A stretch of 64,000 nt of DNA, from IMG/VR virus record IMGVR_UViG_3300025141_010453, positions 1 to 64,000 of that record; one strand, written 5' to 3'. The position numbers and the translations under genes are program-made. Numbering within the stretch: position 1 is the first letter of the stretch; every line of letters starts with the position of its first letter. The notes below the pieces were generated by a model. It did not search any database. It saw nothing but the letters and a program-made list of their open reading frames with translations, and was not told where the DNA came from. Source of the DNA: a virus. Positions 1-64,000 of this stretch are shown here, piece by piece.

Positions 1-76
1 TTGACATCTTATTATTCTTTTATAATAAATAGATTGTAAGGTAATTTTTGTAGTGTCTTATATTAAAATAAGTATC

Positions 77-2026
77 TTAACCGTATGTATTTTGATTTTT
101 TATAACATCCCCTATGTGCTTTGCTAAGGATATAGTTGTAGGTCGGTCCATTTCTATCATTTTTACCAGGCTGTTTCCATCCATTTTTGATTCACCCCCA
201 TTAACCGTAAGGTCACCACCAAATTTTATTGTTATAGGTTCTAATGGAGCTCTAGTGGTTGTTGCTGTTGTATTAGTATTTATTGTGTTGCTTAGATTTT
301 CCGTTCTTGTGGAAATATCATTAATACCGGGCCCCAATTCTACATTTTGCTTTTGTGCGAAGACTCCAATATCCCCCTTAGCAAAAGTGGTTATCCCCTC
401 TTCGGTGATTAGTGCATCATGGGCCGACATTTTTCTCAATTCTTCTAGAGCTTTCTCTGCTCCTTCTGCACCAGCTTTTATAATCTTTGCTTCAATATTC
501 CCAAACTCACCATTTCTTAAATCCTCTAAATCTTGTGGTGTTAGTCCTGGTACAGAACTTGCTATTGTTTGTGTTAGTGTTTCTCTTTTAATTCCCTGGT
601 CAGTAACCCCACCTGCTTTAATCATTATTCTAATACCAGCATCCATCGCTGCTAAATACTGATTTGCTTTTTCAGCTACTGTAAGTTGTTGTTTATATAC
701 CTCTGAATCTGTCATACCTTCTTTCCTTAACAACTCCATTTGTTCCTCAGTTACATTAGAAACATCAACCATTTCTTCAATTCCTGGGATTTTTACTTGT
801 GCGACACCACCTTTTCCAATTGCTGCCATGGAGGACAGTAGTTCTTTGTCGGTTTCACTCATATCACTAAAGTCCCCTATTTGATTAAATACTTCCGCTC
901 TTTTCGCTGACCTAACCGCTAAATCTGCTAATTCTTGATAACTCATACCTAATTGGTCTTTCATGGCCATCATTTGTCTTCTTTGTTCTGGAGAGATTAC
1001 AAATTTTCCTTTTTCTTCATCAAAGGTTGCAGCGGCAGCAGCGGTATCAATTATAGCTTCCTGTAAACCTTCTAGGTCATTAGTCGCCATATACATTAAT
1101 TTAAATGGGTCTTGTAAATCCCCTACCGCTCCACCAATTATTTGCATATTTGCCGCAAATTCAATCGCACCTTCTGGGTCAAAGAATTTTTCTGCTAAAG
1201 AAGTTGTTTTATCCATAGATATACCTAATGATTGACCTCGGGCTACCATTCTTGCCAATCCTTCTATGCCTCTTTCAAAACCAAATGTATTAATTAATTT
1301 TAATTCGTCACCAATATTCTGTAGGAATTTTTCCATAACTACACCAAATTCTCTTCCTGTTTGTAGTATCTCGGACATCGCATTATCCGTTTCATCCACT
1401 TTACCCATCGCTGTATCTAAACTATAACCTATATCATCAAATCCTTTAGCGAATTGTCCAGGGTCAAACCCTTTTAGTGTTTTAGTTAATAAAGAAGCTC
1501 TTTCAACTACAGTTGGTGGTATATAAAGATTTCTTTGTATTTCAACGGAGATTGCTTTAAACGTCGTAAATAAATCATGAGTTGTTAACCCAAATCTTGA
1601 AGCTTGAAGTGCTGCCTCAGTTAATCCGTCAATTGTATCTAATAATTGTTCATTGGACATTCCAAGAGTCTGGGATATGTCCACTCTTAGTGTATCCTCT
1701 AGAGCTAACATATTAAGGACTGTACTCATATTGGCATTAATGTCGAAACCTACATTCTTTATGTCCTTCAGTACCTTGGCCATGTCCTCCAAATCTCCAA
1801 CTGTCGTCGTTTCTTTAGGTAATCTATCTTGACTTAGTTGTGCTAATTTTGTAAAAACTGGAGAGGTAGGGGGTGGGGATGTATTACCAGCAGCAGTACT
1901 TATTGGTGTAACTGTCGCGGCCCAACTGTGTCTGTCATATCCTGCAGCTCTAACTGCATCTTTTTCTGTAGGAGTCAGGCTACGCCACGCTGTTTTATTA
2001 TCTAAATTATATTTTACAGTTGCCAT
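77..2026 (-). CDS. Tail tape measure protein (gp29-like, putative)
   Basis: Product of 649 residues that probably fills the tail lumen and sets tail length. It is rich in helical, Ala/Gly-containing stretches (for example around residues 270-300, IEFAANMQIIGGAVGDL), as in tape measure proteins of large myophages. It ends in a predicted beta segment (EPITIKFGGDL) and a short helix. The main support is position: it is the gene after the tail tube and the chaperone pair, the conserved place of tape measure genes. Its length is close to T4 gp29 (590 residues). It has its own late-type motif 19 nt upstream of the ATG. I see no lysozyme or peptidase domain. It could instead be another tail-interior protein. 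Confidence 0.6.
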   Translation of the reverse strand: MATVKYNLDNKTAWRSLTPTEKDAVRAAGYDRHSWAATVTPISTAAGNTSPPPTSPVFTKLAQLSQDRLPKETTTVGDLEDMAKVLKDIKNVGFDINANMSTVLNMLALEDTLRVDISQTLGMSNEQLLDTIDGLTEAALQASRFGLTTHDLFTTFKAISVEIQRNLYIPPTVVERASLLTKTLKGFDPGQFAKGFDDIGYSLDTAMGKVDETDNAMSEILQTGREFGVVMEKFLQNIGDELKLINTFGFERGIEGLARMVARGQSLGISMDKTTSLAEKFFDPEGAIEFAANMQIIGGAVGDLQDPFKLMYMATNDLEGLQEAIIDTAAAAATFDEEKGKFVISPEQRRQMMAMKDQLGMSYQELADLAVRSAKRAEVFNQIGDFSDMSETDKELLSSMAAIGKGGVAQVKIPGIEEMVDVSNVTEEQMELLRKEGMTDSEVYKQQLTVAEKANQYLAAMDAGIRIMIKAGGVTDQGIKRETLTQTIASSVPGLTPQDLEDLRNGEFGNIEAKIIKAGAEGAEKALEELRKMSAHDALITEEGITTFAKGDIGVFAQKQNVELGPGINDISTRTENLSNTINTNTTATTTRAPLEPITIKFGGDLTVNGGESKMDGNSLVKMIEMDRPTTISLAKHIGDVIKNQNTYG

Positions 2027-2045
2027 ATTATAATAATTGTTTAAT

Positions 2046-2053
2046 TATAAATA
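2046..2053 (-). promoter_or_regulatory. Late promoter motif TATTTATA for tape measure gene
   Basis: Perfect octamer on the coding (minus) strand, 19 nt before the ATG at 2026. Confidence 0.55.
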
Positions 2054-2060
2054 TTTAGAT

Positions 2061-2264
2061 TTATATTTTGTTTTTGTTTTTGGCTTGTTCAAATGCCTCA
2101 TTCTTTTTTTGGAATTCTTCTGTTAGGAAGGTAACGTAGAATCTACGTTCGAATGTAGGCATGGATAGTAGGTCACTCCACGCTATGTGGAGGTGTTTCA
2201 TTAGATAATAGAACTCTTGCAATAGGGCATTCCTATATGCCGTAGAAAGGACGAAAAAACTCAA
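2061..2264 (-). CDS. Tail assembly chaperone C-terminal extension, probably expressed by frameshift
   Basis: Open frame of 67 codons that overlaps the end of the gp26-like gene by 32 nt in another frame. Its only upstream initiator is a TTG inside the preceding coding sequence, and the first in-frame ATG is codon 22 or so. The body (AWSDLLSMPTFERRF) has the look of the second, helical part of tail chaperone pairs such as lambda G/T or P2 E/E'. It lies between the chaperone and the tape measure gene, the classic position. I infer that most product is made as a fusion to the upstream protein, giving about 309 residues. Independent initiation at TTG or at the internal ATG remains possible. Confidence 0.55.
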   Translation of the reverse strand: MSFFVLSTAYRNALLQEFYYLMKHLHIAWSDLLSMPTFERRFYVTFLTEEFQKKNEAFEQAKNKNKI

Positions 2265-2991
2265 TCCCGAATGTAAGTCTCGCAGTTATCTCTTCATTCG
2301 ATGGAGTTAACACGGGTATAGTTAAATCTAGTGAAGGCGAGTTCTCTCTTACTATTTTTCTAATAGATTGTGAGTCTCGAATTGGCATTGTTTGTATAAA
2401 TTGTGCGATAGTCATTGGGTCTCGTACCCCATCTATTTCTTTTACTAGAATTTCTAGTTGTTTAGTCATATATGGGTTAACAGCTGCTGTTTTGTTATCT
2501 TCATCTATTTTTTTTAACCTTACTTCGTCTTGTGGGGTTAAAAAAGATAGTTTAACTTTTTTCTTGGACATTTCTAGGGTGTGAGTAAACTCGTTTTTTT
2601 CATCTAGTTCCACTCCTATATCAGTAGTTTTTAATACTGATAAGTCTATAGTAGTGTCAAAACTTTCATTTGTTTTTGGGTCTTTTAGAGTTACGGTATA
2701 ATCTGACCCAAATGCTGTATTACGTAAAAAAACTAAAATAGCTTCTTTATCACACTCTGGCATATCTTTAACATTTATATCTTTATCTAAGATTTTTCTA
2801 GATAATAAGGTGTTAACTAATTCACCATTAGCTTGTAGTGAAGGTGTCGCTAATAAGTTTTCATCGGACGCATTTAAATACGTTATCTTTACCGATTTTT
2901 TCTTATTCTTATAAAAAACACCCTGAGAAGGTAAACTTACCATATCATATGGTAATATAGTTTCTGGTTGTTGTCCTGTTTGTTCTTGCAT
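2233..2991 (-). CDS. 26: Baseplate/tail assembly chaperone, T4 gp26 family
   Basis: Protein of 252 residues with the T4_baseplate family pattern: an N-terminal LPSQGVFY motif near residue 17, then KITYLNASDENLL and a middle segment with MPECDKEAILVFLRNTAFGS. T4 gp26 is about 208 residues. In T4 it is assigned to the baseplate hub pathway. Here, sitting between tail tube and tape measure and overlapped by a shifted frame, it behaves like the tail assembly chaperone of other phages. The transcript starts upstream of it, beyond a terminator that closes the gp19 gene. The ATG is clear; no Shine-Dalgarno is seen. Confidence 0.7.
   Translation of the reverse strand: MQEQTGQQPETILPYDMVSLPSQGVFYKNKKKSVKITYLNASDENLLATPSLQANGELVNTLLSRKILDKDINVKDMPECDKEAILVFLRNTAFGSDYTVTLKDPKTNESFDTTIDLSVLKTTDIGVELDEKNEFTHTLEMSKKKVKLSFLTPQDEVRLKKIDEDNKTAAVNPYMTKQLEILVKEIDGVRDPMTIAQFIQTMPIRDSQSIRKIVRENSPSLDLTIPVLTPSNEEITARLTFGIEFFRPFYGI
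2253..2259 (-). other. Candidate +1 (or -2) ribosomal frameshift site TTTTTTC
   Basis: In the gp26-like frame the coding strand reads GAG TTT TTT CGT. A +1 slip of tRNA-Phe from TTT to TTC continues in the frame of the 67-codon extension and bypasses the zero-frame TAG at 2233-2235. The same outcome follows from a -2 slip, the direction used by phage Mu. This is inference from sequence and gene order. Confidence 0.45.
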
Positions 2992-3021
2992 TATTTATAA
3001 TTTAATTATATATATTATAAT

Positions 3022-3029
3022 TGTAAATA
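3022..3029 (-). promoter_or_regulatory. Late promoter-like motif, one mismatch (TATTTACA)
   Basis: Located 30 nt before the gp26-like ATG on the coding strand. The leader also contains TATAAATA directly abutting the ATG (2992-2999), so either element might act. Confidence 0.35.
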
Positions 3030-3112
3030 TATAGATTTATTTTTTATATATAGATTTAAATATCTGCAATAAGCATTATTATTTATTTAATTAAAGTAAA
3101 GTCTTATATAAT

Positions 3113-3140
3113 AAAAAAGTCCTCATATGAGGACTTTTTT
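3113..3140 (-). terminator. Rho-independent terminator after gp19
   Basis: Perfect inverted repeat AAAAAAGTCCTCAT/ATGAGGACTTTTTT. It lies 19 nt beyond the stop of the tail tube gene and separates it from the chaperone/tape-measure unit. It is symmetric and could work in both directions. Confidence 0.8.
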
Positions 3141-3158
3141 AAATATATGTGGTTTTTT

Positions 3159-3647
3159 TTAATAAACTAGAATACATCTATCAGGTCTTAAAGTTGCTGC
3201 AATATTTGCAAGACCCTCATCACTATAAGCTAAGTCGTTAAAGTTAACATCTGTTAAGAAACATCCTTGTAATATCCATTTTTCTACTACAACCCCTGTT
3301 GGGTCTAACATTTCTAAATCAATATTTTTCTTATACCCTGCAGCGTAACCCATTCTACCAGTTACCGATTCTGCATGACTTCTAACCCATTCCATCAATG
3401 CTTGTGCTGCTGAAGGCCCGATTGGGTCTCTAAACGTTACATTTATTGTGTTCCACACAAATCTACCTGCTACATAAGTAGATGTGTTAAGAAACGGCAC
3501 TTCTACCGCGTTAATTGTTACTTGTGGTCTAGAAGTACTCTCTACATACCATTCATTGATACCTAATGAAGAATCGAATCTTAAGATAAACCTATTCTTT
3601 TTCTTCGGCTCATACGGTATCGGCATTTTCATTAATAAATCGGCCAT
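3159..3647 (-). CDS. 19: Tail tube protein gp19
   Basis: Protein of 162 residues, against 163 in T4 gp19. The N-terminus (KMPIPYEPKKKNRFILRF), the middle WNTINVTFRDPIGPSAAQAL with the following MEWVRSH, and the C-terminal pattern GCFLTDVNFNDLAYS are characteristic of T4-type tube proteins, which form stacked hexameric rings under the sheath. It is a single gene with its own late motif 37 nt upstream and a strong terminator downstream, consistent with high independent expression of a major structural protein. Confidence 0.9.
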   Translation of the reverse strand: MADLLMKMPIPYEPKKKNRFILRFDSSLGINEWYVESTSRPQVTINAVEVPFLNTSTYVAGRFVWNTINVTFRDPIGPSAAQALMEWVRSHAESVTGRMGYAAGYKKNIDLEMLDPTGVVVEKWILQGCFLTDVNFNDLAYSDEGLANIAATLRPDRCILVY

Positions 3648-3684
3648 ATCTTTTAATTTTTGTTTTTACTTTTTTATTATATAC

Positions 3685-3692
3685 TATAAATA
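3685..3692 (-). promoter_or_regulatory. Late promoter motif TATTTATA for gp19
   Basis: Perfect octamer 37 nt upstream of the tail tube ATG on the coding strand, followed by an A-rich leader. Confidence 0.55.
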
Positions 3693-3714
3693 TATCGGTA
3701 ATGAAAAAAATATC

Positions 3715-4578
3715 TTAATTCATCTGTTTTAATACTATTTTATTCATGCCGCCTTCGGAAGTATCATAAACAACAAACTTAACTTCAGGAAATTCTACCT
3801 GTAATACTTCTTTTATAAATGGAATTATAACATTTATATTACCTAAATCGTCATCACTAAACCCTACAGATAATTTATTATACTGAGTATTTACCATTTC
3901 TGATGTTTTTGCAACTATTTTACTTACATAATCTCTTAGAGCTATTTTCTTACTCTCTTCAGGGTCTAGAGGAGAACCGCTTTCTAAATCAAATTTTTTT
4001 GTGAAAATTTCTGAAGTTATTGGGTGGTAATCCTGAGAATCCAAATAAGTTTTCAATATTATCTCTGGCTCCTTACCCTCTAATTCTGTAAATATTTGTT
4101 GTATATTATCTATCATCTTACTTAATTCCTCTTCATTAAATGTATTAGAAATAATTAACTCTACTCCTTTTTTTAATGTCTCAGGGGTATGTCCTCTTGC
4201 TGTAATAATAGAAATTGGACTTGCGTAAATTAATGCCTCCTTAAATTTTTCGAATGAGGGGGCAAAAGAATTATTACTCAATGCTTGTTGTAAATCAGTC
4301 AAAAAAGATTCTTCATTTATAAAATTATCAAATGCACCATCATCTAATTTATAATTCTCCTCATCCCTAAATATTGAAAATTCAGATGTACTAACGTTAA
4401 TTTTTTCCCACCCAACATCTGTTTTTTTTAACATTTTAATAGTTGTTGGCATAGTAATAATATTATCATCCCAATCAAAAGAATACGCTCTTAGATTAAC
4501 TGGTGTACTATCTTCCTCTTTTAACAAACCACTTATAATATTGAGTTGTTTTTGTGTTATAATAATTTGCTGTAACAT
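3715..4578 (-). CDS. HAD-superfamily phosphatase with N-terminal leader helix
   Basis: Start chosen at the ATG at 4578, giving 287 residues. A longer TTG start would run through the late promoter motif. HAD motifs are complete: motif I FDWDDN (Asp35, Asp37), motif II in SIITARGHT (Thr126) and motif IV GFSDDDLGN (about 239-247). It is therefore a probable Mg-dependent phosphohydrolase; the substrate is unknown. The first 22 residues (QQIIITQKQLNIISGLLKEE) are a separate amphipathic leader of the type seen on other proteins in this window and end in LKE, a possible gp21 cleavage motif. It might be packaged in the virion. It is divergent from the lipoprotein gene. Confidence 0.7.
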   Translation of the reverse strand: MLQQIIITQKQLNIISGLLKEEDSTPVNLRAYSFDWDDNIITMPTTIKMLKKTDVGWEKINVSTSEFSIFRDEENYKLDDGAFDNFINEESFLTDLQQALSNNSFAPSFEKFKEALIYASPISIITARGHTPETLKKGVELIISNTFNEEELSKMIDNIQQIFTELEGKEPEIILKTYLDSQDYHPITSEIFTKKFDLESGSPLDPEESKKIALRDYVSKIVAKTSEMVNTQYNKLSVGFSDDDLGNINVIIPFIKEVLQVEFPEVKFVVYDTSEGGMNKIVLKQMN

Positions 4579-4582
4579 ATAA

Positions 4583-4590
4583 TATAAATA
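4583..4590 (-). promoter_or_regulatory. Late promoter motif TATTTATA for HAD gene
   Basis: Perfect octamer only 4 nt before the ATG at 4578, so any transcript from it would be leaderless or nearly so. Confidence 0.5.
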
Positions 4591-4598
4591 CAAATTAG

Positions 4599-4630
4599 TT
4601 TGGTTAATTCGATTTTATTACTTATCTTTG
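4599..4630 (+). promoter_or_regulatory. Bacteroidota-type promoter TTTG-N20-TATCTTTG
   Basis: TTTG at 4599-4602 and TATCTTTG at 4623-4630 match the -33 TTTG / -7 TAnnTTTG consensus of Bacteroidota. Read as sigma70 it is TTGGTT-N17-TATCTT. The ATG of the lipoprotein gene follows after 4 nt, so the predicted start site falls on or next to the start codon. Confidence 0.65.
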
Positions 4631-4634
4631 TAGT

Positions 4635-5213
4635 ATGAAAAATTTAACAAAAATATTACTTCTAATATTAGTTCTGGTTTCTTGTACAAAAGAACCAATG
4701 TATATACCTTGTACTACCACTTACCCAACTACCCAAAATAATGGTGAGTATGTACATACTGATTTTTTAGAAGGCTGTTGGAAATTAATTGGCGGGACAA
4801 TGTATATAGAAAATTTAGATACCGAAGAAACTAGTGAGCAATTTTTATTTGATAGTGGTGTCCAAAGTAGTTTAAGGTATGACGGTATTTCGTTATACTC
4901 TATTGAGACATTGGTTAGGTATGAGACCGTGTGGTGTTTTGATTTTCCTAAAGACGTTCCAGGTGCTGGAACATTCACTCTGAATAGTGATTCTATCTAC
5001 CCATATGGTTTATATGTTACCAATAATAACATTACTATAACTGAAGATGTGTCAGGTACCTACTCACTTCTAGGTGGTTCATCAAGACCAATACAGTATG
5101 AAATAGTAAATAAACAAAATAAAATTATTAATATCTATGTCCAAGAAACCTATGAAAATATTTATGGATATAACTATTATTATTTTTCCAAACTTAGATT
5201 TAAAAAATTGTAA
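4635..5213 (+). CDS. Phage-encoded lipoprotein, lipocalin-like
   Basis: Protein of 192 residues with a type II signal peptide: basic start (MKNLTK), a hydrophobic Leu/Ile/Val core and lipobox LVSC with Cys17. The Cys-Thr-Lys-Glu junction is common in Bacteroidota lipoproteins. After it comes a beta-rich domain beginning GCWKLIGG, resembling small bacterial lipocalin-like folds. It is one of few plus-strand genes in a minus-strand structural region and has a host-type promoter, so it is probably expressed early, independently of the late programme. A role in superinfection exclusion or envelope remodelling is plausible by position and type but unproven. No close family is recognised. Confidence 0.7.
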   Translation: MKNLTKILLLILVLVSCTKEPMYIPCTTTYPTTQNNGEYVHTDFLEGCWKLIGGTMYIENLDTEETSEQFLFDSGVQSSLRYDGISLYSIETLVRYETVWCFDFPKDVPGAGTFTLNSDSIYPYGLYVTNNNITITEDVSGTYSLLGGSSRPIQYEIVNKQNKIINIYVQETYENIYGYNYYYFSKLRFKKL

Positions 5214-5223
5214 CCTATCTTCA

Positions 5224-5237
5224 ATATACTCGTATAT
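5224..5237. promoter_or_regulatory. Short palindrome ATATACTCGTATAT
   Basis: Inverted repeat of two 6-bp arms with a 2-bp centre in the 63-nt gap between lipoprotein and membrane-protein genes. It could be an operator; nothing identifies a binder. Confidence 0.25.
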
Positions 5238-5276
5238 ATTAATATAGAAGTTTAATCCTTAAAAAAAAATAAAATT

Positions 5277-5513
5277 ATGACCCAAATACTATTAACTTAT
5301 CTTATTATCTCACAAATACTAATGTTTGCTTTTTTACTTATTAATGAAAAAGATATTCGTGAAGGTTATATATCTTTCGAATCAAAACGTGGAGACAACC
5401 CTACAAGTAAGTGGTATGGATTTTATATCTTTACACATGTTCTTAAAGCTCCTTTGTTAGCTCCAATGATTCTTATCTTACTACTTTTAAATTTTGGTAA
5501 GTTGGTAGAATAA
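5277..5513 (+). CDS. Small membrane protein, two transmembrane segments
   Basis: Protein of 78 residues. Residues 4-22 (LLTYLIISQILMFAFLLI) and about 54-72 (LKAPLLAPMILILLLLNF) are hydrophobic enough to span the membrane, with a charged 30-residue loop between them. It follows the lipoprotein gene in the same direction with a 63-nt gap and an A-rich leader (no Shine-Dalgarno). The pair may work together at the envelope. A holin role cannot be excluded, but a better holin-like candidate lies near 59.4 kb. Confidence 0.6.
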   Translation: MTQILLTYLIISQILMFAFLLINEKDIREGYISFESKRGDNPTSKWYGFYIFTHVLKAPLLAPMILILLLLNFGKLVE

Positions 5514-5529
5514 AAAAGGCCCGAATTAT

Positions 5530-5624
5530 TTATTGAGATTGAATCTCATCCGGATTATTATACCCCATATCTGCCCTTGCTTGCTTTGTGATTTCGACAT
5601 ATGCGTCTATAGTTTCGTTGGCTC
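5530..5624 (-). pseudogene. Frame-shifted C-terminal tail of the 5607-5798 gene
   Basis: Downstream of the stop of the neighbouring small gene, another frame reads on for about 30 codons with normal composition (ANETIDAYVEITKQ, then ARADMGYNNPDEIQSQ and TAA at 5530-5532). This frame is closed by stops just upstream of the A6 run (5625-5630), so it can only be reached by a -1 shift there. One extra A would make a single 88-89-residue protein. The cause may be a homopolymer indel, a sequencing error or programmed slippage. Confidence 0.55.
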
Positions 5625-5798
5625 TTTTTTATCACCATCCTTATCAAGGTCTAAGAAATCTGGTTTTGGTCCTTCTACTACTTCATCCTGAACCTCATCT
5701 AACTTTATTTCAGTCCATTGTTCTTTAATAATCCCTATTCCGTGTAAATCTCTAATTCGAGTTTTCTCAGATTCGTTAAGTTTAAATCTATTTCTCAT
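5607..5798 (-). CDS. Small protein of unknown function, probably frame-interrupted
   Basis: Frame of 63 codons. The N-terminus (MRNRFKLNESEKTRIRDLHG) is a basic leader helix containing LNE, like the leaders of neighbouring proteins. The C-terminal part is acidic (PDFLDLDKDGDKK). The stop at 5607 follows an A6 run, beyond which sensible coding continues in the -1 frame to 5530. It is the last gene of the unit that begins after the sheath gene. No function is recognised. Confidence 0.55.
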   Translation of the reverse strand: MRNRFKLNESEKTRIRDLHGIGIIKEQWTEIKLDEVQDEVVEGPKPDFLDLDKDGDKKEPTKL

Positions 5799-5804
5799 AA
5801 TTTT

Positions 5805-6320
5805 TTATTTTTTTAATGAACGTCTTCTTTTTCTAGACTCATTTCTTTGTTTCTTAATATTAGAATAAACGCCTACCACTTTTCCTGGTTTTCCGTCGTA
5901 AACATCTCTTTTTTCTACTTTACTAGGTGCTCCCTTGTATGTTCCTTTTTCATCTCTACCTTCACTGAATTCAGTTCCTTCTTCATCACGGTCTTCACGG
6001 TCTTCATCATAACCCATATCTTTTTTAAGTGCATCTAAGTGTTTTTCTATTTCACGAATTCTATCATGAGGTGCCATATCTTCTTCATGTTCTAACCCTT
6101 CTTCTTCTTTTCGGTCTTCCCCCTCATCTTCACCATAGTTATAGGTTTCTTCACCTTCACTATCTTCTTCTATGTCTTCCGCTTCAAACATTTCTTTATA
6201 CTTCGCGGTTGGTGTTCCCATTATTCCAAAATTTTGTCCGTTTCCATCACCGAGATTTTCTTTAACTAATTTTTGAATTAGATTAACTAATTCCTCTTCT
6301 TTTAATTTAATCTTTTTCAT
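5805..6320 (-). CDS. Acidic virion-associated protein with leader motif (paralogue of 58709-59218)
   Basis: Protein of 171 residues. Its first 45 residues (MKKIKLKEEELVNLIQKLV, KEN, then FGIMGTPTAKYKEM) are closely matched by the N-terminus of the gene at 58709, but the remaining parts differ: here a Glu/Asp-rich middle and a basic Arg/Lys tail ending RKRRRSLKK. That layout recalls T4 internal head proteins, which have a targeting peptide plus a highly charged body. The gene is spaced 3 nt from its upstream neighbour and 6 nt from the downstream one, so they are probably cotranscribed. The function is inferred only. Confidence 0.5.
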   Translation of the reverse strand: MKKIKLKEEELVNLIQKLVKENLGDGNGQNFGIMGTPTAKYKEMFEAEDIEEDSEGEETYNYGEDEGEDRKEEEGLEHEEDMAPHDRIREIEKHLDALKKDMGYDEDREDRDEEGTEFSEGRDEKGTYKGAPSKVEKRDVYDGKPGKVVGVYSNIKKQRNESRKRRRSLKK

Positions 6321-6323
6321 TTT

Positions 6324-7193
6324 TTAAATTTTTGTTATTGGTTTTATTATTTGTTTCATATTTTTAATATCCTCTTGTATGAGTTTTTCTTTATCTTCAC
6401 TTACAAATCCTTTATTTACTACATCTTCTATTTCAGGAGCTGATTCAATACCTACTTTCAAGTCATTCTTTTCATCATCAGATGTTGTATCCCAAGCCGC
6501 ACACTTACCTACAGTACAATATTTCCATTTTTTGTCTCCCTTTTTTTTCCACCTCTTTATAAATAAGTTTCTAATCCATTGTGGTAATTTAGGCCATTTT
6601 ACCTCCCATTTTATACTTTTAAACTTTAGTTTTTCCGGGTGGACTTGTTCTTCCATTTCTTCTTCATCAGGTACTTCGATAACTTCTTCTTCTTCAAATT
6701 CAGGATGTGGTAATGGTTTGGATACTTGGTCGTAACTCCTTGGAGCTCTTTGTGATGAACCAGAGCCTACCAATTCTGCAGTATAGGTCATAAAATTACC
6801 TAATTTAGTGATAGAGTTAGCTAATTTCTTTCTAGTGTCACTATCTCTAATCATCTCATAGGCTTTCTTTATACCATTAAGTATATTTTCTAAACCTTCT
6901 CTCGCAGCAATTCCTGGATTTCTATCGTACATTCCTTGTTCCATTATAGTTCCCGAATAATCCCCGACACTTAAATCTAAGTTTTCACTCTTGATGGCCT
7001 CTCTAATTAATTGATGGGCATCTTTTATTATACTAGTTATAGATTTTTCTCTCGATTCGTTCAATTGTGATAGTAATCGGTCCAATTGTTCTTCACTAAT
7101 AATAACATTTTGTTTTTTACCTTCCGTAAATACTTTTTTACCGGATTTAGGATGATTTAAACTTTCTCTTAGAGTTTGTATACTAAATTTCAT
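6324..7193 (-). CDS. Unknown protein with leader-type N-terminus
   Basis: Protein of 289 residues, not recognised. The N-terminus holds two (L/I)xE-type leader elements, SIQTLRESLNHP and NVIISEEQLDRLLSQLNES. A helical middle follows (about 50-140), then an acidic hinge (VIEVPDEEEMEE) and a basic Trp/Lys-rich segment (KWEVKWPKLPQWIRNLFIKR). The Cys pair in YCTVGKCAAW is 5 residues apart and alone does not define a metal site. It follows the sheath gene directly, with its own late motif, and leads a three-gene unit of leader-bearing small proteins. A virion-internal protein is the most likely class. Confidence 0.45.
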   Translation of the reverse strand: MKFSIQTLRESLNHPKSGKKVFTEGKKQNVIISEEQLDRLLSQLNESREKSITSIIKDAHQLIREAIKSENLDLSVGDYSGTIMEQGMYDRNPGIAAREGLENILNGIKKAYEMIRDSDTRKKLANSITKLGNFMTYTAELVGSGSSQRAPRSYDQVSKPLPHPEFEEEEVIEVPDEEEMEEQVHPEKLKFKSIKWEVKWPKLPQWIRNLFIKRWKKKGDKKWKYCTVGKCAAWDTTSDDEKNDLKVGIESAPEIEDVVNKGFVSEDKEKLIQEDIKNMKQIIKPITKI

Positions 7194-7206
7194 ATCTTTA
7201 TTTTAT

Positions 7207-7214
7207 TATAAATA
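7207..7214 (-). promoter_or_regulatory. Late promoter motif TATTTATA
   Basis: Perfect octamer squeezed between the sheath stop codon and the next ATG (13 nt away). Confidence 0.55.
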
Positions 7215-10200
7215 CTATATATCTTCAAAAGAAGCTCCTGTCGGTGTTATCAAGAATTCAACAAATATATATTCTAACGCTCTTGTAGGTTTAATATATA
7301 TTTTACCATTCATTTCATTTCTATCTATTTCTTCAGGGTCATTAGAAAGTACCACTCTAAAGTCCGTTAAACCTCTATCTCTTCTAATAGAATCTAATAT
7401 TGGATTTACTAGGTCTAAGAATTGTTGTCTTACTATATCATCATTTTGTTCAAATATTAATCTAACTGCTACTGCTGAAATTAATTTTCTAGTTTGTAAC
7501 AATAATCTTCTAACATTTATTCTATCTAATGCGGATTCTTTAATCTGTAATGTTTTATTACCCCAAATAATTGGGCCTACATCACTAAACGTTGCAATAG
7601 GATTAAGTCTACCAACATATAATGTATCTCTTTCGTCAAGAGTAAGTTTCTTTCTAGCTTTTACAGCATTTACAATACCTCTAGTATAACCCGCTGATGC
7701 AAACCATGGGAATGCAATATTATCTGTTAAGGCAATATTTCTCATTACCTCAGAAGTTGGTGGTATATAAATTTGTTTATTATTAGCCGTATCTCTTACC
7801 TGTATCCAAGGATAATAAGTAGCTGTATAATTAGAATCTATAAGAGAATCTTCTACATTATCTACAGCTTCCTCTGGTGTAATTTGATTAGTAATGTCTG
7901 TGGTGTTTGGTACAAACATATTATAATCTGGTGTGGTAACCACATATAAAGAATCTGCTCTATCAGTTTCTACCATATCTATAGCTTCATTAACCAAACC
8001 TAAATTATCTACATAATCAAGACCTGGAGTTGCAAATACATTAATATTTACAGATTCTGGATTACTGAATGTCTCAATAGCTCTTAGGTAAGCAAAATAA
8101 TCTGTGTTTGCTTCTGATGAACTTAATTTCTTAAATGTACCTGCTCCAGTTGCTGTATTGAACTCTGCCGTATTACATGCTCCCGCTAAGAATCCGGATA
8201 ATCCCATTCTATAATCGTCTGTATTGGACCTAGTTTTTCTATATATATCCCATCCGTCAAATCCACCATGTGGTGCAATCGTAAATTTACGACTTCTAAG
8301 TTTTTTATATGGTTCAGTAGTTAGGGTTGGTTCATGATTAAATTGTCCTGCTCCACAATCAAATACTGATTTACCATTTAATGTAGTTCCTGACCACTCT
8401 AAGTAAGTTCCAACACCACCACTTATAACAGTTGCTCCTGAATCCATATGGAATCCTTTTGTTATTACTTGCCATTCTCCTCCATCTACTGCTGTACATA
8501 AAGTAGACGGTATTTGTTTTCCTTTATAAGCGAAGAAATCTGAATCATAAGCTGCTCCCGTACTATTAGAAACACCGAGATATACTTTACTAACTTTATC
8601 TCCACCACTTATAGTTTGGTTATTTACAGTACCACTACCAAATGGTGGGTCGTAAATTACTTCACCAGCATTATAGTATTTTGTTTTATATACAATTGTT
8701 GGGTTAATTGGGCAATTACCATAACCTCTAAATCGATAACCTTCAAAACCACATGGTAATGAATTTGTAAATGTGCCATCTAAAAGTCCTTCACCTAAAT
8801 ACAACATTGTATATTTAGATTTTAATTCAAATTCACCTGTAGATGTACCAATTTTTCTACCAATAAAAGATACTTTAGTTGGGTCTAAACTACATCTAGT
8901 ATATTTTTCTAAGACATTTGGATTTGCGTCTGTGTCGTAGAAGTCTCTCACCACAATATCAAATTCTCCTCTTTCAAAAGATAGATTAATTAAAGAAATT
9001 TTAATTTCTTTATTTGCTGCTGTACCATCAGATATAGAAATAAATTTAAATAACCTAAACACATCCGTACCTTGTAATTCTGAAACAATCCATGGTGTCT
9101 CAGGTGTTGTCCACTGATTCATATACCAAGCTATAGTGTTTGTAGGTGTGGCATTTCTTGCTGATGGTAAATATTTTAAACAACATTGTAACCCTCTAAC
9201 TTTTCCTTTTTTCCAAGCGTCAGTTAATAATGCTGGATAAGCTTCTTCTACAAATAATGGAACTTCTTCTTTTACTTTATCAAATGGGCTTCTACCAAAT
9301 ACTCTAGAGACATACTCTTGTGATGTATTACTCATAGAAGTTTTAAATGTATAATTATTACCATTTACTGTTCCCGCACTTATACCAAATGACGCAAATG
9401 GATTTTCTAATACTTTATAATAATCACCAGTACAATCAAAACTAACAGTATCTGCACTTATACTATAAATTGGTCCACCAGAAGCCTTAGTACTAAGTCC
9501 TCTAGACCTTAAAGTTAATACTACCATACCATCATACTCTTCTTGTACATTAACATCTGTGTAAGTTATATATTCTATAACCACATTACCTGAATATACG
9601 GGAACTGCTCCCCATGTACCTGCACTAGTAGTTCCTGTTGCTTCTATATATGTTTGTGATTGTCCCACAGAATCACCAGATATATACATTTGGTAGGATA
9701 CTCCACTATATGTTCCTCCTGAACAACATGAACTATTCACATAATCAAATAATCCATAATACCAAGAATCATTTTCATATGAATTATAATCTGTACAATT
9801 GGTTGATAATATATTACTTACTGTTACACATGAAGTAGATGAAGATAATGTTTGTTGAGTTGTTGCAGTTGCTGTATTTGTCATAGCGGATGGTATACAT
9901 CCGTATTGATACACAATTGGTATTGGCCAAGCAGTAATACCTGAAAGAGCACCAGGTGCGTCTGTACCACCGGTAAAGCAAGACATTCCGTCCGAGTTAA
10001 GTACATCTAAACTACTAGAAAAGAAATTCATGAACGAATCTCTTAACGTTGGTAGTGTGGTTCCATTAGTTAAAGTTACGATTTCTCCATAACTAGTATC
10101 TGTACTACTTGTTTGCCAATGATTTAATATTGCTGCTGGTAGTGTAGTAAAGAAATCTGTAGTTCCTATTTCACTGACCCATGCATCTGTTCCTACAGTA

Positions 10201-10649
10201 GTACTAGTACCAGTTAAAGGTAATACGAAAGGCAACACTCCAGACGTTCCACTTGTAACTGCTGAAGTTACCCCAGTAGAACTATTAAAGTGTGTTGCGT
10301 CTATTTCTCCAATTGTTAATACTGACCATGATGGTCCTGCATCATACCCACTTATACCTAATACTCTAGTTACAAATAACTGATTTGATTGACTCAGATA
10401 AGATTTTGCTATATATCCTAATTCATATTTAGGAATTTGTGAATCCACATAAGTTTGTGGAGAGGTTCCCCCAAATCTAGTTGTAAAATCATCATATGAT
10501 TGTATGTATATAGGTTCAAAAGCTGGCCCTTTTAAAGCTTCACCAACTAAACCTAATGTAGTAACACCTACACTTTGTGCTACAAATGTTAAATCTTTCT
10601 CTGAAGTATATACTCCTGGAGAAACGAATACTTTATTACCGTCTGCCAT
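7215..10649 (-). CDS. 18: Tail sheath protein gp18, unusually large
   Basis: The product has 1144 residues, against 659 in T4 gp18. The conserved ends identify it: N-terminal FVSPGVYTSEKDLTFVAQS with GLVGEALKGPAFEP and the YDDFTTRFGG segment; C-terminal RRDRGLTDFRVVLSNDPEEID and the final GKIYIKPTRALEYIFVEF. The sheath contracts around the tube during injection. The extra length lies in the middle (roughly residues 110-800), which is rich in Ser, Thr, Gly and Asn and has scattered Cys (for example SSCCSGG), suggesting surface-exposed inserted domains. A one-mismatch late motif lies 35 nt upstream. Confidence 0.92.
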   Translation of the reverse strand: MADGNKVFVSPGVYTSEKDLTFVAQSVGVTTLGLVGEALKGPAFEPIYIQSYDDFTTRFGGTSPQTYVDSQIPKYELGYIAKSYLSQSNQLFVTRVLGISGYDAGPSWSVLTIGEIDATHFNSSTGVTSAVTSGTSGVLPFVLPLTGTSTTVGTDAWVSEIGTTDFFTTLPAAILNHWQTSSTDTSYGEIVTLTNGTTLPTLRDSFMNFFSSSLDVLNSDGMSCFTGGTDAPGALSGITAWPIPIVYQYGCIPSAMTNTATATTQQTLSSSTSCVTVSNILSTNCTDYNSYENDSWYYGLFDYVNSSCCSGGTYSGVSYQMYISGDSVGQSQTYIEATGTTSAGTWGAVPVYSGNVVIEYITYTDVNVQEEYDGMVVLTLRSRGLSTKASGGPIYSISADTVSFDCTGDYYKVLENPFASFGISAGTVNGNNYTFKTSMSNTSQEYVSRVFGRSPFDKVKEEVPLFVEEAYPALLTDAWKKGKVRGLQCCLKYLPSARNATPTNTIAWYMNQWTTPETPWIVSELQGTDVFRLFKFISISDGTAANKEIKISLINLSFERGEFDIVVRDFYDTDANPNVLEKYTRCSLDPTKVSFIGRKIGTSTGEFELKSKYTMLYLGEGLLDGTFTNSLPCGFEGYRFRGYGNCPINPTIVYKTKYYNAGEVIYDPPFGSGTVNNQTISGGDKVSKVYLGVSNSTGAAYDSDFFAYKGKQIPSTLCTAVDGGEWQVITKGFHMDSGATVISGGVGTYLEWSGTTLNGKSVFDCGAGQFNHEPTLTTEPYKKLRSRKFTIAPHGGFDGWDIYRKTRSNTDDYRMGLSGFLAGACNTAEFNTATGAGTFKKLSSSEANTDYFAYLRAIETFSNPESVNINVFATPGLDYVDNLGLVNEAIDMVETDRADSLYVVTTPDYNMFVPNTTDITNQITPEEAVDNVEDSLIDSNYTATYYPWIQVRDTANNKQIYIPPTSEVMRNIALTDNIAFPWFASAGYTRGIVNAVKARKKLTLDERDTLYVGRLNPIATFSDVGPIIWGNKTLQIKESALDRINVRRLLLQTRKLISAVAVRLIFEQNDDIVRQQFLDLVNPILDSIRRDRGLTDFRVVLSNDPEEIDRNEMNGKIYIKPTRALEYIFVEFLITPTGASFEDI

Positions 10650-10684
10650 GTTTTATAATTTTAAAATGTTTTATTTTCTTTAAT

Positions 10685-10692
10685 AATAAATA
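10685..10692 (-). promoter_or_regulatory. Late promoter-like motif TATTTATT for gp18
   Basis: One mismatch from the octamer, 35 nt before the sheath ATG on the coding strand. Confidence 0.45.
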
Positions 10693-10751
10693 CAAGTGGT
10701 ATAGACAAAAGTTACGTAGTAAATACTTATATTTTAGAGATAGTAAGTAAA

Positions 10752-10772
10752 TTTTCATACTTTTTTCATACT
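10752..10772 (+). repeat. Tandem repeat TTTTCATACT x2, possible operator
   Basis: Two identical 10-bp units at 10752-10761 and 10763-10772, offset by 11 bp (one helical turn), upstream of a small ribbon-helix-helix gene. Such spacing suits cooperative binding of Arc/CopG-type dimers. This is a regulatory inference only. Confidence 0.4.
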
Positions 10773-10804
10773 ATATCGTAGTTATATTAAAAATACACCC
10801 TACA

Positions 10805-10972
10805 ATGGTAACTAAAGACAAAAAATCAAAAATAAAAAATTTAAAAATAAGTGTAGAATCTCATACACTTCTTAAAATTTATTGTACTAAAAAAGGATTA
10901 AAAATGTTTGCTTTTATAGAGCGTTTAATAAAAGAAAATTGTAAGTCCATAAAAGATATTTATGGTGAGTAA
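10805..10972 (+). CDS. Small ribbon-helix-helix (Arc/CopG-like) DNA-binding protein
   Basis: A complete 55-residue reading frame, ATG at 10805 and TAA at 10970-10972. After a basic arm (MVTKDKKSKIKN), residues LKISVESHTLLKIYCTKKG form the strand plus first helix typical of ribbon-helix-helix repressors, and MFAFIERLIKENCK is the second helix. It is the only plus-strand gene between sheath and neck genes and ends exactly where the opposing gene ends. A pair of direct repeats lies 33-53 nt upstream and may be its own operator. It may repress its own and nearby promoters. The fold is judged by pattern. Confidence 0.6.
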   Translation: MVTKDKKSKIKNLKISVESHTLLKIYCTKKGLKMFAFIERLIKENCKSIKDIYGE

Positions 10973-12043
10973 CTAATAAATTAATGTTTCCTGTAAAGTT
11001 AAAATAGCACTACCACTAGCCTCTTTTACAATAGTCACAATCAAAGTATCTTCAGGACTAACCATGATTGGTTCAGTTAGACTAACTGAATTAAGAGTAA
11101 AAGAATAGGATGCTACATTTTTAAGTCTTAATGCTGAAATATTAGCTTTATATTCATAGAGAATTGTTAATGTTGTGGTTGATACATCAAATGCCAACCT
11201 TGTATTTATTTTATCCGGATTTTCTTCACCAATATTTTTTCTTTCTTTTTTTCTATTTTTTTCATCAAACCCAAACATCACTAAACTCCTACTAATTGCA
11301 GGTTTAACCTCAAATTCCTCTTCATCTAATAAAAATCCTTGTACTTGAAACTGATAATTCTGTTGGTAATATCTTCTTTCTTCTGTATCTATTTGGCTTT
11401 CATCACCTATTGATTGCATAATAATTGGGATGTAATGCCCTTTTATAAAAGTATATGCTTGTCTAGATGTAAATTTTTGTAATACTACTCTATTAAAATT
11501 ATTAAGTTCTCTCATTCTATTACATATAATTTTTACATCATATAGAATATCAACAGGCACTGGTTGAGGAATGGTGTAAATATCATACCCTTTTCTATTG
11601 CCGTCCCATGTTGGGACTTTTGCGTAATGAAATTGTTTTCTATCTGGTATAGTATATTGAAGTGCGGGATTAGACCCATATTGAGCATCTGGATTTCTTA
11701 CTACCACAATAAATGGAAGTTCTACATTCTTATCTTGATTGGAAAATTTCCATGTTTGTGAAAATTCTGCCCATCTTTGTAGGGTAAGTATCCGGTCTAT
11801 AACATTAACTTTTTTACCATTAGTAACACTTTTTAATTGTTCCTGTACAAAATCTAACATTCCTCTATCTAAATCTGCATGTAACACTGATTTAGGTAGG
11901 TATGTCCCATCATCATTAATTAAATTAGCTAATTCTTTTCTTCTATTAGGTGTGGTAATTCCATTATAACCAGTAGGGTAATGGCCCTGGATAGGTCCTG
12001 GTGCTATATCTAAACTCTTTTTTATTTTTTTAGGTATTGCCAT
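10973..12043 (-). CDS. Tail completion / sheath stabiliser-like protein (gp15-like, putative)
   Basis: Protein of 356 residues. The middle section (PVPVDILYDVKIICNRM, with LQKFTSRQAYTFI and YIPIIMQSIGD) has the layout of proteins that cap the tail or sheath, in which a helix-strand unit with a PVPV/VDI start is followed by a long beta hairpin. T4 gp15 is 272 residues. The order neck protein, this gene, sheath fits gp15. The C-terminal 80 residues form a separate beta domain (TLTILYEYK, VSPEDTLIVTIV). Its start overlaps the stop of the upstream gene by 1 nt, so translation is probably coupled. The assignment is tentative. Confidence 0.5.
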   Translation of the reverse strand: MAIPKKIKKSLDIAPGPIQGHYPTGYNGITTPNRRKELANLINDDGTYLPKSVLHADLDRGMLDFVQEQLKSVTNGKKVNVIDRILTLQRWAEFSQTWKFSNQDKNVELPFIVVVRNPDAQYGSNPALQYTIPDRKQFHYAKVPTWDGNRKGYDIYTIPQPVPVDILYDVKIICNRMRELNNFNRVVLQKFTSRQAYTFIKGHYIPIIMQSIGDESQIDTEERRYYQQNYQFQVQGFLLDEEEFEVKPAISRSLVMFGFDEKNRKKERKNIGEENPDKINTRLAFDVSTTTLTILYEYKANISALRLKNVASYSFTLNSVSLTEPIMVSPEDTLIVTIVKEASGSAILTLQETLIY

Positions 12044-12558
12044 TATATTCCTTTAAATTCGTTTTCACTCACCCAAGAACATACTATTGTTCTATAAAAA
12101 GCTTTATAACCACCAATGGTGTGTTTCATATCTGAAGTTACTCTACCATCATTACTTACTACATAATATCTCATCCTATCTTCTTTTTCAGGATACCCAA
12201 TATAGTCTCCATAATTTATATCAATATCTAACTCTTCTAAATGTTTTATATATACACCTAATGTCATATTTCCTGGTTCCATCTGATTAACTAGTCCTTT
12301 TGCATAACCTTTATTTTGTGGTATATCTATTTTAACATAAGCAGTAAATTCAACTGGTGGTTTGTATCTAATTTCCTCAGGACCAGATTCTCCATATACA
12401 TCATCTACATCAGACAATCTTTTATCTACTCTAAATAATACTAAAGTAAAATGCATATCACCATGTAACCATTCCATTCCTACATTCTGTTCTAACTGAA
12501 AATCTTCAGAACTAAAAAATTTAGATATACGTGTAATAGGTATTTTTTTATTTGCCAT
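12043..12558 (-). CDS. Neck / head-closure-like protein (gp14-like, putative)
   Basis: Protein of 171 residues. Segments DVYGESGPEEIRYKPPVEF and INYGDYIGYPEKEDRMRYY are reminiscent of neck proteins that join head and tail (GDYIGY strand followed by the YYVVSNDGRV hairpin). T4 gp14 is longer (256 residues). It leads a two-gene late unit with the gp15-like gene, has a late motif 17 nt upstream and diverges from the helicase gene. The identity rests on gene order more than on clear motifs. Confidence 0.42.
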   Translation of the reverse strand: MANKKIPITRISKFFSSEDFQLEQNVGMEWLHGDMHFTLVLFRVDKRLSDVDDVYGESGPEEIRYKPPVEFTAYVKIDIPQNKGYAKGLVNQMEPGNMTLGVYIKHLEELDIDINYGDYIGYPEKEDRMRYYVVSNDGRVTSDMKHTIGGYKAFYRTIVCSWVSENEFKGI

Positions 12559-12575
12559 ATGAGTTTCCCTTTTAT

Positions 12576-12583
12576 TATAAATA
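12576..12583 (-). promoter_or_regulatory. Late promoter motif TATTTATA for neck unit
   Basis: Perfect octamer 17 nt before the ATG at 12558, only 3 bp from the divergent helicase promoter. Confidence 0.55.
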
Positions 12584-12586
12584 CAA

Positions 12587-12616
12587 TTTGTCTTTCTTTT
12601 CTCTTTTTATTATATT
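12587..12616 (+). promoter_or_regulatory. Host-type promoter for helicase, TTTG-N20-TATATT
   Basis: TTTG at 12587-12590 and TATATT at 12611-12616 (TTGTCT-N17-TATATT as sigma70). The ATG at 12622 is 5 nt beyond the -10 element, predicting a leaderless or nearly leaderless mRNA. Confidence 0.5.
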
Positions 12617-12621
12617 GCCGT

Positions 12622-14355
12622 ATGGAAAATTTTCCTCCAGAGATTAAAGCTAAAAATTCATTAGCTAATTATAATGGGGCCAATAACTATATTATAGGCC
12701 TCAAAAATAATATGCTTAATAGTAAAACTTTCACATTAACAAGGTCTCAATCAGACTACATTAATAAAAATTATAGTGAAAAACCTAAAATTGTTAGATT
12801 ATGGATGGAAATAGATAATTACCTATCTAAAGAACTTATGTCTACTAAATTTTTACAGTCTGCACCTAAATCTATATGGATAGAAAAATTATTATCTGAA
12901 ACCGATAAAGCTTATCATGTGTGGGGTAAAATCATAGATGTTCACCCTCTTAACTCTTTTTGGGTCCCTAAAAATCAAATTATCCCTAGAGAAAATCCTA
13001 ATTTAGATGTTGACTTTACAGTTTTTTCACATCGTCCTCCTTTCGAACACCAAAAAGAAGCTATAATTAAATTAGTTTCTAATAAAAAATATATACTCGC
13101 AGATGATATGGGTTTGGGTAAAACTAGTTCTGCTATTATGGCGAGTATTGACCTTAAATTAAAAAAAGTATTAATTATATGCCCAGCATCTTTAAAAGTT
13201 AACTGGAAAAGAGAGATAGAGAATTATAGTAATGGACATGTAGGTATTGTGGAAGGGAAGAAATGGGAAGATGGAAAATATGTTATTATAAATTATGACA
13301 TCTTAAAAAACTTTCATTCATTACCTAAAGATGTTGATAAAAAAACTACTATATTAGATTCTAAATTTGACTTAGTTATAATAGATGAAGCTCACTATGT
13401 TTCAAATGGTAAAGCACAAAGAACTAAATTAGTTAATAATCTAACAACCAAAATAGAAAGACTATGGTTATTATCTGGTACTCCAATGACTTCCAGACCT
13501 ATGAATTATTATAATTTATTAAAATTAGTTGGTTCAAGAGTTGCTAATAATTGGATTAATTATGTTAGAAGATACTGTGATGGTAAACAAATTTTTAGAG
13601 GGTACCGTAAAGTTTGGTTAACTTTTGGGGCTACTAATCTTGAGGAGTTGAGGAATAAAACTAAGCATAATGTGTTACGTAGATTAAAGGAGGATGTTTT
13701 AGATTTACCCGATAAAATCATAACCCCTATTCACATGGAGTTAAAATCCAAAATATATGAGACTGAAATGGGTGAATACTTAGATTGGCAAAGAGAGAAT
13801 AAAAACCGTGGTCTCAGTATACAATTATCTAAATTAATGAAGGTAAGACAAATAATAGCCTTAGAAAAAGTTAAAGAAACTACACAATTAATAGACCAAT
13901 GTTTACAACAAGATAAAAAAGTTATTGTTTTTACTAATTTTACGGAACCTTTAATGACATTACATGAAAAATACAAAAAAGAATCTGTTATTTTAAATGG
14001 CACAATGAAAAAAGATGCTCGTCAAGAAAGTGTAGACCGTTTTCAAAATGATGACAAGATAAAAGTTTTCATAGGAAATGTAAAAGCAGCTGGAGTAGGG
14101 ATTACTTTAACCGCTGCAGAAGTTGTAATTTTTAATGATTTATCTTTTGTTCCTTCAGATATGTCACAATGTGAAGACCGTGCATTTAGAATCGGACAAG
14201 ATAAAAAAGTTTCTTGTATGTATCCAATTTATGATAATACTATAGAAAGAACAATCTATGAAATAGTTAATAAAAAGAAATCCGTTATCGATACTGTTAT
14301 GGGTGATAATATTAATGAAGAAGATATTCTAGGAGAAATCCTAAATGGTTTGTAA
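12622..14355 (+). CDS. SNF2-family DNA helicase/translocase
   Basis: Start taken at 12622 (577 residues) because a host-type promoter ends just before it; a longer frame from 12559 would overlap that promoter. Motifs in order: ADDMGLGKTS Walker A (about 160-169), DEAH box (255-258), LSGTP (284-288), and in the second RecA-like domain AAGVGITLTAA and the SNF2 signature CEDRAFRIGQ (about 517-526). The N-terminal 135 residues resemble the accessory part of SMARCAL1/HARP-like ATPases. It may remodel forks or D-loops, the job of UvsW in T4. It stands alone, divergent from the neck genes. Confidence 0.88.
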   Translation: MENFPPEIKAKNSLANYNGANNYIIGLKNNMLNSKTFTLTRSQSDYINKNYSEKPKIVRLWMEIDNYLSKELMSTKFLQSAPKSIWIEKLLSETDKAYHVWGKIIDVHPLNSFWVPKNQIIPRENPNLDVDFTVFSHRPPFEHQKEAIIKLVSNKKYILADDMGLGKTSSAIMASIDLKLKKVLIICPASLKVNWKREIENYSNGHVGIVEGKKWEDGKYVIINYDILKNFHSLPKDVDKKTTILDSKFDLVIIDEAHYVSNGKAQRTKLVNNLTTKIERLWLLSGTPMTSRPMNYYNLLKLVGSRVANNWINYVRRYCDGKQIFRGYRKVWLTFGATNLEELRNKTKHNVLRRLKEDVLDLPDKIITPIHMELKSKIYETEMGEYLDWQRENKNRGLSIQLSKLMKVRQIIALEKVKETTQLIDQCLQQDKKVIVFTNFTEPLMTLHEKYKKESVILNGTMKKDARQESVDRFQNDDKIKVFIGNVKAAGVGITLTAAEVVIFNDLSFVPSDMSQCEDRAFRIGQDKKVSCMYPIYDNTIERTIYEIVNKKKSVIDTVMGDNINEEDILGEILNGL

Positions 14356-14372
14356 AAACAGACTTTTCCTTA

Positions 14373-14380
14373 TATTTATA
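14373..14380 (+). promoter_or_regulatory. Late promoter motif TATTTATA
   Basis: Perfect octamer 15 nt before the ATG at 14396. Confidence 0.55.
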
Positions 14381-14395
14381 TATAAAACAATTGTT

Positions 14396-14989
14396 ATGGC
14401 TAAAAAAGAATTTACAAAAAAACAACTTAAAGAACAGTTAACTCTATTAACTGAAGGAGGTGCAGCTAATAAAAAGAATTTATCCAAAGCTTATCACGCA
14501 CTACAGAAATTAAAAGCTATGAAAGGGTCCAAAATAGGAGACAAAATTATAGATAGTGCAGCTCTTAATAAAATTAAAGCTGCATGGCGTCTTATTGAAG
14601 ATTTATTTGATAAAACAACAGATGAGGATATTACCAAGCAAGAAGATGAAAAAGAAAAAGAGGAGTCAAAAAAAGTTACAGAGAAAAATGAACAGTCTGA
14701 AGGTCATGGAAAAATGTATAACGCATTACAAGGTGTAAGAGAAGGTAAGGTTGTTAAGGTTAATGAAGGTACTTTAAAAAGAATTGTAGAACGAGTTATT
14801 AAAGAACAAAAAAATGTTAGTTTTGATGATATGCTTAGTAACCTTTCGACAGCTGTTACCAGAATTAAAAAGGTTTCTACCACTGCGTGGAAAAAGTCCG
14901 AACCTGCACTTACCGATAAAGAACTTGCAGACGGTAAAAAGAAAGCCGTTACAGAATTAAAGTCAATACTTGATTCATATACTAAATAA
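14396..14989 (+). CDS. Leader-bearing charged protein, probably virion-associated
   Basis: Start chosen at 14396 because the late motif sits at 14373-14380, inside any longer frame. The product has 197 residues, is Lys/Glu-rich and mostly helical. The N-terminus (EFTKKQLKEQLTLLTEGG) carries a leader helix ending LTE-Gly, a good gp21-type site. A second copy of the same style occurs internally (VKVNEGTLKRIVERVIKEQ). Neither an enzymatic motif nor a known family is recognised. A terminator follows, so it is a monocistronic late gene. I suspect an internal head protein. Confidence 0.5.
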   Translation: MAKKEFTKKQLKEQLTLLTEGGAANKKNLSKAYHALQKLKAMKGSKIGDKIIDSAALNKIKAAWRLIEDLFDKTTDEDITKQEDEKEKEESKKVTEKNEQSEGHGKMYNALQGVREGKVVKVNEGTLKRIVERVIKEQKNVSFDDMLSNLSTAVTRIKKVSTTAWKKSEPALTDKELADGKKKAVTELKSILDSYTK

Positions 14990-15014
14990 TCCTCATTTAA
15001 ACACATATTTTATG

Positions 15015-15038
15015 AAAGGTCCTTATGGGACCTTTTTT
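15015..15038 (+). terminator. Rho-independent terminator
   Basis: Stem AAAGGTCC/GGACCTTT with a 5-nt loop followed by T residues, 25 nt after the stop at 14989. Confidence 0.75.
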
Positions 15039-15054
15039 AATACCAACTTCCAAG

Positions 15055-15062
15055 TATTTATA
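15055..15062 (+). promoter_or_regulatory. Late promoter motif TATTTATA for gp13-like gene
   Basis: Perfect octamer 15 nt before the ATG at 15078. The leader GAAAGGATATATT contains AAAGG, one of the few Shine-Dalgarno-like sites in the window. Confidence 0.55.
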
Positions 15063-15077
15063 TAGAAAGGATATATT

Positions 15078-16214
15078 ATGCCCGTAACAATTGAACCAGT
15101 AAAAAGAGAAAAATTATTTACCCAAATAAGACACTTATTAGGTGCACCACTTAGAGGGGTAGAACTTGAGGACGAAATGTTAGATACAGCTATTGAACTG
15201 GCTATACTTGATTATGGTCAGTATGTACAAGATTGGTTGATAGAGAATCAGTGGTCTTCATTATACGGTCAAGACCTAGATGTTATCTCTTTAACTAGTG
15301 CCTTTTTAACTAGAGACTTAAGTTTTGAAACTTCATTTACTTATGCTTACTCTAAAATAGTGGGTCTACAAGCTGGTGGACCTTATCAACTTAAACAAGA
15401 CTATATTAATTTAAGTGCTCACACCCAAATATACGAAATACCTGCTGGTCGTGAAATTAATGAAATTATGTGGTATACTAGAGCTGAACTAAATGAATCT
15501 TTTATTGACCCATTCTTAGGTGCCTTTGGAGGCTTTGGTGGTGGAATGGGTATGGGTGGTCCTGGTGGATTTGCTCAAATGGGAATTCAAGGTTCTTATT
15601 TCTTAATGCCTGCATTTGATATCTTATTAAGAATGCAAGATAGAAATCTTAAAAATAGACTTATCGGTGGAGAGATGACTTATAGAATTACTGCTGGTGC
15701 AGGGGGTGTGCATGGACCTAAATATGTACATCTTATGAATGTCCCTGGTGGAAGATTTGATTTTGGTTCTATTATGGCTAACCAAGAACGTGTGTGGTAT
15801 TGGTATTATGATTCTGGTCCTGAAAATAGAGATGCTTGTTTGGACGCAAATAAAGATATTGTGTTATTACCTAGTGATGTTACCTTAGATGAAATGACTT
15901 TTACTGAACTTAACTCTCCAGCTCAAGCATGGGTTAGACGTTACTTTTTTGCAAAGGCAAAAGAAATGTTAGGTAGGGTGAGAGGTAAATTTAGTGGTAA
16001 TCTCAAAACTCCTGATTCTGAATTAACTATGGAGTATGCGGACTTACTTACTGAAGCTAAAGATGAAGTGGCTAAACTAGTCGAAGAATTAATGGCTAGA
16101 CTTGAACGATTAAGAAACGATAAAATGTTAGAAAGAAAAGCCCTTGAAGCTGAAAATTTAAATAAATCTTTAGGATTTAGACCTATGAATCCTGGTTCTA
16201 TATTTGTAGTATAA
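15078..16214 (+). CDS. 13: Neck protein gp13-like
   Basis: Protein of 378 residues. The N-terminus has the head-tail connector style of T4-like gp13 proteins (IRHLLGAPLRGVELEDEML, then AIELAILDYGQYVQ). A Gly/Met-rich loop occurs at about 148-172 (GGFGGGMGMGGPGGFAQM). The C-terminus (WVRRYFFAKAKEMLGRVRG, then LTMEYADLLTEAKDE) forms a long helix region. T4 gp13 is 309 residues and joins the completed head to the tail. It is followed after 1 nt by a fiber gene. It is separated from the gp14/15-like genes by the helicase and lies on the other strand, unlike T4. Confidence 0.58.
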   Translation: MPVTIEPVKREKLFTQIRHLLGAPLRGVELEDEMLDTAIELAILDYGQYVQDWLIENQWSSLYGQDLDVISLTSAFLTRDLSFETSFTYAYSKIVGLQAGGPYQLKQDYINLSAHTQIYEIPAGREINEIMWYTRAELNESFIDPFLGAFGGFGGGMGMGGPGGFAQMGIQGSYFLMPAFDILLRMQDRNLKNRLIGGEMTYRITAGAGGVHGPKYVHLMNVPGGRFDFGSIMANQERVWYWYYDSGPENRDACLDANKDIVLLPSDVTLDEMTFTELNSPAQAWVRRYFFAKAKEMLGRVRGKFSGNLKTPDSELTMEYADLLTEAKDEVAKLVEELMARLERLRNDKMLERKALEAENLNKSLGFRPMNPGSIFVV

Positions 16215-16215
16215 A

Positions 16216-17286
16216 ATGGCATTTTTTACCCGAGTAGATTATAGTAGACAATTAAGACAAAGTGGAGATACTACTGGTATTTTTTCTGGCTCTTCTACAT
16301 TTGAACAAAATGTAACGATTGGTTCAGGATTAACTGTTGGTAACGGTATTACTGGTTGTGGTGATTTTATGGTCTATAAATGTAAGGCTGAGGGACCATG
16401 GGAAGAGATGCAAGGTGGTTGTTGTTATACTGCATGTAGTACTGGTTATACTTTTATGGTTGCCCCTTATTCTGCAACCTCTGCGTCATGTATGGTAACC
16501 ATAACACCATTTTCTGCAATAACAGGTTATAGTGCAGTTCTTGCGATTGGTCAGGCCCCAATCCCTCCGTTAAGTGGAACAAATAGTGCTTTATCTATTA
16601 ATCCAGGAATTAGTGCGAGTACAGTACAAATAGCTAAATTAGGCCTTGTAGATGCTGGTTTAGTAGGCGGTGTGGTTGATTTGCAAATAGATGAAAATGG
16701 TAATGTAGTAAAAGGAGCTTCTTCTTCCTTAAGATATAAACATCACTTAAGACCAATAAATAAAAATAGATATGATACATTATTAGACCTTAAATCTTAC
16801 TTTTTTAAATATAGAGCAACCGGAATGGACGGTTTTGGCTTAATTGCTGAAGAATTACATGACTTAGGTTTTACTGAATTGGTCCTATATGACGGTAAAG
16901 GTAGGCCCGATAATATTGATTATAAACTTTTAGGGGTTGCTTTATTAAATCTTATACAAAATTTATATAAAGATGGTGTTAATTTATATTATGAACCTAC
17001 TAGTGAAACCGATACCAAAACAAAAGTTATAAAAGAAGACTATATTTCGGATGGTGAACATTTATTAGTAGTAACTAAAGAATGTAAAATAACATTGAAT
17101 TCAAATAAAGATAAAAAAATAAAAATAAAATCTTTATCTAATATAGAAATATTTCCAGATATTGGATTAATAGATAGTAAGTGGGAGTCTCTAAAATTAG
17201 ATGGTGATAGTTGTGTTGAATTTGCATTTGTAGAGGAGCTAGACTGTTGGGTGATTGTTGGTTCAGATGGTCTAAAGCAAAGTTAA
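16216..17286 (+). CDS. Fiber protein with Peptidase_S74 intramolecular chaperone domain
   Basis: Protein of 356 residues. Residues 1-165 are a Gly/Ser/Thr-rich fiber-like part (TFEQNVTIGSGLTVGNGI). An S74 domain at about 168-252 shows the catalytic-type SLRYK motif (Ser171, Lys175), GFGLIAEELH and the terminal DYKLLGVALLNLIQNL. Such domains trimerise fibers and then cut themselves off. Unusually, about 100 residues follow it (NLYYEPTSETD to the end, with a WVIVGSDG ending), forming a beta-rich extension. It is cotranscribed with the gp13-like gene. Its 3' end overlaps the 3' end of gp43 on the other strand by 15 nt. It might be a head, neck or tail fiber. Confidence 0.72.
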   Translation: MAFFTRVDYSRQLRQSGDTTGIFSGSSTFEQNVTIGSGLTVGNGITGCGDFMVYKCKAEGPWEEMQGGCCYTACSTGYTFMVAPYSATSASCMVTITPFSAITGYSAVLAIGQAPIPPLSGTNSALSINPGISASTVQIAKLGLVDAGLVGGVVDLQIDENGNVVKGASSSLRYKHHLRPINKNRYDTLLDLKSYFFKYRATGMDGFGLIAEELHDLGFTELVLYDGKGRPDNIDYKLLGVALLNLIQNLYKDGVNLYYEPTSETDTKTKVIKEDYISDGEHLLVVTKECKITLNSNKDKKIKIKSLSNIEIFPDIGLIDSKWESLKLDGDSCVEFAFVEELDCWVIVGSDGLKQS

Positions 17287-19983
17287 TTCTTTTATAAAAT
17301 AGTCTTCACTTAAATTCACACTCTTCCAATATTCTGTTTCTTCTGGTGATAGTGTAAGTATTTCTTCTAAAGAATCCTGGTCTCCTTCTTTTCTTGATAG
17401 CCCATTTATTAATTTACATTGTGTTTTTGTATAATATTCTCTATCTTCTGGTTTTTTCTGTAGTAGGCTGTCTCTAACCTCTGGTTTAAAACAAACTAAT
17501 AATGGTTCTATTCTTTTATTAAATGTAGAAATATACCTAGGAACATTATATTCTCCTTTCATTCCATTTTCTAAATCATTTTCTTCTATTAAATAAGAAT
17601 TTAAAACCACTTCTTCTGTTCCATCTTTTTTCTTTTTTCTTTGTACATCTCCATGTGACATTGCTGTACCATTGTTAACATAATAAATTGTGTCCCCTAG
17701 AGAAACTGGGATATTATTTTTAATAACAAGTTCCATATGTGCTTGTCTTGCCATCAAATTACCAGCTTTTGTACGTTGTCCACATCTTTTTTTATAAGAT
17801 TCAATAGTTTGTTTTATCCTTGCTTTATTAGCGATATTAGCTAATAAAATATCTCTATTATAAATTCTAGTTAAATACTCATAATAATATTCTATAAACT
17901 CGTCACCTTTTCCTTCTAAAAGCAACCTTAAACCCTTATCTATAAATTCTTCTAGGTAACCCTGAATCTTCTTAGATTTAATTGAGTTCCCCGTTAACTT
18001 AACTGACCCATTAGGTAATAAGAGAGCGTAATTTTTTCTTGCTATATTAATACACGCTGGCCATTGCCCATCACTATCTAACCCCATTTCATCTCTCATA
18101 AATAAATCATTATACTCTGCAACATCCGCTTCAGTACCTATATATAATTTATGTTTTTCTACTAACTCATTATTACCAATACCAATATACTCTCTTTCTT
18201 CTACATCTTGTGGGCAAGAAAAATTTACCCCATCTGTATCCATCACTAATGGGTCATATCCTTTTTCCCTAAAAAACTTAACCATTTGACGTAAATATTG
18301 TCTTGCGGTACATGTAACTTTTTCTCCCATATTCATATCCCCCCATGGAAAAACTTGTGGTGCTGAAAGTGAGCCAAACATTGAATTTATGAAAATCTTA
18401 ATCGGTAGTTGTTTTCTTCCAAAATCCTCTGATTTCTTTTTATCTTTATCAAAATATTGTGAAGCTAAATTTTTATATTTAATTCTGGTATCTCTAAAAT
18501 ATTTTAACATTCCTTTCATAGCTTCAGTAATGTCACAGTCTGGAAAAACATTATGAACTAACTGAATGGATGGGTATAGAGAACTAAAATCTAATTTTAA
18601 AACGTTAGTAGAATAGCCTATTTTAACTAGTCTAGATAGTCCCCCAACAAAAGGTCTTTTATGGTCTTTTTCTGGAATAGCTAAACCTTTGTGATAAGAC
18701 CAAGCTAACATTAACATTTTCCATAATGTAGCTGTACCCATTGTAGAAACTCTTTCATAAGATGTAGGTACCATACTTGCAAGTAAAAACGAAGCTTGAT
18801 TAAATTGGCCGTCTACTTCCATGGTCTCCCATAAATCATCCATCAAATATAGTTCTACAATTTCTGCTCCCCCTACTTTTTTATATACTTTAGGGAATCT
18901 TTTATCAAGATTATATAATCCGTCGGAACCCACTAATTTATATTTGCCATTTTCAACATTTAAATAGAATTCCTTATTTTCTTTATAGGTGGAAGAAATC
19001 TTATCCCCATCTACATATACTCGATTTGGTTTGTGTGATTTAGAGAATTGTGTTATATATTTTAATCCCCAACTTTTTATTTCAGAATTAATAGTTTGTG
19101 CACGCCTTACAGCGTGAGCTATGTCTAAAGAATTATATCCCCATATCTTTATTTGTTTATATTTTTCAATTTCAGCTCCTAATTTTAATACCCCCTCATT
19201 AATTTTATAACCTTCATTAGGGTTAAGTGTTTTAAACTGGGTGGTGTCCATCTGTAAAATATCAGCTCTTTTAAATAACCAGTTCCAGTCAAAGTTTGAT
19301 GAATTGTACCCACCTATAAGTGTTGGCTTTAAATTATTTATTATTTCAAAAAATTCATATATAGCTTCCGACTCTTCTAAATCATTATCATCAATTTCTA
19401 TAACTTTCTCAAACCCTCTATTATCTTTCATACCAATCATAAAGATTCTTCCATCTTCTGGATTTAAAGCAGTAGTCTCTAAATCAAAAACAAATCTATG
19501 TATATCATTATATTCTTTAAATCCTTTAAATAATCTTTTTTCTTTTTGTACTAGATATTGTTCTATAGGTGGTAAAATCATAATAACATCTCTATTTTCA
19601 CTATCCCATGGATTTAATCCTCCTTGTCTAAAAAATGCTACTAAATCTCTATATGTTTTTGTTGTTTTTATTAAATAAGTTAAACCATTATTTAATCTTT
19701 TATCATCTCCAGTATATAATTTTTCTATTAATATACCATGCTTAGATATAGCTTCTTTCTGAGCCTCTTTATTGCCACTATAAAAGTTTTTCTTACTTAA
19801 ATCACCCACCCAACAAAATGGAATAAATGTGTCAGATTCAATAATTTTACCCTTTTCTGGGTCTTCTTTTATTTTATAAATTTTACTAGTTCGCCATCCA
19901 TATTCTAATGCTACAATATATTTTTCAGGGTCATTACCATGTAAAAAAATTTGTATTTCTTCTGTTGTAGCTTTTTCTATCAT
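17272..19983 (-). CDS. 43: DNA polymerase gp43 (family B)
   Basis: Product of 903 residues (T4 gp43 has 898), the replicative polymerase with 3'-5' exonuclease. Exo I is FDLET (Asp167, Glu169) and Exo II is GGYNSSNFDWNWL (about 224-236). Polymerase motif A is DFSSLYPS (465-472), motif B is the segment from Lys529 through NSMFGS, and motif C is DTDG (582-585). All catalytic acids are present. A host-type promoter lies 33-63 nt upstream, fitting early expression. It stands alone between late virion genes, and its 3' end overlaps the opposing fiber gene with no terminator seen. Confidence 0.96.
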   Translation of the reverse strand: MIEKATTEEIQIFLHGNDPEKYIVALEYGWRTSKIYKIKEDPEKGKIIESDTFIPFCWVGDLSKKNFYSGNKEAQKEAISKHGILIEKLYTGDDKRLNNGLTYLIKTTKTYRDLVAFFRQGGLNPWDSENRDVIMILPPIEQYLVQKEKRLFKGFKEYNDIHRFVFDLETTALNPEDGRIFMIGMKDNRGFEKVIEIDDNDLEESEAIYEFFEIINNLKPTLIGGYNSSNFDWNWLFKRADILQMDTTQFKTLNPNEGYKINEGVLKLGAEIEKYKQIKIWGYNSLDIAHAVRRAQTINSEIKSWGLKYITQFSKSHKPNRVYVDGDKISSTYKENKEFYLNVENGKYKLVGSDGLYNLDKRFPKVYKKVGGAEIVELYLMDDLWETMEVDGQFNQASFLLASMVPTSYERVSTMGTATLWKMLMLAWSYHKGLAIPEKDHKRPFVGGLSRLVKIGYSTNVLKLDFSSLYPSIQLVHNVFPDCDITEAMKGMLKYFRDTRIKYKNLASQYFDKDKKKSEDFGRKQLPIKIFINSMFGSLSAPQVFPWGDMNMGEKVTCTARQYLRQMVKFFREKGYDPLVMDTDGVNFSCPQDVEEREYIGIGNNELVEKHKLYIGTEADVAEYNDLFMRDEMGLDSDGQWPACINIARKNYALLLPNGSVKLTGNSIKSKKIQGYLEEFIDKGLRLLLEGKGDEFIEYYYEYLTRIYNRDILLANIANKARIKQTIESYKKRCGQRTKAGNLMARQAHMELVIKNNIPVSLGDTIYYVNNGTAMSHGDVQRKKKKDGTEEVVLNSYLIEENDLENGMKGEYNVPRYISTFNKRIEPLLVCFKPEVRDSLLQKKPEDREYYTKTQCKLINGLSRKEGDQDSLEEILTLSPEETEYWKSVNLSEDYFIKELTLL

Positions 19984-20015
19984 ATTCTCTGCATTTAATT
20001 TTTCGTGATTACCTA

Positions 20016-20046
20016 CAAAGATAAGTAAAGAATTTTAAGTAATCAA
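20016..20046 (-). promoter_or_regulatory. Bacteroidota-type promoter TTG-N20-TATCTTTG for gp43
   Basis: On the minus strand TTG (20044-20046) and TATCTTTG (20016-20023) are exactly 20 nt apart. The -7 box and flanks (ACTTATCTTTGTAG) are identical to the lipoprotein promoter at 4621-4633. The predicted leader is about 27 nt, A-rich, with no Shine-Dalgarno. Confidence 0.7.
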
Positions 20047-20050
20047 TAAA

Positions 20051-20446
20051 TTAACAAGGTTGGATACAGGGTTGCCCTATAAAAGATTCGGATATATTAA
20101 TAAATAAATCTTCTCGGATTGGGACTATCAATTCTGAGCAATTCTGTTCATGAAAATATACAACAAATTGCCCTTCAAATCTACCTGATTTATTAACATC
20201 TCTAGATTTCCATTTATAATATATATAATATTCTACTGGTGAATTTACCGAAGTGGGTGTTTTAGCGACTATATAAGCACGGGCATTTAATATTTTAGGA
20301 ATCCCAGTTTCCACGTCTTTCATTGCGAAGTATATACTTGAATTTGCTAGTTTATCGTGAAAGTTCTGAAAATCGTTTCTTCCATCCTGAACTAATTGCA
20401 TCTTAAGTATTGGTTCTACTGAGTTTTTCCTAATAAAAAATTCCAT
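20051..20446 (-). CDS. Small beta-sandwich virion protein (BppU-like N-domain style)
   Basis: Protein of 131 residues. The layout SIYFAMKDVETGIPKILNARAY, followed by YYIYYKWKSRDVNKSGRFEG and a terminal LIVPIREDLFINI, resembles the immunoglobulin-like N-terminal domains of phage receptor-binding baseplate proteins (BppU type), where a modifiable polynomial-like strand order is typical. It is the second gene after the large adhesin-like gene but has its own late motif. It probably connects or decorates a fiber. This is a family guess by pattern. Confidence 0.4.
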   Translation of the reverse strand: MEFFIRKNSVEPILKMQLVQDGRNDFQNFHDKLANSSIYFAMKDVETGIPKILNARAYIVAKTPTSVNSPVEYYIYYKWKSRDVNKSGRFEGQFVVYFHEQNCSELIVPIREDLFINISESFIGQPCIQPC

Positions 20447-20461
20447 ATATTATCTTTTATT

Positions 20462-20469
20462 TATAAATA
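20462..20469 (-). promoter_or_regulatory. Late promoter motif TATTTATA
   Basis: Perfect octamer 15 nt before the ATG at 20446. The sequence TATTTATAAATA here also contains the T4-type TATAAATA in the same direction. Confidence 0.55.
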
Positions 20470-20478
20470 TCATTCCTA

Positions 20479-22968
20479 CTAGTTATGACTACATCCTGTA
20501 CAACAGTCATCACAATTATTTGCTCCACCAGCAAATACGGTTAAATTATTAACACCTCCGGTAGCACCAAAAAACGGTACGTATGAACTTGGTGCGAGTG
20601 TCTGCACCCCAACATATTCATAACATGAATATAAAACTGACCCATTATTTTGCGTTACAGCTCTTTGAACTACTGTTCCTATAGGTGGTGAACCTATAAG
20701 TTGGTAGTAATCTGCTGATGCTGCCTCAGTACTGGGAAAACTATCACTTAGTATAGTAACTGGGTACCCAGCAAGTATATATCCTGGTACAGGGTTGGGG
20801 CCTTGACAGGCTTTATAGACATGTATGGTAACTGAATTGGTAACAACTGGTTCACTTGAACCGTTATAGCCACAATCAGTACAACCTTTATTACAATTTT
20901 TACATTCTTCACAATCAATTAAGCTATATCTGTCTTTATTGATTAAGAAATTATGATAAATTTCATCTGGGGTTAATGGTTTTATATAATACATCATTTG
21001 TGAAATACCTCCAACAAACGTACCAGCAAAAAATTGATTTAACATCATTTGGTCGGGCGGTAAATTCTTATGGGTCATCGTACCTCCACTACAATCTGGC
21101 ATTAAATTTTCTCTAAGTCCGAATGTTCCTCCACCCCAAGACATATTATATGCAACACCAACTTGTGTTTGTTTATTGGTATTTAATTGTCTAGGTATTA
21201 TTTCTTCATAGTTTTCTACTTTATGAACTCTTCTTCCATTAACATAAAAACTTAAAGTACCTAGTCTATATTCTTTTTCTTCAAACCAACTTTGTATTTG
21301 TGCTCCATGACAGTTAAAATCAAAATAAGCGTCTTCTATAAATCTTGGGTATTCATCTTTACATGGTTTAGTTTCTGGTGTTGGGTTAACTGGGTCACAC
21401 CCAAATGGCCCGGCAGTACTCGCTGCATGGCTACCATATCTTTCAAACTTATCAGTTCTAATTTTAACTAAATCATTAACACCACCATTATTATATATTT
21501 CACAATCTTCCAAATAAAGATTTCTATCAAATACAATATCTATCTGAACCCATATTTCCTTACAATTTCCGCTTTGTGTTATAAATTTACAAATAGGTTC
21601 AGAATAACTTTCTTCAATTACATAATCACAATTAAATGTTTTACCTGTATTACAAGTTTCACCAGTGGTCACACACTCTCCGGTATATCTAATCGTTCTA
21701 TACCCTATTCTCATATCATCAGTAAGTCTAACACCTAAAGCGTTACTATAGACATCATATCTACAATCAGGAGATTTATTTTGTTGTGCTAGGGGAACTG
21801 CTTTTTCTTCTGTATTACAACATCCTGTAATTCCAGTTAGTGTAGTGCACCCGGACCCTGTTAAATCCAACACTAGGCCAGACCAAAAACTAGAAGCACT
21901 ATAGAGTGAACTAGCAAAATATTTATCCTCTGCCCTTACACCTTTATAAAAGAAAAATCCTGAGGTACTTGAAGTAATGGGATAATCCATACCAGTTCCA
22001 TTATACGAACTATAATTTAATGTGTGTATTGGTTGGTCATTCATTGCAGAACCTAAAGGGCTACAGAAAGTGGTAGCACTTCCGAAATTTATAGAACTTG
22101 CAGTAGTGGCACTATATATTCTATTCCATCCACTAGCATTATAACAACTCCCATAATAACCACAAATTACACTATTATCTCCAACTGCTGTACAACACTT
22201 ATCCTCTACTTTACATATACTATCACTTATTGTAGTTAGTTTTAAATAAGTTTCAAAACTCCATCCTTTATTTGGTCGTGTAGGTAATACTTCATATGGG
22301 TAACCATATAATTTATAAAATCCTTGGTAAAATCCACCTTTTAGTTCTTGGTAATACCCTGATGCGTCAGATGCATTAAGAATACTGGTATCCGTATACC
22401 ATTCGTTGATGGCTCCCGTAGTAGGGAATCCAAATGCTTTTACTTGGTGCATTTTAAACCTTTTATCATAAGATGATTTATCAAACTGATTCCAGTAAGG
22501 TGAGTCAGTAGGTATGTCACACCATAACTCTATGCACGCACCAGAGGCAACATCTTGTTCAGTAAATAAACCATTATCGGTTGCTGTCCATGCAGCGTCA
22601 CAAACCTCATAATACCCAGGAGAAACATCATAAGGACAATCACAACAAGACTTTGCTTTAGACCAACTATTCTTACTTAAAACCATAAATGATGTATACC
22701 CCGTATTAGAGTTATAATCTGAGGTATTTCCTGTTGGGTACTGAAATGCACATGTTGTGGTAGGTTGTGTAGAACAGTCTGTATCAGCAAGGTCAATCCA
22801 TACTGGAAGTATGTCACCATTATTATAAGCAGTAATACCAGTCGACCAAACTACATCCGTATTAAAGTCTTTTTCGTCAGACGCTAAAAATAAATCATAA
22901 TATTCACTATAATTAATTTTACTATCTAATCTATTGAAATAAAAATTATTTAAATTTTGTGTTCCCAT
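20479..22968 (-). CDS. Large cysteine-rich virion adhesin/fiber, lectin-like
   Basis: Protein of 829 residues, aromatic-, Ser/Thr- and Cys-rich with no signal peptide. Segments GWSFETYLKL and GTLSFYVNGRRVHKVENYEE look like concanavalin/laminin-G type carbohydrate-binding sandwiches. The middle carries many CC and CxxC pairs. Near the C-terminus a dense cluster (DCEECKNCNKGCTDCGYNG, about residues 693-711) and the end CDDCCTGCSHN could bind metal. A host-recognition or virion-surface role is likely; the exact position is unknown. It is a late gene, with the motif 5 nt from the ATG. Confidence 0.55.
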   Translation of the reverse strand: MGTQNLNNFYFNRLDSKINYSEYYDLFLASDEKDFNTDVVWSTGITAYNNGDILPVWIDLADTDCSTQPTTTCAFQYPTGNTSDYNSNTGYTSFMVLSKNSWSKAKSCCDCPYDVSPGYYEVCDAAWTATDNGLFTEQDVASGACIELWCDIPTDSPYWNQFDKSSYDKRFKMHQVKAFGFPTTGAINEWYTDTSILNASDASGYYQELKGGFYQGFYKLYGYPYEVLPTRPNKGWSFETYLKLTTISDSICKVEDKCCTAVGDNSVICGYYGSCYNASGWNRIYSATTASSINFGSATTFCSPLGSAMNDQPIHTLNYSSYNGTGMDYPITSSTSGFFFYKGVRAEDKYFASSLYSASSFWSGLVLDLTGSGCTTLTGITGCCNTEEKAVPLAQQNKSPDCRYDVYSNALGVRLTDDMRIGYRTIRYTGECVTTGETCNTGKTFNCDYVIEESYSEPICKFITQSGNCKEIWVQIDIVFDRNLYLEDCEIYNNGGVNDLVKIRTDKFERYGSHAASTAGPFGCDPVNPTPETKPCKDEYPRFIEDAYFDFNCHGAQIQSWFEEKEYRLGTLSFYVNGRRVHKVENYEEIIPRQLNTNKQTQVGVAYNMSWGGGTFGLRENLMPDCSGGTMTHKNLPPDQMMLNQFFAGTFVGGISQMMYYIKPLTPDEIYHNFLINKDRYSLIDCEECKNCNKGCTDCGYNGSSEPVVTNSVTIHVYKACQGPNPVPGYILAGYPVTILSDSFPSTEAASADYYQLIGSPPIGTVVQRAVTQNNGSVLYSCYEYVGVQTLAPSSYVPFFGATGGVNNLTVFAGGANNCDDCCTGCSHN

Positions 22969-22973
22969 GTATT

Positions 22974-22981
22974 AATAAATA
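22974..22981 (-). promoter_or_regulatory. Late promoter-like motif TATTTATT
   Basis: One mismatch, 5 nt before the ATG at 22968. It forms a divergent pair with the motif at 23000. Confidence 0.42.
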
Positions 22982-22999
22982 CTATTTGATTGGTTTAGA

Positions 23000-23007
23000 T
23001 ATTTATA
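23000..23007 (+). promoter_or_regulatory. Late promoter motif TATTTATA
   Basis: Perfect octamer 12 nt before the ATG at 23020, heading the five-gene unit to 25697. Confidence 0.55.
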
Positions 23008-23019
23008 TATAAAAGGAAA

Positions 23020-23862
23020 ATGAAAAGAACTGAAGCAATTACGTATGTTATTAACAAACTTAAAGTATTAAAAGAGGAACTAGGCGGTGGAAAAAGTATT
23101 TCACCTTTAAACTTTCTTACTTTATCTGAAATTTTTAAATTTCAAATAGAACCTAAATCACATCGATTTACCGCATTATGTCTAGACGAAGCTGCAAAAA
23201 TTAATAATGATGAAAAGCATTTAGAAATGATAAATAGTATATTGCAGGATGAGTTGGAGGGGGATGAAGATGATGGAGATGAAGATGCAGAAGAAGTTAA
23301 TGAATTATTAGATTTTGATGGTTCTATTCAAAGCAGTAAAATACCACCTGGTTCTGAAACTAATAAAACATTAAGTTCTAAAAAAACAACTGATGATGTT
23401 GTAAAAGCTACTAGTCAAGCTGGGACTTGGACTGGGGGTGGCCATTATTTTAAAAGATATTATGGGGAATCAGTAGAAGAACTTGGTGAACATGATATGA
23501 GTGAAGTTCTGGGGTTTGAGGATACTGAATTTAAAAATGCTGAAGATACTATAGAGTACTTTGAAAAAGAGCATGATATGGATGAAACAGAAGCTGCGGA
23601 AAGAGCGGAATCTATGGGTAAAACAAAAAATTTAGATGAACTGGGGCAACAAAGATTAACTGAAAAAGAAAGATTAAAAAAAATATCAGAAGATAGAGCC
23701 CGAAAGATGATTGAGGTCATATTGTCCAAAAAAGATGATGGGCATGAAATTTCTGATGGCAAAAATTCTTTATTAGACATTAAAATAAAACAACTATTAA
23801 AACTTGCTTCTGCGGACGAGATGTCGACTGAGGAATTAATTGATAAGATAAAATCATATTAA
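23020..23862 (+). CDS. Acidic helical protein of unknown function
   Basis: Protein of 280 residues. It starts with a leader-like helix (RTEAITYVINKLKVLKEELGG) followed by Gly-Gly, has an acidic run in the middle (DELEGDEDDGDEDAEEVNEL) and charged helices to the end (ARKMIEVILSKKDDGH). No catalytic motif is seen. It is the first gene of a late unit of small proteins and overlaps the next start by 1 nt (TAATG). Scaffold- or head-associated function is possible from composition and company only. Confidence 0.5.
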   Translation: MKRTEAITYVINKLKVLKEELGGGKSISPLNFLTLSEIFKFQIEPKSHRFTALCLDEAAKINNDEKHLEMINSILQDELEGDEDDGDEDAEEVNELLDFDGSIQSSKIPPGSETNKTLSSKKTTDDVVKATSQAGTWTGGGHYFKRYYGESVEELGEHDMSEVLGFEDTEFKNAEDTIEYFEKEHDMDETEAAERAESMGKTKNLDELGQQRLTEKERLKKISEDRARKMIEVILSKKDDGHEISDGKNSLLDIKIKQLLKLASADEMSTEELIDKIKSY

Positions 23863-24317
23863 TGAATAGTGATTTAAAAAATGATACTTACGTCTTACCC
23901 GACTCTATCTTAGATACCTTAATAACTAATTTAAAGTCTTTAAGTGTGGGGGATAAAGGATATGACAGATGTAAAAATATGGTTAGTGATGGTAGTTTAA
24001 CCTATCCTCAAGCAAAAAAGTTTAAACATGAATTAGAAAATGAACTAGAAGATGAAGATTATAATGTGGTTGGTGGGGATGATATATTAGATTTCATAAA
24101 TGATTCTTTAACTCATAGACGGGATGGTGTTCATCGTTCTAAAAAGATTAGACAAAATTCGGGTGAAGAAAATGTTTTTAAAAAACCCCATACTAAAGAT
24201 AAATCTAAAAACCCAACCAAGGTAAGAAAAATTAAAGTACAAAAAAATAGTGACGAGATACTTAATAATAGAGCTGTTTATGAAGAAATAGACAGAATAA
24301 AACAACTTATAAAATAA
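23862..24317 (+). CDS. Basic/charged protein of unknown function
   Basis: Protein of 151 residues, translationally coupled to the preceding gene by a 1-nt stop/start overlap. Helical N-terminus (DSILDTLITNLKSL), then a Lys/Arg-rich middle (KVRKIKVQKN). It ends with the short helix YEEIDRIKQLIK, a terminal motif similar in style to the leader helices elsewhere in this phage. Not recognised. Confidence 0.5.
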   Translation: MNSDLKNDTYVLPDSILDTLITNLKSLSVGDKGYDRCKNMVSDGSLTYPQAKKFKHELENELEDEDYNVVGGDDILDFINDSLTHRRDGVHRSKKIRQNSGEENVFKKPHTKDKSKNPTKVRKIKVQKNSDEILNNRAVYEEIDRIKQLIK

Positions 24318-24323
24318 ATAATT

Positions 24324-24665
24324 ATGGCAGATTTTAATCAAAAACAACCAGGTGAAAAATTAACCGAAGAATCAAAAAAATTACGAGAACAAATGTTAGT
24401 AAAAAATATTTATCCCGTAAGTGATAGTGAAGGATATAGTCCTAACCACCCTAATGCATTATCTGATGGTGATGATAAAGGTAAAGGTAATTCTATATAC
24501 TTAGGTGTTTATGGTGATGACATTGGTACTCGTACTGATATCATGGGTAATGGCGAATCTAATACGGGTAGGATTAATAATTTAAAAACCAACCTATATG
24601 ATAGAGATAATGAATATAGTGCAGGGAATATTGATTCTGGTGAAGGTTATAAACCACAACAATAG
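24324..24665 (+). CDS. Small hydrophilic protein of unknown function
   Basis: Protein of 113 residues, very hydrophilic, rich in Asp, Asn and Gly (DSEGYSPNHPNALSDGDDKG) and probably little structured. It lies 6 nt after its neighbour and 6 nt before the next gene in a late unit, so it is likely a minor virion or assembly protein. No family is recognised. Confidence 0.5.
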   Translation: MADFNQKQPGEKLTEESKKLREQMLVKNIYPVSDSEGYSPNHPNALSDGDDKGKGNSIYLGVYGDDIGTRTDIMGNGESNTGRINNLKTNLYDRDNEYSAGNIDSGEGYKPQQ

Positions 24666-24671
24666 TTAAAA

Positions 24672-25073
24672 ATGAAATTATTAGACTCATTAATAGAATT
24701 ATTAACCGAGAATGTTTCTAATGAAGTAATTAAAGACGCGATTACTAATAAACAGACTTGTGAGTTAAAGTATCTTGACGATGAAAAACTTCCTGAGGGA
24801 GCGCAAGCTAGAACTATTCAACCAGTAGCGTACGGTTATTCTCTAAAAGGTAACCCAGTAATCAGAGCATATCAAACTTCTGGCCCATCTTTAAAGGTAA
24901 ACAAAAAAGGTATCCCGTTACCAGATTGGAGATTATTTAGGGTAGATAAGGTTAAAAGTATGATACCTATGAAAGGTGATGATAGTTTATTCTTGACTTT
25001 TGCTGAGCCTCCCTTATATAACCCTGTAGGGGACAATTCTATGAATAGAATGATGTATAACTCAAAATTTTAA
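24672..25073 (+). CDS. WYL-like domain protein with leader helix
   Basis: Protein of 133 residues. The N-terminal helix (MKLLDSLIELLTEN) ends LTE, like the leader motif on other proteins here. The rest follows the WYL pattern: an initial helix (VIKDAITNKQTCELKYLDDE), a central R-x-I-Q-P strand (ARTIQPVAYGYS), then GNPVIRAYQTSGPS and WRLFRVDKVKSM. WYL domains usually bind nucleotides or nucleic acid in bacterial regulators. A free-standing one inside a late virion unit is unusual. There is no helix-turn-helix. The fold call is by pattern only. Confidence 0.55.
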   Translation: MKLLDSLIELLTENVSNEVIKDAITNKQTCELKYLDDEKLPEGAQARTIQPVAYGYSLKGNPVIRAYQTSGPSLKVNKKGIPLPDWRLFRVDKVKSMIPMKGDDSLFLTFAEPPLYNPVGDNSMNRMMYNSKF

Positions 25074-25076
25074 AAA

Positions 25077-25697
25077 ATGGCAGATATTTCAACATTACAA
25101 CAATCATTAATAAACGCTAAAAAAGTGATGGCTAAAGTAAATGATGGGGACTTCACTAAAAGTGGAATCTCATTACCAACTTCTACTTCTACGCCAAATA
25201 TTAATATGGATAGTGTACAACAACACTTACCTACGCAACCTAATATTCAAGAATCTTTATCATCTAGACCAACCAATCTTAGTCCTAAAGCTAATATGAA
25301 TGAAGAAAAGATTAAAAATTCAAATTTACCTGAAGCTGTTAAAAAAGCTATGATAAATAATCCAATACCAGACATACCTTTTAATGGTGGTGGAGCTGGT
25401 TTAAGTGAAGAATTTTTAAGTGGTGTAAAAACTCAAATGGATAAACAAGGTATTTCTACTTCTGTTCCTTCTACTCAACAATTAATACCTCCAACCAATA
25501 CAAAAACTAAAAAACTATCATCTAAAAATTTAAAATCTATAATCAAAGAATCTGTAAAAGAACTTCTAGAAGAAGTTGTTAACACTAAAATTAATGAAAA
25601 TATAGGTGTGAGAACAGATATGGGAGAAAATTTCCAATTTAGAGTAGGTGATAAAGTTTTTTATGGTAAAATAACTTCTAGCAAGACAATAAAATAG
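25077..25697 (+). CDS. Protein of unknown function with internal leader-like helix
   Basis: Protein of 206 residues. Much of it is Asn/Pro/Ser-rich and likely disordered (LPTSTSTPNINMDS), followed near residue 155 by the helix LKSIIKESVKELLEEVVN and a short beta C-terminus (FRVGDKVFYGKITSS). It is the last gene of the late unit. Its final five codons (encoding KTIK and the stop) lie inside the 60-bp repeat that precedes the glycan block. Confidence 0.5.
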   Translation: MADISTLQQSLINAKKVMAKVNDGDFTKSGISLPTSTSTPNINMDSVQQHLPTQPNIQESLSSRPTNLSPKANMNEEKIKNSNLPEAVKKAMINNPIPDIPFNGGGAGLSEEFLSGVKTQMDKQGISTSVPSTQQLIPPTNTKTKKLSSKNLKSIIKESVKELLEEVVNTKINENIGVRTDMGENFQFRVGDKVFYGKITSSKTIK

Positions 25698-25742
25698 TCT
25701 TCTTCCTCCTTTGACATATTAAATTTTTCGTGTTATAATTAA
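25683..25742 (+). repeat. 60-bp direct repeat R1 (terminator/promoter-like cassette)
   Basis: Identical over 60 bp to 37071-37130. It contains a small hairpin (AAGAC-N9-GTCTT), a pyrimidine run (TTCTTCCTCCTTT) and a perfect TTGACA-N17-TATAAT promoter. Its left end overlaps the 3' end of the upstream gene in a different reading frame from the other copy. Confidence 0.9.
25710..25739 (+). promoter_or_regulatory. Strong promoter in R1, first half of the glycan block
   Basis: TTTGACA-N17-TATAAT (TTGACA 25711-25716, TATAAT 25734-25739), also readable as TTTG-N20-TA. The ATG at 25745 is 5 nt after the -10 box, so the first mRNA is probably leaderless. Confidence 0.7.
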
Positions 25743-25744
25743 AC

Positions 25745-26983
25745 ATGGAAAAAAGAAAATATAAAATCTGTGTCTTACCTTCCGACAGAACTGGAGTTTC
25801 AAAATTTAGGTCTGTTGACCCCCATACTTATTTACAAAATATGTATCCAGATGAATTTTGGATAGATATAGTCTACGACCCTCCGTATTATGATGATGCT
25901 TTTTGGAAAAAATATGATTTAATTCATTATCATCGGAGTATTGGTCCTGATTATGAAGCTTCTAAAGCTTTGGCTAAAAGATTAACTAAATGGGGTATGC
26001 CACATATTATGGATATAGATGATTACTGGTTACCCACAACTGACCATCCTGCCCATATGATTGTTAAAAATGGTAAGATTGATGTAAAAATTAAAGAAAA
26101 TATACAATTAGCTCATGCTGTAACCACAACTACAAAAGTTTTTGCTGAAGAAATATCTAAACTAAATAAAAATGTATATATCTATCCAAACGCTATTGAC
26201 CATAAGGAAAAGCAGTACGTCCCAAAACCAATTAAAAGTAATAAAGTACGAATTGGGTGGTTAGGAGGTTCTTCACACATAAAAGATTTAGAAATATTAA
26301 GCGGTGTAGTTGGTAGGTTGTATAGTATGAGAAAAGACCAGTTTCAAATTGTTTTATGTGGGTATGATTTAAGAGGGAGTATGACTGTTTTTGACGAAAA
26401 AACAGGTAAACAAACACAAAGACCAATTACTCCAGAAGAATCAGTTTGGTATAAGTATGAACAAATAATGACCGATAATTATAGAATTATAAATGATGAG
26501 GCGTATAAGGAGGAATTACTTTCTTTTAAAAAGAAACTAATAAGTGGTAATGAGGACTCAAATTATAGACGAGTATGGACCAAACCAATTACTACTTATG
26601 CTTCTAACTATAATAACTTTGATATCAGTGTGGCTCCTTTAAAAGAACATATCTTTAATAAAGTTAAGTCACAACTAAAAGTAATTGAGGCTGGATTCCA
26701 TAAAAAAGCTTTGGTATTGCAGGATTATGGTCCGTATACCGTAGATTGTATAAATGCCTTAGAGCATGGAGGAACTATAAATAAAAATGGTAATGCATTA
26801 ATGGTACCTAAGGTAAAAAATCATAAGCTGTGGTTTCAACATCTTAAGAGATTAATAGACAACCCTTCTTTAGTAGAGGACTTAGGTGAAAAATTATATG
26901 AAACCGTATTCCCTCAATATACATTAGAAACCGTTACCATAAAAAGAGCTGAATGGTATAGGGAATTAATAAGAAAATCTTAA
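25745..26983 (+). CDS. Glycosyltransferase, GT-B fold (GT4-like)
   Basis: Protein of 412 residues. N-terminal half: GVSKFRSVDPHTYLQ, HYHRSIGPDYEA and MDIDDYWLP, typical of acceptor-side domains of GT4-like enzymes. The second Rossmann half starts at VRIGWLGGSSHIKDLEIL. A donor-site helix with acidic residues appears near SVAPLKEHIFNKVKSQLKV followed by IEAG. It is soluble, with no membrane segment. First gene after R1; it probably transfers a nucleotide sugar in the cytosol. The acceptor is unknown. Confidence 0.75.
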   Translation: MEKRKYKICVLPSDRTGVSKFRSVDPHTYLQNMYPDEFWIDIVYDPPYYDDAFWKKYDLIHYHRSIGPDYEASKALAKRLTKWGMPHIMDIDDYWLPTTDHPAHMIVKNGKIDVKIKENIQLAHAVTTTTKVFAEEISKLNKNVYIYPNAIDHKEKQYVPKPIKSNKVRIGWLGGSSHIKDLEILSGVVGRLYSMRKDQFQIVLCGYDLRGSMTVFDEKTGKQTQRPITPEESVWYKYEQIMTDNYRIINDEAYKEELLSFKKKLISGNEDSNYRRVWTKPITTYASNYNNFDISVAPLKEHIFNKVKSQLKVIEAGFHKKALVLQDYGPYTVDCINALEHGGTINKNGNALMVPKVKNHKLWFQHLKRLIDNPSLVEDLGEKLYETVFPQYTLETVTIKRAEWYRELIRKS

Positions 26984-27017
26984 AAAATAATAAAATGAAT
27001 TTAATAAATAAAAAAAT

Positions 27018-27248
27018 ATGTATTATCAAGCAATTGTAGCATTCGAAACTGGGGTTATAGACAGTAATGGAGCCCCTAAAGTTAAAAAATTTAAATATAT
27101 TGTAGAATCTGAATCTGTTTTTGAAGCAACTAAAAGGATTTCACATTACTTATCAGAAGATACTAGAGACTCTGAAATTATCTCATTAGTTAAAGCCCCT
27201 TATGAAGATATTCTTCATCCAGAACTAACCCCAAAATACTATAAATAA
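27018..27248 (+). CDS. Small protein of unknown function
   Basis: Protein of 76 residues with a beta-alpha layout (YYQAIVAFETG, KKFKYIVESESVFEATKRI). Such small folds are common beside nucleotide-metabolism genes in T4-like phages, and it lies 1 nt before dUTPase. The leader is A-rich. No family is recognised. Confidence 0.5.
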   Translation: MYYQAIVAFETGVIDSNGAPKVKKFKYIVESESVFEATKRISHYLSEDTRDSEIISLVKAPYEDILHPELTPKYYK

Positions 27249-27249
27249 A

Positions 27250-27858
27250 ATGAAAAAAAAATCTAGTAACACATGGAATAGGATAAAATCTTTAAGTGAC
27301 AGTCGTAAAGACCCATTTGATGATGATGAATTATTATCTCATTTAGGTGTTGACCCTGATACATTAGATAACTTGGAGGAGGAAACTGTTAAATCTGCAA
27401 TGGAACAGGTAAAACCTAAAATAAAATATCGAAATGCCTCCAATAACCCAAATTTAATCTATAAATACCTAGACGATAGTGGTATGGATTTACGTGCTAA
27501 TTTAGATGTTCCAATTATAATAAAGTCTTTGGAGCGGGCTCTCATTCCTACAGGTATTTATTTTGAATTACCTGAAAGTTTTGAGATTCAGGTTCGACCA
27601 CGTAGTGGATTGGCTATAAAAAATGGCATAACTGTTTTAAATACTCCAGGCACTATAGATAGAGGATATAGTGGAGAAATAAAAATAATTTTAATTAATT
27701 TAAGTAAAGAATCCTTTACTGTTAATCATGGTGATAGAATAGCACAAGCGGTAGTATCCCCTGTAATTTCTGGAAGATGGTGTAATTTAATTAAAGTAAA
27801 TAATTTAAGTATTACAAAGAGAGGTACTGGAGGTTTTGGTTCAACAGGTGTAGAATAA
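27250..27858 (+). CDS. dut: dUTPase with N-terminal extension
   Basis: Hydrolyses dUTP to dUMP, keeping uracil out of phage DNA and feeding dTMP synthesis. All five trimeric dUTPase motifs are present: DSGMDLRA (76-83), RPRSG (116-120), GITVLNTPGTIDRGYSGEI (126-144), GDRIAQAVV (161-169) and RGTGGFGSTG (191-200). Residues 1-60 are an extra acidic, helical extension (DPFDDDELLSHLGVDPD) not found in the usual 150-residue enzyme. Its place among glycan genes probably reflects shared early expression. Confidence 0.92.
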   Translation: MKKKSSNTWNRIKSLSDSRKDPFDDDELLSHLGVDPDTLDNLEEETVKSAMEQVKPKIKYRNASNNPNLIYKYLDDSGMDLRANLDVPIIIKSLERALIPTGIYFELPESFEIQVRPRSGLAIKNGITVLNTPGTIDRGYSGEIKIILINLSKESFTVNHGDRIAQAVVSPVISGRWCNLIKVNNLSITKRGTGGFGSTGVE

Positions 27859-27859
27859 T

Positions 27860-28957
27860 ATGGGGCTATCAGTAATTTTTAGTACTAAAAAAATAGAACA
27901 AGATTTTATAAAATTAATAAAATCTACTTCTGGTGTATATGATATAGAAATACTACCTTATGAAAATCCTGGTAAGTACTCTTTAAATGAAGTTTATAAT
28001 ATGGGATTAGAAAAATCATCTAATAATATTGTAGTATTTTGCCATGACGATATAAAATTTGACACTAAAAACTGGGGAAGAAAAATATTAAAACATTTTA
28101 AGAAAAATGACTCTTTCGGTATTATAGGGGTAGCTGGCACCCGTTACCTATCCAATACGGGTAGATGGTGGGATGACTTTTCCAAAATGCATGGTGCGGT
28201 AAATCATGAACATGAAGGTAAAAAATGGTTAACTAGATATTCAAATGACATTGGAATTAGATTAACTGAGGTTGTTTTAGTTGATGGCCTATTTTTTGGT
28301 GTTTCTAAGAAAAACCTTAAGTCTCCTTTTGATGAAAGTGTTAAGGGTTTTCATTTTTATGATGTAGAATTTTGTTTTTCTAATTATCTGGCCGACGTTA
28401 AAATAGGTGTATGTACGGATATTAGAATAACACATCTATCTATAGGTGTAACTAATGATGAATGGGAAAAAAATAGAATTCTGTTTTCAGAAAAATATAA
28501 AGAAAAATTACCTATTAAAGTTAAAAGAATTTTTAGTGATAATGAAAAATTTAATATTTTAATTGCTTCTGAATCTATTACCGAACCATTAATGAAGTTA
28601 TTACTAAATTTAAAAAACAATAAACATACTATAACTTTTTGTGGTGAATATACTACCCAACAATATAATATACTTAAAAGAAAAAATATTACTCTGTACA
28701 AATTAAACTCACCTCCCGGATGTGCTATAGGAGATGGAAAATGGTCAATAAATACCCAAAAAGGGCCTACTCGTTCGGAAAAGAATAAACTATATAAGGT
28801 AAAAGAGATTAAATTTGATTTGATTCATTGTACCGATAATAAAATATCAACTTATTTGATGCCTTTTTATCCCAACACACCTGAATTTAAAAGTGATGAT
28901 GATGAAGGAGTAAAAGGTGAGGTTATAAAAAAATATAAAAAATTATTAGAATGGTAA
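27860..28957 (+). CDS. Glycosyltransferase, GT2-like (Glyco_tranf_2_5 type)
   Basis: Protein of 365 residues. N-terminal 200: IFSTKKIEQDF, LNEVYNMGLEKSSNNIVVFC and the acidic motif HDDIKFD (about 69-75), then a GVAGTRYL turn and the VVLVDGLFFGV strand with FHFYDVEFCFS. This matches GT-A glycosyltransferases of the kind found in cyanophage and capsule clusters. The C-terminal 140 residues are a separate domain of unclear role (FNILIASESITEP). It overlaps the next gene by 7 nt. Confidence 0.7.
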   Translation: MGLSVIFSTKKIEQDFIKLIKSTSGVYDIEILPYENPGKYSLNEVYNMGLEKSSNNIVVFCHDDIKFDTKNWGRKILKHFKKNDSFGIIGVAGTRYLSNTGRWWDDFSKMHGAVNHEHEGKKWLTRYSNDIGIRLTEVVLVDGLFFGVSKKNLKSPFDESVKGFHFYDVEFCFSNYLADVKIGVCTDIRITHLSIGVTNDEWEKNRILFSEKYKEKLPIKVKRIFSDNEKFNILIASESITEPLMKLLLNLKNNKHTITFCGEYTTQQYNILKRKNITLYKLNSPPGCAIGDGKWSINTQKGPTRSEKNKLYKVKEIKFDLIHCTDNKISTYLMPFYPNTPEFKSDDDEGVKGEVIKKYKKLLEW

Positions 28958-29736
28958 AAATAATATCTGGTTGGAGTAATCGTGGTGGTTCTACTTTTGT
29001 ATTTATAAATTTGGTAAATGCGTTAAATGAATCAGGTTACGATACTACATTTTATGGCCCGCATGAATGGCATTTAGATAAATGTAAATCTGGTTTATTA
29101 AAAGACTTTGTCCCACATAAAGATGATTCTGTAATAGCCCATTTTTTAAGATTACCACAAAGATTACCAGTTAAAAAATTTGTTTTATCCTGTCATGAAA
29201 AAAATATATTTGAGATATCTCAAATGCCTCATATATGGGATGAGGTTGTTTTTTTAAATGAAAAACAAAGAAATTATCATCATGGATATAAGGGCAAATA
29301 CCGTATTATACCCAATCTAAAAGAACAACTACAAAAAAATTCTAAGTCTCCTGAAACTAAAGGAGTTGTCGGTATTATTGGGTCTATAGACGAAAATAAA
29401 CAAACCCATGTGTCTATCCATAAAGCATTAAGAGATGGTTTTAAAAAAATTATGTTATTCGGGAATATTACTGACCCTAATTATTATAATAATTTTGTAA
29501 AGCCTTTGATTACCGATAATGTGATAGAGCGTGGATTCATAAGTAATAAACAACAAATTTATGATGAGGTGGAAGCGGTCTATCTCTCCTCTAATAGCGA
29601 AGTTGCCTCTTTAGTTAAAGATGAATGTGAAACTACGGGAACTAAATTTTATGGTAGTAAAGCTACAGAACATGACATTAAAAATTCATCTAATGAAGAA
29701 ATTATTACTGAGTGGGTTAAACTTTTAAACTTATGA
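28951..29736 (+). CDS. Glycosyltransferase-like protein, GT-B type
   Basis: Protein of 261 residues. The start (IISGWSNRGGSTFVFINLV) with NALNESGYDTTFYGPHEWH is the opening of GT4-type enzymes. The second half opens with GVVGIIGSIDENKQTHVSI, the donor-domain pattern. It is shorter than typical (350 or more), and the expected C-terminal EX7E helix is weak, so activity is uncertain. ATGA overlap with the next gene. Confidence 0.6.
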   Translation: MVKIISGWSNRGGSTFVFINLVNALNESGYDTTFYGPHEWHLDKCKSGLLKDFVPHKDDSVIAHFLRLPQRLPVKKFVLSCHEKNIFEISQMPHIWDEVVFLNEKQRNYHHGYKGKYRIIPNLKEQLQKNSKSPETKGVVGIIGSIDENKQTHVSIHKALRDGFKKIMLFGNITDPNYYNNFVKPLITDNVIERGFISNKQQIYDEVEAVYLSSNSEVASLVKDECETTGTKFYGSKATEHDIKNSSNEEIITEWVKLLNL

Positions 29737-30416
29737 TTATAGGAGACGGATTAATTGCTACAGCATTTGTAGAAAAATATGGTAAAGATAAAAATATAAT
29801 TATTTTTGCATCAGGTGTTTCTAATTCACAAGAAATAAATCCATCAAATTTTTTAAGAGAAAAAAATTTACTTAACAAAATAATAGGGGAAAATCCTAAT
29901 ATAAAATTTATATATTTTAGTACTATTCTTATAGGGTATAAAAATAGTCCATATTATACCCATAAAAAAGAAATGGAGAATTTAATAAAAAAATCCTCAA
30001 CAAACTATATTATATTTAGAGTGCCTCAATTAATAGGAAAAAAAGGAAATAATAATAATCTTATTAATTCTCTAGTTAATACACTAAAAAATAAACAAGA
30101 ATTTAATGTTTATGGTAACGTAAAAAGAGCTATTATTGACGTGGTAGACCTTATTAATTTAGTAGCTTATTGTAAGGATAAAATTACTTGTGCCACTATT
30201 AATATCTCAGGTATAGAAAAATTAGCAGTTATTGACTTATACAAAAAAATTGGCTATATTTTGAAGATGAAACCTATCATAAAAATTAAAAAAGGGACTG
30301 AAAATGACGGGTGGACTTTATTATCTAGTGCTATTTTTAATGACTACATGAATGACTTAAAAATCGAGTCTACTGGATATACAGAAAAAATAATAAAAAA
30401 ATATATAAAAAATTAA
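29733..30416 (+). CDS. NAD(P)-dependent sugar reductase/epimerase-like (extended SDR)
   Basis: Protein of 227 residues. Starts with a shortened dinucleotide-binding motif (MIIGDGLIATAFVEKYG). It has the FIYFSTILIGYKNSPYYTHK region, in which Ser/Thr and Tyr-x3-Lys-type residues occur, and the late VDLINLVAYCKD segment. It resembles RmlD/epimerase-like SDRs but is short and lacks the full GxxGxxG. It probably modifies an activated sugar or is a degenerate relative. Coupled by ATGA to the previous gene. Confidence 0.55.
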   Translation: MIIGDGLIATAFVEKYGKDKNIIIFASGVSNSQEINPSNFLREKNLLNKIIGENPNIKFIYFSTILIGYKNSPYYTHKKEMENLIKKSSTNYIIFRVPQLIGKKGNNNNLINSLVNTLKNKQEFNVYGNVKRAIIDVVDLINLVAYCKDKITCATINISGIEKLAVIDLYKKIGYILKMKPIIKIKKGTENDGWTLLSSAIFNDYMNDLKIESTGYTEKIIKKYIKN

Positions 30417-30419
30417 TAT

Positions 30420-31142
30420 ATGGTAATCCTAACTGGTTTTTATAATGCAGAAAATTATATCGAGAGGTGTTTAAATACTATAATGAATCAACATTATAAA
30501 GATTTTACTTGTTATATTACTCACGACCATTCTACGGATAACTCAGTCAAATTAGTTAAAGAATTCATAAAAAATGATGATAGATTTATATTAGTAAAAA
30601 AAAATAATAAAAAATTATACCAGGCTGGAAATTTTGATACTGTTATTCGTAATAATCCTAATATAAAGGATAATGAAATTCTAATAGAGGTAGATGGTGA
30701 TGATTATCTCCCAGATAGAGATGTTTTTACTAGAATAAATGAACTATATAAAAATGAGGATGTTTGGGTTGCAAATGGTAGCTTTAAATACTCTAATGGG
30801 CATCACGGCTTTTCTTCGAGACAAACTGGATTTGATAACTTACGACAGGCACGATTCACTGCCTCTCATATTAGAACCTGGAGAGCTTTTTTATGGAGAA
30901 ATATAAAAGAAGATGACTTACGAGATGAAAATGGGGATTATTGGCAATGGAGTGGTGACCTATGTTTTATGTATCCAATGTTAGAAATGGCCGGAGAAGA
31001 ACACTATAGATTTATGACTGAAATAAATTATGTTTATAATGAAGAAAATCCTATAAATGAACATAAAATAGATATGACTATGGTTACAGACTACGCAAGT
31101 AGGATAAGAAATAAATCTCCTTATAAAAAATTGGAATTATGA
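30420..31142 (+). CDS. Glycosyltransferase family 2 (GT-A)
   Basis: Protein of 240 residues. Classic GT2 start (VILTGFYNAENYIERCLNTI, MNQHYKDF), THDHSTDNS nucleotide-binding loop and the metal-binding acidic motif EVDGDDYLPD (about 90-99). No membrane segment, so it is cytosolic. Translation is coupled to the following epimerase by an ATGA overlap. Confidence 0.82.
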   Translation: MVILTGFYNAENYIERCLNTIMNQHYKDFTCYITHDHSTDNSVKLVKEFIKNDDRFILVKKNNKKLYQAGNFDTVIRNNPNIKDNEILIEVDGDDYLPDRDVFTRINELYKNEDVWVANGSFKYSNGHHGFSSRQTGFDNLRQARFTASHIRTWRAFLWRNIKEDDLRDENGDYWQWSGDLCFMYPMLEMAGEEHYRFMTEINYVYNEENPINEHKIDMTMVTDYASRIRNKSPYKKLEL

Positions 31143-32032
31143 AAAAAGTAATCGTAACAGGAGGTGCAGGGTTTATTGGTTCACATTTAGTGGATAGATT
31201 GGTGGGTGATGGCTTAGAAGTTATTGTATTAGATAATTTATCTACTGGGAAAAAAGAAAATGTAAATCCTAAAGCACAATTAGTTATGTGTGACATATCT
31301 AAAGCCTGTAGTGATTTTATTCTTCATACTCTAGAAGGGGTTGATACTATCTTTCATTTGGCGGCAACACCACAAGTACAATACTCTATAGAAAATCCTA
31401 CAGATAATAATAATTTAAACTCTATTATTAATATTTTAGAAGCTTCTCGTTTAAGTGATGTAAAAAGAGTAATATTTAGTAGTAGTTCTGCTTTATATGG
31501 GGAACCAGAATATGTGCCCATAGATGAATCTCATCCAGTTAATCCATTAAGTCCTTATGCTTTACATAAATTAGTGGGAGAACAATATTGTAAACTATAT
31601 TCCAACATTTATGACTTAGACACAGTATGTTTAAGATACTTTAATGTTTATGGTAACAGAATGAATAATGAAGGAGCTTATAAAAATGTTATATCTGTTT
31701 TTATAGAACAAACTAAAAATAAAGAAGCTCTTAATATAGTTAATGATGGAGAACAAAAAAGAGACTATGTACATGTAAATGATATAGTAGAAGCTAATAT
31801 TTTAGCGGCAACACATTTAGAAAAATTAAAAGGGGCTATATTCAATGTTGGGACATCAACAGCTCATTCCGTCAATGAAATAGCATCATTTTTTGGTGGT
31901 GAAAAAAAATATGGTGAGAAAAGAATTGAACCCAAAAACTCAATAGCTGAAAATAATAAACTACTAACTACTTTAGATTGGGCCCCTCGTGCTAACTTAA
32001 AAGAATGGATAAAAAATTGTATAAAAAGTTAA
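31139..32032 (+). CDS. NAD-dependent nucleotide-sugar 4-epimerase (GalE/WbpP-like)
   Basis: Protein of 297 residues. VTGGAGFIGSHLVDRL NAD-binding motif at the start (8-23), DNLSTG cofactor loop, FHLAATPQVQYSIENP, SSSALYGEPE with the catalytic Ser, YALHK (Tyr-x3-Lys, about 142-146) and LRYFNVYGNR. The pattern is closest to UDP-GlcNAc/UDP-Gal 4-epimerases of the WbpP/Gne type. It would supply a C4-inverted sugar nucleotide for the neighbouring transferases. Overlaps both neighbouring genes. Confidence 0.82.
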   Translation: MKKVIVTGGAGFIGSHLVDRLVGDGLEVIVLDNLSTGKKENVNPKAQLVMCDISKACSDFILHTLEGVDTIFHLAATPQVQYSIENPTDNNNLNSIINILEASRLSDVKRVIFSSSSALYGEPEYVPIDESHPVNPLSPYALHKLVGEQYCKLYSNIYDLDTVCLRYFNVYGNRMNNEGAYKNVISVFIEQTKNKEALNIVNDGEQKRDYVHVNDIVEANILAATHLEKLKGAIFNVGTSTAHSVNEIASFFGGEKKYGEKRIEPKNSIAENNKLLTTLDWAPRANLKEWIKNCIKS

Positions 32033-32034
32033 AA

Positions 32035-33336
32035 ATGAAAGAAATAGATAATATATTACCGTCACTTTTAAGTTATCTTAAAGAAAACAAACCTAAATAT
32101 CTTTATAATCAAGCATTTGTACCAGGTGAAAGTCAAGTATTGTATTCTGGTCCTTATTGGGATGAAGAAGAAATTATGGCTGCTATTAAAACATTTATTG
32201 AGGGTAAATGGGTGGTAGCTGGTGAAAATGTTAATAAATTTGAACGCGCATTTGGAAAATTATTTGGTGCTAAATTTGTTCAAATGGTGAACTCTGGTAG
32301 TTCCGCTAATTTAGTTTTAATAGCTTCATTAAAAAAATATTTTGGTTGGGACGATGGTGATGAGATTATTGTTTCTCCTGTGGGATTCCCAACTACTATA
32401 TCAGTATTAGTTCAAAATAATTTAACTCCAGTGTTTGTAGACATAGAATACACTACACTTAATTTTGATATTACTAAAATAGAGGAAAAGATAACTTCTA
32501 AAACAAAGGCAATTTTTGTGTCTCCTGTACTTGGTAATGTACCTGATATGGATTTTTTAACTGAATTATGTGAAAAACATAATATTAAATTAATAGGGGA
32601 TAGCTGTGATAGTATTGGGTCCAAATGGGATGGTAAACATCTAAGTGAGTATTATGTAGCATGGACCTCATCATTTTATCCTGCTCATCATATTTCTACT
32701 GGTGAAGGTGGAGCGGTATGTACTAATATACCTAAATTAAAAAGACTTTTTACTAGTTTTGCATGGTGGGGTAGAGATTGTTATTGTGTTGGGGCCAAAA
32801 ACTTATTATCTTGCGGTACGTGTGGTAAAAGATTTAGTAGATGGTTAGAATCATATGATGGAATAATAGACCATAAATATGTTTTTACCAATATGGGATA
32901 TAACTTAAAACCTATGGACTTACAAGGTTCTATTGGTCTAGTTCAATTAAAGAAATTTGAGGATATAGACACCAATAGAAAACATAGTAAAAACACTATA
33001 GAGTCTATTTTCCTAAAATACGTAGATGGGATTAAAGGGGTATCGATGTTACCTAAAGCAGATACTTGTTGGTTCGGAACACCATTTATTTGTGATAATA
33101 AACAGTTAAAGAATAAACTGGTAGCTTTTCTAGAAGAAAACAAAATTCAAACCAGAAATTATTTTGCCGGCAATATATTAATACATCCAGGTTATAAACA
33201 TTTAGATGATTTAAGAAACTACCCTAATGCTAATAAAGTTTTAGATAAAGTATTCTTCGTAGGTGCAGCGCCACATTATACAGAAGAAGTGTTTGATTAT
33301 ATAGAAAGTATATTTATGAATAAATGGGAAAATTAA
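32035..33336 (+). CDS. rfbH: RfbH-type CDP-4-keto-6-deoxyglucose 3-dehydratase
   Basis: Start chosen at ATG 32035 (433 residues, 2 nt after the previous stop); an upstream ATG inside the preceding gene is less likely. DegT/DnrJ aminotransferase fold (MVNSGSSANLVLIAS, SPVGFPTTISVL), but the PLP lysine is replaced: the motif is YPAHHISTGEGGA (His218-His219). Four cysteines (Cys249, Cys251, Cys260, Cys263) match the [2Fe-2S] ligands of E1/RfbH. The enzyme removes the 3-hydroxyl on the way to 3,6-dideoxyhexoses. It needs a reductase partner, probably from the host; none is evident here. Confidence 0.88.
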   Translation: MKEIDNILPSLLSYLKENKPKYLYNQAFVPGESQVLYSGPYWDEEEIMAAIKTFIEGKWVVAGENVNKFERAFGKLFGAKFVQMVNSGSSANLVLIASLKKYFGWDDGDEIIVSPVGFPTTISVLVQNNLTPVFVDIEYTTLNFDITKIEEKITSKTKAIFVSPVLGNVPDMDFLTELCEKHNIKLIGDSCDSIGSKWDGKHLSEYYVAWTSSFYPAHHISTGEGGAVCTNIPKLKRLFTSFAWWGRDCYCVGAKNLLSCGTCGKRFSRWLESYDGIIDHKYVFTNMGYNLKPMDLQGSIGLVQLKKFEDIDTNRKHSKNTIESIFLKYVDGIKGVSMLPKADTCWFGTPFICDNKQLKNKLVAFLEENKIQTRNYFAGNILIHPGYKHLDDLRNYPNANKVLDKVFFVGAAPHYTEEVFDYIESIFMNKWEN

Positions 33337-34040
33337 AAGTTTTAATATTAGGTGACGGATTACTGGGTTCAGAAATCATTAAACAAACTGAATGGGATTA
33401 TATTTCCAGGAAAGAACATGGTTTTGATATTACTGATATAGGCACCTATCACTTACTTACAACTGTAGAATTTGGCTCAATCCAACATTGTAAATATGAT
33501 GTTATACTTAATGGTATTGCAAATACCAATACTTATAGTGAAGAGAAGGATTCTCATTGGGGGGTTAATTATAAGGGGGTGCACAACTTAATAGATTTTT
33601 GTAATAAATGGAATGTTAAGTTGGTTCATATTTCTACTGATTATGTTTATTCTAATTCTGATTCGGAAGCCACAGAAGACACTGTACCAGTTCATTGTAA
33701 TAATTGGTATGGGTACACCAAATTGTTAGGAGACGGGTTAGTACAATTAAACTCTAAACATTATCTTTTATGTAGATGTACTCATAAACCAAAACCCTTC
33801 CCGTATGAGTCCGCTTGGATTGACCAGGTTGGGAACTTTGATTATGTAACAGATATTGCGGAACTTATAATTTCTATGATAACCAATAATTTGGACGGGG
33901 TGTATAACGTTGGTACCGAAATGAAAACAATCTATGAATTAGCTTCTAAAACCTCAAAAGTTAAAAAAATATATGCTCCACCACATGTGCCTAAAAATTT
34001 ATCAATGAATATAACAAAAATGAAAAACGATTTAAAATGA
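33324..34040 (+). CDS. RmlD-like NAD(P)-dependent sugar reductase
   Basis: Protein of 238 residues. Start VLILGDGLLGSEIIKQ (dinucleotide binding), ILNGIANTNTYSEEKD, HISTDYVYSNSD (the STDYVY signature of dTDP-4-dehydrorhamnose reductases) and YGYTKLLGDGL with Tyr-x3-Lys. It is shorter than RmlD (about 300). It might reduce the 4-keto group of the RfbH product or a related sugar. It overlaps rfbH by 13 nt and the next gene by 4 nt, suggesting stoichiometric production with RfbH. Confidence 0.75.
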   Translation: MGKLKVLILGDGLLGSEIIKQTEWDYISRKEHGFDITDIGTYHLLTTVEFGSIQHCKYDVILNGIANTNTYSEEKDSHWGVNYKGVHNLIDFCNKWNVKLVHISTDYVYSNSDSEATEDTVPVHCNNWYGYTKLLGDGLVQLNSKHYLLCRCTHKPKPFPYESAWIDQVGNFDYVTDIAELIISMITNNLDGVYNVGTEMKTIYELASKTSKVKKIYAPPHVPKNLSMNITKMKNDLK

Positions 34041-34726
34041 AACCATTTTTTTCAATAGCAATTCCAACCTATGAAATGCATGGTCTCGGTACCGAATTTT
34101 TAGAATTCACCTTTCAATCTTTAAGAAAACAAACCTTCCAAGATTTTGAGGTTATAGTATCAGACCATAGTTCTAATGACTCTATTAAAACCCTTTGTGG
34201 TGATTGGGAAAAGGTTAAATATTTTAAAAATGAAAATGGTGTGGGTAAATCTTCAACTAATATAAATTATGCAATAAAGCAATGTTCTGGTGAATGGATT
34301 AAAATATTATTTCAAGATGATTTTTTATTTAACGATTCAGCATTAGAAATAATGTATAATCATATATTAAAAAATAAAGAAAGTAACTGGTTAATAAGTG
34401 CTTGTGAACACAGTAATGATGGAATTAATATGTATAGACCATTTTATCCTAAATGGAATGATAGAATGCATTTAGGGATTAATACATTTAGTTCACCAAG
34501 TGTCTTAACATTTAAAAATAATAATGTATTATTATTTGATGAGAGGTTGGTTTGGTTAATGGATGTTGAGTATTATAAAAGAATGTATGATTTATATGGT
34601 GAACCATCTTATTTAAATGAGGTTACCATAGTAAATAGAACATGGGTAAATCAAGTTTCTAATATTTTAAATGAAAAAATTAAGAATTATGAGTTGGATT
34701 TGGTCACTAAAAAATATGTAAATTAA
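34037..34726 (+). CDS. Glycosyltransferase family 2 (GT-A)
   Basis: Protein of 229 residues. PFFSIAIPTYEMHGLGTEF opening, SLRKQTFQDFEVIVSDHSS and the acidic motif KILFQDDFLF (Asp-Asp near residue 97) are standard GT2 elements. The C-terminal part is short (MDVEYYKRMYDLYGEPS). Soluble. Coupled by ATGA to the reductase gene. Confidence 0.78.
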   Translation: MKPFFSIAIPTYEMHGLGTEFLEFTFQSLRKQTFQDFEVIVSDHSSNDSIKTLCGDWEKVKYFKNENGVGKSSTNINYAIKQCSGEWIKILFQDDFLFNDSALEIMYNHILKNKESNWLISACEHSNDGINMYRPFYPKWNDRMHLGINTFSSPSVLTFKNNNVLLFDERLVWLMDVEYYKRMYDLYGEPSYLNEVTIVNRTWVNQVSNILNEKIKNYELDLVTKKYVN

Positions 34727-34728
34727 AA

Positions 34729-36396
34729 ATGGACAAATTTAAAGTATTACTTATGTACCCAAACGAGCCGATGGTTGGGGTTATTCCTAGTAATTTAGCG
34801 TATCTATCTGCATGTTTAAAAGAAGCGGGTCATGATGTTAGATTATTTGATACATCATTATACAAATCTATTAGGTATGCTCCCAGACGTGATAACTGGA
34901 ATCAACAGAAAGAGACAACAAAATCATTTGATTCTGTAAGTAGTCAAGATGAGTTAAGGACTAAAATGGGCCATGTAAAAACTTCTAATGTGGGAGATTA
35001 TCAAAAAATGCGTGAGACTAGTCCTCACAGCGATTTTGCAGATTTGGTGGAAGACTGGAAACCTAATTTAATCGCCACTACAACAGTTGATAGCACAATA
35101 GAATTTACTTGGGAATTTATAGAGGAGATTAGAGGGAAGAGGCCTAAAGTAATAATGGGTGGAGTAGGAGCTACATTTAACTATGACAGAATTTTAAATT
35201 CTGGGTATGTTGATTATGTTAATGTAGGAGAAGGAGAAGGTTCTTTACCTGAATTATGTGGAAGATTGCAACGTAATGAAGATTGTTATGATATAAAGAA
35301 TATATACCTCAAAGGTCCAGATGGTAAGATAATTACGAATCCTCAACGTCCTAGGACGGATATAGATGAATTGCCGATGCCTGATTTTTCTATATATGAA
35401 GAACAACGATTCTATAGACCATTTATGGGTAGAGTGGTAAGAATGGTACAAATTGATTGGGATAGAGGATGCCCATACCAATGTACATATTGTGCAGCAC
35501 CAGCAATTGTAGCCAATAATAGAAAGGAAAAAATTGGAAATTATTATAGGGTTAAGAATGAAGATAAAATATTCGAAGAAATGAAATTCTTAATTAAAAC
35601 ATATAGTCTAGATTTTATGTATATTAGTTCTGAAACGTTATGTATTATCCCATGGGAGAAATTTAAACGATTAGGTGAGAGATATATTAAAGAAATAGGA
35701 TTACCATTTTGGTGTCAGAGTAGATTAGATAGTTTTACAGAGGAAAGAACAGAATTATTAAAAAGAATGGGCTGTCAATCAGTATCGGTAGGCCTTGAGC
35801 ATGGAAGTGAAAAAGTGAGAATGGGAATATTAAGAAAACAATTAAGAAATGATAAAGTATTAGATGGGTTTAAAACTCTTGCAAAATATAATATCCGTCC
35901 CACTGTTAACAGTATGATGGGACTTCCAGATGAAACTCGAGAAGAAGTATTTGAAACATTAGAATTAAATAGAAAAATTGCAAAAATATTAAAAGGTAAT
36001 CGTAATCTAAATATTTTTACATTTGTGCCATTCCACGGAACAGCTCTGCGAACAATGTGTATAAATAAAGGTTATGTGAATCCAGAGGAACCAATACCAT
36101 TTTCTTTCTATAAAGAAAGTATGTTAACTATGCCTCAACTATCAAAAGAAGAAATTGCTGGATTAGAAAAAACTGCTCATCTGTACATAGAATTACCTAA
36201 ATCATATTATCCTAAAATAAAAATAGCTGAAAAGGATGATAAAAAAGGTAGAAAAATGTTTGACGAACTAAGTAATATTTTCCAAAAAATAAAGGCAAAA
36301 CAGGACGATGCATTAAATGTTACTGTTGAAGAGGACCATTTAAGTAGCCCAATGGTTAATTTTGGTGGGAAAATAGATTTGACAGGAGATTATTAG
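34729..36396 (+). CDS. B12-binding-domain radical SAM enzyme
   Basis: Protein of 555 residues. N-terminal Rossmann-like B12-type domain (VLLMYPNEPMVGVIPSNL, LKEAGHDVRLFDTS, then IMGGVGATFNYD). Radical SAM core from about 240 with the cluster motif RGCPYQCTYCA (Cys248, Cys252, Cys255), then LERMGCQSV-like strand and GLEHGSEKVR. No DxHxxG motif is seen, so cobalamin binding is uncertain. Such enzymes methylate, epimerise or rearrange unactivated carbons. Inside a glycan block it may tailor a sugar, but the substrate is unknown. It has no overlap with its neighbours. Confidence 0.82.
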   Translation: MDKFKVLLMYPNEPMVGVIPSNLAYLSACLKEAGHDVRLFDTSLYKSIRYAPRRDNWNQQKETTKSFDSVSSQDELRTKMGHVKTSNVGDYQKMRETSPHSDFADLVEDWKPNLIATTTVDSTIEFTWEFIEEIRGKRPKVIMGGVGATFNYDRILNSGYVDYVNVGEGEGSLPELCGRLQRNEDCYDIKNIYLKGPDGKIITNPQRPRTDIDELPMPDFSIYEEQRFYRPFMGRVVRMVQIDWDRGCPYQCTYCAAPAIVANNRKEKIGNYYRVKNEDKIFEEMKFLIKTYSLDFMYISSETLCIIPWEKFKRLGERYIKEIGLPFWCQSRLDSFTEERTELLKRMGCQSVSVGLEHGSEKVRMGILRKQLRNDKVLDGFKTLAKYNIRPTVNSMMGLPDETREEVFETLELNRKIAKILKGNRNLNIFTFVPFHGTALRTMCINKGYVNPEEPIPFSFYKESMLTMPQLSKEEIAGLEKTAHLYIELPKSYYPKIKIAEKDDKKGRKMFDELSNIFQKIKAKQDDALNVTVEEDHLSSPMVNFGGKIDLTGDY

Positions 36397-36402
36397 AATA
36401 AT

Positions 36403-37080
36403 ATGTTTATAATACCTAGTAAATATGTCCCAGATGTAAGCCCCTTATTCAAATGTGTTGAATCAATAACAAAATTTCATCCGACAGAAAAAATAATTGT
36501 GGTGGATTCGTATTCTGATGATGATTCATATTTAAAAGACTTTGAGAAGTACGATAATGTAATCGTATCAAAATATAAAAATAAACATTACGAATGTGGT
36601 GCGTTGTACTATGCTTATAAAGAATTCCCAAATGAACAATTCTATGCTTTAATTCAAGATTCAATTATCCTAAAAACTAATTGGAGTGAATTTATTCATG
36701 ATGATATAACTTATAATCTGATGTGGTTTCAAGAAGCGGGTCCATTTTTAGAGCCCCAATTTAACTACCTTAAAGAGGTATTAGAAAAAACCGACTATCT
36801 TCCTCACGAAAATACTGGCCATAAAGGCACATATGGTATGTTAGGGGTATATAAAAAAGATGTTATAGAAACTTTTATTAATAAAGGATTATTAGAAGTG
36901 TTATTACCAATAGATAAATTCGGTTCTCAGATGACTGAAAGAATTGCCGGTATATGTTTAACACAAGACGGTCAAGATATAGTCACCAATTCTATCGAAG
37001 GTGATTTTTTATCCAAAGTTTCTCAACTAAATAATCACGAATTAAAATATTTTAAAAAATTCTATATGGGAAGACAATAA
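36403..37080 (+). CDS. Glycosyltransferase-like protein (GT-A-type, unassigned)
   Basis: Protein of 225 residues. The opening (FIIPSKYVPDVSPLFKCVES, with EKIIVVDSYSDDDSY) is like GT-A proteins in which an Asp-rich loop binds nucleotide. YALIQDSIILKTNW occupies the place of the usual DxD strand. The C-terminus (MTERIAGICLTQDGQ) recalls DUF5672-like proteins. Its last codons run into repeat R2. Activity is unproven. Confidence 0.55.
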   Translation: MFIIPSKYVPDVSPLFKCVESITKFHPTEKIIVVDSYSDDDSYLKDFEKYDNVIVSKYKNKHYECGALYYAYKEFPNEQFYALIQDSIILKTNWSEFIHDDITYNLMWFQEAGPFLEPQFNYLKEVLEKTDYLPHENTGHKGTYGMLGVYKKDVIETFINKGLLEVLLPIDKFGSQMTERIAGICLTQDGQDIVTNSIEGDFLSKVSQLNNHELKYFKKFYMGRQ

Positions 37081-37130
37081 AATAGTCTTCTTCCTCCTTT
37101 GACATATTAAATTTTTCGTGTTATAATTAA
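37071..37130 (+). repeat. 60-bp direct repeat R2 (terminator/promoter-like cassette)
   Basis: Second identical copy of the element at 25683-25742, 11.4 kb away. Here the hairpin arms extend to GGAAGAC/GTCTTC-TTCC because of the adjacent bases. Identity ends exactly at TAA/T versus TAA/A. Confidence 0.9.
37098..37127 (+). promoter_or_regulatory. Strong promoter in R2, second half of the glycan block
   Basis: TTGACA (37099-37104), 17-nt spacer, TATAAT (37122-37127). The next gene starts 33 nt later behind an A-rich leader. The transcript can run to gp55 at 52698, since no terminator is seen in between. Confidence 0.7.
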
Positions 37131-37160
37131 TGATATAAAATTAAATAAACAAAATAAAAA

Positions 37161-37637
37161 ATGAGCAAATTCGAACACGTAAAAGATAAATTTATTAAAG
37201 CATCACTAGAAGATTATAAAGAAGTTATTGATAAAGCAAAACCAGATAACTTATCTGTAAGTAATTACAGGGTAGAAAAACCATGGGGTTATGAATTGTG
37301 GTTGGAGTTAAATGAATTTTATGCTTATAAAGTTATTCATATGGAAAAGGGTAATAGATGTAGTTTACAATCTCATGATTACAAAATAGAAGCAAACTAC
37401 GTTATTGAGGGTGAAGCAGAAGTACTTTTAGAAAATGATGAAGGGGTTATGGAATCAAAAATATACACGGTTGGAACTGGCTGGACTGTACCTTTAAATA
37501 GAAAACATAGAGTCGTAGCCAAAGAAAGTTATACAGCGTTAGAAGTATCAACCCCTCATCTTAACGATGTAGTAAGATTTGAAGATGATACAAATAGAGC
37601 GTCAGGTAAAATAGAAAGAGAACATGGTGTTAAATAA
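37161..37637 (+). CDS. Cupin, mannose-6-phosphate isomerase type II-like
   Basis: Protein of 158 residues. It carries the cupin pattern of ManC-type phosphomannose isomerase domains: VEKPWGYELWLELNEFYAYK, CSLQSHDYKIEANYVIEGE (metal-binding His, Glu) and the closing GWTVPLNRKHRVVA, then RFEDDTNRASGKIERE. It might interconvert fructose-6-P and mannose-6-P, supplying GDP-mannose for the 3,5-epimerase downstream, or isomerise another sugar phosphate. First gene after R2; overlaps the next by 14 nt. Confidence 0.72.
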   Translation: MSKFEHVKDKFIKASLEDYKEVIDKAKPDNLSVSNYRVEKPWGYELWLELNEFYAYKVIHMEKGNRCSLQSHDYKIEANYVIEGEAEVLLENDEGVMESKIYTVGTGWTVPLNRKHRVVAKESYTALEVSTPHLNDVVRFEDDTNRASGKIEREHGVK

Positions 37638-39291
37638 AACCATATATTGTAAGATATGTAATAGAGATGTAGAATATTGTACTGATTATGTCGGTGACAA
37701 ACATTCTCTAGTTAAGTTTTGTAATATTTGTGATAGTAGGATAGAGGAGGATTATAAATTTTGTATTCTAGCAGCTGGAAAAGGTAGTAGAAATACTACT
37801 GTAGAAGGTCTTCATAAAGCTTTATTACCATTAGAAAATAAAGCAGTAATTTCTCGTATAATAGACAGTGTACCAAAGGAAATAGAGATAGTAATCGCAT
37901 TAGGGTATAAAGCGGAACAAGTAAAAACTTATATAGAAGAAGTTTTTCCTAAAAGAGATATTACATTTGTAGAAGTAAAAAATTATGATGGTCCAGGTTC
38001 AGGACCAGGATTAAGTTTACTAGAATGTAAAGAACATTTACAAACACCATTTATATTTACTTCAGCTGACACTCTGATAGAAGAGAACTTCATATTTGAC
38101 ACATTAAAAGAAAATTGGCTCGGTACTTCTCATGTTAATATGGAAGATTCTTTAAAATATTGTTTAGTAAAAGGAAGTAAATATTTAGATAGACTATATT
38201 ATGGAACTGGTAATATAGCATATATAGGATTAGCTGGAATATATGATTATAAATCATATTGGAAAAATTTGGAAAACCACAATATCATTAAAGATGAATA
38301 CCAGGTTATTCATGGTTTTGATGAGTTAGATAAGGTAAAATTAGTGAACTTAACATGGTATGATACAGGTAATAATGAATCTTATCTTGAAACAAGAAAA
38401 TCTTTTACTAATGAAGTGGTGGCGATAAAAAATAAAGAAGCTCTTTTTATTGATAATAAAAAAGTAATAAAATACTACGATAAAAAAGATAAGGCTTTAA
38501 AGAGAATTGAGCGAACTAAGTATTTAAATAATTGTTCTCCTAAGGTAATGAAGTTAAATGATAACATGTATTCTTATGAATATATCGATGGTAAAATGTT
38601 ATCTAATATTTGTGATGAACATACATTAAAAAAATGTTTAGATTTTTTCTACGAAACTTTTGGTAAAGACGAATATAATAAAACTAAAAAGTTTGCCCGT
38701 GACTGTATAAGGATGTATAATGAGAAGACCTTTAACCGAATCAAAATATTTGAGGGTACTGGTCTTGATAAAATTAAATATATAAATGGTGTAGAAGTAC
38801 AACCCATCAAAGAAATGTTAAATAGAGTAGATTGGGAAAAGATATACTCTAATGCTATACCAGCTAGATTTCACGGAGATTACCAACCAGAGAATATAAT
38901 ATATACGGGAACTGAGTTTAAACTAATTGATTGGAGGGAATCTTTTGGTGATGATTTAGAAATAGGTGATTTATATTATGATTTAGGTAAATTACATCAC
39001 GCGTTAACCATAAACGGCCAAGAGGTGTTAAAGAATAATTATGGGTATAAAATTAAAAAGGATACATGCACAGTTAATTACAGTATAAAAAGTAATTTAT
39101 TAACTTTACTAGGGTACTTAGAAGATTTCTGTAAAGAAAAAAACTATAACTGGGGTAACGTTGAAATATTAAGTATATTACAGTATATTAGTATATCTTC
39201 TCTGTATCCAGAGTTTCATAATGGAGATTATGGAAGATTCCTATTCTTATTAGGAAAATACCAGCTAGCAAAAAAATTAAATATACGATGA
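37624..39291 (+). CDS. Zinc-ribbon, sugar nucleotidyltransferase and APH-type kinase fusion
   Basis: Protein of 555 residues with three parts. Residues 1-40 hold two CxxC pairs (Cys9/12, Cys33/36), a probable zinc ribbon. Residues 46-270 are a nucleotidyltransferase (LAAGKGSR at 49-56, HKALLPLENKAVISRI, the FTSADTLIEE strand). Residues 290-555 are an aminoglycoside/choline-kinase-like domain (FHGDYQPENII, about 416-426, and LIDWRES with Asp436). One polypeptide could phosphorylate a sugar or alcohol and then activate it as an NDP or CDP derivative. It sits beside GmhA, so a heptose or related sugar phosphate is a reasonable substrate, but that is inference. Confidence 0.78.
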   Translation: MVLNKTIYCKICNRDVEYCTDYVGDKHSLVKFCNICDSRIEEDYKFCILAAGKGSRNTTVEGLHKALLPLENKAVISRIIDSVPKEIEIVIALGYKAEQVKTYIEEVFPKRDITFVEVKNYDGPGSGPGLSLLECKEHLQTPFIFTSADTLIEENFIFDTLKENWLGTSHVNMEDSLKYCLVKGSKYLDRLYYGTGNIAYIGLAGIYDYKSYWKNLENHNIIKDEYQVIHGFDELDKVKLVNLTWYDTGNNESYLETRKSFTNEVVAIKNKEALFIDNKKVIKYYDKKDKALKRIERTKYLNNCSPKVMKLNDNMYSYEYIDGKMLSNICDEHTLKKCLDFFYETFGKDEYNKTKKFARDCIRMYNEKTFNRIKIFEGTGLDKIKYINGVEVQPIKEMLNRVDWEKIYSNAIPARFHGDYQPENIIYTGTEFKLIDWRESFGDDLEIGDLYYDLGKLHHALTINGQEVLKNNYGYKIKKDTCTVNYSIKSNLLTLLGYLEDFCKEKNYNWGNVEILSILQYISISSLYPEFHNGDYGRFLFLLGKYQLAKKLNIR

Positions 39292-39917
39292 AAGACTTAA
39301 TAAGCACCTACAAAAAAGAATCTGCCGACGCCTTTATATCAATTAAAACAGAAGATATAGAAGCATTTGTAGATTTAATTATTGACGCTTATATTAATGA
39401 AAAAAAAGTATTTGCGTGTGGTAACGGAGGTAACGTAGCATCAGTACAAAATTTAGTATTAGATTTAAATATGCATCCATTTGTGTCTGAAGATAAATCA
39501 CAAAGAAAGGGAAAAAGAAATAAGTTTCATGCTATTAGTTTATGTGAGTCAACCGCGGCAATTACTGGAATAGCTAATGACTTAGGTATGGATAATATAT
39601 TTGTAGAACAATTAAAGTATCAAGCAGGAAAGGGTGATATATTATTTGCAATGTCAGGTTCGGGTAATTCTAAAAATATAATAGAAGCTTTAAAAATAGC
39701 TAAAAAATTAGGGATGGTATGTGTGGTAATGACACGAAATAATAACACCAAATCAGACGATTATGCTGACCTTGTTCTCAGAATCACAAGTGATAAATCA
39801 GTATTCCCTGGACAAACAGGAGGGAACAATAATAACTTCCATTATGAAGATTGTATCTCTAAAGTATCACATATCGCAGTAGGAATATTAAAACAATACG
39901 TAGAAAATGAAAATTAA
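39288..39917 (+). CDS. gmhA: SIS-domain sugar isomerase, GmhA-like
   Basis: Protein of 209 residues. VFACGNGGNVASVQNLVLDL (phosphate-binding loop), ISLCESTAAITGIANDLG and LFAMSGSGNSKNIIEALK are the hallmarks of phosphoheptose isomerases. The C-terminal HYEDCISKVSHIAVGIL has the helix with the catalytic-type His and Glu. GmhA converts sedoheptulose 7-phosphate to D-glycero-D-manno-heptose 7-phosphate. The split transketolase genes that follow could make that substrate. ATGA overlap with the kinase fusion. Confidence 0.82.
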   Translation: MKDLISTYKKESADAFISIKTEDIEAFVDLIIDAYINEKKVFACGNGGNVASVQNLVLDLNMHPFVSEDKSQRKGKRNKFHAISLCESTAAITGIANDLGMDNIFVEQLKYQAGKGDILFAMSGSGNSKNIIEALKIAKKLGMVCVVMTRNNNTKSDDYADLVLRITSDKSVFPGQTGGNNNNFHYEDCISKVSHIAVGILKQYVENEN

Positions 39918-40683
39918 TCCAAACAAATTAAGAAAATATGTTTTAGATATGGTCTATGAAAAACAATCAGGTCATATAGGAGGTAGTTTTTCATTAGCAG
40001 AAATAATAAAATATCTATATGAAAATTTTAATTTAGTAGAACCAAATAAAGATAAATTAATTCTATCTAAAGGACATGCAGTACCTATCTTATATGCTGT
40101 ATTATATGAATTAGGTTTAATTGACTCTCTTGAAAATTTTAGAGAGGTTGATTCTCCTTTACAAGGACATCCAGATAAGGAAAGATTATCTTTGATACAT
40201 GCTACAACAGGTGCCTTAGGACAAGGGTTGAGTATAGCTATCGGACATTCTTTAGCGTGTAAAGCTAAAGAATTAGATAATAAGATTTTTTGTATATTAG
40301 GGGATGGTGAAATACAGGAAGGACAAGTATGGGAAGCATTCATGTTAGCTCCTAAATATGAATTAGATAATTTAGTATGTTTTATAGATTATAATAAAGC
40401 ACAGAATGATGGTTATGTAAAAGATATCTTAGATATGGGAGACCTACAGTCAAAAATTAAAGCCTTTGGTTGGGAAACATATATTATAGATGGTCATAGT
40501 CTAAAGGATATAGATTATCTATTATCATCATTGAAAAACCGTAAAAAACCAATTTGTGTAATTTTAGATACTATAAAAGGTAAAGGGGTTTCATTTATGG
40601 AAGACCCGGAATGGCATGCAAAAGCCCCCAACGAAGAAGAATATAATAATGCATTAAAAGAATTAGGATATGAAAGCGACTAG
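39907..40683 (+). CDS. tktA: Transketolase, N-terminal (TPP-binding) subunit
   Basis: Protein of 258 residues, equal to the first third of a normal transketolase. SGHIGGSFSLAEI, LSKGHAVPILYAVL, GALGQGLSIAIGHSLA and the TPP/Mg motif GDGEIQEGQVWEA followed by IDYN are all present. Split transketolases occur in secondary-metabolite and surface-sugar clusters. With its partner downstream (14-nt overlap) it would move two-carbon units, for example making sedoheptulose 7-phosphate for GmhA. Confidence 0.88.
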   Translation: MKINPNKLRKYVLDMVYEKQSGHIGGSFSLAEIIKYLYENFNLVEPNKDKLILSKGHAVPILYAVLYELGLIDSLENFREVDSPLQGHPDKERLSLIHATTGALGQGLSIAIGHSLACKAKELDNKIFCILGDGEIQEGQVWEAFMLAPKYELDNLVCFIDYNKAQNDGYVKDILDMGDLQSKIKAFGWETYIIDGHSLKDIDYLLSSLKNRKKPICVILDTIKGKGVSFMEDPEWHAKAPNEEEYNNALKELGYESD

Positions 40684-41578
40684 AGATGGGTTTGGTGAAC
40701 AATTAGTTTTATCTGCAAAAGATAACGAAAATATTATAGGTCTTAGTGCTGACCTAGGAAAAGCAACCAAAATAAATCAATTTGGAGCGGTTTATCCAGA
40801 GAGACTATATGAAATGGGTATCGCGGAAAATAATATGATTGGGGTTGCGTCCGGACTTTCAGAATATGGGTATAAAGTATTCTTAGCGTCATTCGCATCC
40901 TTCTTAACTGGTAAATATGATACTATTAGATGTTCTATAGCGTACTCAAATGTACCATGTATCATAGTAGGGACACATTGTGGTATGGCTATAGGAAGAG
41001 ATGGGGTAACCCAAATGGGGTTAGAAGACTTAAGTTTAATGAGGTCTTTACCAGGAATGGTAGTGTTAAATCCATCTACATATAACCAAACTAAGTCAAT
41101 TGTAAAATATTTGTGTGATAGTGAATTAAAAAACCCACATTATTTAAGACTAGGAAGACAACCAGTTGATGAGTATTATTCAGAAGATGTTGAATTCACT
41201 CCAGGTAAAGGAATTGTAGTAAGAGAAGGAAGAAAGGCCGTAGTATTCTCTACAGGTTGTGTATTACCTGATGTATTAGCAGCAACAGTAGATTTAGATA
41301 TAGCAGTTATTGATATGCCGACTATCAAACCTTTAGATAAAAAAATAATAGAAAAATACGGTGATAAACATATTTTTACAGTAGAAGACCATTCAATAAT
41401 CGGAGGTTTGGGTTCGAGTGTAGCGGAAGTCATAGCAGAAGAAGGATTAAAAGGAAAATTACATAGAATTGGTGTTAATGATATATTTCCAGAATCTGGA
41501 TTACCAATAGATTTATATAACAAATATGGCTTAAGTTCTAATAAGATTAAAAAAAGAATATTAAGTGAATTGGGTTAA
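40670..41578 (+). CDS. tktB: Transketolase, C-terminal (pyrimidine-binding) subunit
   Basis: Protein of 302 residues. Pyrimidine domain: GLSADLGKATKINQFG, ERLYEMGIAENNMIGVASGL (catalytic-type Glu) and FASFLTGKYDTIRCSIAYS; then THCGMAIGRDGVTQMGLEDL. The C-terminal domain has VVFSTGCVLP and VEDHSIIGGLGS. It complements the preceding subunit to form an active heterotetramer-type transketolase. Overlaps on both sides suggest tightly matched translation. Confidence 0.88.
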   Translation: MKATRDGFGEQLVLSAKDNENIIGLSADLGKATKINQFGAVYPERLYEMGIAENNMIGVASGLSEYGYKVFLASFASFLTGKYDTIRCSIAYSNVPCIIVGTHCGMAIGRDGVTQMGLEDLSLMRSLPGMVVLNPSTYNQTKSIVKYLCDSELKNPHYLRLGRQPVDEYYSEDVEFTPGKGIVVREGRKAVVFSTGCVLPDVLAATVDLDIAVIDMPTIKPLDKKIIEKYGDKHIFTVEDHSIIGGLGSSVAEVIAEEGLKGKLHRIGVNDIFPESGLPIDLYNKYGLSSNKIKKRILSELG

Positions 41579-42215
41579 TAAAGATACCGAACTATATTGT
41601 TCCTTCGCAAAAAAAGCAGGCAATACAGGATGCCAAATGATGAACTCTGCTTTTTATTATCATAAATTAAATAAAATTTATAAATCATTCTCAGTTGATT
41701 CCGTAGGAGAAGCTATAAATGCGGTTAAAACTTTAGATATAAAAGGTTTTGCTATTACTATGCCATATAAAAAAGAGGTGCTAGAATTTGTAGATGATAT
41801 GGAAGAATGTGTAAATTATATAGGAGCAGCAAATACAGTAATAAATACTGATGGTCATTTACATGCATATAATACAGATTATTTAGCAGCAAAGGATTTT
41901 TTGAAAGACTATAATGAAAAGGTTTTCTTTAAGAATCCATATATTCTAGGAGATGGTGGGTACGCCGCTGCAGTTAAAGCAGCATTTAGACATCATAGTA
42001 TAGAACCTACAATAATTACTAGAAAAAACTGGAAGGATATTAAGGATATAGAAGATGGTTTAATATATAATTGTACTCCATCTCAAAATTGGCCAAGAAA
42101 TAAATCAAATACACTAATAGATTGTCAAGTAAATACAATAACAGGACATAAATTAGCTAAAATACAAGCAAGTCATCAATACAAACTGTATACCAATTTA
42201 GAATTTCCTTTTTAA
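41565..42215 (+). CDS. Shikimate dehydrogenase-like protein (AroE family), short
   Basis: GTG start inside the preceding gene; 216 residues against about 270 for AroE. The substrate domain is well kept: MMNSAFYYHKLNK, GFAITMPYKKEVLEF (Lys of the catalytic pair) and IGAANTVINTDGHLHAYNTDY (Asp). The cofactor half begins PYILGDGGYAAAVKAA but is shortened, without the NRT-type NADP loop and with a truncated C-terminus. It may reduce a shikimate-like or cyclic polyol ketone, or be partly degenerate. No other shikimate gene is present. Confidence 0.75.
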   Translation: MNWVNKDTELYCSFAKKAGNTGCQMMNSAFYYHKLNKIYKSFSVDSVGEAINAVKTLDIKGFAITMPYKKEVLEFVDDMEECVNYIGAANTVINTDGHLHAYNTDYLAAKDFLKDYNEKVFFKNPYILGDGGYAAAVKAAFRHHSIEPTIITRKNWKDIKDIEDGLIYNCTPSQNWPRNKSNTLIDCQVNTITGHKLAKIQASHQYKLYTNLEFPF

Positions 42216-42217
42216 TT

Positions 42218-42586
42218 ATGAAAAAAAATCCAAGACCAAAAACAATATTTTGTGATATAGATGGGACATTAGTTAAACAGAATGGTAATCTATCTAAACA
42301 ATTAAAAACCCCAATGGAGTTATTGCCTGGTACAATAGATAGGTTAACGGATTGGGATAGGAAGGGATATAATATAATTTTAACTACGGGACGAAGAGAG
42401 TGTATGAGAAAAATGACTGAAGAACAATTGGCTGCCCTTGGAATTTTCTATGACCTATTAATTATGGGTCTTGGTGGGGGAGAAAGAGTTTTAATCAATG
42501 ATAAAAAACCAAATTCTGATGATGAAACAGCATTCGCATTTTCACTAAAAAGAAATCTTGGTCTTGAATTCTTAAAAAACATTTAG
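42218..42586 (+). CDS. Small HAD phosphatase (KdsC/GmhB-like size)
   Basis: Protein of 122 residues. Motif I FCDIDGTLVK (Asp13, Asp15), motif II ILTTGRRECM, and a late motif GGERVLINDKKPN with conserved Asp. There is no cap domain, so it likely acts on a small sugar phosphate or phosphonucleotide. In this setting it could remove a phosphate from a heptose bisphosphate, the job of GmhB, although GmhB itself is larger. Gap of 2 nt from the AroE-like gene. Confidence 0.72.
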   Translation: MKKNPRPKTIFCDIDGTLVKQNGNLSKQLKTPMELLPGTIDRLTDWDRKGYNIILTTGRRECMRKMTEEQLAALGIFYDLLIMGLGGGERVLINDKKPNSDDETAFAFSLKRNLGLEFLKNI

Positions 42587-42591
42587 TCTTT

Positions 42592-43242
42592 GTGATTAAT
42601 TTAGAAAATATAACATTAGTATGCATAACATCTATTAAGATTGATAGGGCAATTAAAGCATTAAAATATAGTTATAGAGGTATTAATTTCGGTGAGGTTT
42701 TATTATTTACTGATAAAGAAGTAAGTCTGCCTCCTGACATAAAAACCATAAATATAGCTCCATTAGATTTAGTAGGGTATAGTCATTTTATTGTTTATGA
42801 ATTACATAAGTATATTAATACTGATTATGTGATTATAATTCAAGATGATGGATTTATAGTTAATCCTGAAAAATGGGATAATAAATTTTTAGAATATGAT
42901 TATATTGGTGCTCCTTGGGCGTTACCTCACGATAATTTTTCATTTAGGGACCCTTTTGGGAATATAATTAGGGTAGGTAATGGTGGATTTAGTCTTAGGA
43001 GTAAAAAATTACTTTCATTAGCTACCGAATTAGGGTTAGAATGGAAACCTTATTTTGGTTACTATAATGAAGATGGTTTTTTTACTTGTCACAATAAACA
43101 TATATATGAAAATAATGGTTGTGTTTTTGCTACCTTAGATATAGCTAAATATTTTTCTCATGAAAATATGATACCAGAAGTAGATGGTATAGTGCCTTTT
43201 GGATTTCATGGGAAAACACATAAATATTCCAATTTAATATGA
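42592..43242 (+). CDS. DUF5672-type glycosyltransferase-like protein
   Basis: GTG start (no nearer ATG); 216 residues. Pattern of DUF5672 proteins: YSHFIVYELHKYINTDYVII, IQDDGFIVNPEKWD (acidic motif near 84-86), YDYIGAPWALPHDN, VGNGGFSLRSKKLLSLA, YFGYYNEDGFFTCHN and the end FGFHGK. Such proteins occur in O-antigen clusters and viral glycan operons and are thought to be GT-A transferases. ATGA overlap with the next gene. Confidence 0.75.
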   Translation: MINLENITLVCITSIKIDRAIKALKYSYRGINFGEVLLFTDKEVSLPPDIKTINIAPLDLVGYSHFIVYELHKYINTDYVIIIQDDGFIVNPEKWDNKFLEYDYIGAPWALPHDNFSFRDPFGNIIRVGNGGFSLRSKKLLSLATELGLEWKPYFGYYNEDGFFTCHNKHIYENNGCVFATLDIAKYFSHENMIPEVDGIVPFGFHGKTHKYSNLI

Positions 43243-43994
43243 TAACATTAAGTACAATAATATGGGAAAAGAATTTTGATGATATTTTGTCTCCTGATTC
43301 TTGGTTTTTCAAATTTAGCTCAGATTTAATAACAACTAAATTATTAATAATTAGTAATGTTCCTTCGGTAGATAAAACATTAAAAAAAATAGCTACCTTA
43401 CATCAACACCATAAATTCGATGTAGTATGGGTTAAAGACATAGTAGACGAAGTAAAAAATACATATAATTTATCTATGGATGAAAGTACTGTTGGTTACC
43501 ACTATACTATACCTTTTTTTGTAACACTAGAGAGTACTAATACCAAATTCTTACTTTGTATTGCAAATGATTGTATGGATGATATATTTGTAGATGATTA
43601 TTTCTTAAAACAATCTATAGAAGAATTAGAAACCAATCCTTTATGTTTTACTACCGGAGTTGCATGGAATAAAAATAATGCCTCTGTACCTTTTAATAAT
43701 AAAACTGTAGGGGAACATGAGGAAGATGAATTATTAAAAACACATAAAATAGATACTATGTCCACTAACTTTACTTATTCATTAGGTTTTTCAGACCAGT
43801 TTTGGTTAGGAGCAACCGATGCCTTAAAATCTATTGACTATCATCTAGCTGAATCTTACTCTTCTACATACCACGGACCCACTTACGGTGGTAATTCTTT
43901 TGAAAAAAGATTAGTTGCTCACCATAATTTCAAGAAGGTATATAGATGTATATGTAAAGGTAATCAATATTATATACATGATAAAATAATATAA
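43239..43994 (+). CDS. Unknown protein of the glycan block
   Basis: Protein of 251 residues, not recognised. The N-terminal 120 residues alternate strands and helices (TKLLIISNVPSVDKTLKKI, FLLCIANDCMDDIFVDDYF), with an acidic motif where GT-A enzymes hold their DxD. QFWLGATDALKSIDYHL and YGGNSFEKRLVAHHNF resemble the late segments of GT-like phage proteins. Coupled to both neighbours; probably another transferase. Confidence 0.5.
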   Translation: MITLSTIIWEKNFDDILSPDSWFFKFSSDLITTKLLIISNVPSVDKTLKKIATLHQHHKFDVVWVKDIVDEVKNTYNLSMDESTVGYHYTIPFFVTLESTNTKFLLCIANDCMDDIFVDDYFLKQSIEELETNPLCFTTGVAWNKNNASVPFNNKTVGEHEEDELLKTHKIDTMSTNFTYSLGFSDQFWLGATDALKSIDYHLAESYSSTYHGPTYGGNSFEKRLVAHHNFKKVYRCICKGNQYYIHDKII

Positions 43995-43996
43995 TT

Positions 43997-44722
43997 ATGA
44001 ATAAAGAAATTGTAATTGCAGCATATGATAAAGATTTATCTTGGTTATCTACAATCGATGATAATATAAAAAAAACTATATATCGAAAAGGAAATTATAA
44101 ACTAAATGATGGTGAAATTAAGTTAGCTAACGTTGGTCGAGATGTTCATACTTTTTTTAATCATTTATATTTAAACTACGATAATTTATCAGATATAACT
44201 TTTTTTGTTCAAGATTATCCTTTCGACCATTGGGAAGATTTGATAGACGTAATAAATAATGATACTTGGGTTGAACAATGTGCCATAAATATAGGTGGTT
44301 ATTATGGGTTTCATTTTAATACTAACCAACCGAACACCCCTATAAATCTTAAGATGAGTGATGGTTCACCTACACAAATTACTGTAGGTATGATGTGGGG
44401 CCTATCACCATCACAGCAATTTGATTCTGGTAATGTGTTGGTTTGTAATAGAGATGGCACCCCTCAAGATACTAGATTTTTAAATTCCATGAATCTAGAT
44501 GATTCGTGGAATATGTTTTTCAATGGGACCCCACCCACTTATTATGAATTTGTACCTGGAGGGCATTTTGGTGTCACACAAGAACAGGTACATTTAAGAG
44601 ATAAAGAATTTTATAAAAAAATAATAGATATTCTAGAAACTGACATTAATTCACCTTGGGTTATAGAACGTCTTGAATGTTATTTATTTAACCCACAATT
44701 TATAGAGTATGATAACAACTAA
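43997..44722 (+). CDS. DUF3431-type protein, glycan-associated
   Basis: Protein of 241 residues. The opening matches DUF3431: IVIAAYDKDLSWL, TIYRKGNYKLND, LANVGRDVHTFFNHLYLNY, then ITFFVQDYPFDHWEDL. This family is found in fungi, algae and viruses beside glycosyltransferases and is thought to be GT-A-like. The overlap with the fucosyltransferase gene is 14 nt. The function is inferred from family company. Confidence 0.65.
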   Translation: MNKEIVIAAYDKDLSWLSTIDDNIKKTIYRKGNYKLNDGEIKLANVGRDVHTFFNHLYLNYDNLSDITFFVQDYPFDHWEDLIDVINNDTWVEQCAINIGGYYGFHFNTNQPNTPINLKMSDGSPTQITVGMMWGLSPSQQFDSGNVLVCNRDGTPQDTRFLNSMNLDDSWNMFFNGTPPTYYEFVPGGHFGVTQEQVHLRDKEFYKKIIDILETDINSPWVIERLECYLFNPQFIEYDNN

Positions 44723-45620
44723 TTTAACTGGTAATCTAGGAAATCATATGTGGCAATATGCTGTATGTCGAACTATTGCAGAAAAGCTAGAGTATGACTG
44801 GGGAATAAATCCTATTCCTAGTCATGATTATTTCAACGGTAGTAACCAAATGGCATTTATGGATGTAGATTTTGGTAAAGAAATTAATGGTATAGTTAAT
44901 GAATATCATGAGCCCTGGAAAACTTTAAATCATATAGATATGGTAAATATAACAATGTTAAACCCTACATTATATGAAATAACAGATAATACTATTATGT
45001 TAGGGGATAATGGAGCTAAGGGAGGTATATACCAATCTGAAGATTACGTCTTAGATAGGAAAGACGATATTAAAAAATGGTTTACTATTAATTCTACCCA
45101 TAAAACTAAATATGATGAGAAATTAAAGGAATTAGGCGTGACTTTAGATGATAATACCTGTATTATTAATTTTAGAGGAGGAGAATACCGAGGTATCCCT
45201 AATGTGCTACTTAGAAGAGAGTATTGGAGGGACTCTATAAATCATATGATTGGGTTAAACCCTAATATGAAATTTTTGGTTATTACTGATGACCCTACTA
45301 CGGCTTCACAATTCATGCCTTTTGAAATTAGGTGTATTCATGTGGATGTAGGTTTTGATTATTATTGTGTTAATCAAGCAAAATGGTTAATTATCTCTAA
45401 CTCTACTTTTGGTTGGTGGTGTGCTTGGTTAAACGAGGGATGTATAAAAATTATAGCTCCTAAGTATTGGGCGAGACATAATATTAGTGATGGTTATTGG
45501 GCAACAGGTGACGCTTACACCTCATGTTTTAAGTATATGGATAGAGAAGGTAATTTATCTGATTTTGAGACATGTAAATCCGAAGCATTAAATTATTATA
45601 AATTAAAAAATATTATTTAA
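44709..45620 (+). CDS. Glycosyltransferase family 11 (alpha-1,2-fucosyltransferase-like), first copy
   Basis: Protein of 303 residues. GNLGNHMWQYAVCRTIAEKL start, IINFRGGEYRGIPNVLL (equivalent of the HxRRxDY motif, with Gly in place of one Arg) and ISNSTFGWWCAWLN near the C-terminus. GT11 enzymes use GDP-L-fucose; with GDP-mannose 3,5-epimerase encoded nearby, GDP-L-galactose is an alternative donor. The Arg-to-Gly change in the motif is a caution on activity. Confidence 0.82.
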   Translation: MITTNLTGNLGNHMWQYAVCRTIAEKLEYDWGINPIPSHDYFNGSNQMAFMDVDFGKEINGIVNEYHEPWKTLNHIDMVNITMLNPTLYEITDNTIMLGDNGAKGGIYQSEDYVLDRKDDIKKWFTINSTHKTKYDEKLKELGVTLDDNTCIINFRGGEYRGIPNVLLRREYWRDSINHMIGLNPNMKFLVITDDPTTASQFMPFEIRCIHVDVGFDYYCVNQAKWLIISNSTFGWWCAWLNEGCIKIIAPKYWARHNISDGYWATGDAYTSCFKYMDREGNLSDFETCKSEALNYYKLKNII

Positions 45621-45621
45621 C

Positions 45622-46485
45622 ATGGGAAAAATATACGATTGTTTTAACTTCTTTAATGAACTAGACCTTTTAGAAATGAGATTAAATATTCTATATGATT
45701 ATGTAGATTATTTCGTGATAGTAGAGTCTACAGTGACCCACTCGGGACAACCTAAACCTTTTTATTTAGAAGAAAATAAAGAAAGATTTGCTAAATTTGC
45801 AGACAAAATTATAAGTTACAAAGTAAGTGACACACCTAATGATTTTATGAATTTACCTAATACAGGATTTTTTGATTCTGAATTAGATAAAATCCAGGGA
45901 TATATTCGTACACAAACCAATAGATTTAATAGGGCTACTCAGATAGATTACGGTAGAGATTTCTTCCAAAAAGAATCAGTTAGAAGAGCATTAGTAAATT
46001 GTGATGATAACGATATCATTATTATTTCAGATGCTGATGAAATTCCTAACCCAGAAATACTAAAAGAACTAGATACTCTTGCCTTAGAAAACACTATATA
46101 TTCTTTAGAACAACCAATGTATTATTATTATTTAAATGTGTTAAAAGATAACAACTGGTGTGGTTCCAAATTAGGATTATATAAAAATATAAAAAAATTA
46201 TCTTTCAATGAAATTAGAGGAGATGAATCATTAACAACCAAACTAGTTAATGGTGGGTGGCATTTTAGTTTTATGGGTGGTGAAGAGATGGTAAGAACAA
46301 AAATAACTTCTTATTCTGCAAGAGATTTAGCAAATGAACATGTATTAGCAAATATTAAAACAAATATAGAGAATGACCAAGACGTATTTTTTAGAGGTGC
46401 ATTAACAAAAGTAGATATAGATGAGAGCTATCCTACACACATTCTAAATAACTTAGACAAGTATAGTAAAATGATTAAAAAATAA
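45622..46485 (+). CDS. Glycosyltransferase family 17-like
   Basis: Protein of 287 residues. KIYDCFNFFNELDLLEMRL, with YVDYFVIVESTVTHSG and the later DNDIIIISDADEIPNPE (metal-binding Asp-Ala-Asp) and GGWHFSFMGG, match GT17, the family of eukaryotic bisecting N-acetylglucosaminyltransferase and many viral/bacterial relatives. Soluble and cytosolic here. It starts 1 nt after its neighbour. Confidence 0.85.
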   Translation: MGKIYDCFNFFNELDLLEMRLNILYDYVDYFVIVESTVTHSGQPKPFYLEENKERFAKFADKIISYKVSDTPNDFMNLPNTGFFDSELDKIQGYIRTQTNRFNRATQIDYGRDFFQKESVRRALVNCDDNDIIIISDADEIPNPEILKELDTLALENTIYSLEQPMYYYYLNVLKDNNWCGSKLGLYKNIKKLSFNEIRGDESLTTKLVNGGWHFSFMGGEEMVRTKITSYSARDLANEHVLANIKTNIENDQDVFFRGALTKVDIDESYPTHILNNLDKYSKMIKK

Positions 46486-46491
46486 AATATT

Positions 46492-47274
46492 GTGATAATT
46501 TCTAAAATACTAGGAGGCCTAGGGAACCAAATGTTTCAATATGCATACGCTAGAAATCTATCAATAGTAAATGGTACTAATTTCTATTTAGATACCACAT
46601 TTTATAATAACCAAACAGGGGTCACACCTAGAGAATTTACTTTATCTAAATTTCCTAATATTACTATGAACTTAGATATCCCCCAATCTTTACCTTCTTT
46701 AACAACAATAACAGATAATTTTATATATGACCCAAATAATATCCCCACAGAAAATTCTTTACTAAGTGGGTATTGGCAAAGCGAGAAATACTTTAAACCA
46801 TCTAAAGATGTTATAATTCAGGATTTTTCACTAGATTCTATAACACACAAAAAATTAACCACAAAATACCCAAAAATTAATGGTAATAATATATCATTAC
46901 ATATTAGAAGAGGGGATTATCTACACCAAACTGATTTTCACCCAGTACAGAGTATAGATTACTATAAAAAAGCTTTAGATATATTAGGTGACTATGACAA
47001 TATTTTTGTGTTTTCGGATGATATACCGTGGTGTAAGGATAATCTTACTTTTAATAATATGGTATTTGTAGAAGGTAATGTAGATATTGAGGATTTGTGG
47101 TTGATGTCTTTATGTGAGAAAAATATAATCGTTAACTCCTCTTTCAGTTGGTGGGGTGCTTACTTAAATACTTCTGAAAATAAGATGGTGGTCACGCCTA
47201 GTCAATGGTTTGGTCCTCGTGCTGGTTTAAGCGCGAATGATATCATACCGGATGAATGGCATAAAATTAATTAA
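46492..47274 (+). CDS. Glycosyltransferase family 11 (alpha-1,2-fucosyltransferase-like), second copy
   Basis: GTG start; 260 residues. GGLGNQMFQYAYARNLSI opening, complete HIRRGDYLH donor motif (about 137-145), VFSDDIPWC and SSFSWWGAYLN. All canonical GT11 residues are kept, unlike the first copy. It probably adds an L-fucose- or L-galactose-type sugar in alpha-1,2 linkage. Confidence 0.87.
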   Translation: MIISKILGGLGNQMFQYAYARNLSIVNGTNFYLDTTFYNNQTGVTPREFTLSKFPNITMNLDIPQSLPSLTTITDNFIYDPNNIPTENSLLSGYWQSEKYFKPSKDVIIQDFSLDSITHKKLTTKYPKINGNNISLHIRRGDYLHQTDFHPVQSIDYYKKALDILGDYDNIFVFSDDIPWCKDNLTFNNMVFVEGNVDIEDLWLMSLCEKNIIVNSSFSWWGAYLNTSENKMVVTPSQWFGPRAGLSANDIIPDEWHKIN

Positions 47275-47285
47275 AAAAATAAATT

Positions 47286-47531
47286 ATGAATTTTAAAAAA
47301 CTTAAAGAACTAACTATACAATACCCAAATAATCAAGAATTGGCTGAGGTAATAAGAAATATGGTACGAGATGAAGAAGAAACTGTACTTAATACAGATT
47401 CTCCTTATATTTACGAAAGGAATCCTGATACTGGAGAAATTTTTAGAAGAAAGTGTGGTGATTATGATTCCCCTAGGGAGTGTATCAATCCAGAAATAAA
47501 CTCAGTACCATATATAAAATATGAAAAATAA
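47286..47531 (+). CDS. Small protein of unknown function
   Basis: Protein of 81 residues. Helical N-terminus (KKLKELTIQYPNNQELAEVI), then a polar part with RNPDTGEIFRRKCGDYDSPREC in which two Cys are 10 residues apart. It overlaps the epimerase gene by 11 nt. No family is recognised. Confidence 0.5.
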   Translation: MNFKKLKELTIQYPNNQELAEVIRNMVRDEEETVLNTDSPYIYERNPDTGEIFRRKCGDYDSPRECINPEINSVPYIKYEK

Positions 47532-48522
47532 AAGAATTATAGTACTAGGTGCGGGTGGTTTTATCGGGGGCCACCTATGTAATAAATTACAAAAAGAAGG
47601 CCATTGGGTTAGAGGTGTAGACATTAAAAGACATGAGTACTTTGATAAAGTAGGTGATGAATTTATTTTAGGTGACTTAACTGACCCTAAAGTTGTGGAG
47701 TTGGTAATCGAAGAAAATATAGATGAGGTATATCAGTTGGCAGCAGATATGGGGGGTGCTGGTTATATTTTTACTGGAGAAAATGATGCAAATGTTATGC
47801 ATAATTCTGCTTTAATAAATTTAAATGTGGCTTATGAGAGTGTGAAAAAGAGTGTTGGGAAGGTGTTCTACTCTTCTTCAGCGTGTATATACCCAGAATA
47901 TAACCAACTAGACCCAACTAACCCTAACTGTAGTGAAGATTCGGCTTATCCAGCTAATCCTGATTCTGAGTACGGCTGGGAGAAGTTATTTAGTGAAAGA
48001 CTGTACCTCTCTTTTATGAGAAATCATGGTTTAAATATTAGAATAGCCAGATTCCATAATATATTTGGGCCACAAGGTGCATGGACCAATGGGAAAGAAA
48101 AAGCCCCTGCAGCAATGTGTAGAAAAGTTTCTGACGCTCAAGAAGGAGACAGTATAGAAGTGTGGGGTGATGGTTTACAAACACGTTCTTTTCTTTATAT
48201 AGATGAATGTCTGGAAGCAGTGGATAGACTTATGAGGTCAGACTTTAGTGAACCTGTTAATATTGGTTCTGAAGAAATGATAAATATAAATGACTTTGCT
48301 CAATTGGTTATTAATATGTCTGGTAAAAATCTATCAATAAACAATATTTACGGACAAGAATTCATTAATAAGTATGGATTTGCGTGCCCACAAGGAGTAA
48401 GAGGTAGAAATTCTGACAACACATTTTATTACGAAAAAATTGGGTGGCGCGTATCTAGACCTTTAAATGAAGGAATGGAACAAACATACAAGTGGATTAA
48501 TTCTGTAAATAAAAAAGTTTAA
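47521..48522 (+). CDS. gme: GDP-mannose 3,5-epimerase (GME)
   Basis: Protein of 333 residues. LGAGGFIGGHLC NAD motif; ADMGGAGYIF; SSACIYPE with Cys122; YGWEK with Tyr151 and Lys155; EKAPAAMCRK with Lys194; and GVRGRNSDN. These residues align with the catalytic Cys145, Tyr174, Lys178 and Lys217 of the Arabidopsis enzyme at a constant offset of 23. The reaction gives GDP-L-galactose and GDP-L-gulose. It sits next to two GT11 genes that could use such L-sugars. Confidence 0.9.
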   Translation: MKNKRIIVLGAGGFIGGHLCNKLQKEGHWVRGVDIKRHEYFDKVGDEFILGDLTDPKVVELVIEENIDEVYQLAADMGGAGYIFTGENDANVMHNSALINLNVAYESVKKSVGKVFYSSSACIYPEYNQLDPTNPNCSEDSAYPANPDSEYGWEKLFSERLYLSFMRNHGLNIRIARFHNIFGPQGAWTNGKEKAPAAMCRKVSDAQEGDSIEVWGDGLQTRSFLYIDECLEAVDRLMRSDFSEPVNIGSEEMININDFAQLVINMSGKNLSINNIYGQEFINKYGFACPQGVRGRNSDNTFYYEKIGWRVSRPLNEGMEQTYKWINSVNKKV

Positions 48523-49269
48523 ATGGGAAAGAGGAGTAAAAAGTTAAGTAGAGAAGAGCAAGCGGAAGTAGAAGAGTGGATTTATCAAAATAACACTGAA
48601 GAAACTAGAATGACGGACACTATGACTATTCGTGTTAAGTGTAAAACAGAAAATCAGAAATCGTTAGTTAACGCAATTAAAGAAAAAGAAGTTATCATAT
48701 GTTCAGGTCCGGCTGGTACCGGTAAAACATTTCTTGCTTGTGCAGAAGCATTAAAATTAATTAAACGGTTCGCTAAATATAGAAAAATTGTAATAGTAAA
48801 ATCGGTAACAACACTCAAAAACGAAGAAATTGGTTTTTTAAAAGGAAATTTACGTGAAAAAATGGAACCTTTTATGTTTTCTTTTGTACACAACTTTGAG
48901 AAGTTAGTTGGGCAGGCTATAACATCTAGATTAAGAGAGTTAAAAACTATCGAGGAAATACCTATAGCGTATATGCGAGGAATTAATTTAGATAGGTCAA
49001 TAATCATTGTGGATGAAGCACAAAATATATCTCAAGAAAATATGAGAACTATAATGACGCGATTAGGAAAAGATTCAAAAATGATATTTTTAGGAGATGA
49101 AAGACAACAAGATTCTAAAGGTAAAAATGGGTTGACCTTTTTGATGAACCACTTTGCTGATATAGAAGAAATAGGCTGTATACAATTTACCAAGGCAGAT
49201 GTTGTAAGAAACCCTTTAATAGCGAAGATAGAAAGAGTATTTGATTCTTTACAAAAAGTAAAACAATAA
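48523..49269 (+). CDS. phoH: PhoH-like ATPase
   Basis: Protein of 248 residues. CSGPAGTGKTF Walker A (about 60-70), IVKSVTTLKNEEIGFLKGNL, IIIVDEAQNIS Walker B (about 156-166) and IFLGDERQQD. This is the standard phage PhoH, a common marine-phage gene thought to be an RNA-related ATPase; its true role in infection is unsettled. It starts directly after the GME stop in the R2-driven unit. Confidence 0.9.
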   Translation: MGKRSKKLSREEQAEVEEWIYQNNTEETRMTDTMTIRVKCKTENQKSLVNAIKEKEVIICSGPAGTGKTFLACAEALKLIKRFAKYRKIVIVKSVTTLKNEEIGFLKGNLREKMEPFMFSFVHNFEKLVGQAITSRLRELKTIEEIPIAYMRGINLDRSIIIVDEAQNISQENMRTIMTRLGKDSKMIFLGDERQQDSKGKNGLTFLMNHFADIEEIGCIQFTKADVVRNPLIAKIERVFDSLQKVKQ

Positions 49270-49281
49270 TTAAATTTAGAT

Positions 49282-49854
49282 ATGGTAATTAGTATAAGTA
49301 TAAATGGTGTTATAAGAGATGTATTATCTAGGTTTGAGCATGTGTATGAAAAATATAATGGTAAAGAGGTACTTTCTCCAGTTATAACCCCTAATTTAAT
49401 GGAATACGTGGAATTTAAGGATGCTGAGGAATTATTAGAATTTTTATATGATGAAGCACCTATGGAAATATTTGGGCAGGCTAAAGAAATAGAAAATAAT
49501 ATAATTTCTTACCTTGGGGAACTTTACAAAGAAATGCCTAATAACTATATATTAAAAATAGTTAGTGACGACTTTGGAAAAGCGAAACCTGCAACCTTCT
49601 GGTTTTTAGCTAAATATGGGGTTGTATGTGATGAAATTATTTTCTACACCACAAAAACTATAAATACCCTTTGGGAAAACACTGATATCTTTATAACATC
49701 AGATAGTGATATTATAAAGTCTAAACCAAAAGATAAAAAATTGATAATCGTAGATAAATGTTATAATGAAAATATGGTTAGTGATTTGAGAATAAAAAGT
49801 ATAAAAGAAATAAAATCATTTGAGGATGCCTATAAAGAAAGTATTGTCGTCTAG
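49282..49854 (+). CDS. Degenerate HAD-like protein
   Basis: Protein of 190 residues. The opening ISISINGVIRDVLSRF takes the place of the HAD motif I (DxDGV); the first Asp is Ser and the second is Asn. Later elements look HAD-like (ILKIVSDDFGKAKPATFWFL, FITSDSDIIKSKPKDK, LIIVDK). Loss of the nucleophile suggests a non-catalytic or binding role. It overlaps the next gene by 29 nt. Confidence 0.55.
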   Translation: MVISISINGVIRDVLSRFEHVYEKYNGKEVLSPVITPNLMEYVEFKDAEELLEFLYDEAPMEIFGQAKEIENNIISYLGELYKEMPNNYILKIVSDDFGKAKPATFWFLAKYGVVCDEIIFYTTKTINTLWENTDIFITSDSDIIKSKPKDKKLIIVDKCYNENMVSDLRIKSIKEIKSFEDAYKESIVV

Positions 49855-50122
49855 TAATCTGAAACTCAAAGTAGGTTCAGAACATCTTTACTTTGATGTT
49901 GATGAATTTATGAACAATGTAGGAGTATTGTCTAAGGATAATAAGACTATGGAAATAAATCTGCCTAAATTTGAATTTTTTAAAGCTATGGTAGATACAA
50001 CATGTGGAATTGTAGAAGATATTGATGAGACTTTGGGGGTCGTTTCAATGAACAAGCTACCTCTATCTTACAAATTAGCTTTAAACACATTAATAAAATA
50101 TAATATAATTAAAAAACTATAA
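49826..50122 (+). CDS. Small protein of unknown function
   Basis: Start taken at ATG 49826 (98 residues) rather than an upstream TTG; GAGG just before it may aid initiation. Mixed strands and helices (LKLKVGSEHLYFDVDEFMNN, KFEFFKAMVDTTCGIVED). It overlaps the HAD-like gene by 29 nt and ends 2 nt before the next gene. Not recognised. Confidence 0.5.
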   Translation: MPIKKVLSSSNLKLKVGSEHLYFDVDEFMNNVGVLSKDNKTMEINLPKFEFFKAMVDTTCGIVEDIDETLGVVSMNKLPLSYKLALNTLIKYNIIKKL

Positions 50123-50124
50123 TT

Positions 50125-51192
50125 ATGGAGACGGAAAAACAATTATCCCAGTTAAAAGCTGGATTAAATAAAATGGAAAATAAAGAAGCTAAAATTTATT
50201 TTTTAACTCAAGATACTGAAGGTCGTGCAATTGCTTCAGTAAATTTAAATTATCAATATGTAAAATATCTAAATGAAGCGGGCTACAACGCTTATATTCT
50301 TTATGAGAAAAAAGATTATAAGGGTGTTGGTGACTGGTTATCTAACGAATATGTTAATTTACCTCATGCAAATATAGAGGATGGTGAATTAAAAGTTGGG
50401 CCACAAGATTTTGTGGTGATACCTGAACTATATAGTCATGTATTGGAACAGATAAAGGATATGCCTTGTTCTAAAATAATCCTATGTCAAGCATATGATT
50501 ATATTTTAGAAACTTTACCTCCGGGGTTTGGGTGGATTAATTATGGGATTAGAAAATGTATTACTACTACAGAATCACAAAAAGAATATATTAAAAACCT
50601 ATTTCCCAATATAGAAACTACTATAATACAGCCTTCTTTCCCGGACTATTTTAAGCCCACAAAAAAACCTAAAAATCCAATGGTTGCTATACATACTAGA
50701 GACCCTAGAAACACTATGAAAATAATTAAAGAATTTTATATAAAAAATCCACAATTTAAATGGATTACATTCCGAGATATGAGAAATATGAGTAGAGAAG
50801 AATTTGCTAAAATATTGAGTGAATCATGTGTGTCTGTTTGGGTAGATAGAATTAGTGGTTTTGGAACATTCCCTATGGAATCTATGTTATGTAAAACACC
50901 TGTAATCGGGTCCCTCCCAATACTAAAGCCTGATTGGTTAACTCAAGATAATGGGTTATGGACAATGGATGAATCTAAACTAGTTGAAGTTTTGGGTAAC
51001 TATATTAAAACTTGGTTGGAGGGAAGTGTTCCCGTTGAGTTATACGCTAAGATGGAAGAAACGGTTAGTGTATTTTCTGAAGATAAGGAACGTGATTCAT
51101 TAGTTTCTTACTTTAAAACTTTATTTGATGAAAAAACACAGGAATTTAAAAATTCCATAAATAAACTAACACCTGTTGGTGCAAACGCTTAA
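50125..51192 (+). CDS. Glycosyltransferase, GT-B fold (GT4-like)
   Basis: Protein of 355 residues. After a helical start comes IYFLTQDTEGRAIASVNLNY, VIPELYSHVLEQIKDM, and a donor domain beginning NPMVAIHTRDPRNTMKII with GFGTFPMESMLCKTPVIGS, the PxE-type donor loop of GT4 enzymes. Soluble. It is followed after 4 nt by a GT2-like gene. Confidence 0.75.
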   Translation: METEKQLSQLKAGLNKMENKEAKIYFLTQDTEGRAIASVNLNYQYVKYLNEAGYNAYILYEKKDYKGVGDWLSNEYVNLPHANIEDGELKVGPQDFVVIPELYSHVLEQIKDMPCSKIILCQAYDYILETLPPGFGWINYGIRKCITTTESQKEYIKNLFPNIETTIIQPSFPDYFKPTKKPKNPMVAIHTRDPRNTMKIIKEFYIKNPQFKWITFRDMRNMSREEFAKILSESCVSVWVDRISGFGTFPMESMLCKTPVIGSLPILKPDWLTQDNGLWTMDESKLVEVLGNYIKTWLEGSVPVELYAKMEETVSVFSEDKERDSLVSYFKTLFDEKTQEFKNSINKLTPVGANA

Positions 51193-51196
51193 AATT

Positions 51197-51994
51197 ATGA
51201 ATAATACAGATATAACAGTTATATTACCTATACATGATGTGTCCGGTAAATTTAATGAATGGTTTCCTAAAGCCATTAAAAGTTTAGAACAATCTCAAGT
51301 AAAGCCCGGTAACTTACTATTAATATGTGCTGAGAATAAAGATAATAAAAATTTTATGGAATCTTGGGTCGCTCCTGAGGGCATTTCTACTAAAATTTTA
51401 TATAATGATGGTGAAAGTGATTATTGTAGCCAAATTAATTTTGGTGTTACCAATACTGAAACAGAATTTTTCTCTATATTAGAATATGATGATGAATATT
51501 CTAATATTTGGTTTAAACAATTTAATGAGTATGTTGCCTACTATGATGAGGTGGATTTATTTTTTCCTTTAGTAGTAGATACAGATGAGAATGGTCAATT
51601 TATTGGTTTTACCAATGAAGCGTTATGGGCTATGGGTTTTTCTGAAGATTTGGGTTATTTAGATAATAATACTTTATTAAAGTATCAAAATTTTCAAGTT
51701 AGTGGAATGATTATGAGAAAAAGTAAATTCGAGGAAGTTGGTGCCCTAAAACCATCTGTGAAATTAACTTTTAATTACGAGTTTTTACTTCGTGCTACTT
51801 ATAACGATACTATTATTATGACCATACCAAAAGTTGGCTATAAACATACCAATCAAAGAACTAATTCTTTATTCTGGGAATACAAATTTAATAAAGATAA
51901 ACAGTTAAGTCCCGACGAAGCTAAATTCTGGGTTGATTTGGCAAAGAAAGAATACTTTTTTACTACCGATAGAAAAGTACAATATGATGGATAA
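51197..51994 (+). CDS. Glycosyltransferase family 2-like
   Basis: ATG at 51197 preferred (4 nt after the previous stop; 265 residues). DITVILPIHDVSGKFNEWF opening, LLLICAENKDNKNF, FFSILEYDDEYSNIWF (acidic metal motif, about 92-96) and late YKHTNQRTNSLFWEYKF. GT-A type. The stop overlaps the gp55 start by 1 nt, so the glycan block and the late sigma factor are translationally linked. Confidence 0.7.
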   Translation: MNNTDITVILPIHDVSGKFNEWFPKAIKSLEQSQVKPGNLLLICAENKDNKNFMESWVAPEGISTKILYNDGESDYCSQINFGVTNTETEFFSILEYDDEYSNIWFKQFNEYVAYYDEVDLFFPLVVDTDENGQFIGFTNEALWAMGFSEDLGYLDNNTLLKYQNFQVSGMIMRKSKFEEVGALKPSVKLTFNYEFLLRATYNDTIIMTIPKVGYKHTNQRTNSLFWEYKFNKDKQLSPDEAKFWVDLAKKEYFFTTDRKVQYDG

Positions 51995-52698
51995 TGGGCC
52001 GAAAACCATTAAATAAACAATATTTTGGTCCTCCACAAGAAGAAGCTGTAAGAGTATTTTTAACTGCAACTACGTGGGACGAAAAAAATACTGTTTACAA
52101 TACCTTTTTACGTGACCCCCTAACAAAAATGATTGATAGTATCATTAGACGTTACCGCTTGTATCGACCAAATATGGAGTTTCGAGAGATGCATGTAGAT
52201 ACCTTATCATTTTTAGTAACTAAAATGGAAAAATTTAAACCCGCTAAAGGTAAAAAAGCTTATTCGTACTTTGGTACCATCTGTAAAAACTATCTTATGG
52301 GTCAGATTATGAAAGACAATAGAGATAGAAATAGAAAAATCTCTTATGAAGATATATCTCATCATCTCGAACAACGTGAAGATATGAGTTATACTATGTT
52401 CAATGATGATGAGTTACCATTAGAGGGAATAATTATTAAACTTGTGTCTGAAATAAAAGGATTTATTTCTAATAATAGATTAAGTATTAACGAAGAAAAG
52501 GTTGGGTACTGTTTAATCGATGTGTTTGATAATTATAAAACTATCTTTATAGCGGGAAAAGGTAATAAATTTAATAAGAATATCATTTTATACCAATTAC
52601 GTGAAATGAGTGGTCTCACTACTAAAGAGATTAGGTCCGCTTTAAAACCTTATAAAAACATTTATCAAGATATTCTAGTTTCTCTAGTAAATAAGTAA
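51994..52698 (+). CDS. 55: Late-transcription sigma factor gp55
   Basis: Protein of 234 residues, the T4-type alternative sigma factor that directs RNA polymerase to late promoters. T4 gp55 is 185 residues. The region REMHVDTLSFLVTKMEKFK, followed by YSYFGTICKNYLMGQIMK, is the conserved sigma-region-2-like helix set, and NRKISYEDI follows. It is the last gene of the R2-driven unit, hence made before the late genes, and lies just upstream of a late-motif gene. It is the likely reader of the TATTTATA elements. Confidence 0.85.
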   Translation: MGRKPLNKQYFGPPQEEAVRVFLTATTWDEKNTVYNTFLRDPLTKMIDSIIRRYRLYRPNMEFREMHVDTLSFLVTKMEKFKPAKGKKAYSYFGTICKNYLMGQIMKDNRDRNRKISYEDISHHLEQREDMSYTMFNDDELPLEGIIIKLVSEIKGFISNNRLSINEEKVGYCLIDVFDNYKTIFIAGKGNKFNKNIILYQLREMSGLTTKEIRSALKPYKNIYQDILVSLVNK

Positions 52699-52703
52699 TT
52701 AGA

Positions 52704-52711
52704 TATTTATA
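52704..52711 (+). promoter_or_regulatory. Late promoter motif TATTTATA
   Basis: Perfect octamer only 3 nt before the ATG at 52715. Transcription from a normal distance would start at or inside the start codon, so either the mRNA is leaderless or the spacing differs from T4. Confidence 0.5.
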
Positions 52712-52714
52712 GGT

Positions 52715-53092
52715 ATGCCTAGACCTAAAAGAAAACAAATAAAATTAACCCACGAAAGTGCTGTTTCTCTTATGCAAGAAATATATAATGAATGCGTAGA
52801 GCAACGTACTACCGCTATCCGTATACAAAATAAAATGATTGGCTTTATGCACGAAGCTGCGGATATGGCTTTAATAGGGCCTGTTTTAAAAGAACAACAA
52901 AAAATAATAGATTCCTCTATAGATAAAAAATTACAATTATCTAAACTCCTAGCTACTATAGTTTCTAAAAATTTAGAAAATTCTCAAATGGGTACCATAT
53001 TAGGAGAGGATATTAAAGAGTCTATAAATGAATTATTGCATAAATCTGCAGAAGACGATTCTAATGATACCAATATAAAATATAAAATGTAA
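52715..53092 (+). CDS. Unknown helical protein heading a baseplate/virion unit
   Basis: Protein of 125 residues, entirely helical by composition (LTHESAVSLMQEIYNECVEQ, FMHEAADMALIGPVLKEQ). Basic N-terminus (MPRPKRKQIK). First gene of the late unit to 57198. It overlaps the next start by 1 nt. It could be a small chaperone or structural adaptor; not recognised. Confidence 0.5.
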   Translation: MPRPKRKQIKLTHESAVSLMQEIYNECVEQRTTAIRIQNKMIGFMHEAADMALIGPVLKEQQKIIDSSIDKKLQLSKLLATIVSKNLENSQMGTILGEDIKESINELLHKSAEDDSNDTNIKYKM

Positions 53093-55203
53093 TGTCTGAG
53101 TCAATACAGGTCCAAAAAGATATATTTGGTCAAATTCAAGGTCTTTTAGCTTTCTTAGATACTACAGAAGAAAAGAAAAATAGAGAGAATTTAGAAGCCT
53201 GGAAAAATACTCTGGAATCATTAAGAGAAATTACCAGTAATCCGTTGCCTTTTCTTTTAGAATTACTTAAAGTATTAAAACAAAAAAAATCTAATGAAAA
53301 AAAGGGAGCCAAAGCAAAAAAAATGCGTGCGGCAAAACGTAAAAAAAGACGTGGACAAAAAAATAAAACTGAAGATGGAAAATATAAGGAAACTAAAAAA
53401 TCTTTTGCTGAAAAATTTCATTTAGATGTATCTGCAGATGTTTGGTTAAGAGTTCTTAATCAAATTATTAAAGAATCCATTATAGCTACTATCCCTAAAA
53501 TTGATGATATCCTTTTCGAAGAAATAATTGCTGCTTTTAATTGTGATTTATCTATGTTGGTACCTGTAGCTGGGGATGGATTAAATGGCCCAATAGTTAT
53601 TAATATTTCTGCAGTAGACCAACTAAAGCAATTATTTAACGACCCTGGTAGTCCTGTTGGGAGGTATATGTACGAACAATTCGGATTACAGGGTACTTCT
53701 TACCCACCTGGTCCTACCTCATACCCAGTTAATAGATTTTTAAGAGATATCACCTTTAATAATGGTGCACTTGTCAATCCTGGAGCACCCTCAAATAGAC
53801 AAACAATATATGGAAGAAGTGGAAGGGCTTTATTTGATATTCAAGCCGCGAGTAACCAATTTACTATATGGCCGTATTATAAAGTGGATTTGATTACCCC
53901 AAATGCACAAACTCCTGGTTCCGCTCCTGCAGCTGGTGTTCCTGGTGCGACAAAATTTACATTTGTAGAATTCTTAAAAGATTATTTTGGTAATGTTCGT
54001 CTTATAGAGATACAAAATTTCTTAGGTGCCTTAATGGAAATTCTTACTGGTTTTATGAGTGTAAGAAATAAGAACTTTAGTATTGAAAACCTGTTGGGTC
54101 TACAAAAATTAATGGCTTCAATAAATAAGATGTTAGAATCTTGTGATGGTATGGATATGCATACCTCTACAGATGCGGTAGATAAATTATCCGAACTTTA
54201 TGATGATGATAGTTTCTTTGAGTTTACCGCGGAAGAGATGAGAAATATAGAAATTGAAACTCAAAAGAAATCAGAAAATGTTATTAGTTTACTTAGTTGT
54301 GGTGTTGTAGATGTTCCAGTAGATAATGAATTATTAGATGAAGGATGTGACGCTATTTTAGCAACATTTAACAAAGATGAACAGTTGAAACGATTTGATT
54401 TGGTGTTACAGCAATTTGCAAGTACGTCAGCTAAAAAACATGGATTTGAAATAGATTTGGGTACTATATCGTTACCAGCAGAAATAGATTTTAAAGAAAA
54501 TTTAATAAAAAAGTTGCCTCAAATTTTAGTATATTCCATTTTAAATCCAAAAGCAGTATTACCAATTGTATTAACAGCTCAACTATTAAATCAAAATGGT
54601 ACTATACCAACAGGAGTTGATATGTTTGCTAGAATATTTAAACGAGTAATCATACGAGTAGTTAAAGCTTTCTTAGCAGAAGTAGCTAGAAGAATTTTAG
54701 CTTTAGTTAAAGAAATATTATTAAGATATCTAAAAGAGTTGATTAAACGAAAGTTAGATGAAATGAATAAAAAGAAAATTCGTATGATTAAAAAATTAAT
54801 CGATATATTATTTCCTTTAATCATAGCATTACAAGAAGCAACAAGTTGTAAAGAAATATATAATATATTATTGGCGGCATTGGCTGCTAATATGCCAGAT
54901 ATTCCTTTTGGTGTTCCACCATTTTTAGTTTCTGCAGCTAGACTGAGACCTGGCACAAGTTCTTTAGGTGCCTTTGAAAAGCTCATCGATAAACTTCAAT
55001 CCCAAGGCATACCTATAGGCGATATGCCAGATGGGTCACCTAATCTTTTCATGTTATCGCAGTTTGCTTTAATACAGTCTATGGATGAAGAGAGAACAGA
55101 TAATGGTGCAGCTCAAGGAGTTATAATGAATGGGCAAGTAATAAATGCAGTTGGGGGTGGATTAATTAAACCGTTCACTAGGACAGATAGTATTTTAAAA
55201 TAA
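53092..55203 (+). CDS. Large virion structural protein (baseplate region, unassigned)
   Basis: Protein of 703 residues. Residues 60-105 are a very basic Lys/Arg-rich stretch (AKKMRAAKRKKRRGQK). A Pro/Gly/Ser central part follows (GTSYPPGPTSYPVNRF), and about 530-600 is a long amphipathic to hydrophobic helical region (VIIRVVKAFLAEVARRILAL). I know no named family. Size, late expression and placement before an OB-fold baseplate gene suggest a baseplate or internal virion protein. Confidence 0.5.
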   Translation: MSESIQVQKDIFGQIQGLLAFLDTTEEKKNRENLEAWKNTLESLREITSNPLPFLLELLKVLKQKKSNEKKGAKAKKMRAAKRKKRRGQKNKTEDGKYKETKKSFAEKFHLDVSADVWLRVLNQIIKESIIATIPKIDDILFEEIIAAFNCDLSMLVPVAGDGLNGPIVINISAVDQLKQLFNDPGSPVGRYMYEQFGLQGTSYPPGPTSYPVNRFLRDITFNNGALVNPGAPSNRQTIYGRSGRALFDIQAASNQFTIWPYYKVDLITPNAQTPGSAPAAGVPGATKFTFVEFLKDYFGNVRLIEIQNFLGALMEILTGFMSVRNKNFSIENLLGLQKLMASINKMLESCDGMDMHTSTDAVDKLSELYDDDSFFEFTAEEMRNIEIETQKKSENVISLLSCGVVDVPVDNELLDEGCDAILATFNKDEQLKRFDLVLQQFASTSAKKHGFEIDLGTISLPAEIDFKENLIKKLPQILVYSILNPKAVLPIVLTAQLLNQNGTIPTGVDMFARIFKRVIIRVVKAFLAEVARRILALVKEILLRYLKELIKRKLDEMNKKKIRMIKKLIDILFPLIIALQEATSCKEIYNILLAALAANMPDIPFGVPPFLVSAARLRPGTSSLGAFEKLIDKLQSQGIPIGDMPDGSPNLFMLSQFALIQSMDEERTDNGAAQGVIMNGQVINAVGGGLIKPFTRTDSILK

Positions 55204-55207
55204 AATT

Positions 55208-55390
55208 ATGAGTGAATTTTTTAAAGAATATAAAGAAAAATCTAATGATGAAATTCTAGATGTTATGCAAACTCTTAAAGAGGAATTTGAAAAAACAAAA
55301 TTACTTATTGTAGAATTAAGTTATCATATAGAAACTACGGAGCGTAAATTTAACCTCTTAAACGATGAAATGAAAAAAAGAAAGGGCTAA
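55208..55390 (+). CDS. Small coiled-coil protein
   Basis: Protein of 60 residues, almost wholly heptad-like helix (VMQTLKEEFEKTKLLIVELS, HIETTERKFNLLNDEM). It sits between two virion genes with 4- and 2-nt gaps. It may be an assembly chaperone or a small structural subunit. Confidence 0.55.
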   Translation: MSEFFKEYKEKSNDEILDVMQTLKEEFEKTKLLIVELSYHIETTERKFNLLNDEMKKRKG

Positions 55391-55392
55391 AT

Positions 55393-57198
55393 ATGAACGA
55401 CGACAAACTTCTAAATATAATTAGACGTAAATTAATTACTTATGGTACCTGTGTAAATAATTCTGACCCTATGAGAGCGGGGAGAATAAGAGCGATACTA
55501 CCAGAAGGTGAAAATACAGCCCAAACAAAATGTGATGACCCAAAAGAATGTATTAAACTTTATGATAAATTAGCGGCTAAGGGAGAACTAATAATTGGTG
55601 GTTCTGCTCTTTCTTATACACCGTGGATGGATGATGACCCTTATACCTTTTCATCATTTTTACCTCTAGCAATTAATGTAATACCTAAAGTAGGTGAAGC
55701 TGTAAAATTAATATCTTGGGAAACACAAAAAAATCTTAATTTAGAATATATAGGTCCTATGATTTCTCAACCAGGAAGTATAGAATTAGATAGCTACCAT
55801 AGTGGGATAATTCATACAGCTGCTGGAGTAGGTAATAAACCACTACCTCCATATGCTGTCCCCATTGGTGACCCTAAAATAAATCCTGTAAGTATTCCGC
55901 TTGAAGAAAGTAAGGGTAGTTTTATACACCCAGATGATATAGGCTTATATGGTAGAAATAATACTGATATTATTCTAGGGATGGCGGAAAATTCTATTAT
56001 AGACGAAAGTACTGAGGATGTAGAAGAATCATACCCACAAATCATAATTCGTTCTGGCAAATTAATTAAAAACCCTGTTGCTAGTTCAAAACCAACTAAA
56101 AATTTAAGACCAACATTTATCCAATTAAGTACTTTTCCACAGACTCTTACTAGGATAGAAGAAGAAGAACCAGAAACAACTACTGAAGATTTACCTATAA
56201 GTACCCTTATTGAATACTCAATGGATAGAGGTGCTCTATGTGCACAGCCTACCGTATTCACTGGTGCTGTAAAAGTGTGGAAAATGCCTCCTGTAAATAG
56301 TGATAGTGGAGGAGCTGGAGGTAATGGCGGTGGTTGTATGAGTATGCGAATGACTAATGAACGACCTGTAGGTACTCTAGCGGGCAGTACAGGGCCAACT
56401 GATAAACAATGGGCAATGACTATAACATTTACTAGTGCTCCTAGTATTGAAGAGATTGGTAGAGAAATAAATGCTTTACTTAATGATGTTGATAAGGAAC
56501 AGTGGAGTAACGTAATAAAACAACCTTCAGCAAGTTGGGCTAAGAAAACATTTTCTAGTAGTGTTGATTTAAATAACCAAAATAATGTTGGGGCCTTTTT
56601 GGGGAATACTCATCCTCTCTTTTTTAGACCTGATGCTCCCTTACTACAGACAATGGATAAAGGACAACCTAATATATGGCCTGGACCTGCTACATTTATA
56701 ACTGTGAAAGGTATAGTAAAACCTCTGCAAGATATGGTAGGTTTAGATGGCGTAAAAACAAAAAAAGGTGGTTTAGCTTTTGAAGGACCGAATGGTAGTC
56801 GAGAGGTTAAGAAAGAAACTAAAATGGTGAAGGTAATGAACCCGGGACCACCCAAACTAGAACAAGAAGGTATTATTACTGCAGCAGCAGAAAAAATATA
56901 TTTATTTTCTTATAATACTACCGATTTAAATGGTGCTATAACACTAACATCAAACTACGGTATACCTCAAGCAAAATTTATAGATGATATAGAAAAAAAA
57001 ACCAATTCAGTCGTCCGTGGAGAAAGGCTTCTAGAACTTCTAAAAAAAATGGCTAATTTCCAAGCTAACCATACCCATTCTTGTCCTGGGGTTGCATCAT
57101 GCCCTACAGCTCATGATGGCACCACTACATCAGATATAGATAAATTAATCAAAGAAGCTGAAGAAACTATCCTTAATAAAAATATACGGATTAACTAG
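55393..57198 (+). CDS. Baseplate hub protein with gp5-type OB-fold N-domain
   Basis: Protein of 601 residues. The N-terminus (LITYGTCVNNSDPMRAGRIR) followed by AILPEG is the usual start of OB-fold domains in gp5/VgrG-like hub proteins. No lysozyme motif is seen, so it is not a full T4 gp5. A Gly-rich loop lies at about 306-314 (GGAGGNGGG), and the C-terminus has a His/Cys cluster (NHTHSCPGVASCPTAHDG) that could bind metal, as at the tip of some tail spikes. Late gene. Confidence 0.55.
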   Translation: MNDDKLLNIIRRKLITYGTCVNNSDPMRAGRIRAILPEGENTAQTKCDDPKECIKLYDKLAAKGELIIGGSALSYTPWMDDDPYTFSSFLPLAINVIPKVGEAVKLISWETQKNLNLEYIGPMISQPGSIELDSYHSGIIHTAAGVGNKPLPPYAVPIGDPKINPVSIPLEESKGSFIHPDDIGLYGRNNTDIILGMAENSIIDESTEDVEESYPQIIIRSGKLIKNPVASSKPTKNLRPTFIQLSTFPQTLTRIEEEEPETTTEDLPISTLIEYSMDRGALCAQPTVFTGAVKVWKMPPVNSDSGGAGGNGGGCMSMRMTNERPVGTLAGSTGPTDKQWAMTITFTSAPSIEEIGREINALLNDVDKEQWSNVIKQPSASWAKKTFSSSVDLNNQNNVGAFLGNTHPLFFRPDAPLLQTMDKGQPNIWPGPATFITVKGIVKPLQDMVGLDGVKTKKGGLAFEGPNGSREVKKETKMVKVMNPGPPKLEQEGIITAAAEKIYLFSYNTTDLNGAITLTSNYGIPQAKFIDDIEKKTNSVVRGERLLELLKKMANFQANHTHSCPGVASCPTAHDGTTTSDIDKLIKEAEETILNKNIRIN

Positions 57199-57199
57199 A

Positions 57200-57207
57200 T
57201 ATTTATA
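57200..57207 (+). promoter_or_regulatory. Late promoter motif TATTTATA
   Basis: Perfect octamer 14 nt before the ATG at 57222, immediately after the preceding stop. Confidence 0.55.
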
Positions 57208-57221
57208 GTAAAACTAATATA

Positions 57222-58712
57222 ATGATACATAGGTCGTACTTTGCTAAAAATAATACATTAATTGCTAATAACACAGTAAATACCGCTAAAAATCCTGTTA
57301 CCCAATTATTTTATGGTAAAAATGTTACAAAAAAATGTAGATTTACTGGATTATCTGCACATACGTGTGATGGACTTACTGGTTTTACAATGAATAATGA
57401 TACTGGTTTTAGTCGCTTTATTTTTGAGCTAGGCCTAGATGACTTAATAGAAAAATATACTTCATGTTGTATTCCTAATGTTAATGTATTAAGTCATACG
57501 TTAAAAATGACAAATACCTCTAATTTTGATGATACCTTAATGAATGATAAAATTTTAGTAGATGATACTAGACGTGCTACTTCATTTACACTTATGTTAT
57601 TTAAAGCCGTTAGTGGTACTTCGTGGGATGAAGGTGTTGGTTATGATTATCTGGTACCTGATGGTATATTTGCACCTGAATTTGATTTGACTTATTCTCA
57701 AAGACCAAGTAATTGGTTTTCTGCGACTACTCTTGCTTCTTGGCCTATTCCTGGTACTTATTTAAACACTAATACAGCGTCTTTTCAAGTTTTAGCAACC
57801 CAAAATTTTGATAATGGTAATGAAAATATATCTTTTAATAGTTTATGGTTAGATGCTGAAATTAATGGTATAATCACTACCCCAGCCAGTTCTGCTGATA
57901 CTACCTATGGAATTGCGTTTATTCCAGCTTTTGAGAATCTTAGTGGGTTAACTGAAGCTTATTCTGTTGGATTCTTTACACGCTATACTCAAACATTTTT
58001 TGAGCCTTTCTTAGAAACTACATACAATGATGTTATTGATGATGATAGAAGTAATTTTAATCTTGGTACTCCTAACAACTTATTTTTATATGCTTATGAC
58101 CATAATGGAACACCAATTTGTTTTGATTCCCTACCTACTGTTACAATTGAGGATTGTAATGGTAATACAGTTGGTACTTATACTGCCTCTCAGTTAACTT
58201 GTGGTGTATATTATATAAACTTAACTATATCATCATTACCACAAACTGCTCCAGTATATTATAGTGATATATGGTCAAATCTTTCTATTAGTGGTGTACC
58301 ACAGCCTAATATAACAAATGAATTTATAATTTATGACAATGCATTTAGTATTGGTTCCACCGCTGGTGAACCAAAAGTTTATGGTTATTCCGTATCAGGT
58401 ATTAAAGAAGATGAAAAATTAACTAATGGAGAAACTAGAAAAATATTCATATCTACTAGAGTTCCTTATACAGTAGAACAACAAGTTTTAGTCGATAATT
58501 TGCAATATAGATTATATGTAACCCAAGGTACCACTCAAGTTGAGGTGATTCCTTGGACCTCAGTTAATAGGTCATTTACACACAATTATTTCCTATTAGA
58601 CACCGGATGGATGATACCAAATGAATATTACCTAGATATAAAAGCTACTTCTAATCAACAGGTAGATATTTATAGAAAACAAATAAAATTTCAAGTAATT
58701 AATCAATTATGA
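57222..58712 (+). CDS. Beta-rich virion structural protein (baseplate wedge or fiber, unassigned)
   Basis: Protein of 496 residues, rich in Thr, Asn, Ser and Tyr with many predicted strands. The start (HRSYFAKNNTLIANNTVNT) resembles virion proteins of T4-like phages that attach to the baseplate. The middle has short Ig-like repeats (LPTVTIEDCNGNTVGTYTAS). The C-terminus is YLDIKATSNQQVDIYRKQ, then IKFQVINQL. It overlaps the next gene by 4 nt (ATGA). Confidence 0.5.
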   Translation: MIHRSYFAKNNTLIANNTVNTAKNPVTQLFYGKNVTKKCRFTGLSAHTCDGLTGFTMNNDTGFSRFIFELGLDDLIEKYTSCCIPNVNVLSHTLKMTNTSNFDDTLMNDKILVDDTRRATSFTLMLFKAVSGTSWDEGVGYDYLVPDGIFAPEFDLTYSQRPSNWFSATTLASWPIPGTYLNTNTASFQVLATQNFDNGNENISFNSLWLDAEINGIITTPASSADTTYGIAFIPAFENLSGLTEAYSVGFFTRYTQTFFEPFLETTYNDVIDDDRSNFNLGTPNNLFLYAYDHNGTPICFDSLPTVTIEDCNGNTVGTYTASQLTCGVYYINLTISSLPQTAPVYYSDIWSNLSISGVPQPNITNEFIIYDNAFSIGSTAGEPKVYGYSVSGIKEDEKLTNGETRKIFISTRVPYTVEQQVLVDNLQYRLYVTQGTTQVEVIPWTSVNRSFTHNYFLLDTGWMIPNEYYLDIKATSNQQVDIYRKQIKFQVINQL

Positions 58713-59218
58713 AAAAAATAAGAATAACAGAAAGTGAATTAGTGGACTTAATAGAAAAACTAGTTAAAGAAAATATTGGTAATGGTACAGGTTTTAATTT
58801 TGGTATGTTAGGGACCCCAACCTCAAAATATAAAGAATTAGAAGAAACTGAAGCCCATGGAGAGTTTAACACCAAAAATGGAGAAGAAGAAGGTGAAGAA
58901 GAAGTAGAAGAAGAATTTAATTATGACACATCACAAACTGGTGATAAAACAGTAGACCTTAATGTGATGAAACAAACTAATCAATCAGATTGGATGGGGG
59001 AAAGTATTACAGAATCTCAATTAATTAAAAGACTTAAAAAAAGATTAATTAAAGAAGAAGGTAAGGGTTGTGCAAAGTCAGAAGGTGGAGATGGTTGTAT
59101 AGATAAAGATGGAAAAGGTTGGTTTATTTGGAATAACAAAAAAGGTGGTATATTTAAAAGATGTTCAAGTGAAAAAGATTGTGAAGAAATTTTAAGTGTT
59201 CCCGCAGTACATGGTTAA
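58709..59218 (+). CDS. Leader-bearing charged protein (paralogue of 5805-6320)
   Basis: Protein of 169 residues. N-terminal 45 residues (MKKIRITESELVDLIEKLV, KEN, FGMLGTPTSKYKEL) are nearly the same as in the gene at 5805-6320, followed by an unrelated body. That body has an acidic run, a second leader-like piece (ESITESQLIKRLKKRLIKEE), and a Cys-containing domain (CAKSEGGDGCIDKDGKGWF, CSSEKDCEEIL). Its four or five Cys might form a small disulphide or metal fold. Probably a virion-internal protein. Confidence 0.52.
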   Translation: MKKIRITESELVDLIEKLVKENIGNGTGFNFGMLGTPTSKYKELEETEAHGEFNTKNGEEEGEEEVEEEFNYDTSQTGDKTVDLNVMKQTNQSDWMGESITESQLIKRLKKRLIKEEGKGCAKSEGGDGCIDKDGKGWFIWNNKKGGIFKRCSSEKDCEEILSVPAVHG

Positions 59219-59242
59219 TTAAATAAAAAATATATAGATATT

Positions 59243-59269
59243 AAAAAACCACTTAATAAGTGGTTTTTT
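59243..59269. terminator. Bidirectional rho-independent terminator
   Basis: Arms AAAAAACCACTTA/TAAGTGGTTTTTT, with A and T runs on both sides, between converging genes that end at 59218 (+) and 59275 (-). Confidence 0.85.
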
Positions 59270-59274
59270 TGTTT

Positions 59275-59568
59275 TTAGATGTCATCCTCGTCATCTACAT
59301 AATCATATTCATGAGTTACGGTTGTGTGTGACGGTGATTGTGGTTCTTCAACTTCCTCATACTGAGGTGAGAAATTTTCTGCAGCTGTAAAACCAAGTCC
59401 TGCCATTACAATCCATTGAAGCGATTGGAATAAATTGTCGTCGACTGTAAAATCCCAAAATAAATTTGCTGTATAACCAATTAACATAAATAATAGACAT
59501 ATAAATGTTACAACTCTTTTACTAGAGACTTTACTTCCACCACTTAACATGTTTTTAAGAAAATGCAT
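59275..59568 (-). CDS. Small membrane protein, holin-like candidate
   Basis: Protein of 97 residues. Basic N-terminus (KNMLSGGSKVSSKR), two hydrophobic segments (VVTFICLLFMLIGYTANLF, about 19-37, and LQWIVMAGLGFTAAE, about 50-64), then a long acidic tail (VDDEDDI end). Size and topology fit holins or small inner-membrane proteins of Bacteroidota phages. No endolysin lies in the window to support the call. Late motif 14 nt upstream; flanked by two terminators as its own unit. Confidence 0.55.
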   Translation of the reverse strand: MHFLKNMLSGGSKVSSKRVVTFICLLFMLIGYTANLFWDFTVDDNLFQSLQWIVMAGLGFTAAENFSPQYEEVEEPQSPSHTTVTHEYDYVDDEDDI

Positions 59569-59582
59569 AATATTGTTTTTAT

Positions 59583-59590
59583 TATAAATA
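59583..59590 (-). promoter_or_regulatory. Late promoter motif TATTTATA
   Basis: Perfect octamer 14 nt before the ATG at 59568, placed just after the gp23 terminator. Confidence 0.55.
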
Positions 59591-59601
59591 TCTAGGCATA
59601 A

Positions 59602-59630
59602 AAAAAAGCCCTCATAAAGAGGGCTTTTTT
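59602..59630 (-). terminator. Rho-independent terminator after gp23
   Basis: Arms AAAAAAGCCCTC/GAGGGCTTTTTT with loop ATAAA, 22 nt past the major capsid stop. Confidence 0.85.
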
Positions 59631-59652
59631 AAATATATAACTTATTCAGTTA

Positions 59653-61461
59653 CTAGAATCTTTTCAATTCTCTTACATTAAATGTTCTAACACCATCAAT
59701 AGTGATTTTTCCATAGAACCTATTGTTCACCATTTTCTTAGCGTATCTAGTCATGATACCTTTGATTGGTGTAAAGTTGAATGGATTATACATTGTTGGA
59801 GTTAACTGTAACGGTACATATGGTGCGTAAACGTATCCAGTATCCAATAAAGATGTTCCTTTATGACCAATTAACACTTGGTTAGCTGGGAAATAAGGGT
59901 CTCTATATACAGTAAATCTACCTGATAATGTTCCTATTTTCTCAATACCCATATTGTACTGGTCTTGGTCTGGCGATGCGTTTGAAACGTGGAAATATTC
60001 CAAGTCATCAAAAATCGCAGAAACTTCTGAAGAACATACAATCCAGTTAGCACCTCCTCTCAATGTAGATTTGTGAATCTGAGCTGATAACTGATTAACC
60101 GCAGTAATCAATGTTTGATTCCAATCTTTTTGAGTATATGGAGCTTGACCTGCTGTGAAACGTTTCCATCCATTATAATCCCATCTTAAAGTCCATGCTG
60201 CACCTTTTCTAAGGTCTCTCAAGATTTCTCTATCGATTTCAGCTGCAACTTCCTCTGATAATAAAGCTGTTAATTCAGCTTCAGCATCAATGTTGTGGAA
60301 TGCAGAAACGTCTTGTGCAAGTTCTGGTGACCACTGAGCTCTTAATTTTCTTTCAGTAACAGAAACTGTAACAGCCTGTAAGTCAAAAGAAACTTCACCC
60401 ATTTGGTCTTCAAATTCAAGAGTTGCATATTGTCTCCAAGTTGCTGTAACTGCTTGTGTAGCTGCTGTAGAACCTACATATCCGTCAATTGAACGGTAAC
60501 TTGTTTCTCCACAATCAATACATGCTGGACATGAAGTATCAACCTCTAGATAGATATTTCCTTGTGAGTCACATACATCTGTTCTGTCTACAATACCAAA
60601 ACCATATTTTTGTGTAACAACACGGAATAACATTGCGTCACCCACATTATAAAGTCTAGTACCTCCACTTAAAGCGTCGGCAGAATCGTTACAACAGTAG
60701 ATACCAGCTGTATTTGTTAAAGTTAATGAAGCTAAAAACTCTTCACTATCTTGTTCATTTCCATCAGGGCCAGTTAATTTACCTACACCCGCGTTATAAA
60801 ATCCAGCTAATTTTACTATTACACTTCTTGACCCTCCATTTGGTATAATACCAATTGTTTCAGAACAAGAAGATAATGCATTTAAAGCGTCGTAATCATT
60901 TAACTGATTTCCGCCCCAAACTACATTTGTAGTTGATGCTGCACTTGATGTCCAACTACCTTTTGAGTAGTCATAAAGACCGTCAGTAGCTTCTAGTGGT
61001 GCGTTACCAGCATAAAACTCATCATATAATGACATAGTAGCTGCTGATGTTGATGCTCCTGGTGTTGTAGGTACATTATTACCTGCTGGTGCTCCATAAG
61101 GTGCGTAATGTGTTCCACCTGGTTGTGCTCCAATTTTAGGTACAAAGTAGAACAATTTACCAATTGGTAAGTTCATAGCTTGTACAGAAACGATATCGTT
61201 TGCCAATAATTTAGAGAATACTCTCCTAATAATTGGGAAAACAACTGTTTCGAACGAACCTGAATCAGTCGCGCTTGTAGCCTCGTTGATTAGGTTTGTT
61301 GCTTGATTTTCATATAGTTGAGCTATATTTTCTTTAACATGTCCTTTAAGACCGTCAAGAAAACCAAGACTATTCCATTTGTTTAAGGTATCTTCTTTGA
61401 TAACTTTAAGGTGTTTTAACCCAATGTTACCAACCATACCTGATTCTAATAGTGCTCCCAT
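59653..61461 (-). CDS. 23: Major capsid protein gp23
   Basis: Product of 602 residues (T4 gp23 has 521). The conserved N-terminal region ENIAQLYENQATNLINEAT and the SFETVVFPIIRRVFSKLLAN segment identify T4-type major capsid proteins (HK97 fold). The site LINE/ATS after Glu60 fits the (L/I)xE rule of the gp21 protease and corresponds to the T4 maturation cut after Glu65. Extra length lies in Cys- and Ser/Thr-rich insertions (about 150-340). The leader is pure A/T with no Shine-Dalgarno. It lies directly downstream of the scaffold gene. Confidence 0.94.
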   Translation of the reverse strand: MGALLESGMVGNIGLKHLKVIKEDTLNKWNSLGFLDGLKGHVKENIAQLYENQATNLINEATSATDSGSFETVVFPIIRRVFSKLLANDIVSVQAMNLPIGKLFYFVPKIGAQPGGTHYAPYGAPAGNNVPTTPGASTSAATMSLYDEFYAGNAPLEATDGLYDYSKGSWTSSAASTTNVVWGGNQLNDYDALNALSSCSETIGIIPNGGSRSVIVKLAGFYNAGVGKLTGPDGNEQDSEEFLASLTLTNTAGIYCCNDSADALSGGTRLYNVGDAMLFRVVTQKYGFGIVDRTDVCDSQGNIYLEVDTSCPACIDCGETSYRSIDGYVGSTAATQAVTATWRQYATLEFEDQMGEVSFDLQAVTVSVTERKLRAQWSPELAQDVSAFHNIDAEAELTALLSEEVAAEIDREILRDLRKGAAWTLRWDYNGWKRFTAGQAPYTQKDWNQTLITAVNQLSAQIHKSTLRGGANWIVCSSEVSAIFDDLEYFHVSNASPDQDQYNMGIEKIGTLSGRFTVYRDPYFPANQVLIGHKGTSLLDTGYVYAPYVPLQLTPTMYNPFNFTPIKGIMTRYAKKMVNNRFYGKITIDGVRTFNVRELKRF

Positions 61462-61487
61462 AATTTTTTTATTTTTTTAAAAAGCGT

Positions 61488-62834
61488 TTATTTTATTTTA
61501 GACATTAAGTCTTTCATCCTACTAAATTGTGGGTTTTCGTAAATTTTTGATTCCAATAATTTACCTCCACTAGTAGGTGATTTAGTAATTTTTTGTTCCA
61601 CAACCTCAGAAATTCTTTTTGTAGGTTTAGCTACATCCTGAGAAAGTTCTTCTTTGATTACCTTATACAACCCTTTTGAAGATTTTAATGACTCGATGTT
61701 ATCAAATCTCTTCAAAATGTTGATTTTTTCCCGTTTGGTAGTTGAATGTTCAGTGAATAAACGTGTTACGTAAGCTAAATTTGAATTAAACACAGCCACT
61801 TCATTCAGTTTATCTTTAAAAGTTGTCAATGCTTTTCTATAATCAGCATTTTTAATTTTTAAAGTTTCTACCTCTTCTTTAAGAAGATTGTAGGACTTTC
61901 TAATACGACTTTCACCAAGATTCCGGTTGTTAGTAATAGCTTTTCTAATACCAGAAGGTTTGTGTTTACCACCAGATTCTCTTCCGAACCCTAAAGTTCT
62001 GGAAGCTTCTTTCATTTCGAAATCAGGCTCCGATTTTCTTTCGTCTCCTTTATTTCCTCCGTACTTCGCACGCTCTTTCATTTCAAAATCAGGTTCAGAT
62101 TTTCTCTCATCACCTTTATTTCCTCCATATTTTGCACGCTCTGTCATTTCAAAATCAGGCTCCGATTTTCTCTCATCACCTTTATTTCCTCCATATTTAG
62201 CACGTTCAGTCACTTCCTCTTCGGCTACTTCATCACCACTATCATCTTCATCTTCATTATCTTCATCTTCAGAAAGTTCAATCTCATAAACAACTTCTTC
62301 ATCTTCAGCTACTTCAAGTTTGTCCATTTCATTCATGTCTTCGTCTTCTTTAATTGATTTTTTCATTGTTTTTGTTTTTTTACTTTCTTCTAATTTAATG
62401 ATGTATTCGGCATCGGTTGTGGTATCGGTTAACTCGATTTCATCATCATCTTGTTGGATGATAATTCCGTCTTCGTCTCCCATTGCTTTAAACACTTTCA
62501 ATACTTCAGCATCGGATGCTAATGTTAAGTCTAGAGGCGGCAGTTCCATAGTTACTTCATCGTCTTCGGTCTCGTCCTCAATATCAAGTTCAATGTCATC
62601 AGGTATAGTTAAATCCATATCAAGTTCTTCACCTTCTATTTCATCATCTATATCTAAAACATCAACTTCTTCTTTTTGCTCCTTCAGGTAATCGTTTTCG
62701 TTTAACGATTCTTTTACTAATTCATGAATTTCTTCCTTCATTGTCGAAGAAAGTATTTCTTTTGCATTAGACTTCATAGTTTCTTCCAACTGTTCAGCCT
62801 CGAGCAACGCTTTTTCTAAAATTGATTCACTCAC
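61488..62834 (-). CDS. 22: Prohead scaffold protein gp22-like, with triple internal repeat
   Basis: GTG start; 448 residues. Acidic, helical and low-complexity like T4 gp22 (269 residues) but much longer. The first 200 residues are strongly acidic with LKE/LNE-type gp21 sites. A 22-residue unit (ERAKYGGNKGDERKSEPDF) is repeated three times at about 210-275. The C-terminal third is a coiled region (SYNLLKEEVETLKIKNADYR). It forms the core around which the prohead assembles and is later cut by gp21. Order gp21, gp22, gp23 is as in T4. Confidence 0.85.
   Translation of the reverse strand: MSESILEKALLEAEQLEETMKSNAKEILSSTMKEEIHELVKESLNENDYLKEQKEEVDVLDIDDEIEGEELDMDLTIPDDIELDIEDETEDDEVTMELPPLDLTLASDAEVLKVFKAMGDEDGIIIQQDDDEIELTDTTTDAEYIIKLEESKKTKTMKKSIKEDEDMNEMDKLEVAEDEEVVYEIELSEDEDNEDEDDSGDEVAEEEVTERAKYGGNKGDERKSEPDFEMTERAKYGGNKGDERKSEPDFEMKERAKYGGNKGDERKSEPDFEMKEASRTLGFGRESGGKHKPSGIRKAITNNRNLGESRIRKSYNLLKEEVETLKIKNADYRKALTTFKDKLNEVAVFNSNLAYVTRLFTEHSTTKREKINILKRFDNIESLKSSKGLYKVIKEELSQDVAKPTKRISEVVEQKITKSPTSGGKLLESKIYENPQFSRMKDLMSKIK
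62010..62207 (-). repeat. Three tandem 66-bp coding repeats in the scaffold gene
   Basis: Three nearly identical in-frame 66-bp units encoding a basic/acidic 22-residue motif. Differences are mostly synonymous, implying recent expansion. Confidence 0.9.
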
Positions 62835-62893
62835 GTTTTATTTTTTTTAAAAGTTTATTAATAAACCATCCTGCATAAAGCAAATGGTTTTAT

Positions 62894-62901
62894 TATAAAT
62901 A
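62894..62901 (-). promoter_or_regulatory. Late promoter motif TATTTATA upstream of gp22
   Basis: Perfect octamer 59 nt before the scaffold GTG, the longest spacing in the set. It probably drives gp22 and gp23 together. Confidence 0.5.
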
Positions 62902-62913
62902 TATTGGTAATGT

Positions 62914-62939
62914 AAAAAATCCCCACTTAGAGGGTTTTT
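62914..62939 (-). terminator. Weak terminator after gp21
   Basis: Imperfect hairpin AAAAATCCC/GGGTTTTT (one bulged T) followed by T residues on the minus strand, 11 nt after the gp21 stop. Confidence 0.4.
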
Positions 62940-62949
62940 AATAGGGAAA

Positions 62950-63642
62950 TTATCTATTTAGGAAATTATCTAATTTAGACATCATGGATAATGATTTATT
63001 TAATCCTTCAGAATTTGAGGATTCTACTACTTCGGTTGGTTCATCCACGCTGTCAGCAGTTTCATCTTCTTTAAATAAATAAGAGCCTGGAGTTGATGGT
63101 GAAGAGACCAAATCAAAACATATTAATTCAAAATCATCTTGTACTTCATTATGTTCTCCATTTTTAGTTAAAGACCCAACACCTCTCGAAGAAATCCCTA
63201 AAGTAACTCCTTGTCTAAGAAGATTAGCAGCCATATCTCCTACACAAGAGATAACTCCTTCTCTTAAGTAAGCTGGTGAAGTTAATAATTTTAATTTACC
63301 TATTAATCTATTACCTTCCCACCATGTTTCCGTAATAATATGAGAAGCTCTATCAAGGTCTATTAATGAAGATTCTGGGTGATTTAATTCTGAAATAGCA
63401 CCACCTTTTTTAATGACTTCTTGGTATCTATCATTCTCTCTTCTTAAAATCTTTTCAGGATAAATTCTGCCGTTTCTATTTGGGGTATCGTATTTCTGTA
63501 AAATAGCATTCATATAAATTTCTCCACCAAAATCATCTTTTGCCATTTCTCTCAACATATTGGTGTTGTCATCTGGTTTTATATGCCCATCATGTTCTAC
63601 TAATATTCCATGACCTATCTCTCTAGCTTCTAATACTCTCAT
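62950..63642 (-). CDS. 21: Prohead protease gp21
   Basis: Protein of 230 residues (T4 gp21 has 212). YDTPNRNGRIYPE (51-63), ISELNHPESSLIDLDRASH with His88, and LGISSRGVG with Ser151/152 give the His and Ser of this herpesvirus-like serine protease family. It digests the scaffold and trims head proteins after (L/I)xE. The C-terminal 40 residues are a disordered acidic tail, probably removed by self-cleavage. Late motif 13 nt upstream. Confidence 0.92.
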   Translation of the reverse strand: MRVLEAREIGHGILVEHDGHIKPDDNTNMLREMAKDDFGGEIYMNAILQKYDTPNRNGRIYPEKILRRENDRYQEVIKKGGAISELNHPESSLIDLDRASHIITETWWEGNRLIGKLKLLTSPAYLREGVISCVGDMAANLLRQGVTLGISSRGVGSLTKNGEHNEVQDDFELICFDLVSSPSTPGSYLFKEDETADSVDEPTEVVESSNSEGLNKSLSMMSKLDNFLNR

Positions 63643-63655
63643 AATGTTCTTTTTT

Positions 63656-63663
63656 AATAAATA
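63656..63663 (-). promoter_or_regulatory. Late promoter-like motif TATTTATT for gp21
   Basis: One mismatch; 13 nt before the gp21 ATG on the minus strand. Confidence 0.45.
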
Positions 63664-63688
63664 GTGGATATAAATAAAAAAACGAAGG

Positions 63689-64000
63689 TTATTTTTTAGA
63701 TTTATGAAATTTAAATACCTTAGAGGTTAGTAATGTTTTGTTTATAATTTTATCTGTAATTTGATTAATTGATTCGGATATAGAAGGCACTTTAATATCT
63801 TTATATTTTAACTCTTTAAAGAATAATGTTACCTCACATTTTAAAAAACTTCTTTTACCTTTTTTTATGCCGCTTGCTCTTAAATCTAAATCTACAATAG
63901 TTTTGTCCTTAAAGGGTGTAGTAATTAACTCATTATGGACTACATGTTTTATCTCTCCTTTAACTTTTTTTATGGGTTTTTCCCAATTAAGTGCATCTTC
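63689..64000 (-). CDS. Unknown gene, C-terminal part only (cut by window end)
   Basis: Open frame running in from the window edge for 103 codons to TAA at 63689-63691. The translation is beta-like and basic (HNELITTPFKDKTIVDLDLR, FLKCEVTLFFKELKYKDIKV, then a terminal VFKFHKSKK). In T4 the genes before 21 are 67 and 68; this does not resemble those short acidic or basic core proteins clearly. Its start lies outside the window. Confidence 0.55.
   Translation of the reverse strand, partial: EDALNWEKPIKKVKGEIKHVVHNELITTPFKDKTIVDLDLRASGIKKGKRSFLKCEVTLFFKELKYKDIKVPSISESINQITDKIINKTLLTSKVFKFHKSKK

Follow-up and report, generated by a model that had tools for sequence, protein, structure and literature searches.

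Dozens of unrelated proteins in one group of uncultivated aquatic phages related to T4 appear to carry the same short helix, which is probably cut off. Judging by the sequences, this leader is most likely a tag by which proteins enter the phage head and so reach the bacterial cell, and we give a probability of roughly 0.78 to the reading that it is a capsid-targeting propeptide, new in sequence, in phages with a T4-type head. The window analyzed here is the first 64,000 nucleotides of the 94-kb virus record IMGVR_UViG_3300025141_010453. An initial annotation had proposed that seven of its proteins begin with a shared helix containing (L/I)xE, and all seven are present with the N-termini described, in genes whose 5′ ends lie at 4578, 5798, 6320 and 7193 (minus strand) and at 14396, 24672 and 58709. 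The leaders are far more widespread than was stated there. A search of the rest of the genome finds further copies at 68587, 78540, 86613-88700 and 89617, and other phages carry many more. A description of the leader was not found in the literature searched, the coverage of which was incomplete.

The main type of leader (class A) is described by the profile 'MKKIIRLTESDLxRIVKRVIxE', with a match threshold of 10 bits or more. The profile search finds the leader in 16/17 records and up to 15 times per genome, with 105 N-terminal carriers whose mature parts fall into 54 unrelated families, most of them seen once. Some leader genes lie in a row, as in L383 with its six pattern matches, and the cargo includes HAD-like, HExxH, UPF0227 alpha/beta-hydrolase, PG_binding_1 and LysM domains. 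The same search also places copies of the class A helix internally and at the C-terminus. The leader is strongly amphipathic, with a helical moment of 0.67 vs. 0.32±0.02 when shuffled. The helix tag common to unrelated proteins stands, then, but as several leader types and not as a single one: 'KKIxLTExELxxLIxKxVKE', 'IIITEKQL...LxE', 'KEFTKKQL..LTE', the short 'MKLLDSLIELLTE', and 'FKLNESEKTRI..IIKE'. Phage-specific dialects of the leader were considered but are not claimed, as leaders are only a little more alike within genomes than between them (similarity 0.53 vs. 0.48; shuffled 0.476±0.024, maximum 0.564).

Leaders end at a conserved site. A terminal [LIVM]xE is present in 200 of 209 distinct leaders, and conservation stops directly after the Glu: P1 has an information content of 4.2 bits, and positions from P3′ onward have less than 0.5. 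In a set collected by means of a DNA pattern ending six residues short of the Glu, 73/88 leaders have an end of this type. P3 is Val in a quarter of the leaders (50/200), P1′ is usually Q, N, or E, unlike the Ala of gp23, and a few leader families (L124, L133, L134) lack the terminal Glu. Class A leaders have 21-22 residues in 170/200 cases, and those of the window 13-26. The triplets first quoted are this terminal site in three proteins (a slash marks the end of the leader), namely LKE21/E (4578), LTE20/G (14396) and LTE13/N (24672), but in the other four they are the helix N-cap: LNE9 (5798), LKE8 (6320), ISE34 (7193) and ITE8 (58709). The conserved site of these four lies instead at the end of the helix, as IKE26/QW, VKE21/N, LNE46/S and VKE21/N, respectively.

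On the minus strand of the window, the open reading frame of a small acidic protein (5607..5798) begins with the leader MRNRFKLNESEKTRIRDLHGIGIIKE/QW (5721..5798). Its relatives have homologous tails, 'QWQE..LDE...KPDF(L/I)DLD.DG', behind a different leader that ends in IxE or VxE before QW, and its stretch DLDKDGDKKE reads as EF-hand-like. The acidic protein at 5805..6320 carries the class A leader MKKIKLKEEELVNLIQKLVKE/N (6258..6320; profile match E 5.8e-9), and its first 50 residues are like those of the protein at 58709-59218. The open reading frame at 6324..7193 encodes a 289-aa protein whose N-terminal region (7056..7193) has IISEEQLDRLLSQLNE/S at residues 31-46; related IISEEQLDRx leaders are found on HAD-neighbor genes in relatives. 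On the plus strand, the leader MAKKEFTKKQLKEQLTLLTE/GG (14396..14455) has the homologs MNKKEYSKKQLKKKLGMLTE/S and MGKKEFTKKQLRSRLVTLTE/A, and is followed by an internal copy of the class A helix, KVVKVNEGTLKRIVERVIKEQ (14747..14809; profile E 8.3e-4), which stands C-terminal in the homolog L284. The short leader MKLLDSLIELLTE/N (24672..24710) reads LLTE, LVTE or LLSE in 9/9 sequences with variable flanks; the 'WYL' label once given to its protein fails, as the Pfam WYL match is below the cut-off (E 0.016, 15.7 bits vs. 21.8). The class A leader MKKIRITESELVDLIEKLVKE/N (58709..58771; profile E 2.8e-10) is accompanied by an internal class A copy, ITESQLIKRLKKRLIKE (59006..59056; profile match). 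By direct reading, the proteins at 5607, 5805 and 58709 are rich in Glu and Asp, as are many relatives, while the internal proteins of T4 are basic. The DYGD family has five different leaders, each ending in [LV]xE/A, and the leader junctions of the HExxH protein are LIKE/ALG and RINE/AQG. No relatives were found of the 601-aa protein at 84779-86584.

A HAD-like hydrolase (DWDDN; 3715..4578, minus strand) carries the leader MLQQIIITQKQLNIISGLLKE/E at residues 1-21 (4516..4578). The P1 residue, Glu21, is kept in 37/40 homologs and P3 is L, I, or V, in leaders that are otherwise unrelated in sequence, and 18/20 independent leader clusters end in [LIV]xE, compared with 6.2±2.0 in shuffles. In the AF2 model (pTM 0.75), pLDDT is low, 46-50, over residues 1-26 and the fold starts at residue 28. 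Cellular HAD homologs do not have the leader. The catalytic motifs D35xD37, T126, K210 and D242-D244 show little or no variation across 36-40 sequences. The HAD label has these four motifs in its favor, but no significant fold match: a PDB fold search gave no match at E<=0.001 for this protein and none of significance for the HExxH protein, so that both names are taken from motifs alone. A PDB sequence search gave no match either. As a separate observation on the cellular homologs, 25/66 have [LIV]xE near the core, nearly always as VxE in a conserved 'NxxVAERD' or 'VNESV'; these stretches have no leader helix, and [LI]xE occurs in one homolog only.

The window also contains a T4-type head module on the minus strand. 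The major capsid protein gp23 (59653..61461; PF07068, E 2.2e-64; phrog_138) has a predicted propeptide (61282..61461) ending in LINE60/ATS, and the (L/I)xE site proposed for it is conserved in the alignment, with LINE kept in 81/81 sequences and followed by Ala except in L026. The gp21 homolog (62950..63642; phrog_207, E 2.3e-44) is a prohead protease of the Peptidase S77 family, which shares His88 and Ser151/152 with T4 gp21 and with immuto. Between the two, in the gp22 position, 61488..62834 encodes an acidic protein that is, from where it lies, a probable prohead core or scaffold protein. An S77 protease is present in 16/16 long leader-bearing records that have gp23, and a terminase in 13/13 gp23-bearing records. 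The other nine long leader-bearing records have no gp23, and they are probably fragments since the terminase is missing too. The leader was found in 0/19 arbitrary records; all the occurrences found are in phages of this gp23/gp21 lineage or in fragments that contain no head module. Megablast with 20 kb of window sequence as the query gave no match among known phages.

The capsid-targeting sequences (CTS) of T4 include MKTYQEFIAE/A in IPIII and IPII and MELITELFDE in Alt (PMC9026906, PMC12373910). Like the CTS of IPI, IPII, IPIII and Alt (about 10-20 residues), the leaders are short N-terminal peptides running up to [LI]xE, on unrelated carriers, in phages with gp23 and gp21. The short leader at 24672 is similar to that of Alt, and the leaders of megaphage HAD proteins (FDQFIRE/S) also resemble T4 CTS. 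Unlike these, the main class has 21-22 residues and a sequence of its own (KIIRLTESDLxRIVKRVIxE), Val is frequent at P3 and Gln or Asn at P1′, several records have far more carriers per genome, there are C-terminal copies, and the cargo is often acidic. The profile A4 has no significant match to T4 IPI, IPII, IPIII or Alt, and we treat the resemblance as a working likeness without claiming homology. The N-terminal [LI]xE sites are also like those of the gp23 and gp24 propeptides (T4 gp23 FLTE65/A, T4 gp24 LLRE10/S, and LINE60/A in gp23 here), but gp23 and gp24 are shell proteins and the leaders are on accessory proteins. In phiKZ and SPN3US, proteins that leave the head with the DNA have N-terminal propeptides, which a gp21-like protease cleaves after xxE (PMC7411985, PMC13282480). 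The leaders share with them the N-terminal position and the xxE site, cutting and ejection being predictions here, whereas those propeptides are long (over 100 residues in several SPN3US proteins) and the SPN3US motif is AxE.

We propose that the amphipathic helix would dock the protein on the prohead core, that gp21 would then cut after the leader Glu, at a site of the kind found in gp23, freeing the mature protein inside the head, and that many of these proteins would pass into the host together with the DNA. The C-terminal helix is probably an alternative tag, by analogy with T4 Alt, which is processed at two ends. Apart from the triplets that turned out to be helix caps, every sequence prediction of the capsid-targeting proposal that could be tested was borne out: the helix is amphipathic and ends in [LIV]xE, a single tag occurs on many unrelated proteins, cellular homologs are without it, and gp23 and a gp21-type protease co-occur with it.

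Not every leader protein need be injected cargo; the small acidic ones, for example, may belong to the prohead core. It is possible, but rather unlikely, that this extends to most leader proteins, as structural parts comparable to T4 gp67 and gp68, which belong to the prohead core. They would help in head assembly and be digested or expelled, the leader would be a helix for building the core, and few or none of the proteins would be injected. The window proteins at 5607, 5805, 6324 and 58709 are indeed small and acidic, internal and C-terminal helix copies are known, and the YMFF family lies near gp23 in many relatives. On the other hand, 54 unrelated families, mostly singletons and some in runs, have the look of accessory cargo, and they include enzyme-like and cell-wall-binding domains.

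Less probable still, the helix could target another structure of phage or host (tail, membrane, replication compartment), or dimerize, with the Glu a mere helix end. Amphipathic helices serve many uses, this one can be internal, and the evidence for capsid targeting comes from sequence. But the Glu is kept across leaders otherwise unlike in sequence, the site resembles that of gp23, and the phages bearing a head module are all T4-type with gp21.

Chance is a very improbable source. L, I, K, and E abound in AT-rich phage proteins, which makes short helices with LxE common, and the bare [LI]xE, taken as the marker in the initial annotation, occurs at residues 8-40 in 48/105 genes of the genome vs. 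38.5±4.5 for windows taken from inside those proteins, an excess of some two standard deviations that leaves the motif by itself nearly uninformative. The whole leader is well above chance: at the 10-bit threshold, the class A profile has 138 matches among real ORFs and none among reversed ones, which together with the family junction tests refutes a chance origin for the full leader. Just as improbably, the repeat could be a signal in the DNA, for regulation or recombination, consistent with its constant position at gene starts and with leader genes in runs, but conservation is lowest at the third position of the codons (identity 0.53 vs. 0.76/0.81), Leu, Ser, and Thr appear in several synonymous codons, which places the constraint at the protein level, and the C-terminal copies also speak against it.

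T4 internal proteins inhibit restriction enzymes of bacteria, and a shared leader is what identifies ip genes (PMC12373910). If the capsid-targeting reading is true, the leader as a tag would mark candidates for injection among the unnamed genes of aquatic T4-like and jumbo phages, which are abundant and mostly uncultivated; Flavobacterium phage immuto, with Flavobacterium sp. LMO8 as laboratory host, is a cultivated relative that permits a direct test. From the leaders in the immuto genome, mature N-termini are predicted directly after the Glu in, for example, FIAE/ARMQ, LLLE/ESDF (5′-nucleotidase), IIKE/ALDA and VSE/ANV (gp23). We see an even chance, from these sequences, that this aquatic T4-like lineage, with its many jumbo phages, has a very large, fast-changing injected arsenal, with as many as about 15 proteins in one genome, addressed by one modular helix at either terminus. 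It would comprise enzymes (HAD-like, HExxH, alpha/beta-hydrolase) and cell-wall-binding proteins, and the tag alone would serve to list injected effectors that have no assigned function.

The window lies in a 94,012-base virus record of a T4-like phage, tail genes included, that encodes a gp23 (59653-61461) and a gp21-type protease (62950-63642). The best annotated matches of this gp23, in Microcystis phage Mel-JY01, Flavobacterium phage immuto and Rhodothermus phage RM378, are each below 45% identity, and relatives are abundant in IMG/VR. The LINE at the gp23 site is kept in 81/81 relatives, followed by Ala in all except one, and the His and Ser common to T4 gp21 are conserved in the protease. 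The probable core protein (61488-62834) carries three near-identical tandem repeats, ERAKYGGNKGDERKSEPDFEM. Elsewhere in the window (25745-52698), a long run of genes resembling, by eye, those for glycosyltransferases and nucleotide-sugar enzymes, with a split transketolase, may be a surface-sugar cluster within the phage genome.

The initial annotation listed seven proteins with an N-terminal helix containing (L/I)xE. All seven exist and all have the motif near the N-terminus, but the motif alone is almost indistinguishable from chance, because [LI]xE occurs at residues 8-40 of 48/105 genes versus 38.5±4.5 in interior windows; the signal lies in the leader as a whole. With a slash for the candidate cut and proteins named by their 5′ ends, the likely terminal sites are LKE21/E (4578), IKE26/QW (5798), VKE21/N (6320) and LNE46/S (7193) on the minus strand, and LTE20/G (14396), LTE13/N (24672) and VKE21/N (58709).

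A first leader profile, seeded with five copies from the phage's genome and run on the ORFs of relatives, gave 75 matches of at least 10 bits, whereas reversed and shuffled ORFs gave none. A cleaner 23-position profile (A4), which includes the terminal Glu, gave 138 versus 0, with thirteen of the ORF hits being C-terminal tags and twelve internal. Over whole records it matches 16/17, with four hits in the window phage's genome and 15 in a 296-kb genome. By BLAST, the mature parts of 105 N-terminal carriers form 54 families. A DNA-pattern scan of IMG/VR added at least 80 loci, with a leader ORF at 77 among those listed and runs of leader genes at several (the locus L383, for instance). Recognisable cargo includes a UPF0227 alpha/beta-hydrolase, PG_binding_1 and LysM proteins, an HExxH protein in the same record and a HAD-like enzyme in the window; the last two names are motif-based assignments.

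The same helix appears as a C-terminal tag at loci L087, L096, L102, L108, L115, L042, L024 and others (e.g., KKTLKLTESQLISIIEKVVKEKNK at the extreme end), and at both ends of some members of a 'GSY..PLQPG' family. Encoded at 84779-88700 of the record (L004:5779-9700) are two proteins, 601 and 695 aa, that begin in a leader-like way and contain extended hydrophobic segments; they are candidate large internal or membrane-acting proteins, and a search for relatives of the 601-aa protein found none.

Where does the leader end? [LIVM]xE terminates 200/209 distinct leaders, and information drops from 4.2 bits at the Glu to 1.4 and 0.7 at the first and second residues after it, staying <0.5 further on. 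Because the A4 profile contains the terminal Glu, we count separately the loci from a DNA pattern that stops six residues short of it: in 73/88 of these, among the matches listed, the Glu is present with a hydrophobic residue two before, and in several others the helix is four residues longer and again ends in [LI]xE. The terminal motif is thus not a search artefact. With a moment of 0.67 (0.32±0.02 when shuffled), the helix is strongly amphipathic. Third codon positions are the most variable; therefore, constraint acts on the leader peptide. Gln most commonly follows the Glu (68/200), and once cleaved it would be N-terminal and capable of forming pyroglutamate. Three sequences (L124, L133 and L134) have the class A form of the helix without the terminal Glu; one of them, L133, has an SDGRLKKNI...EFEYK stretch that by eye resembles a chaperone domain, and Pfam gave no match for it.

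Individual families retain the Glu while the leader changes. Among 40 homologues of the HAD-like enzyme, leaders are as unlike as MSNRNLIKKILKE/V and MKKLIMTESQISTIKKYLNE/A, with MDILRFDQFIRE/S in uncultured megaphages; the Glu is kept in 37/40, LLE is one gap off in two, and one has no leader. [LIV]xE is correctly placed in 18/20 leader clusters, versus 6.2±2.0 in shuffles, 0/20,000 of which reached 18. In bacterial homologues (Kiritimatiellae and relatives) the protein starts only a little ahead of the core, and no such helix is present. Leaderless homologues (L177-L256) occur widely across genomes of Kiritimatiellae, Verrucomicrobia and Lentisphaerae; NCBIfam gave no match for the two that were tested. 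The family of the protein at 68587-69921 has five different leaders, ending LHE/AP, LNE/AP, LFE/AP, VRE/AP and VKE/AP, and a sixth, INE/AP, from the locus L292. The HExxH (HELTH) protein, of 366 aa (78540-79640 of the record; L003:15040-16140), has the leader MKLIITKKQSKRLIKE/ALG, ending LIKE/ALG, and RINE/AQG is the corresponding junction in a homologue of 46% identity whose leader differs. Its gene adjoins a predicted Clp-like ATPase gene (76480-78519), beside a predicted DnaK-like gene (74434-76299). The small protein 5607 shares its tail with relatives and its leader with none, all ending IxE or VxE/QW; L[LV][TS]E is kept in nine sequences of protein 24672. AlphaFold2 gives low confidence over the leader (residues 1-17 in the HExxH protein and 1-26 in the HAD-like enzyme) and folds most of the remainder.

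The leader co-occurs with T4-type head genes. Our record sets are non-independent samples, since many loci were reached via the leader itself, gp23 or the HAD protein. Of 25 long leader-bearing records, 16 encode gp23, and an S77 protease is present in exactly these 16. The other nine are apparently fragments that lack the head module, because terminase is missing there too and is present in 13/13 gp23-bearing leader records tested. In an arbitrary 14-mer sample of 19 records, gp23 is present in three and the leader is absent from all.

In T4, the leaders of the internal proteins (IPs) and Alt bind the prohead core, with targeting dependent on early residues, and gp21 cuts after L/I-x-E, Alt being processed at both ends (PMC9026906). 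The leader is the sole homology among T4 IP genes, whose products inhibit restriction enzymes after injection (PMC12373910). The leader anatomy here, known from sequence, matches this scheme step by step. There are differences: Val stands two residues before the Glu in a quarter of leaders, and Q or N often follows the Glu, both unlike the gp23 site, and a profile comparison with T4 capsid-targeting sequences gave no match to these leaders. The reading first proposed, that the leaders are capsid-targeting peptides, is strongly supported at the sequence level by the profile, terminal-Glu and family tests and by co-occurrence with gp23 and S77. The leader would dock its carrier on the prohead core and be cut after its Glu, and the carrier would be packaged into the head and then injected; some acidic carriers may themselves be core proteins. 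These leaders would belong to a T4-type capsid-targeting system, in a variant form whose carriers are far more numerous.
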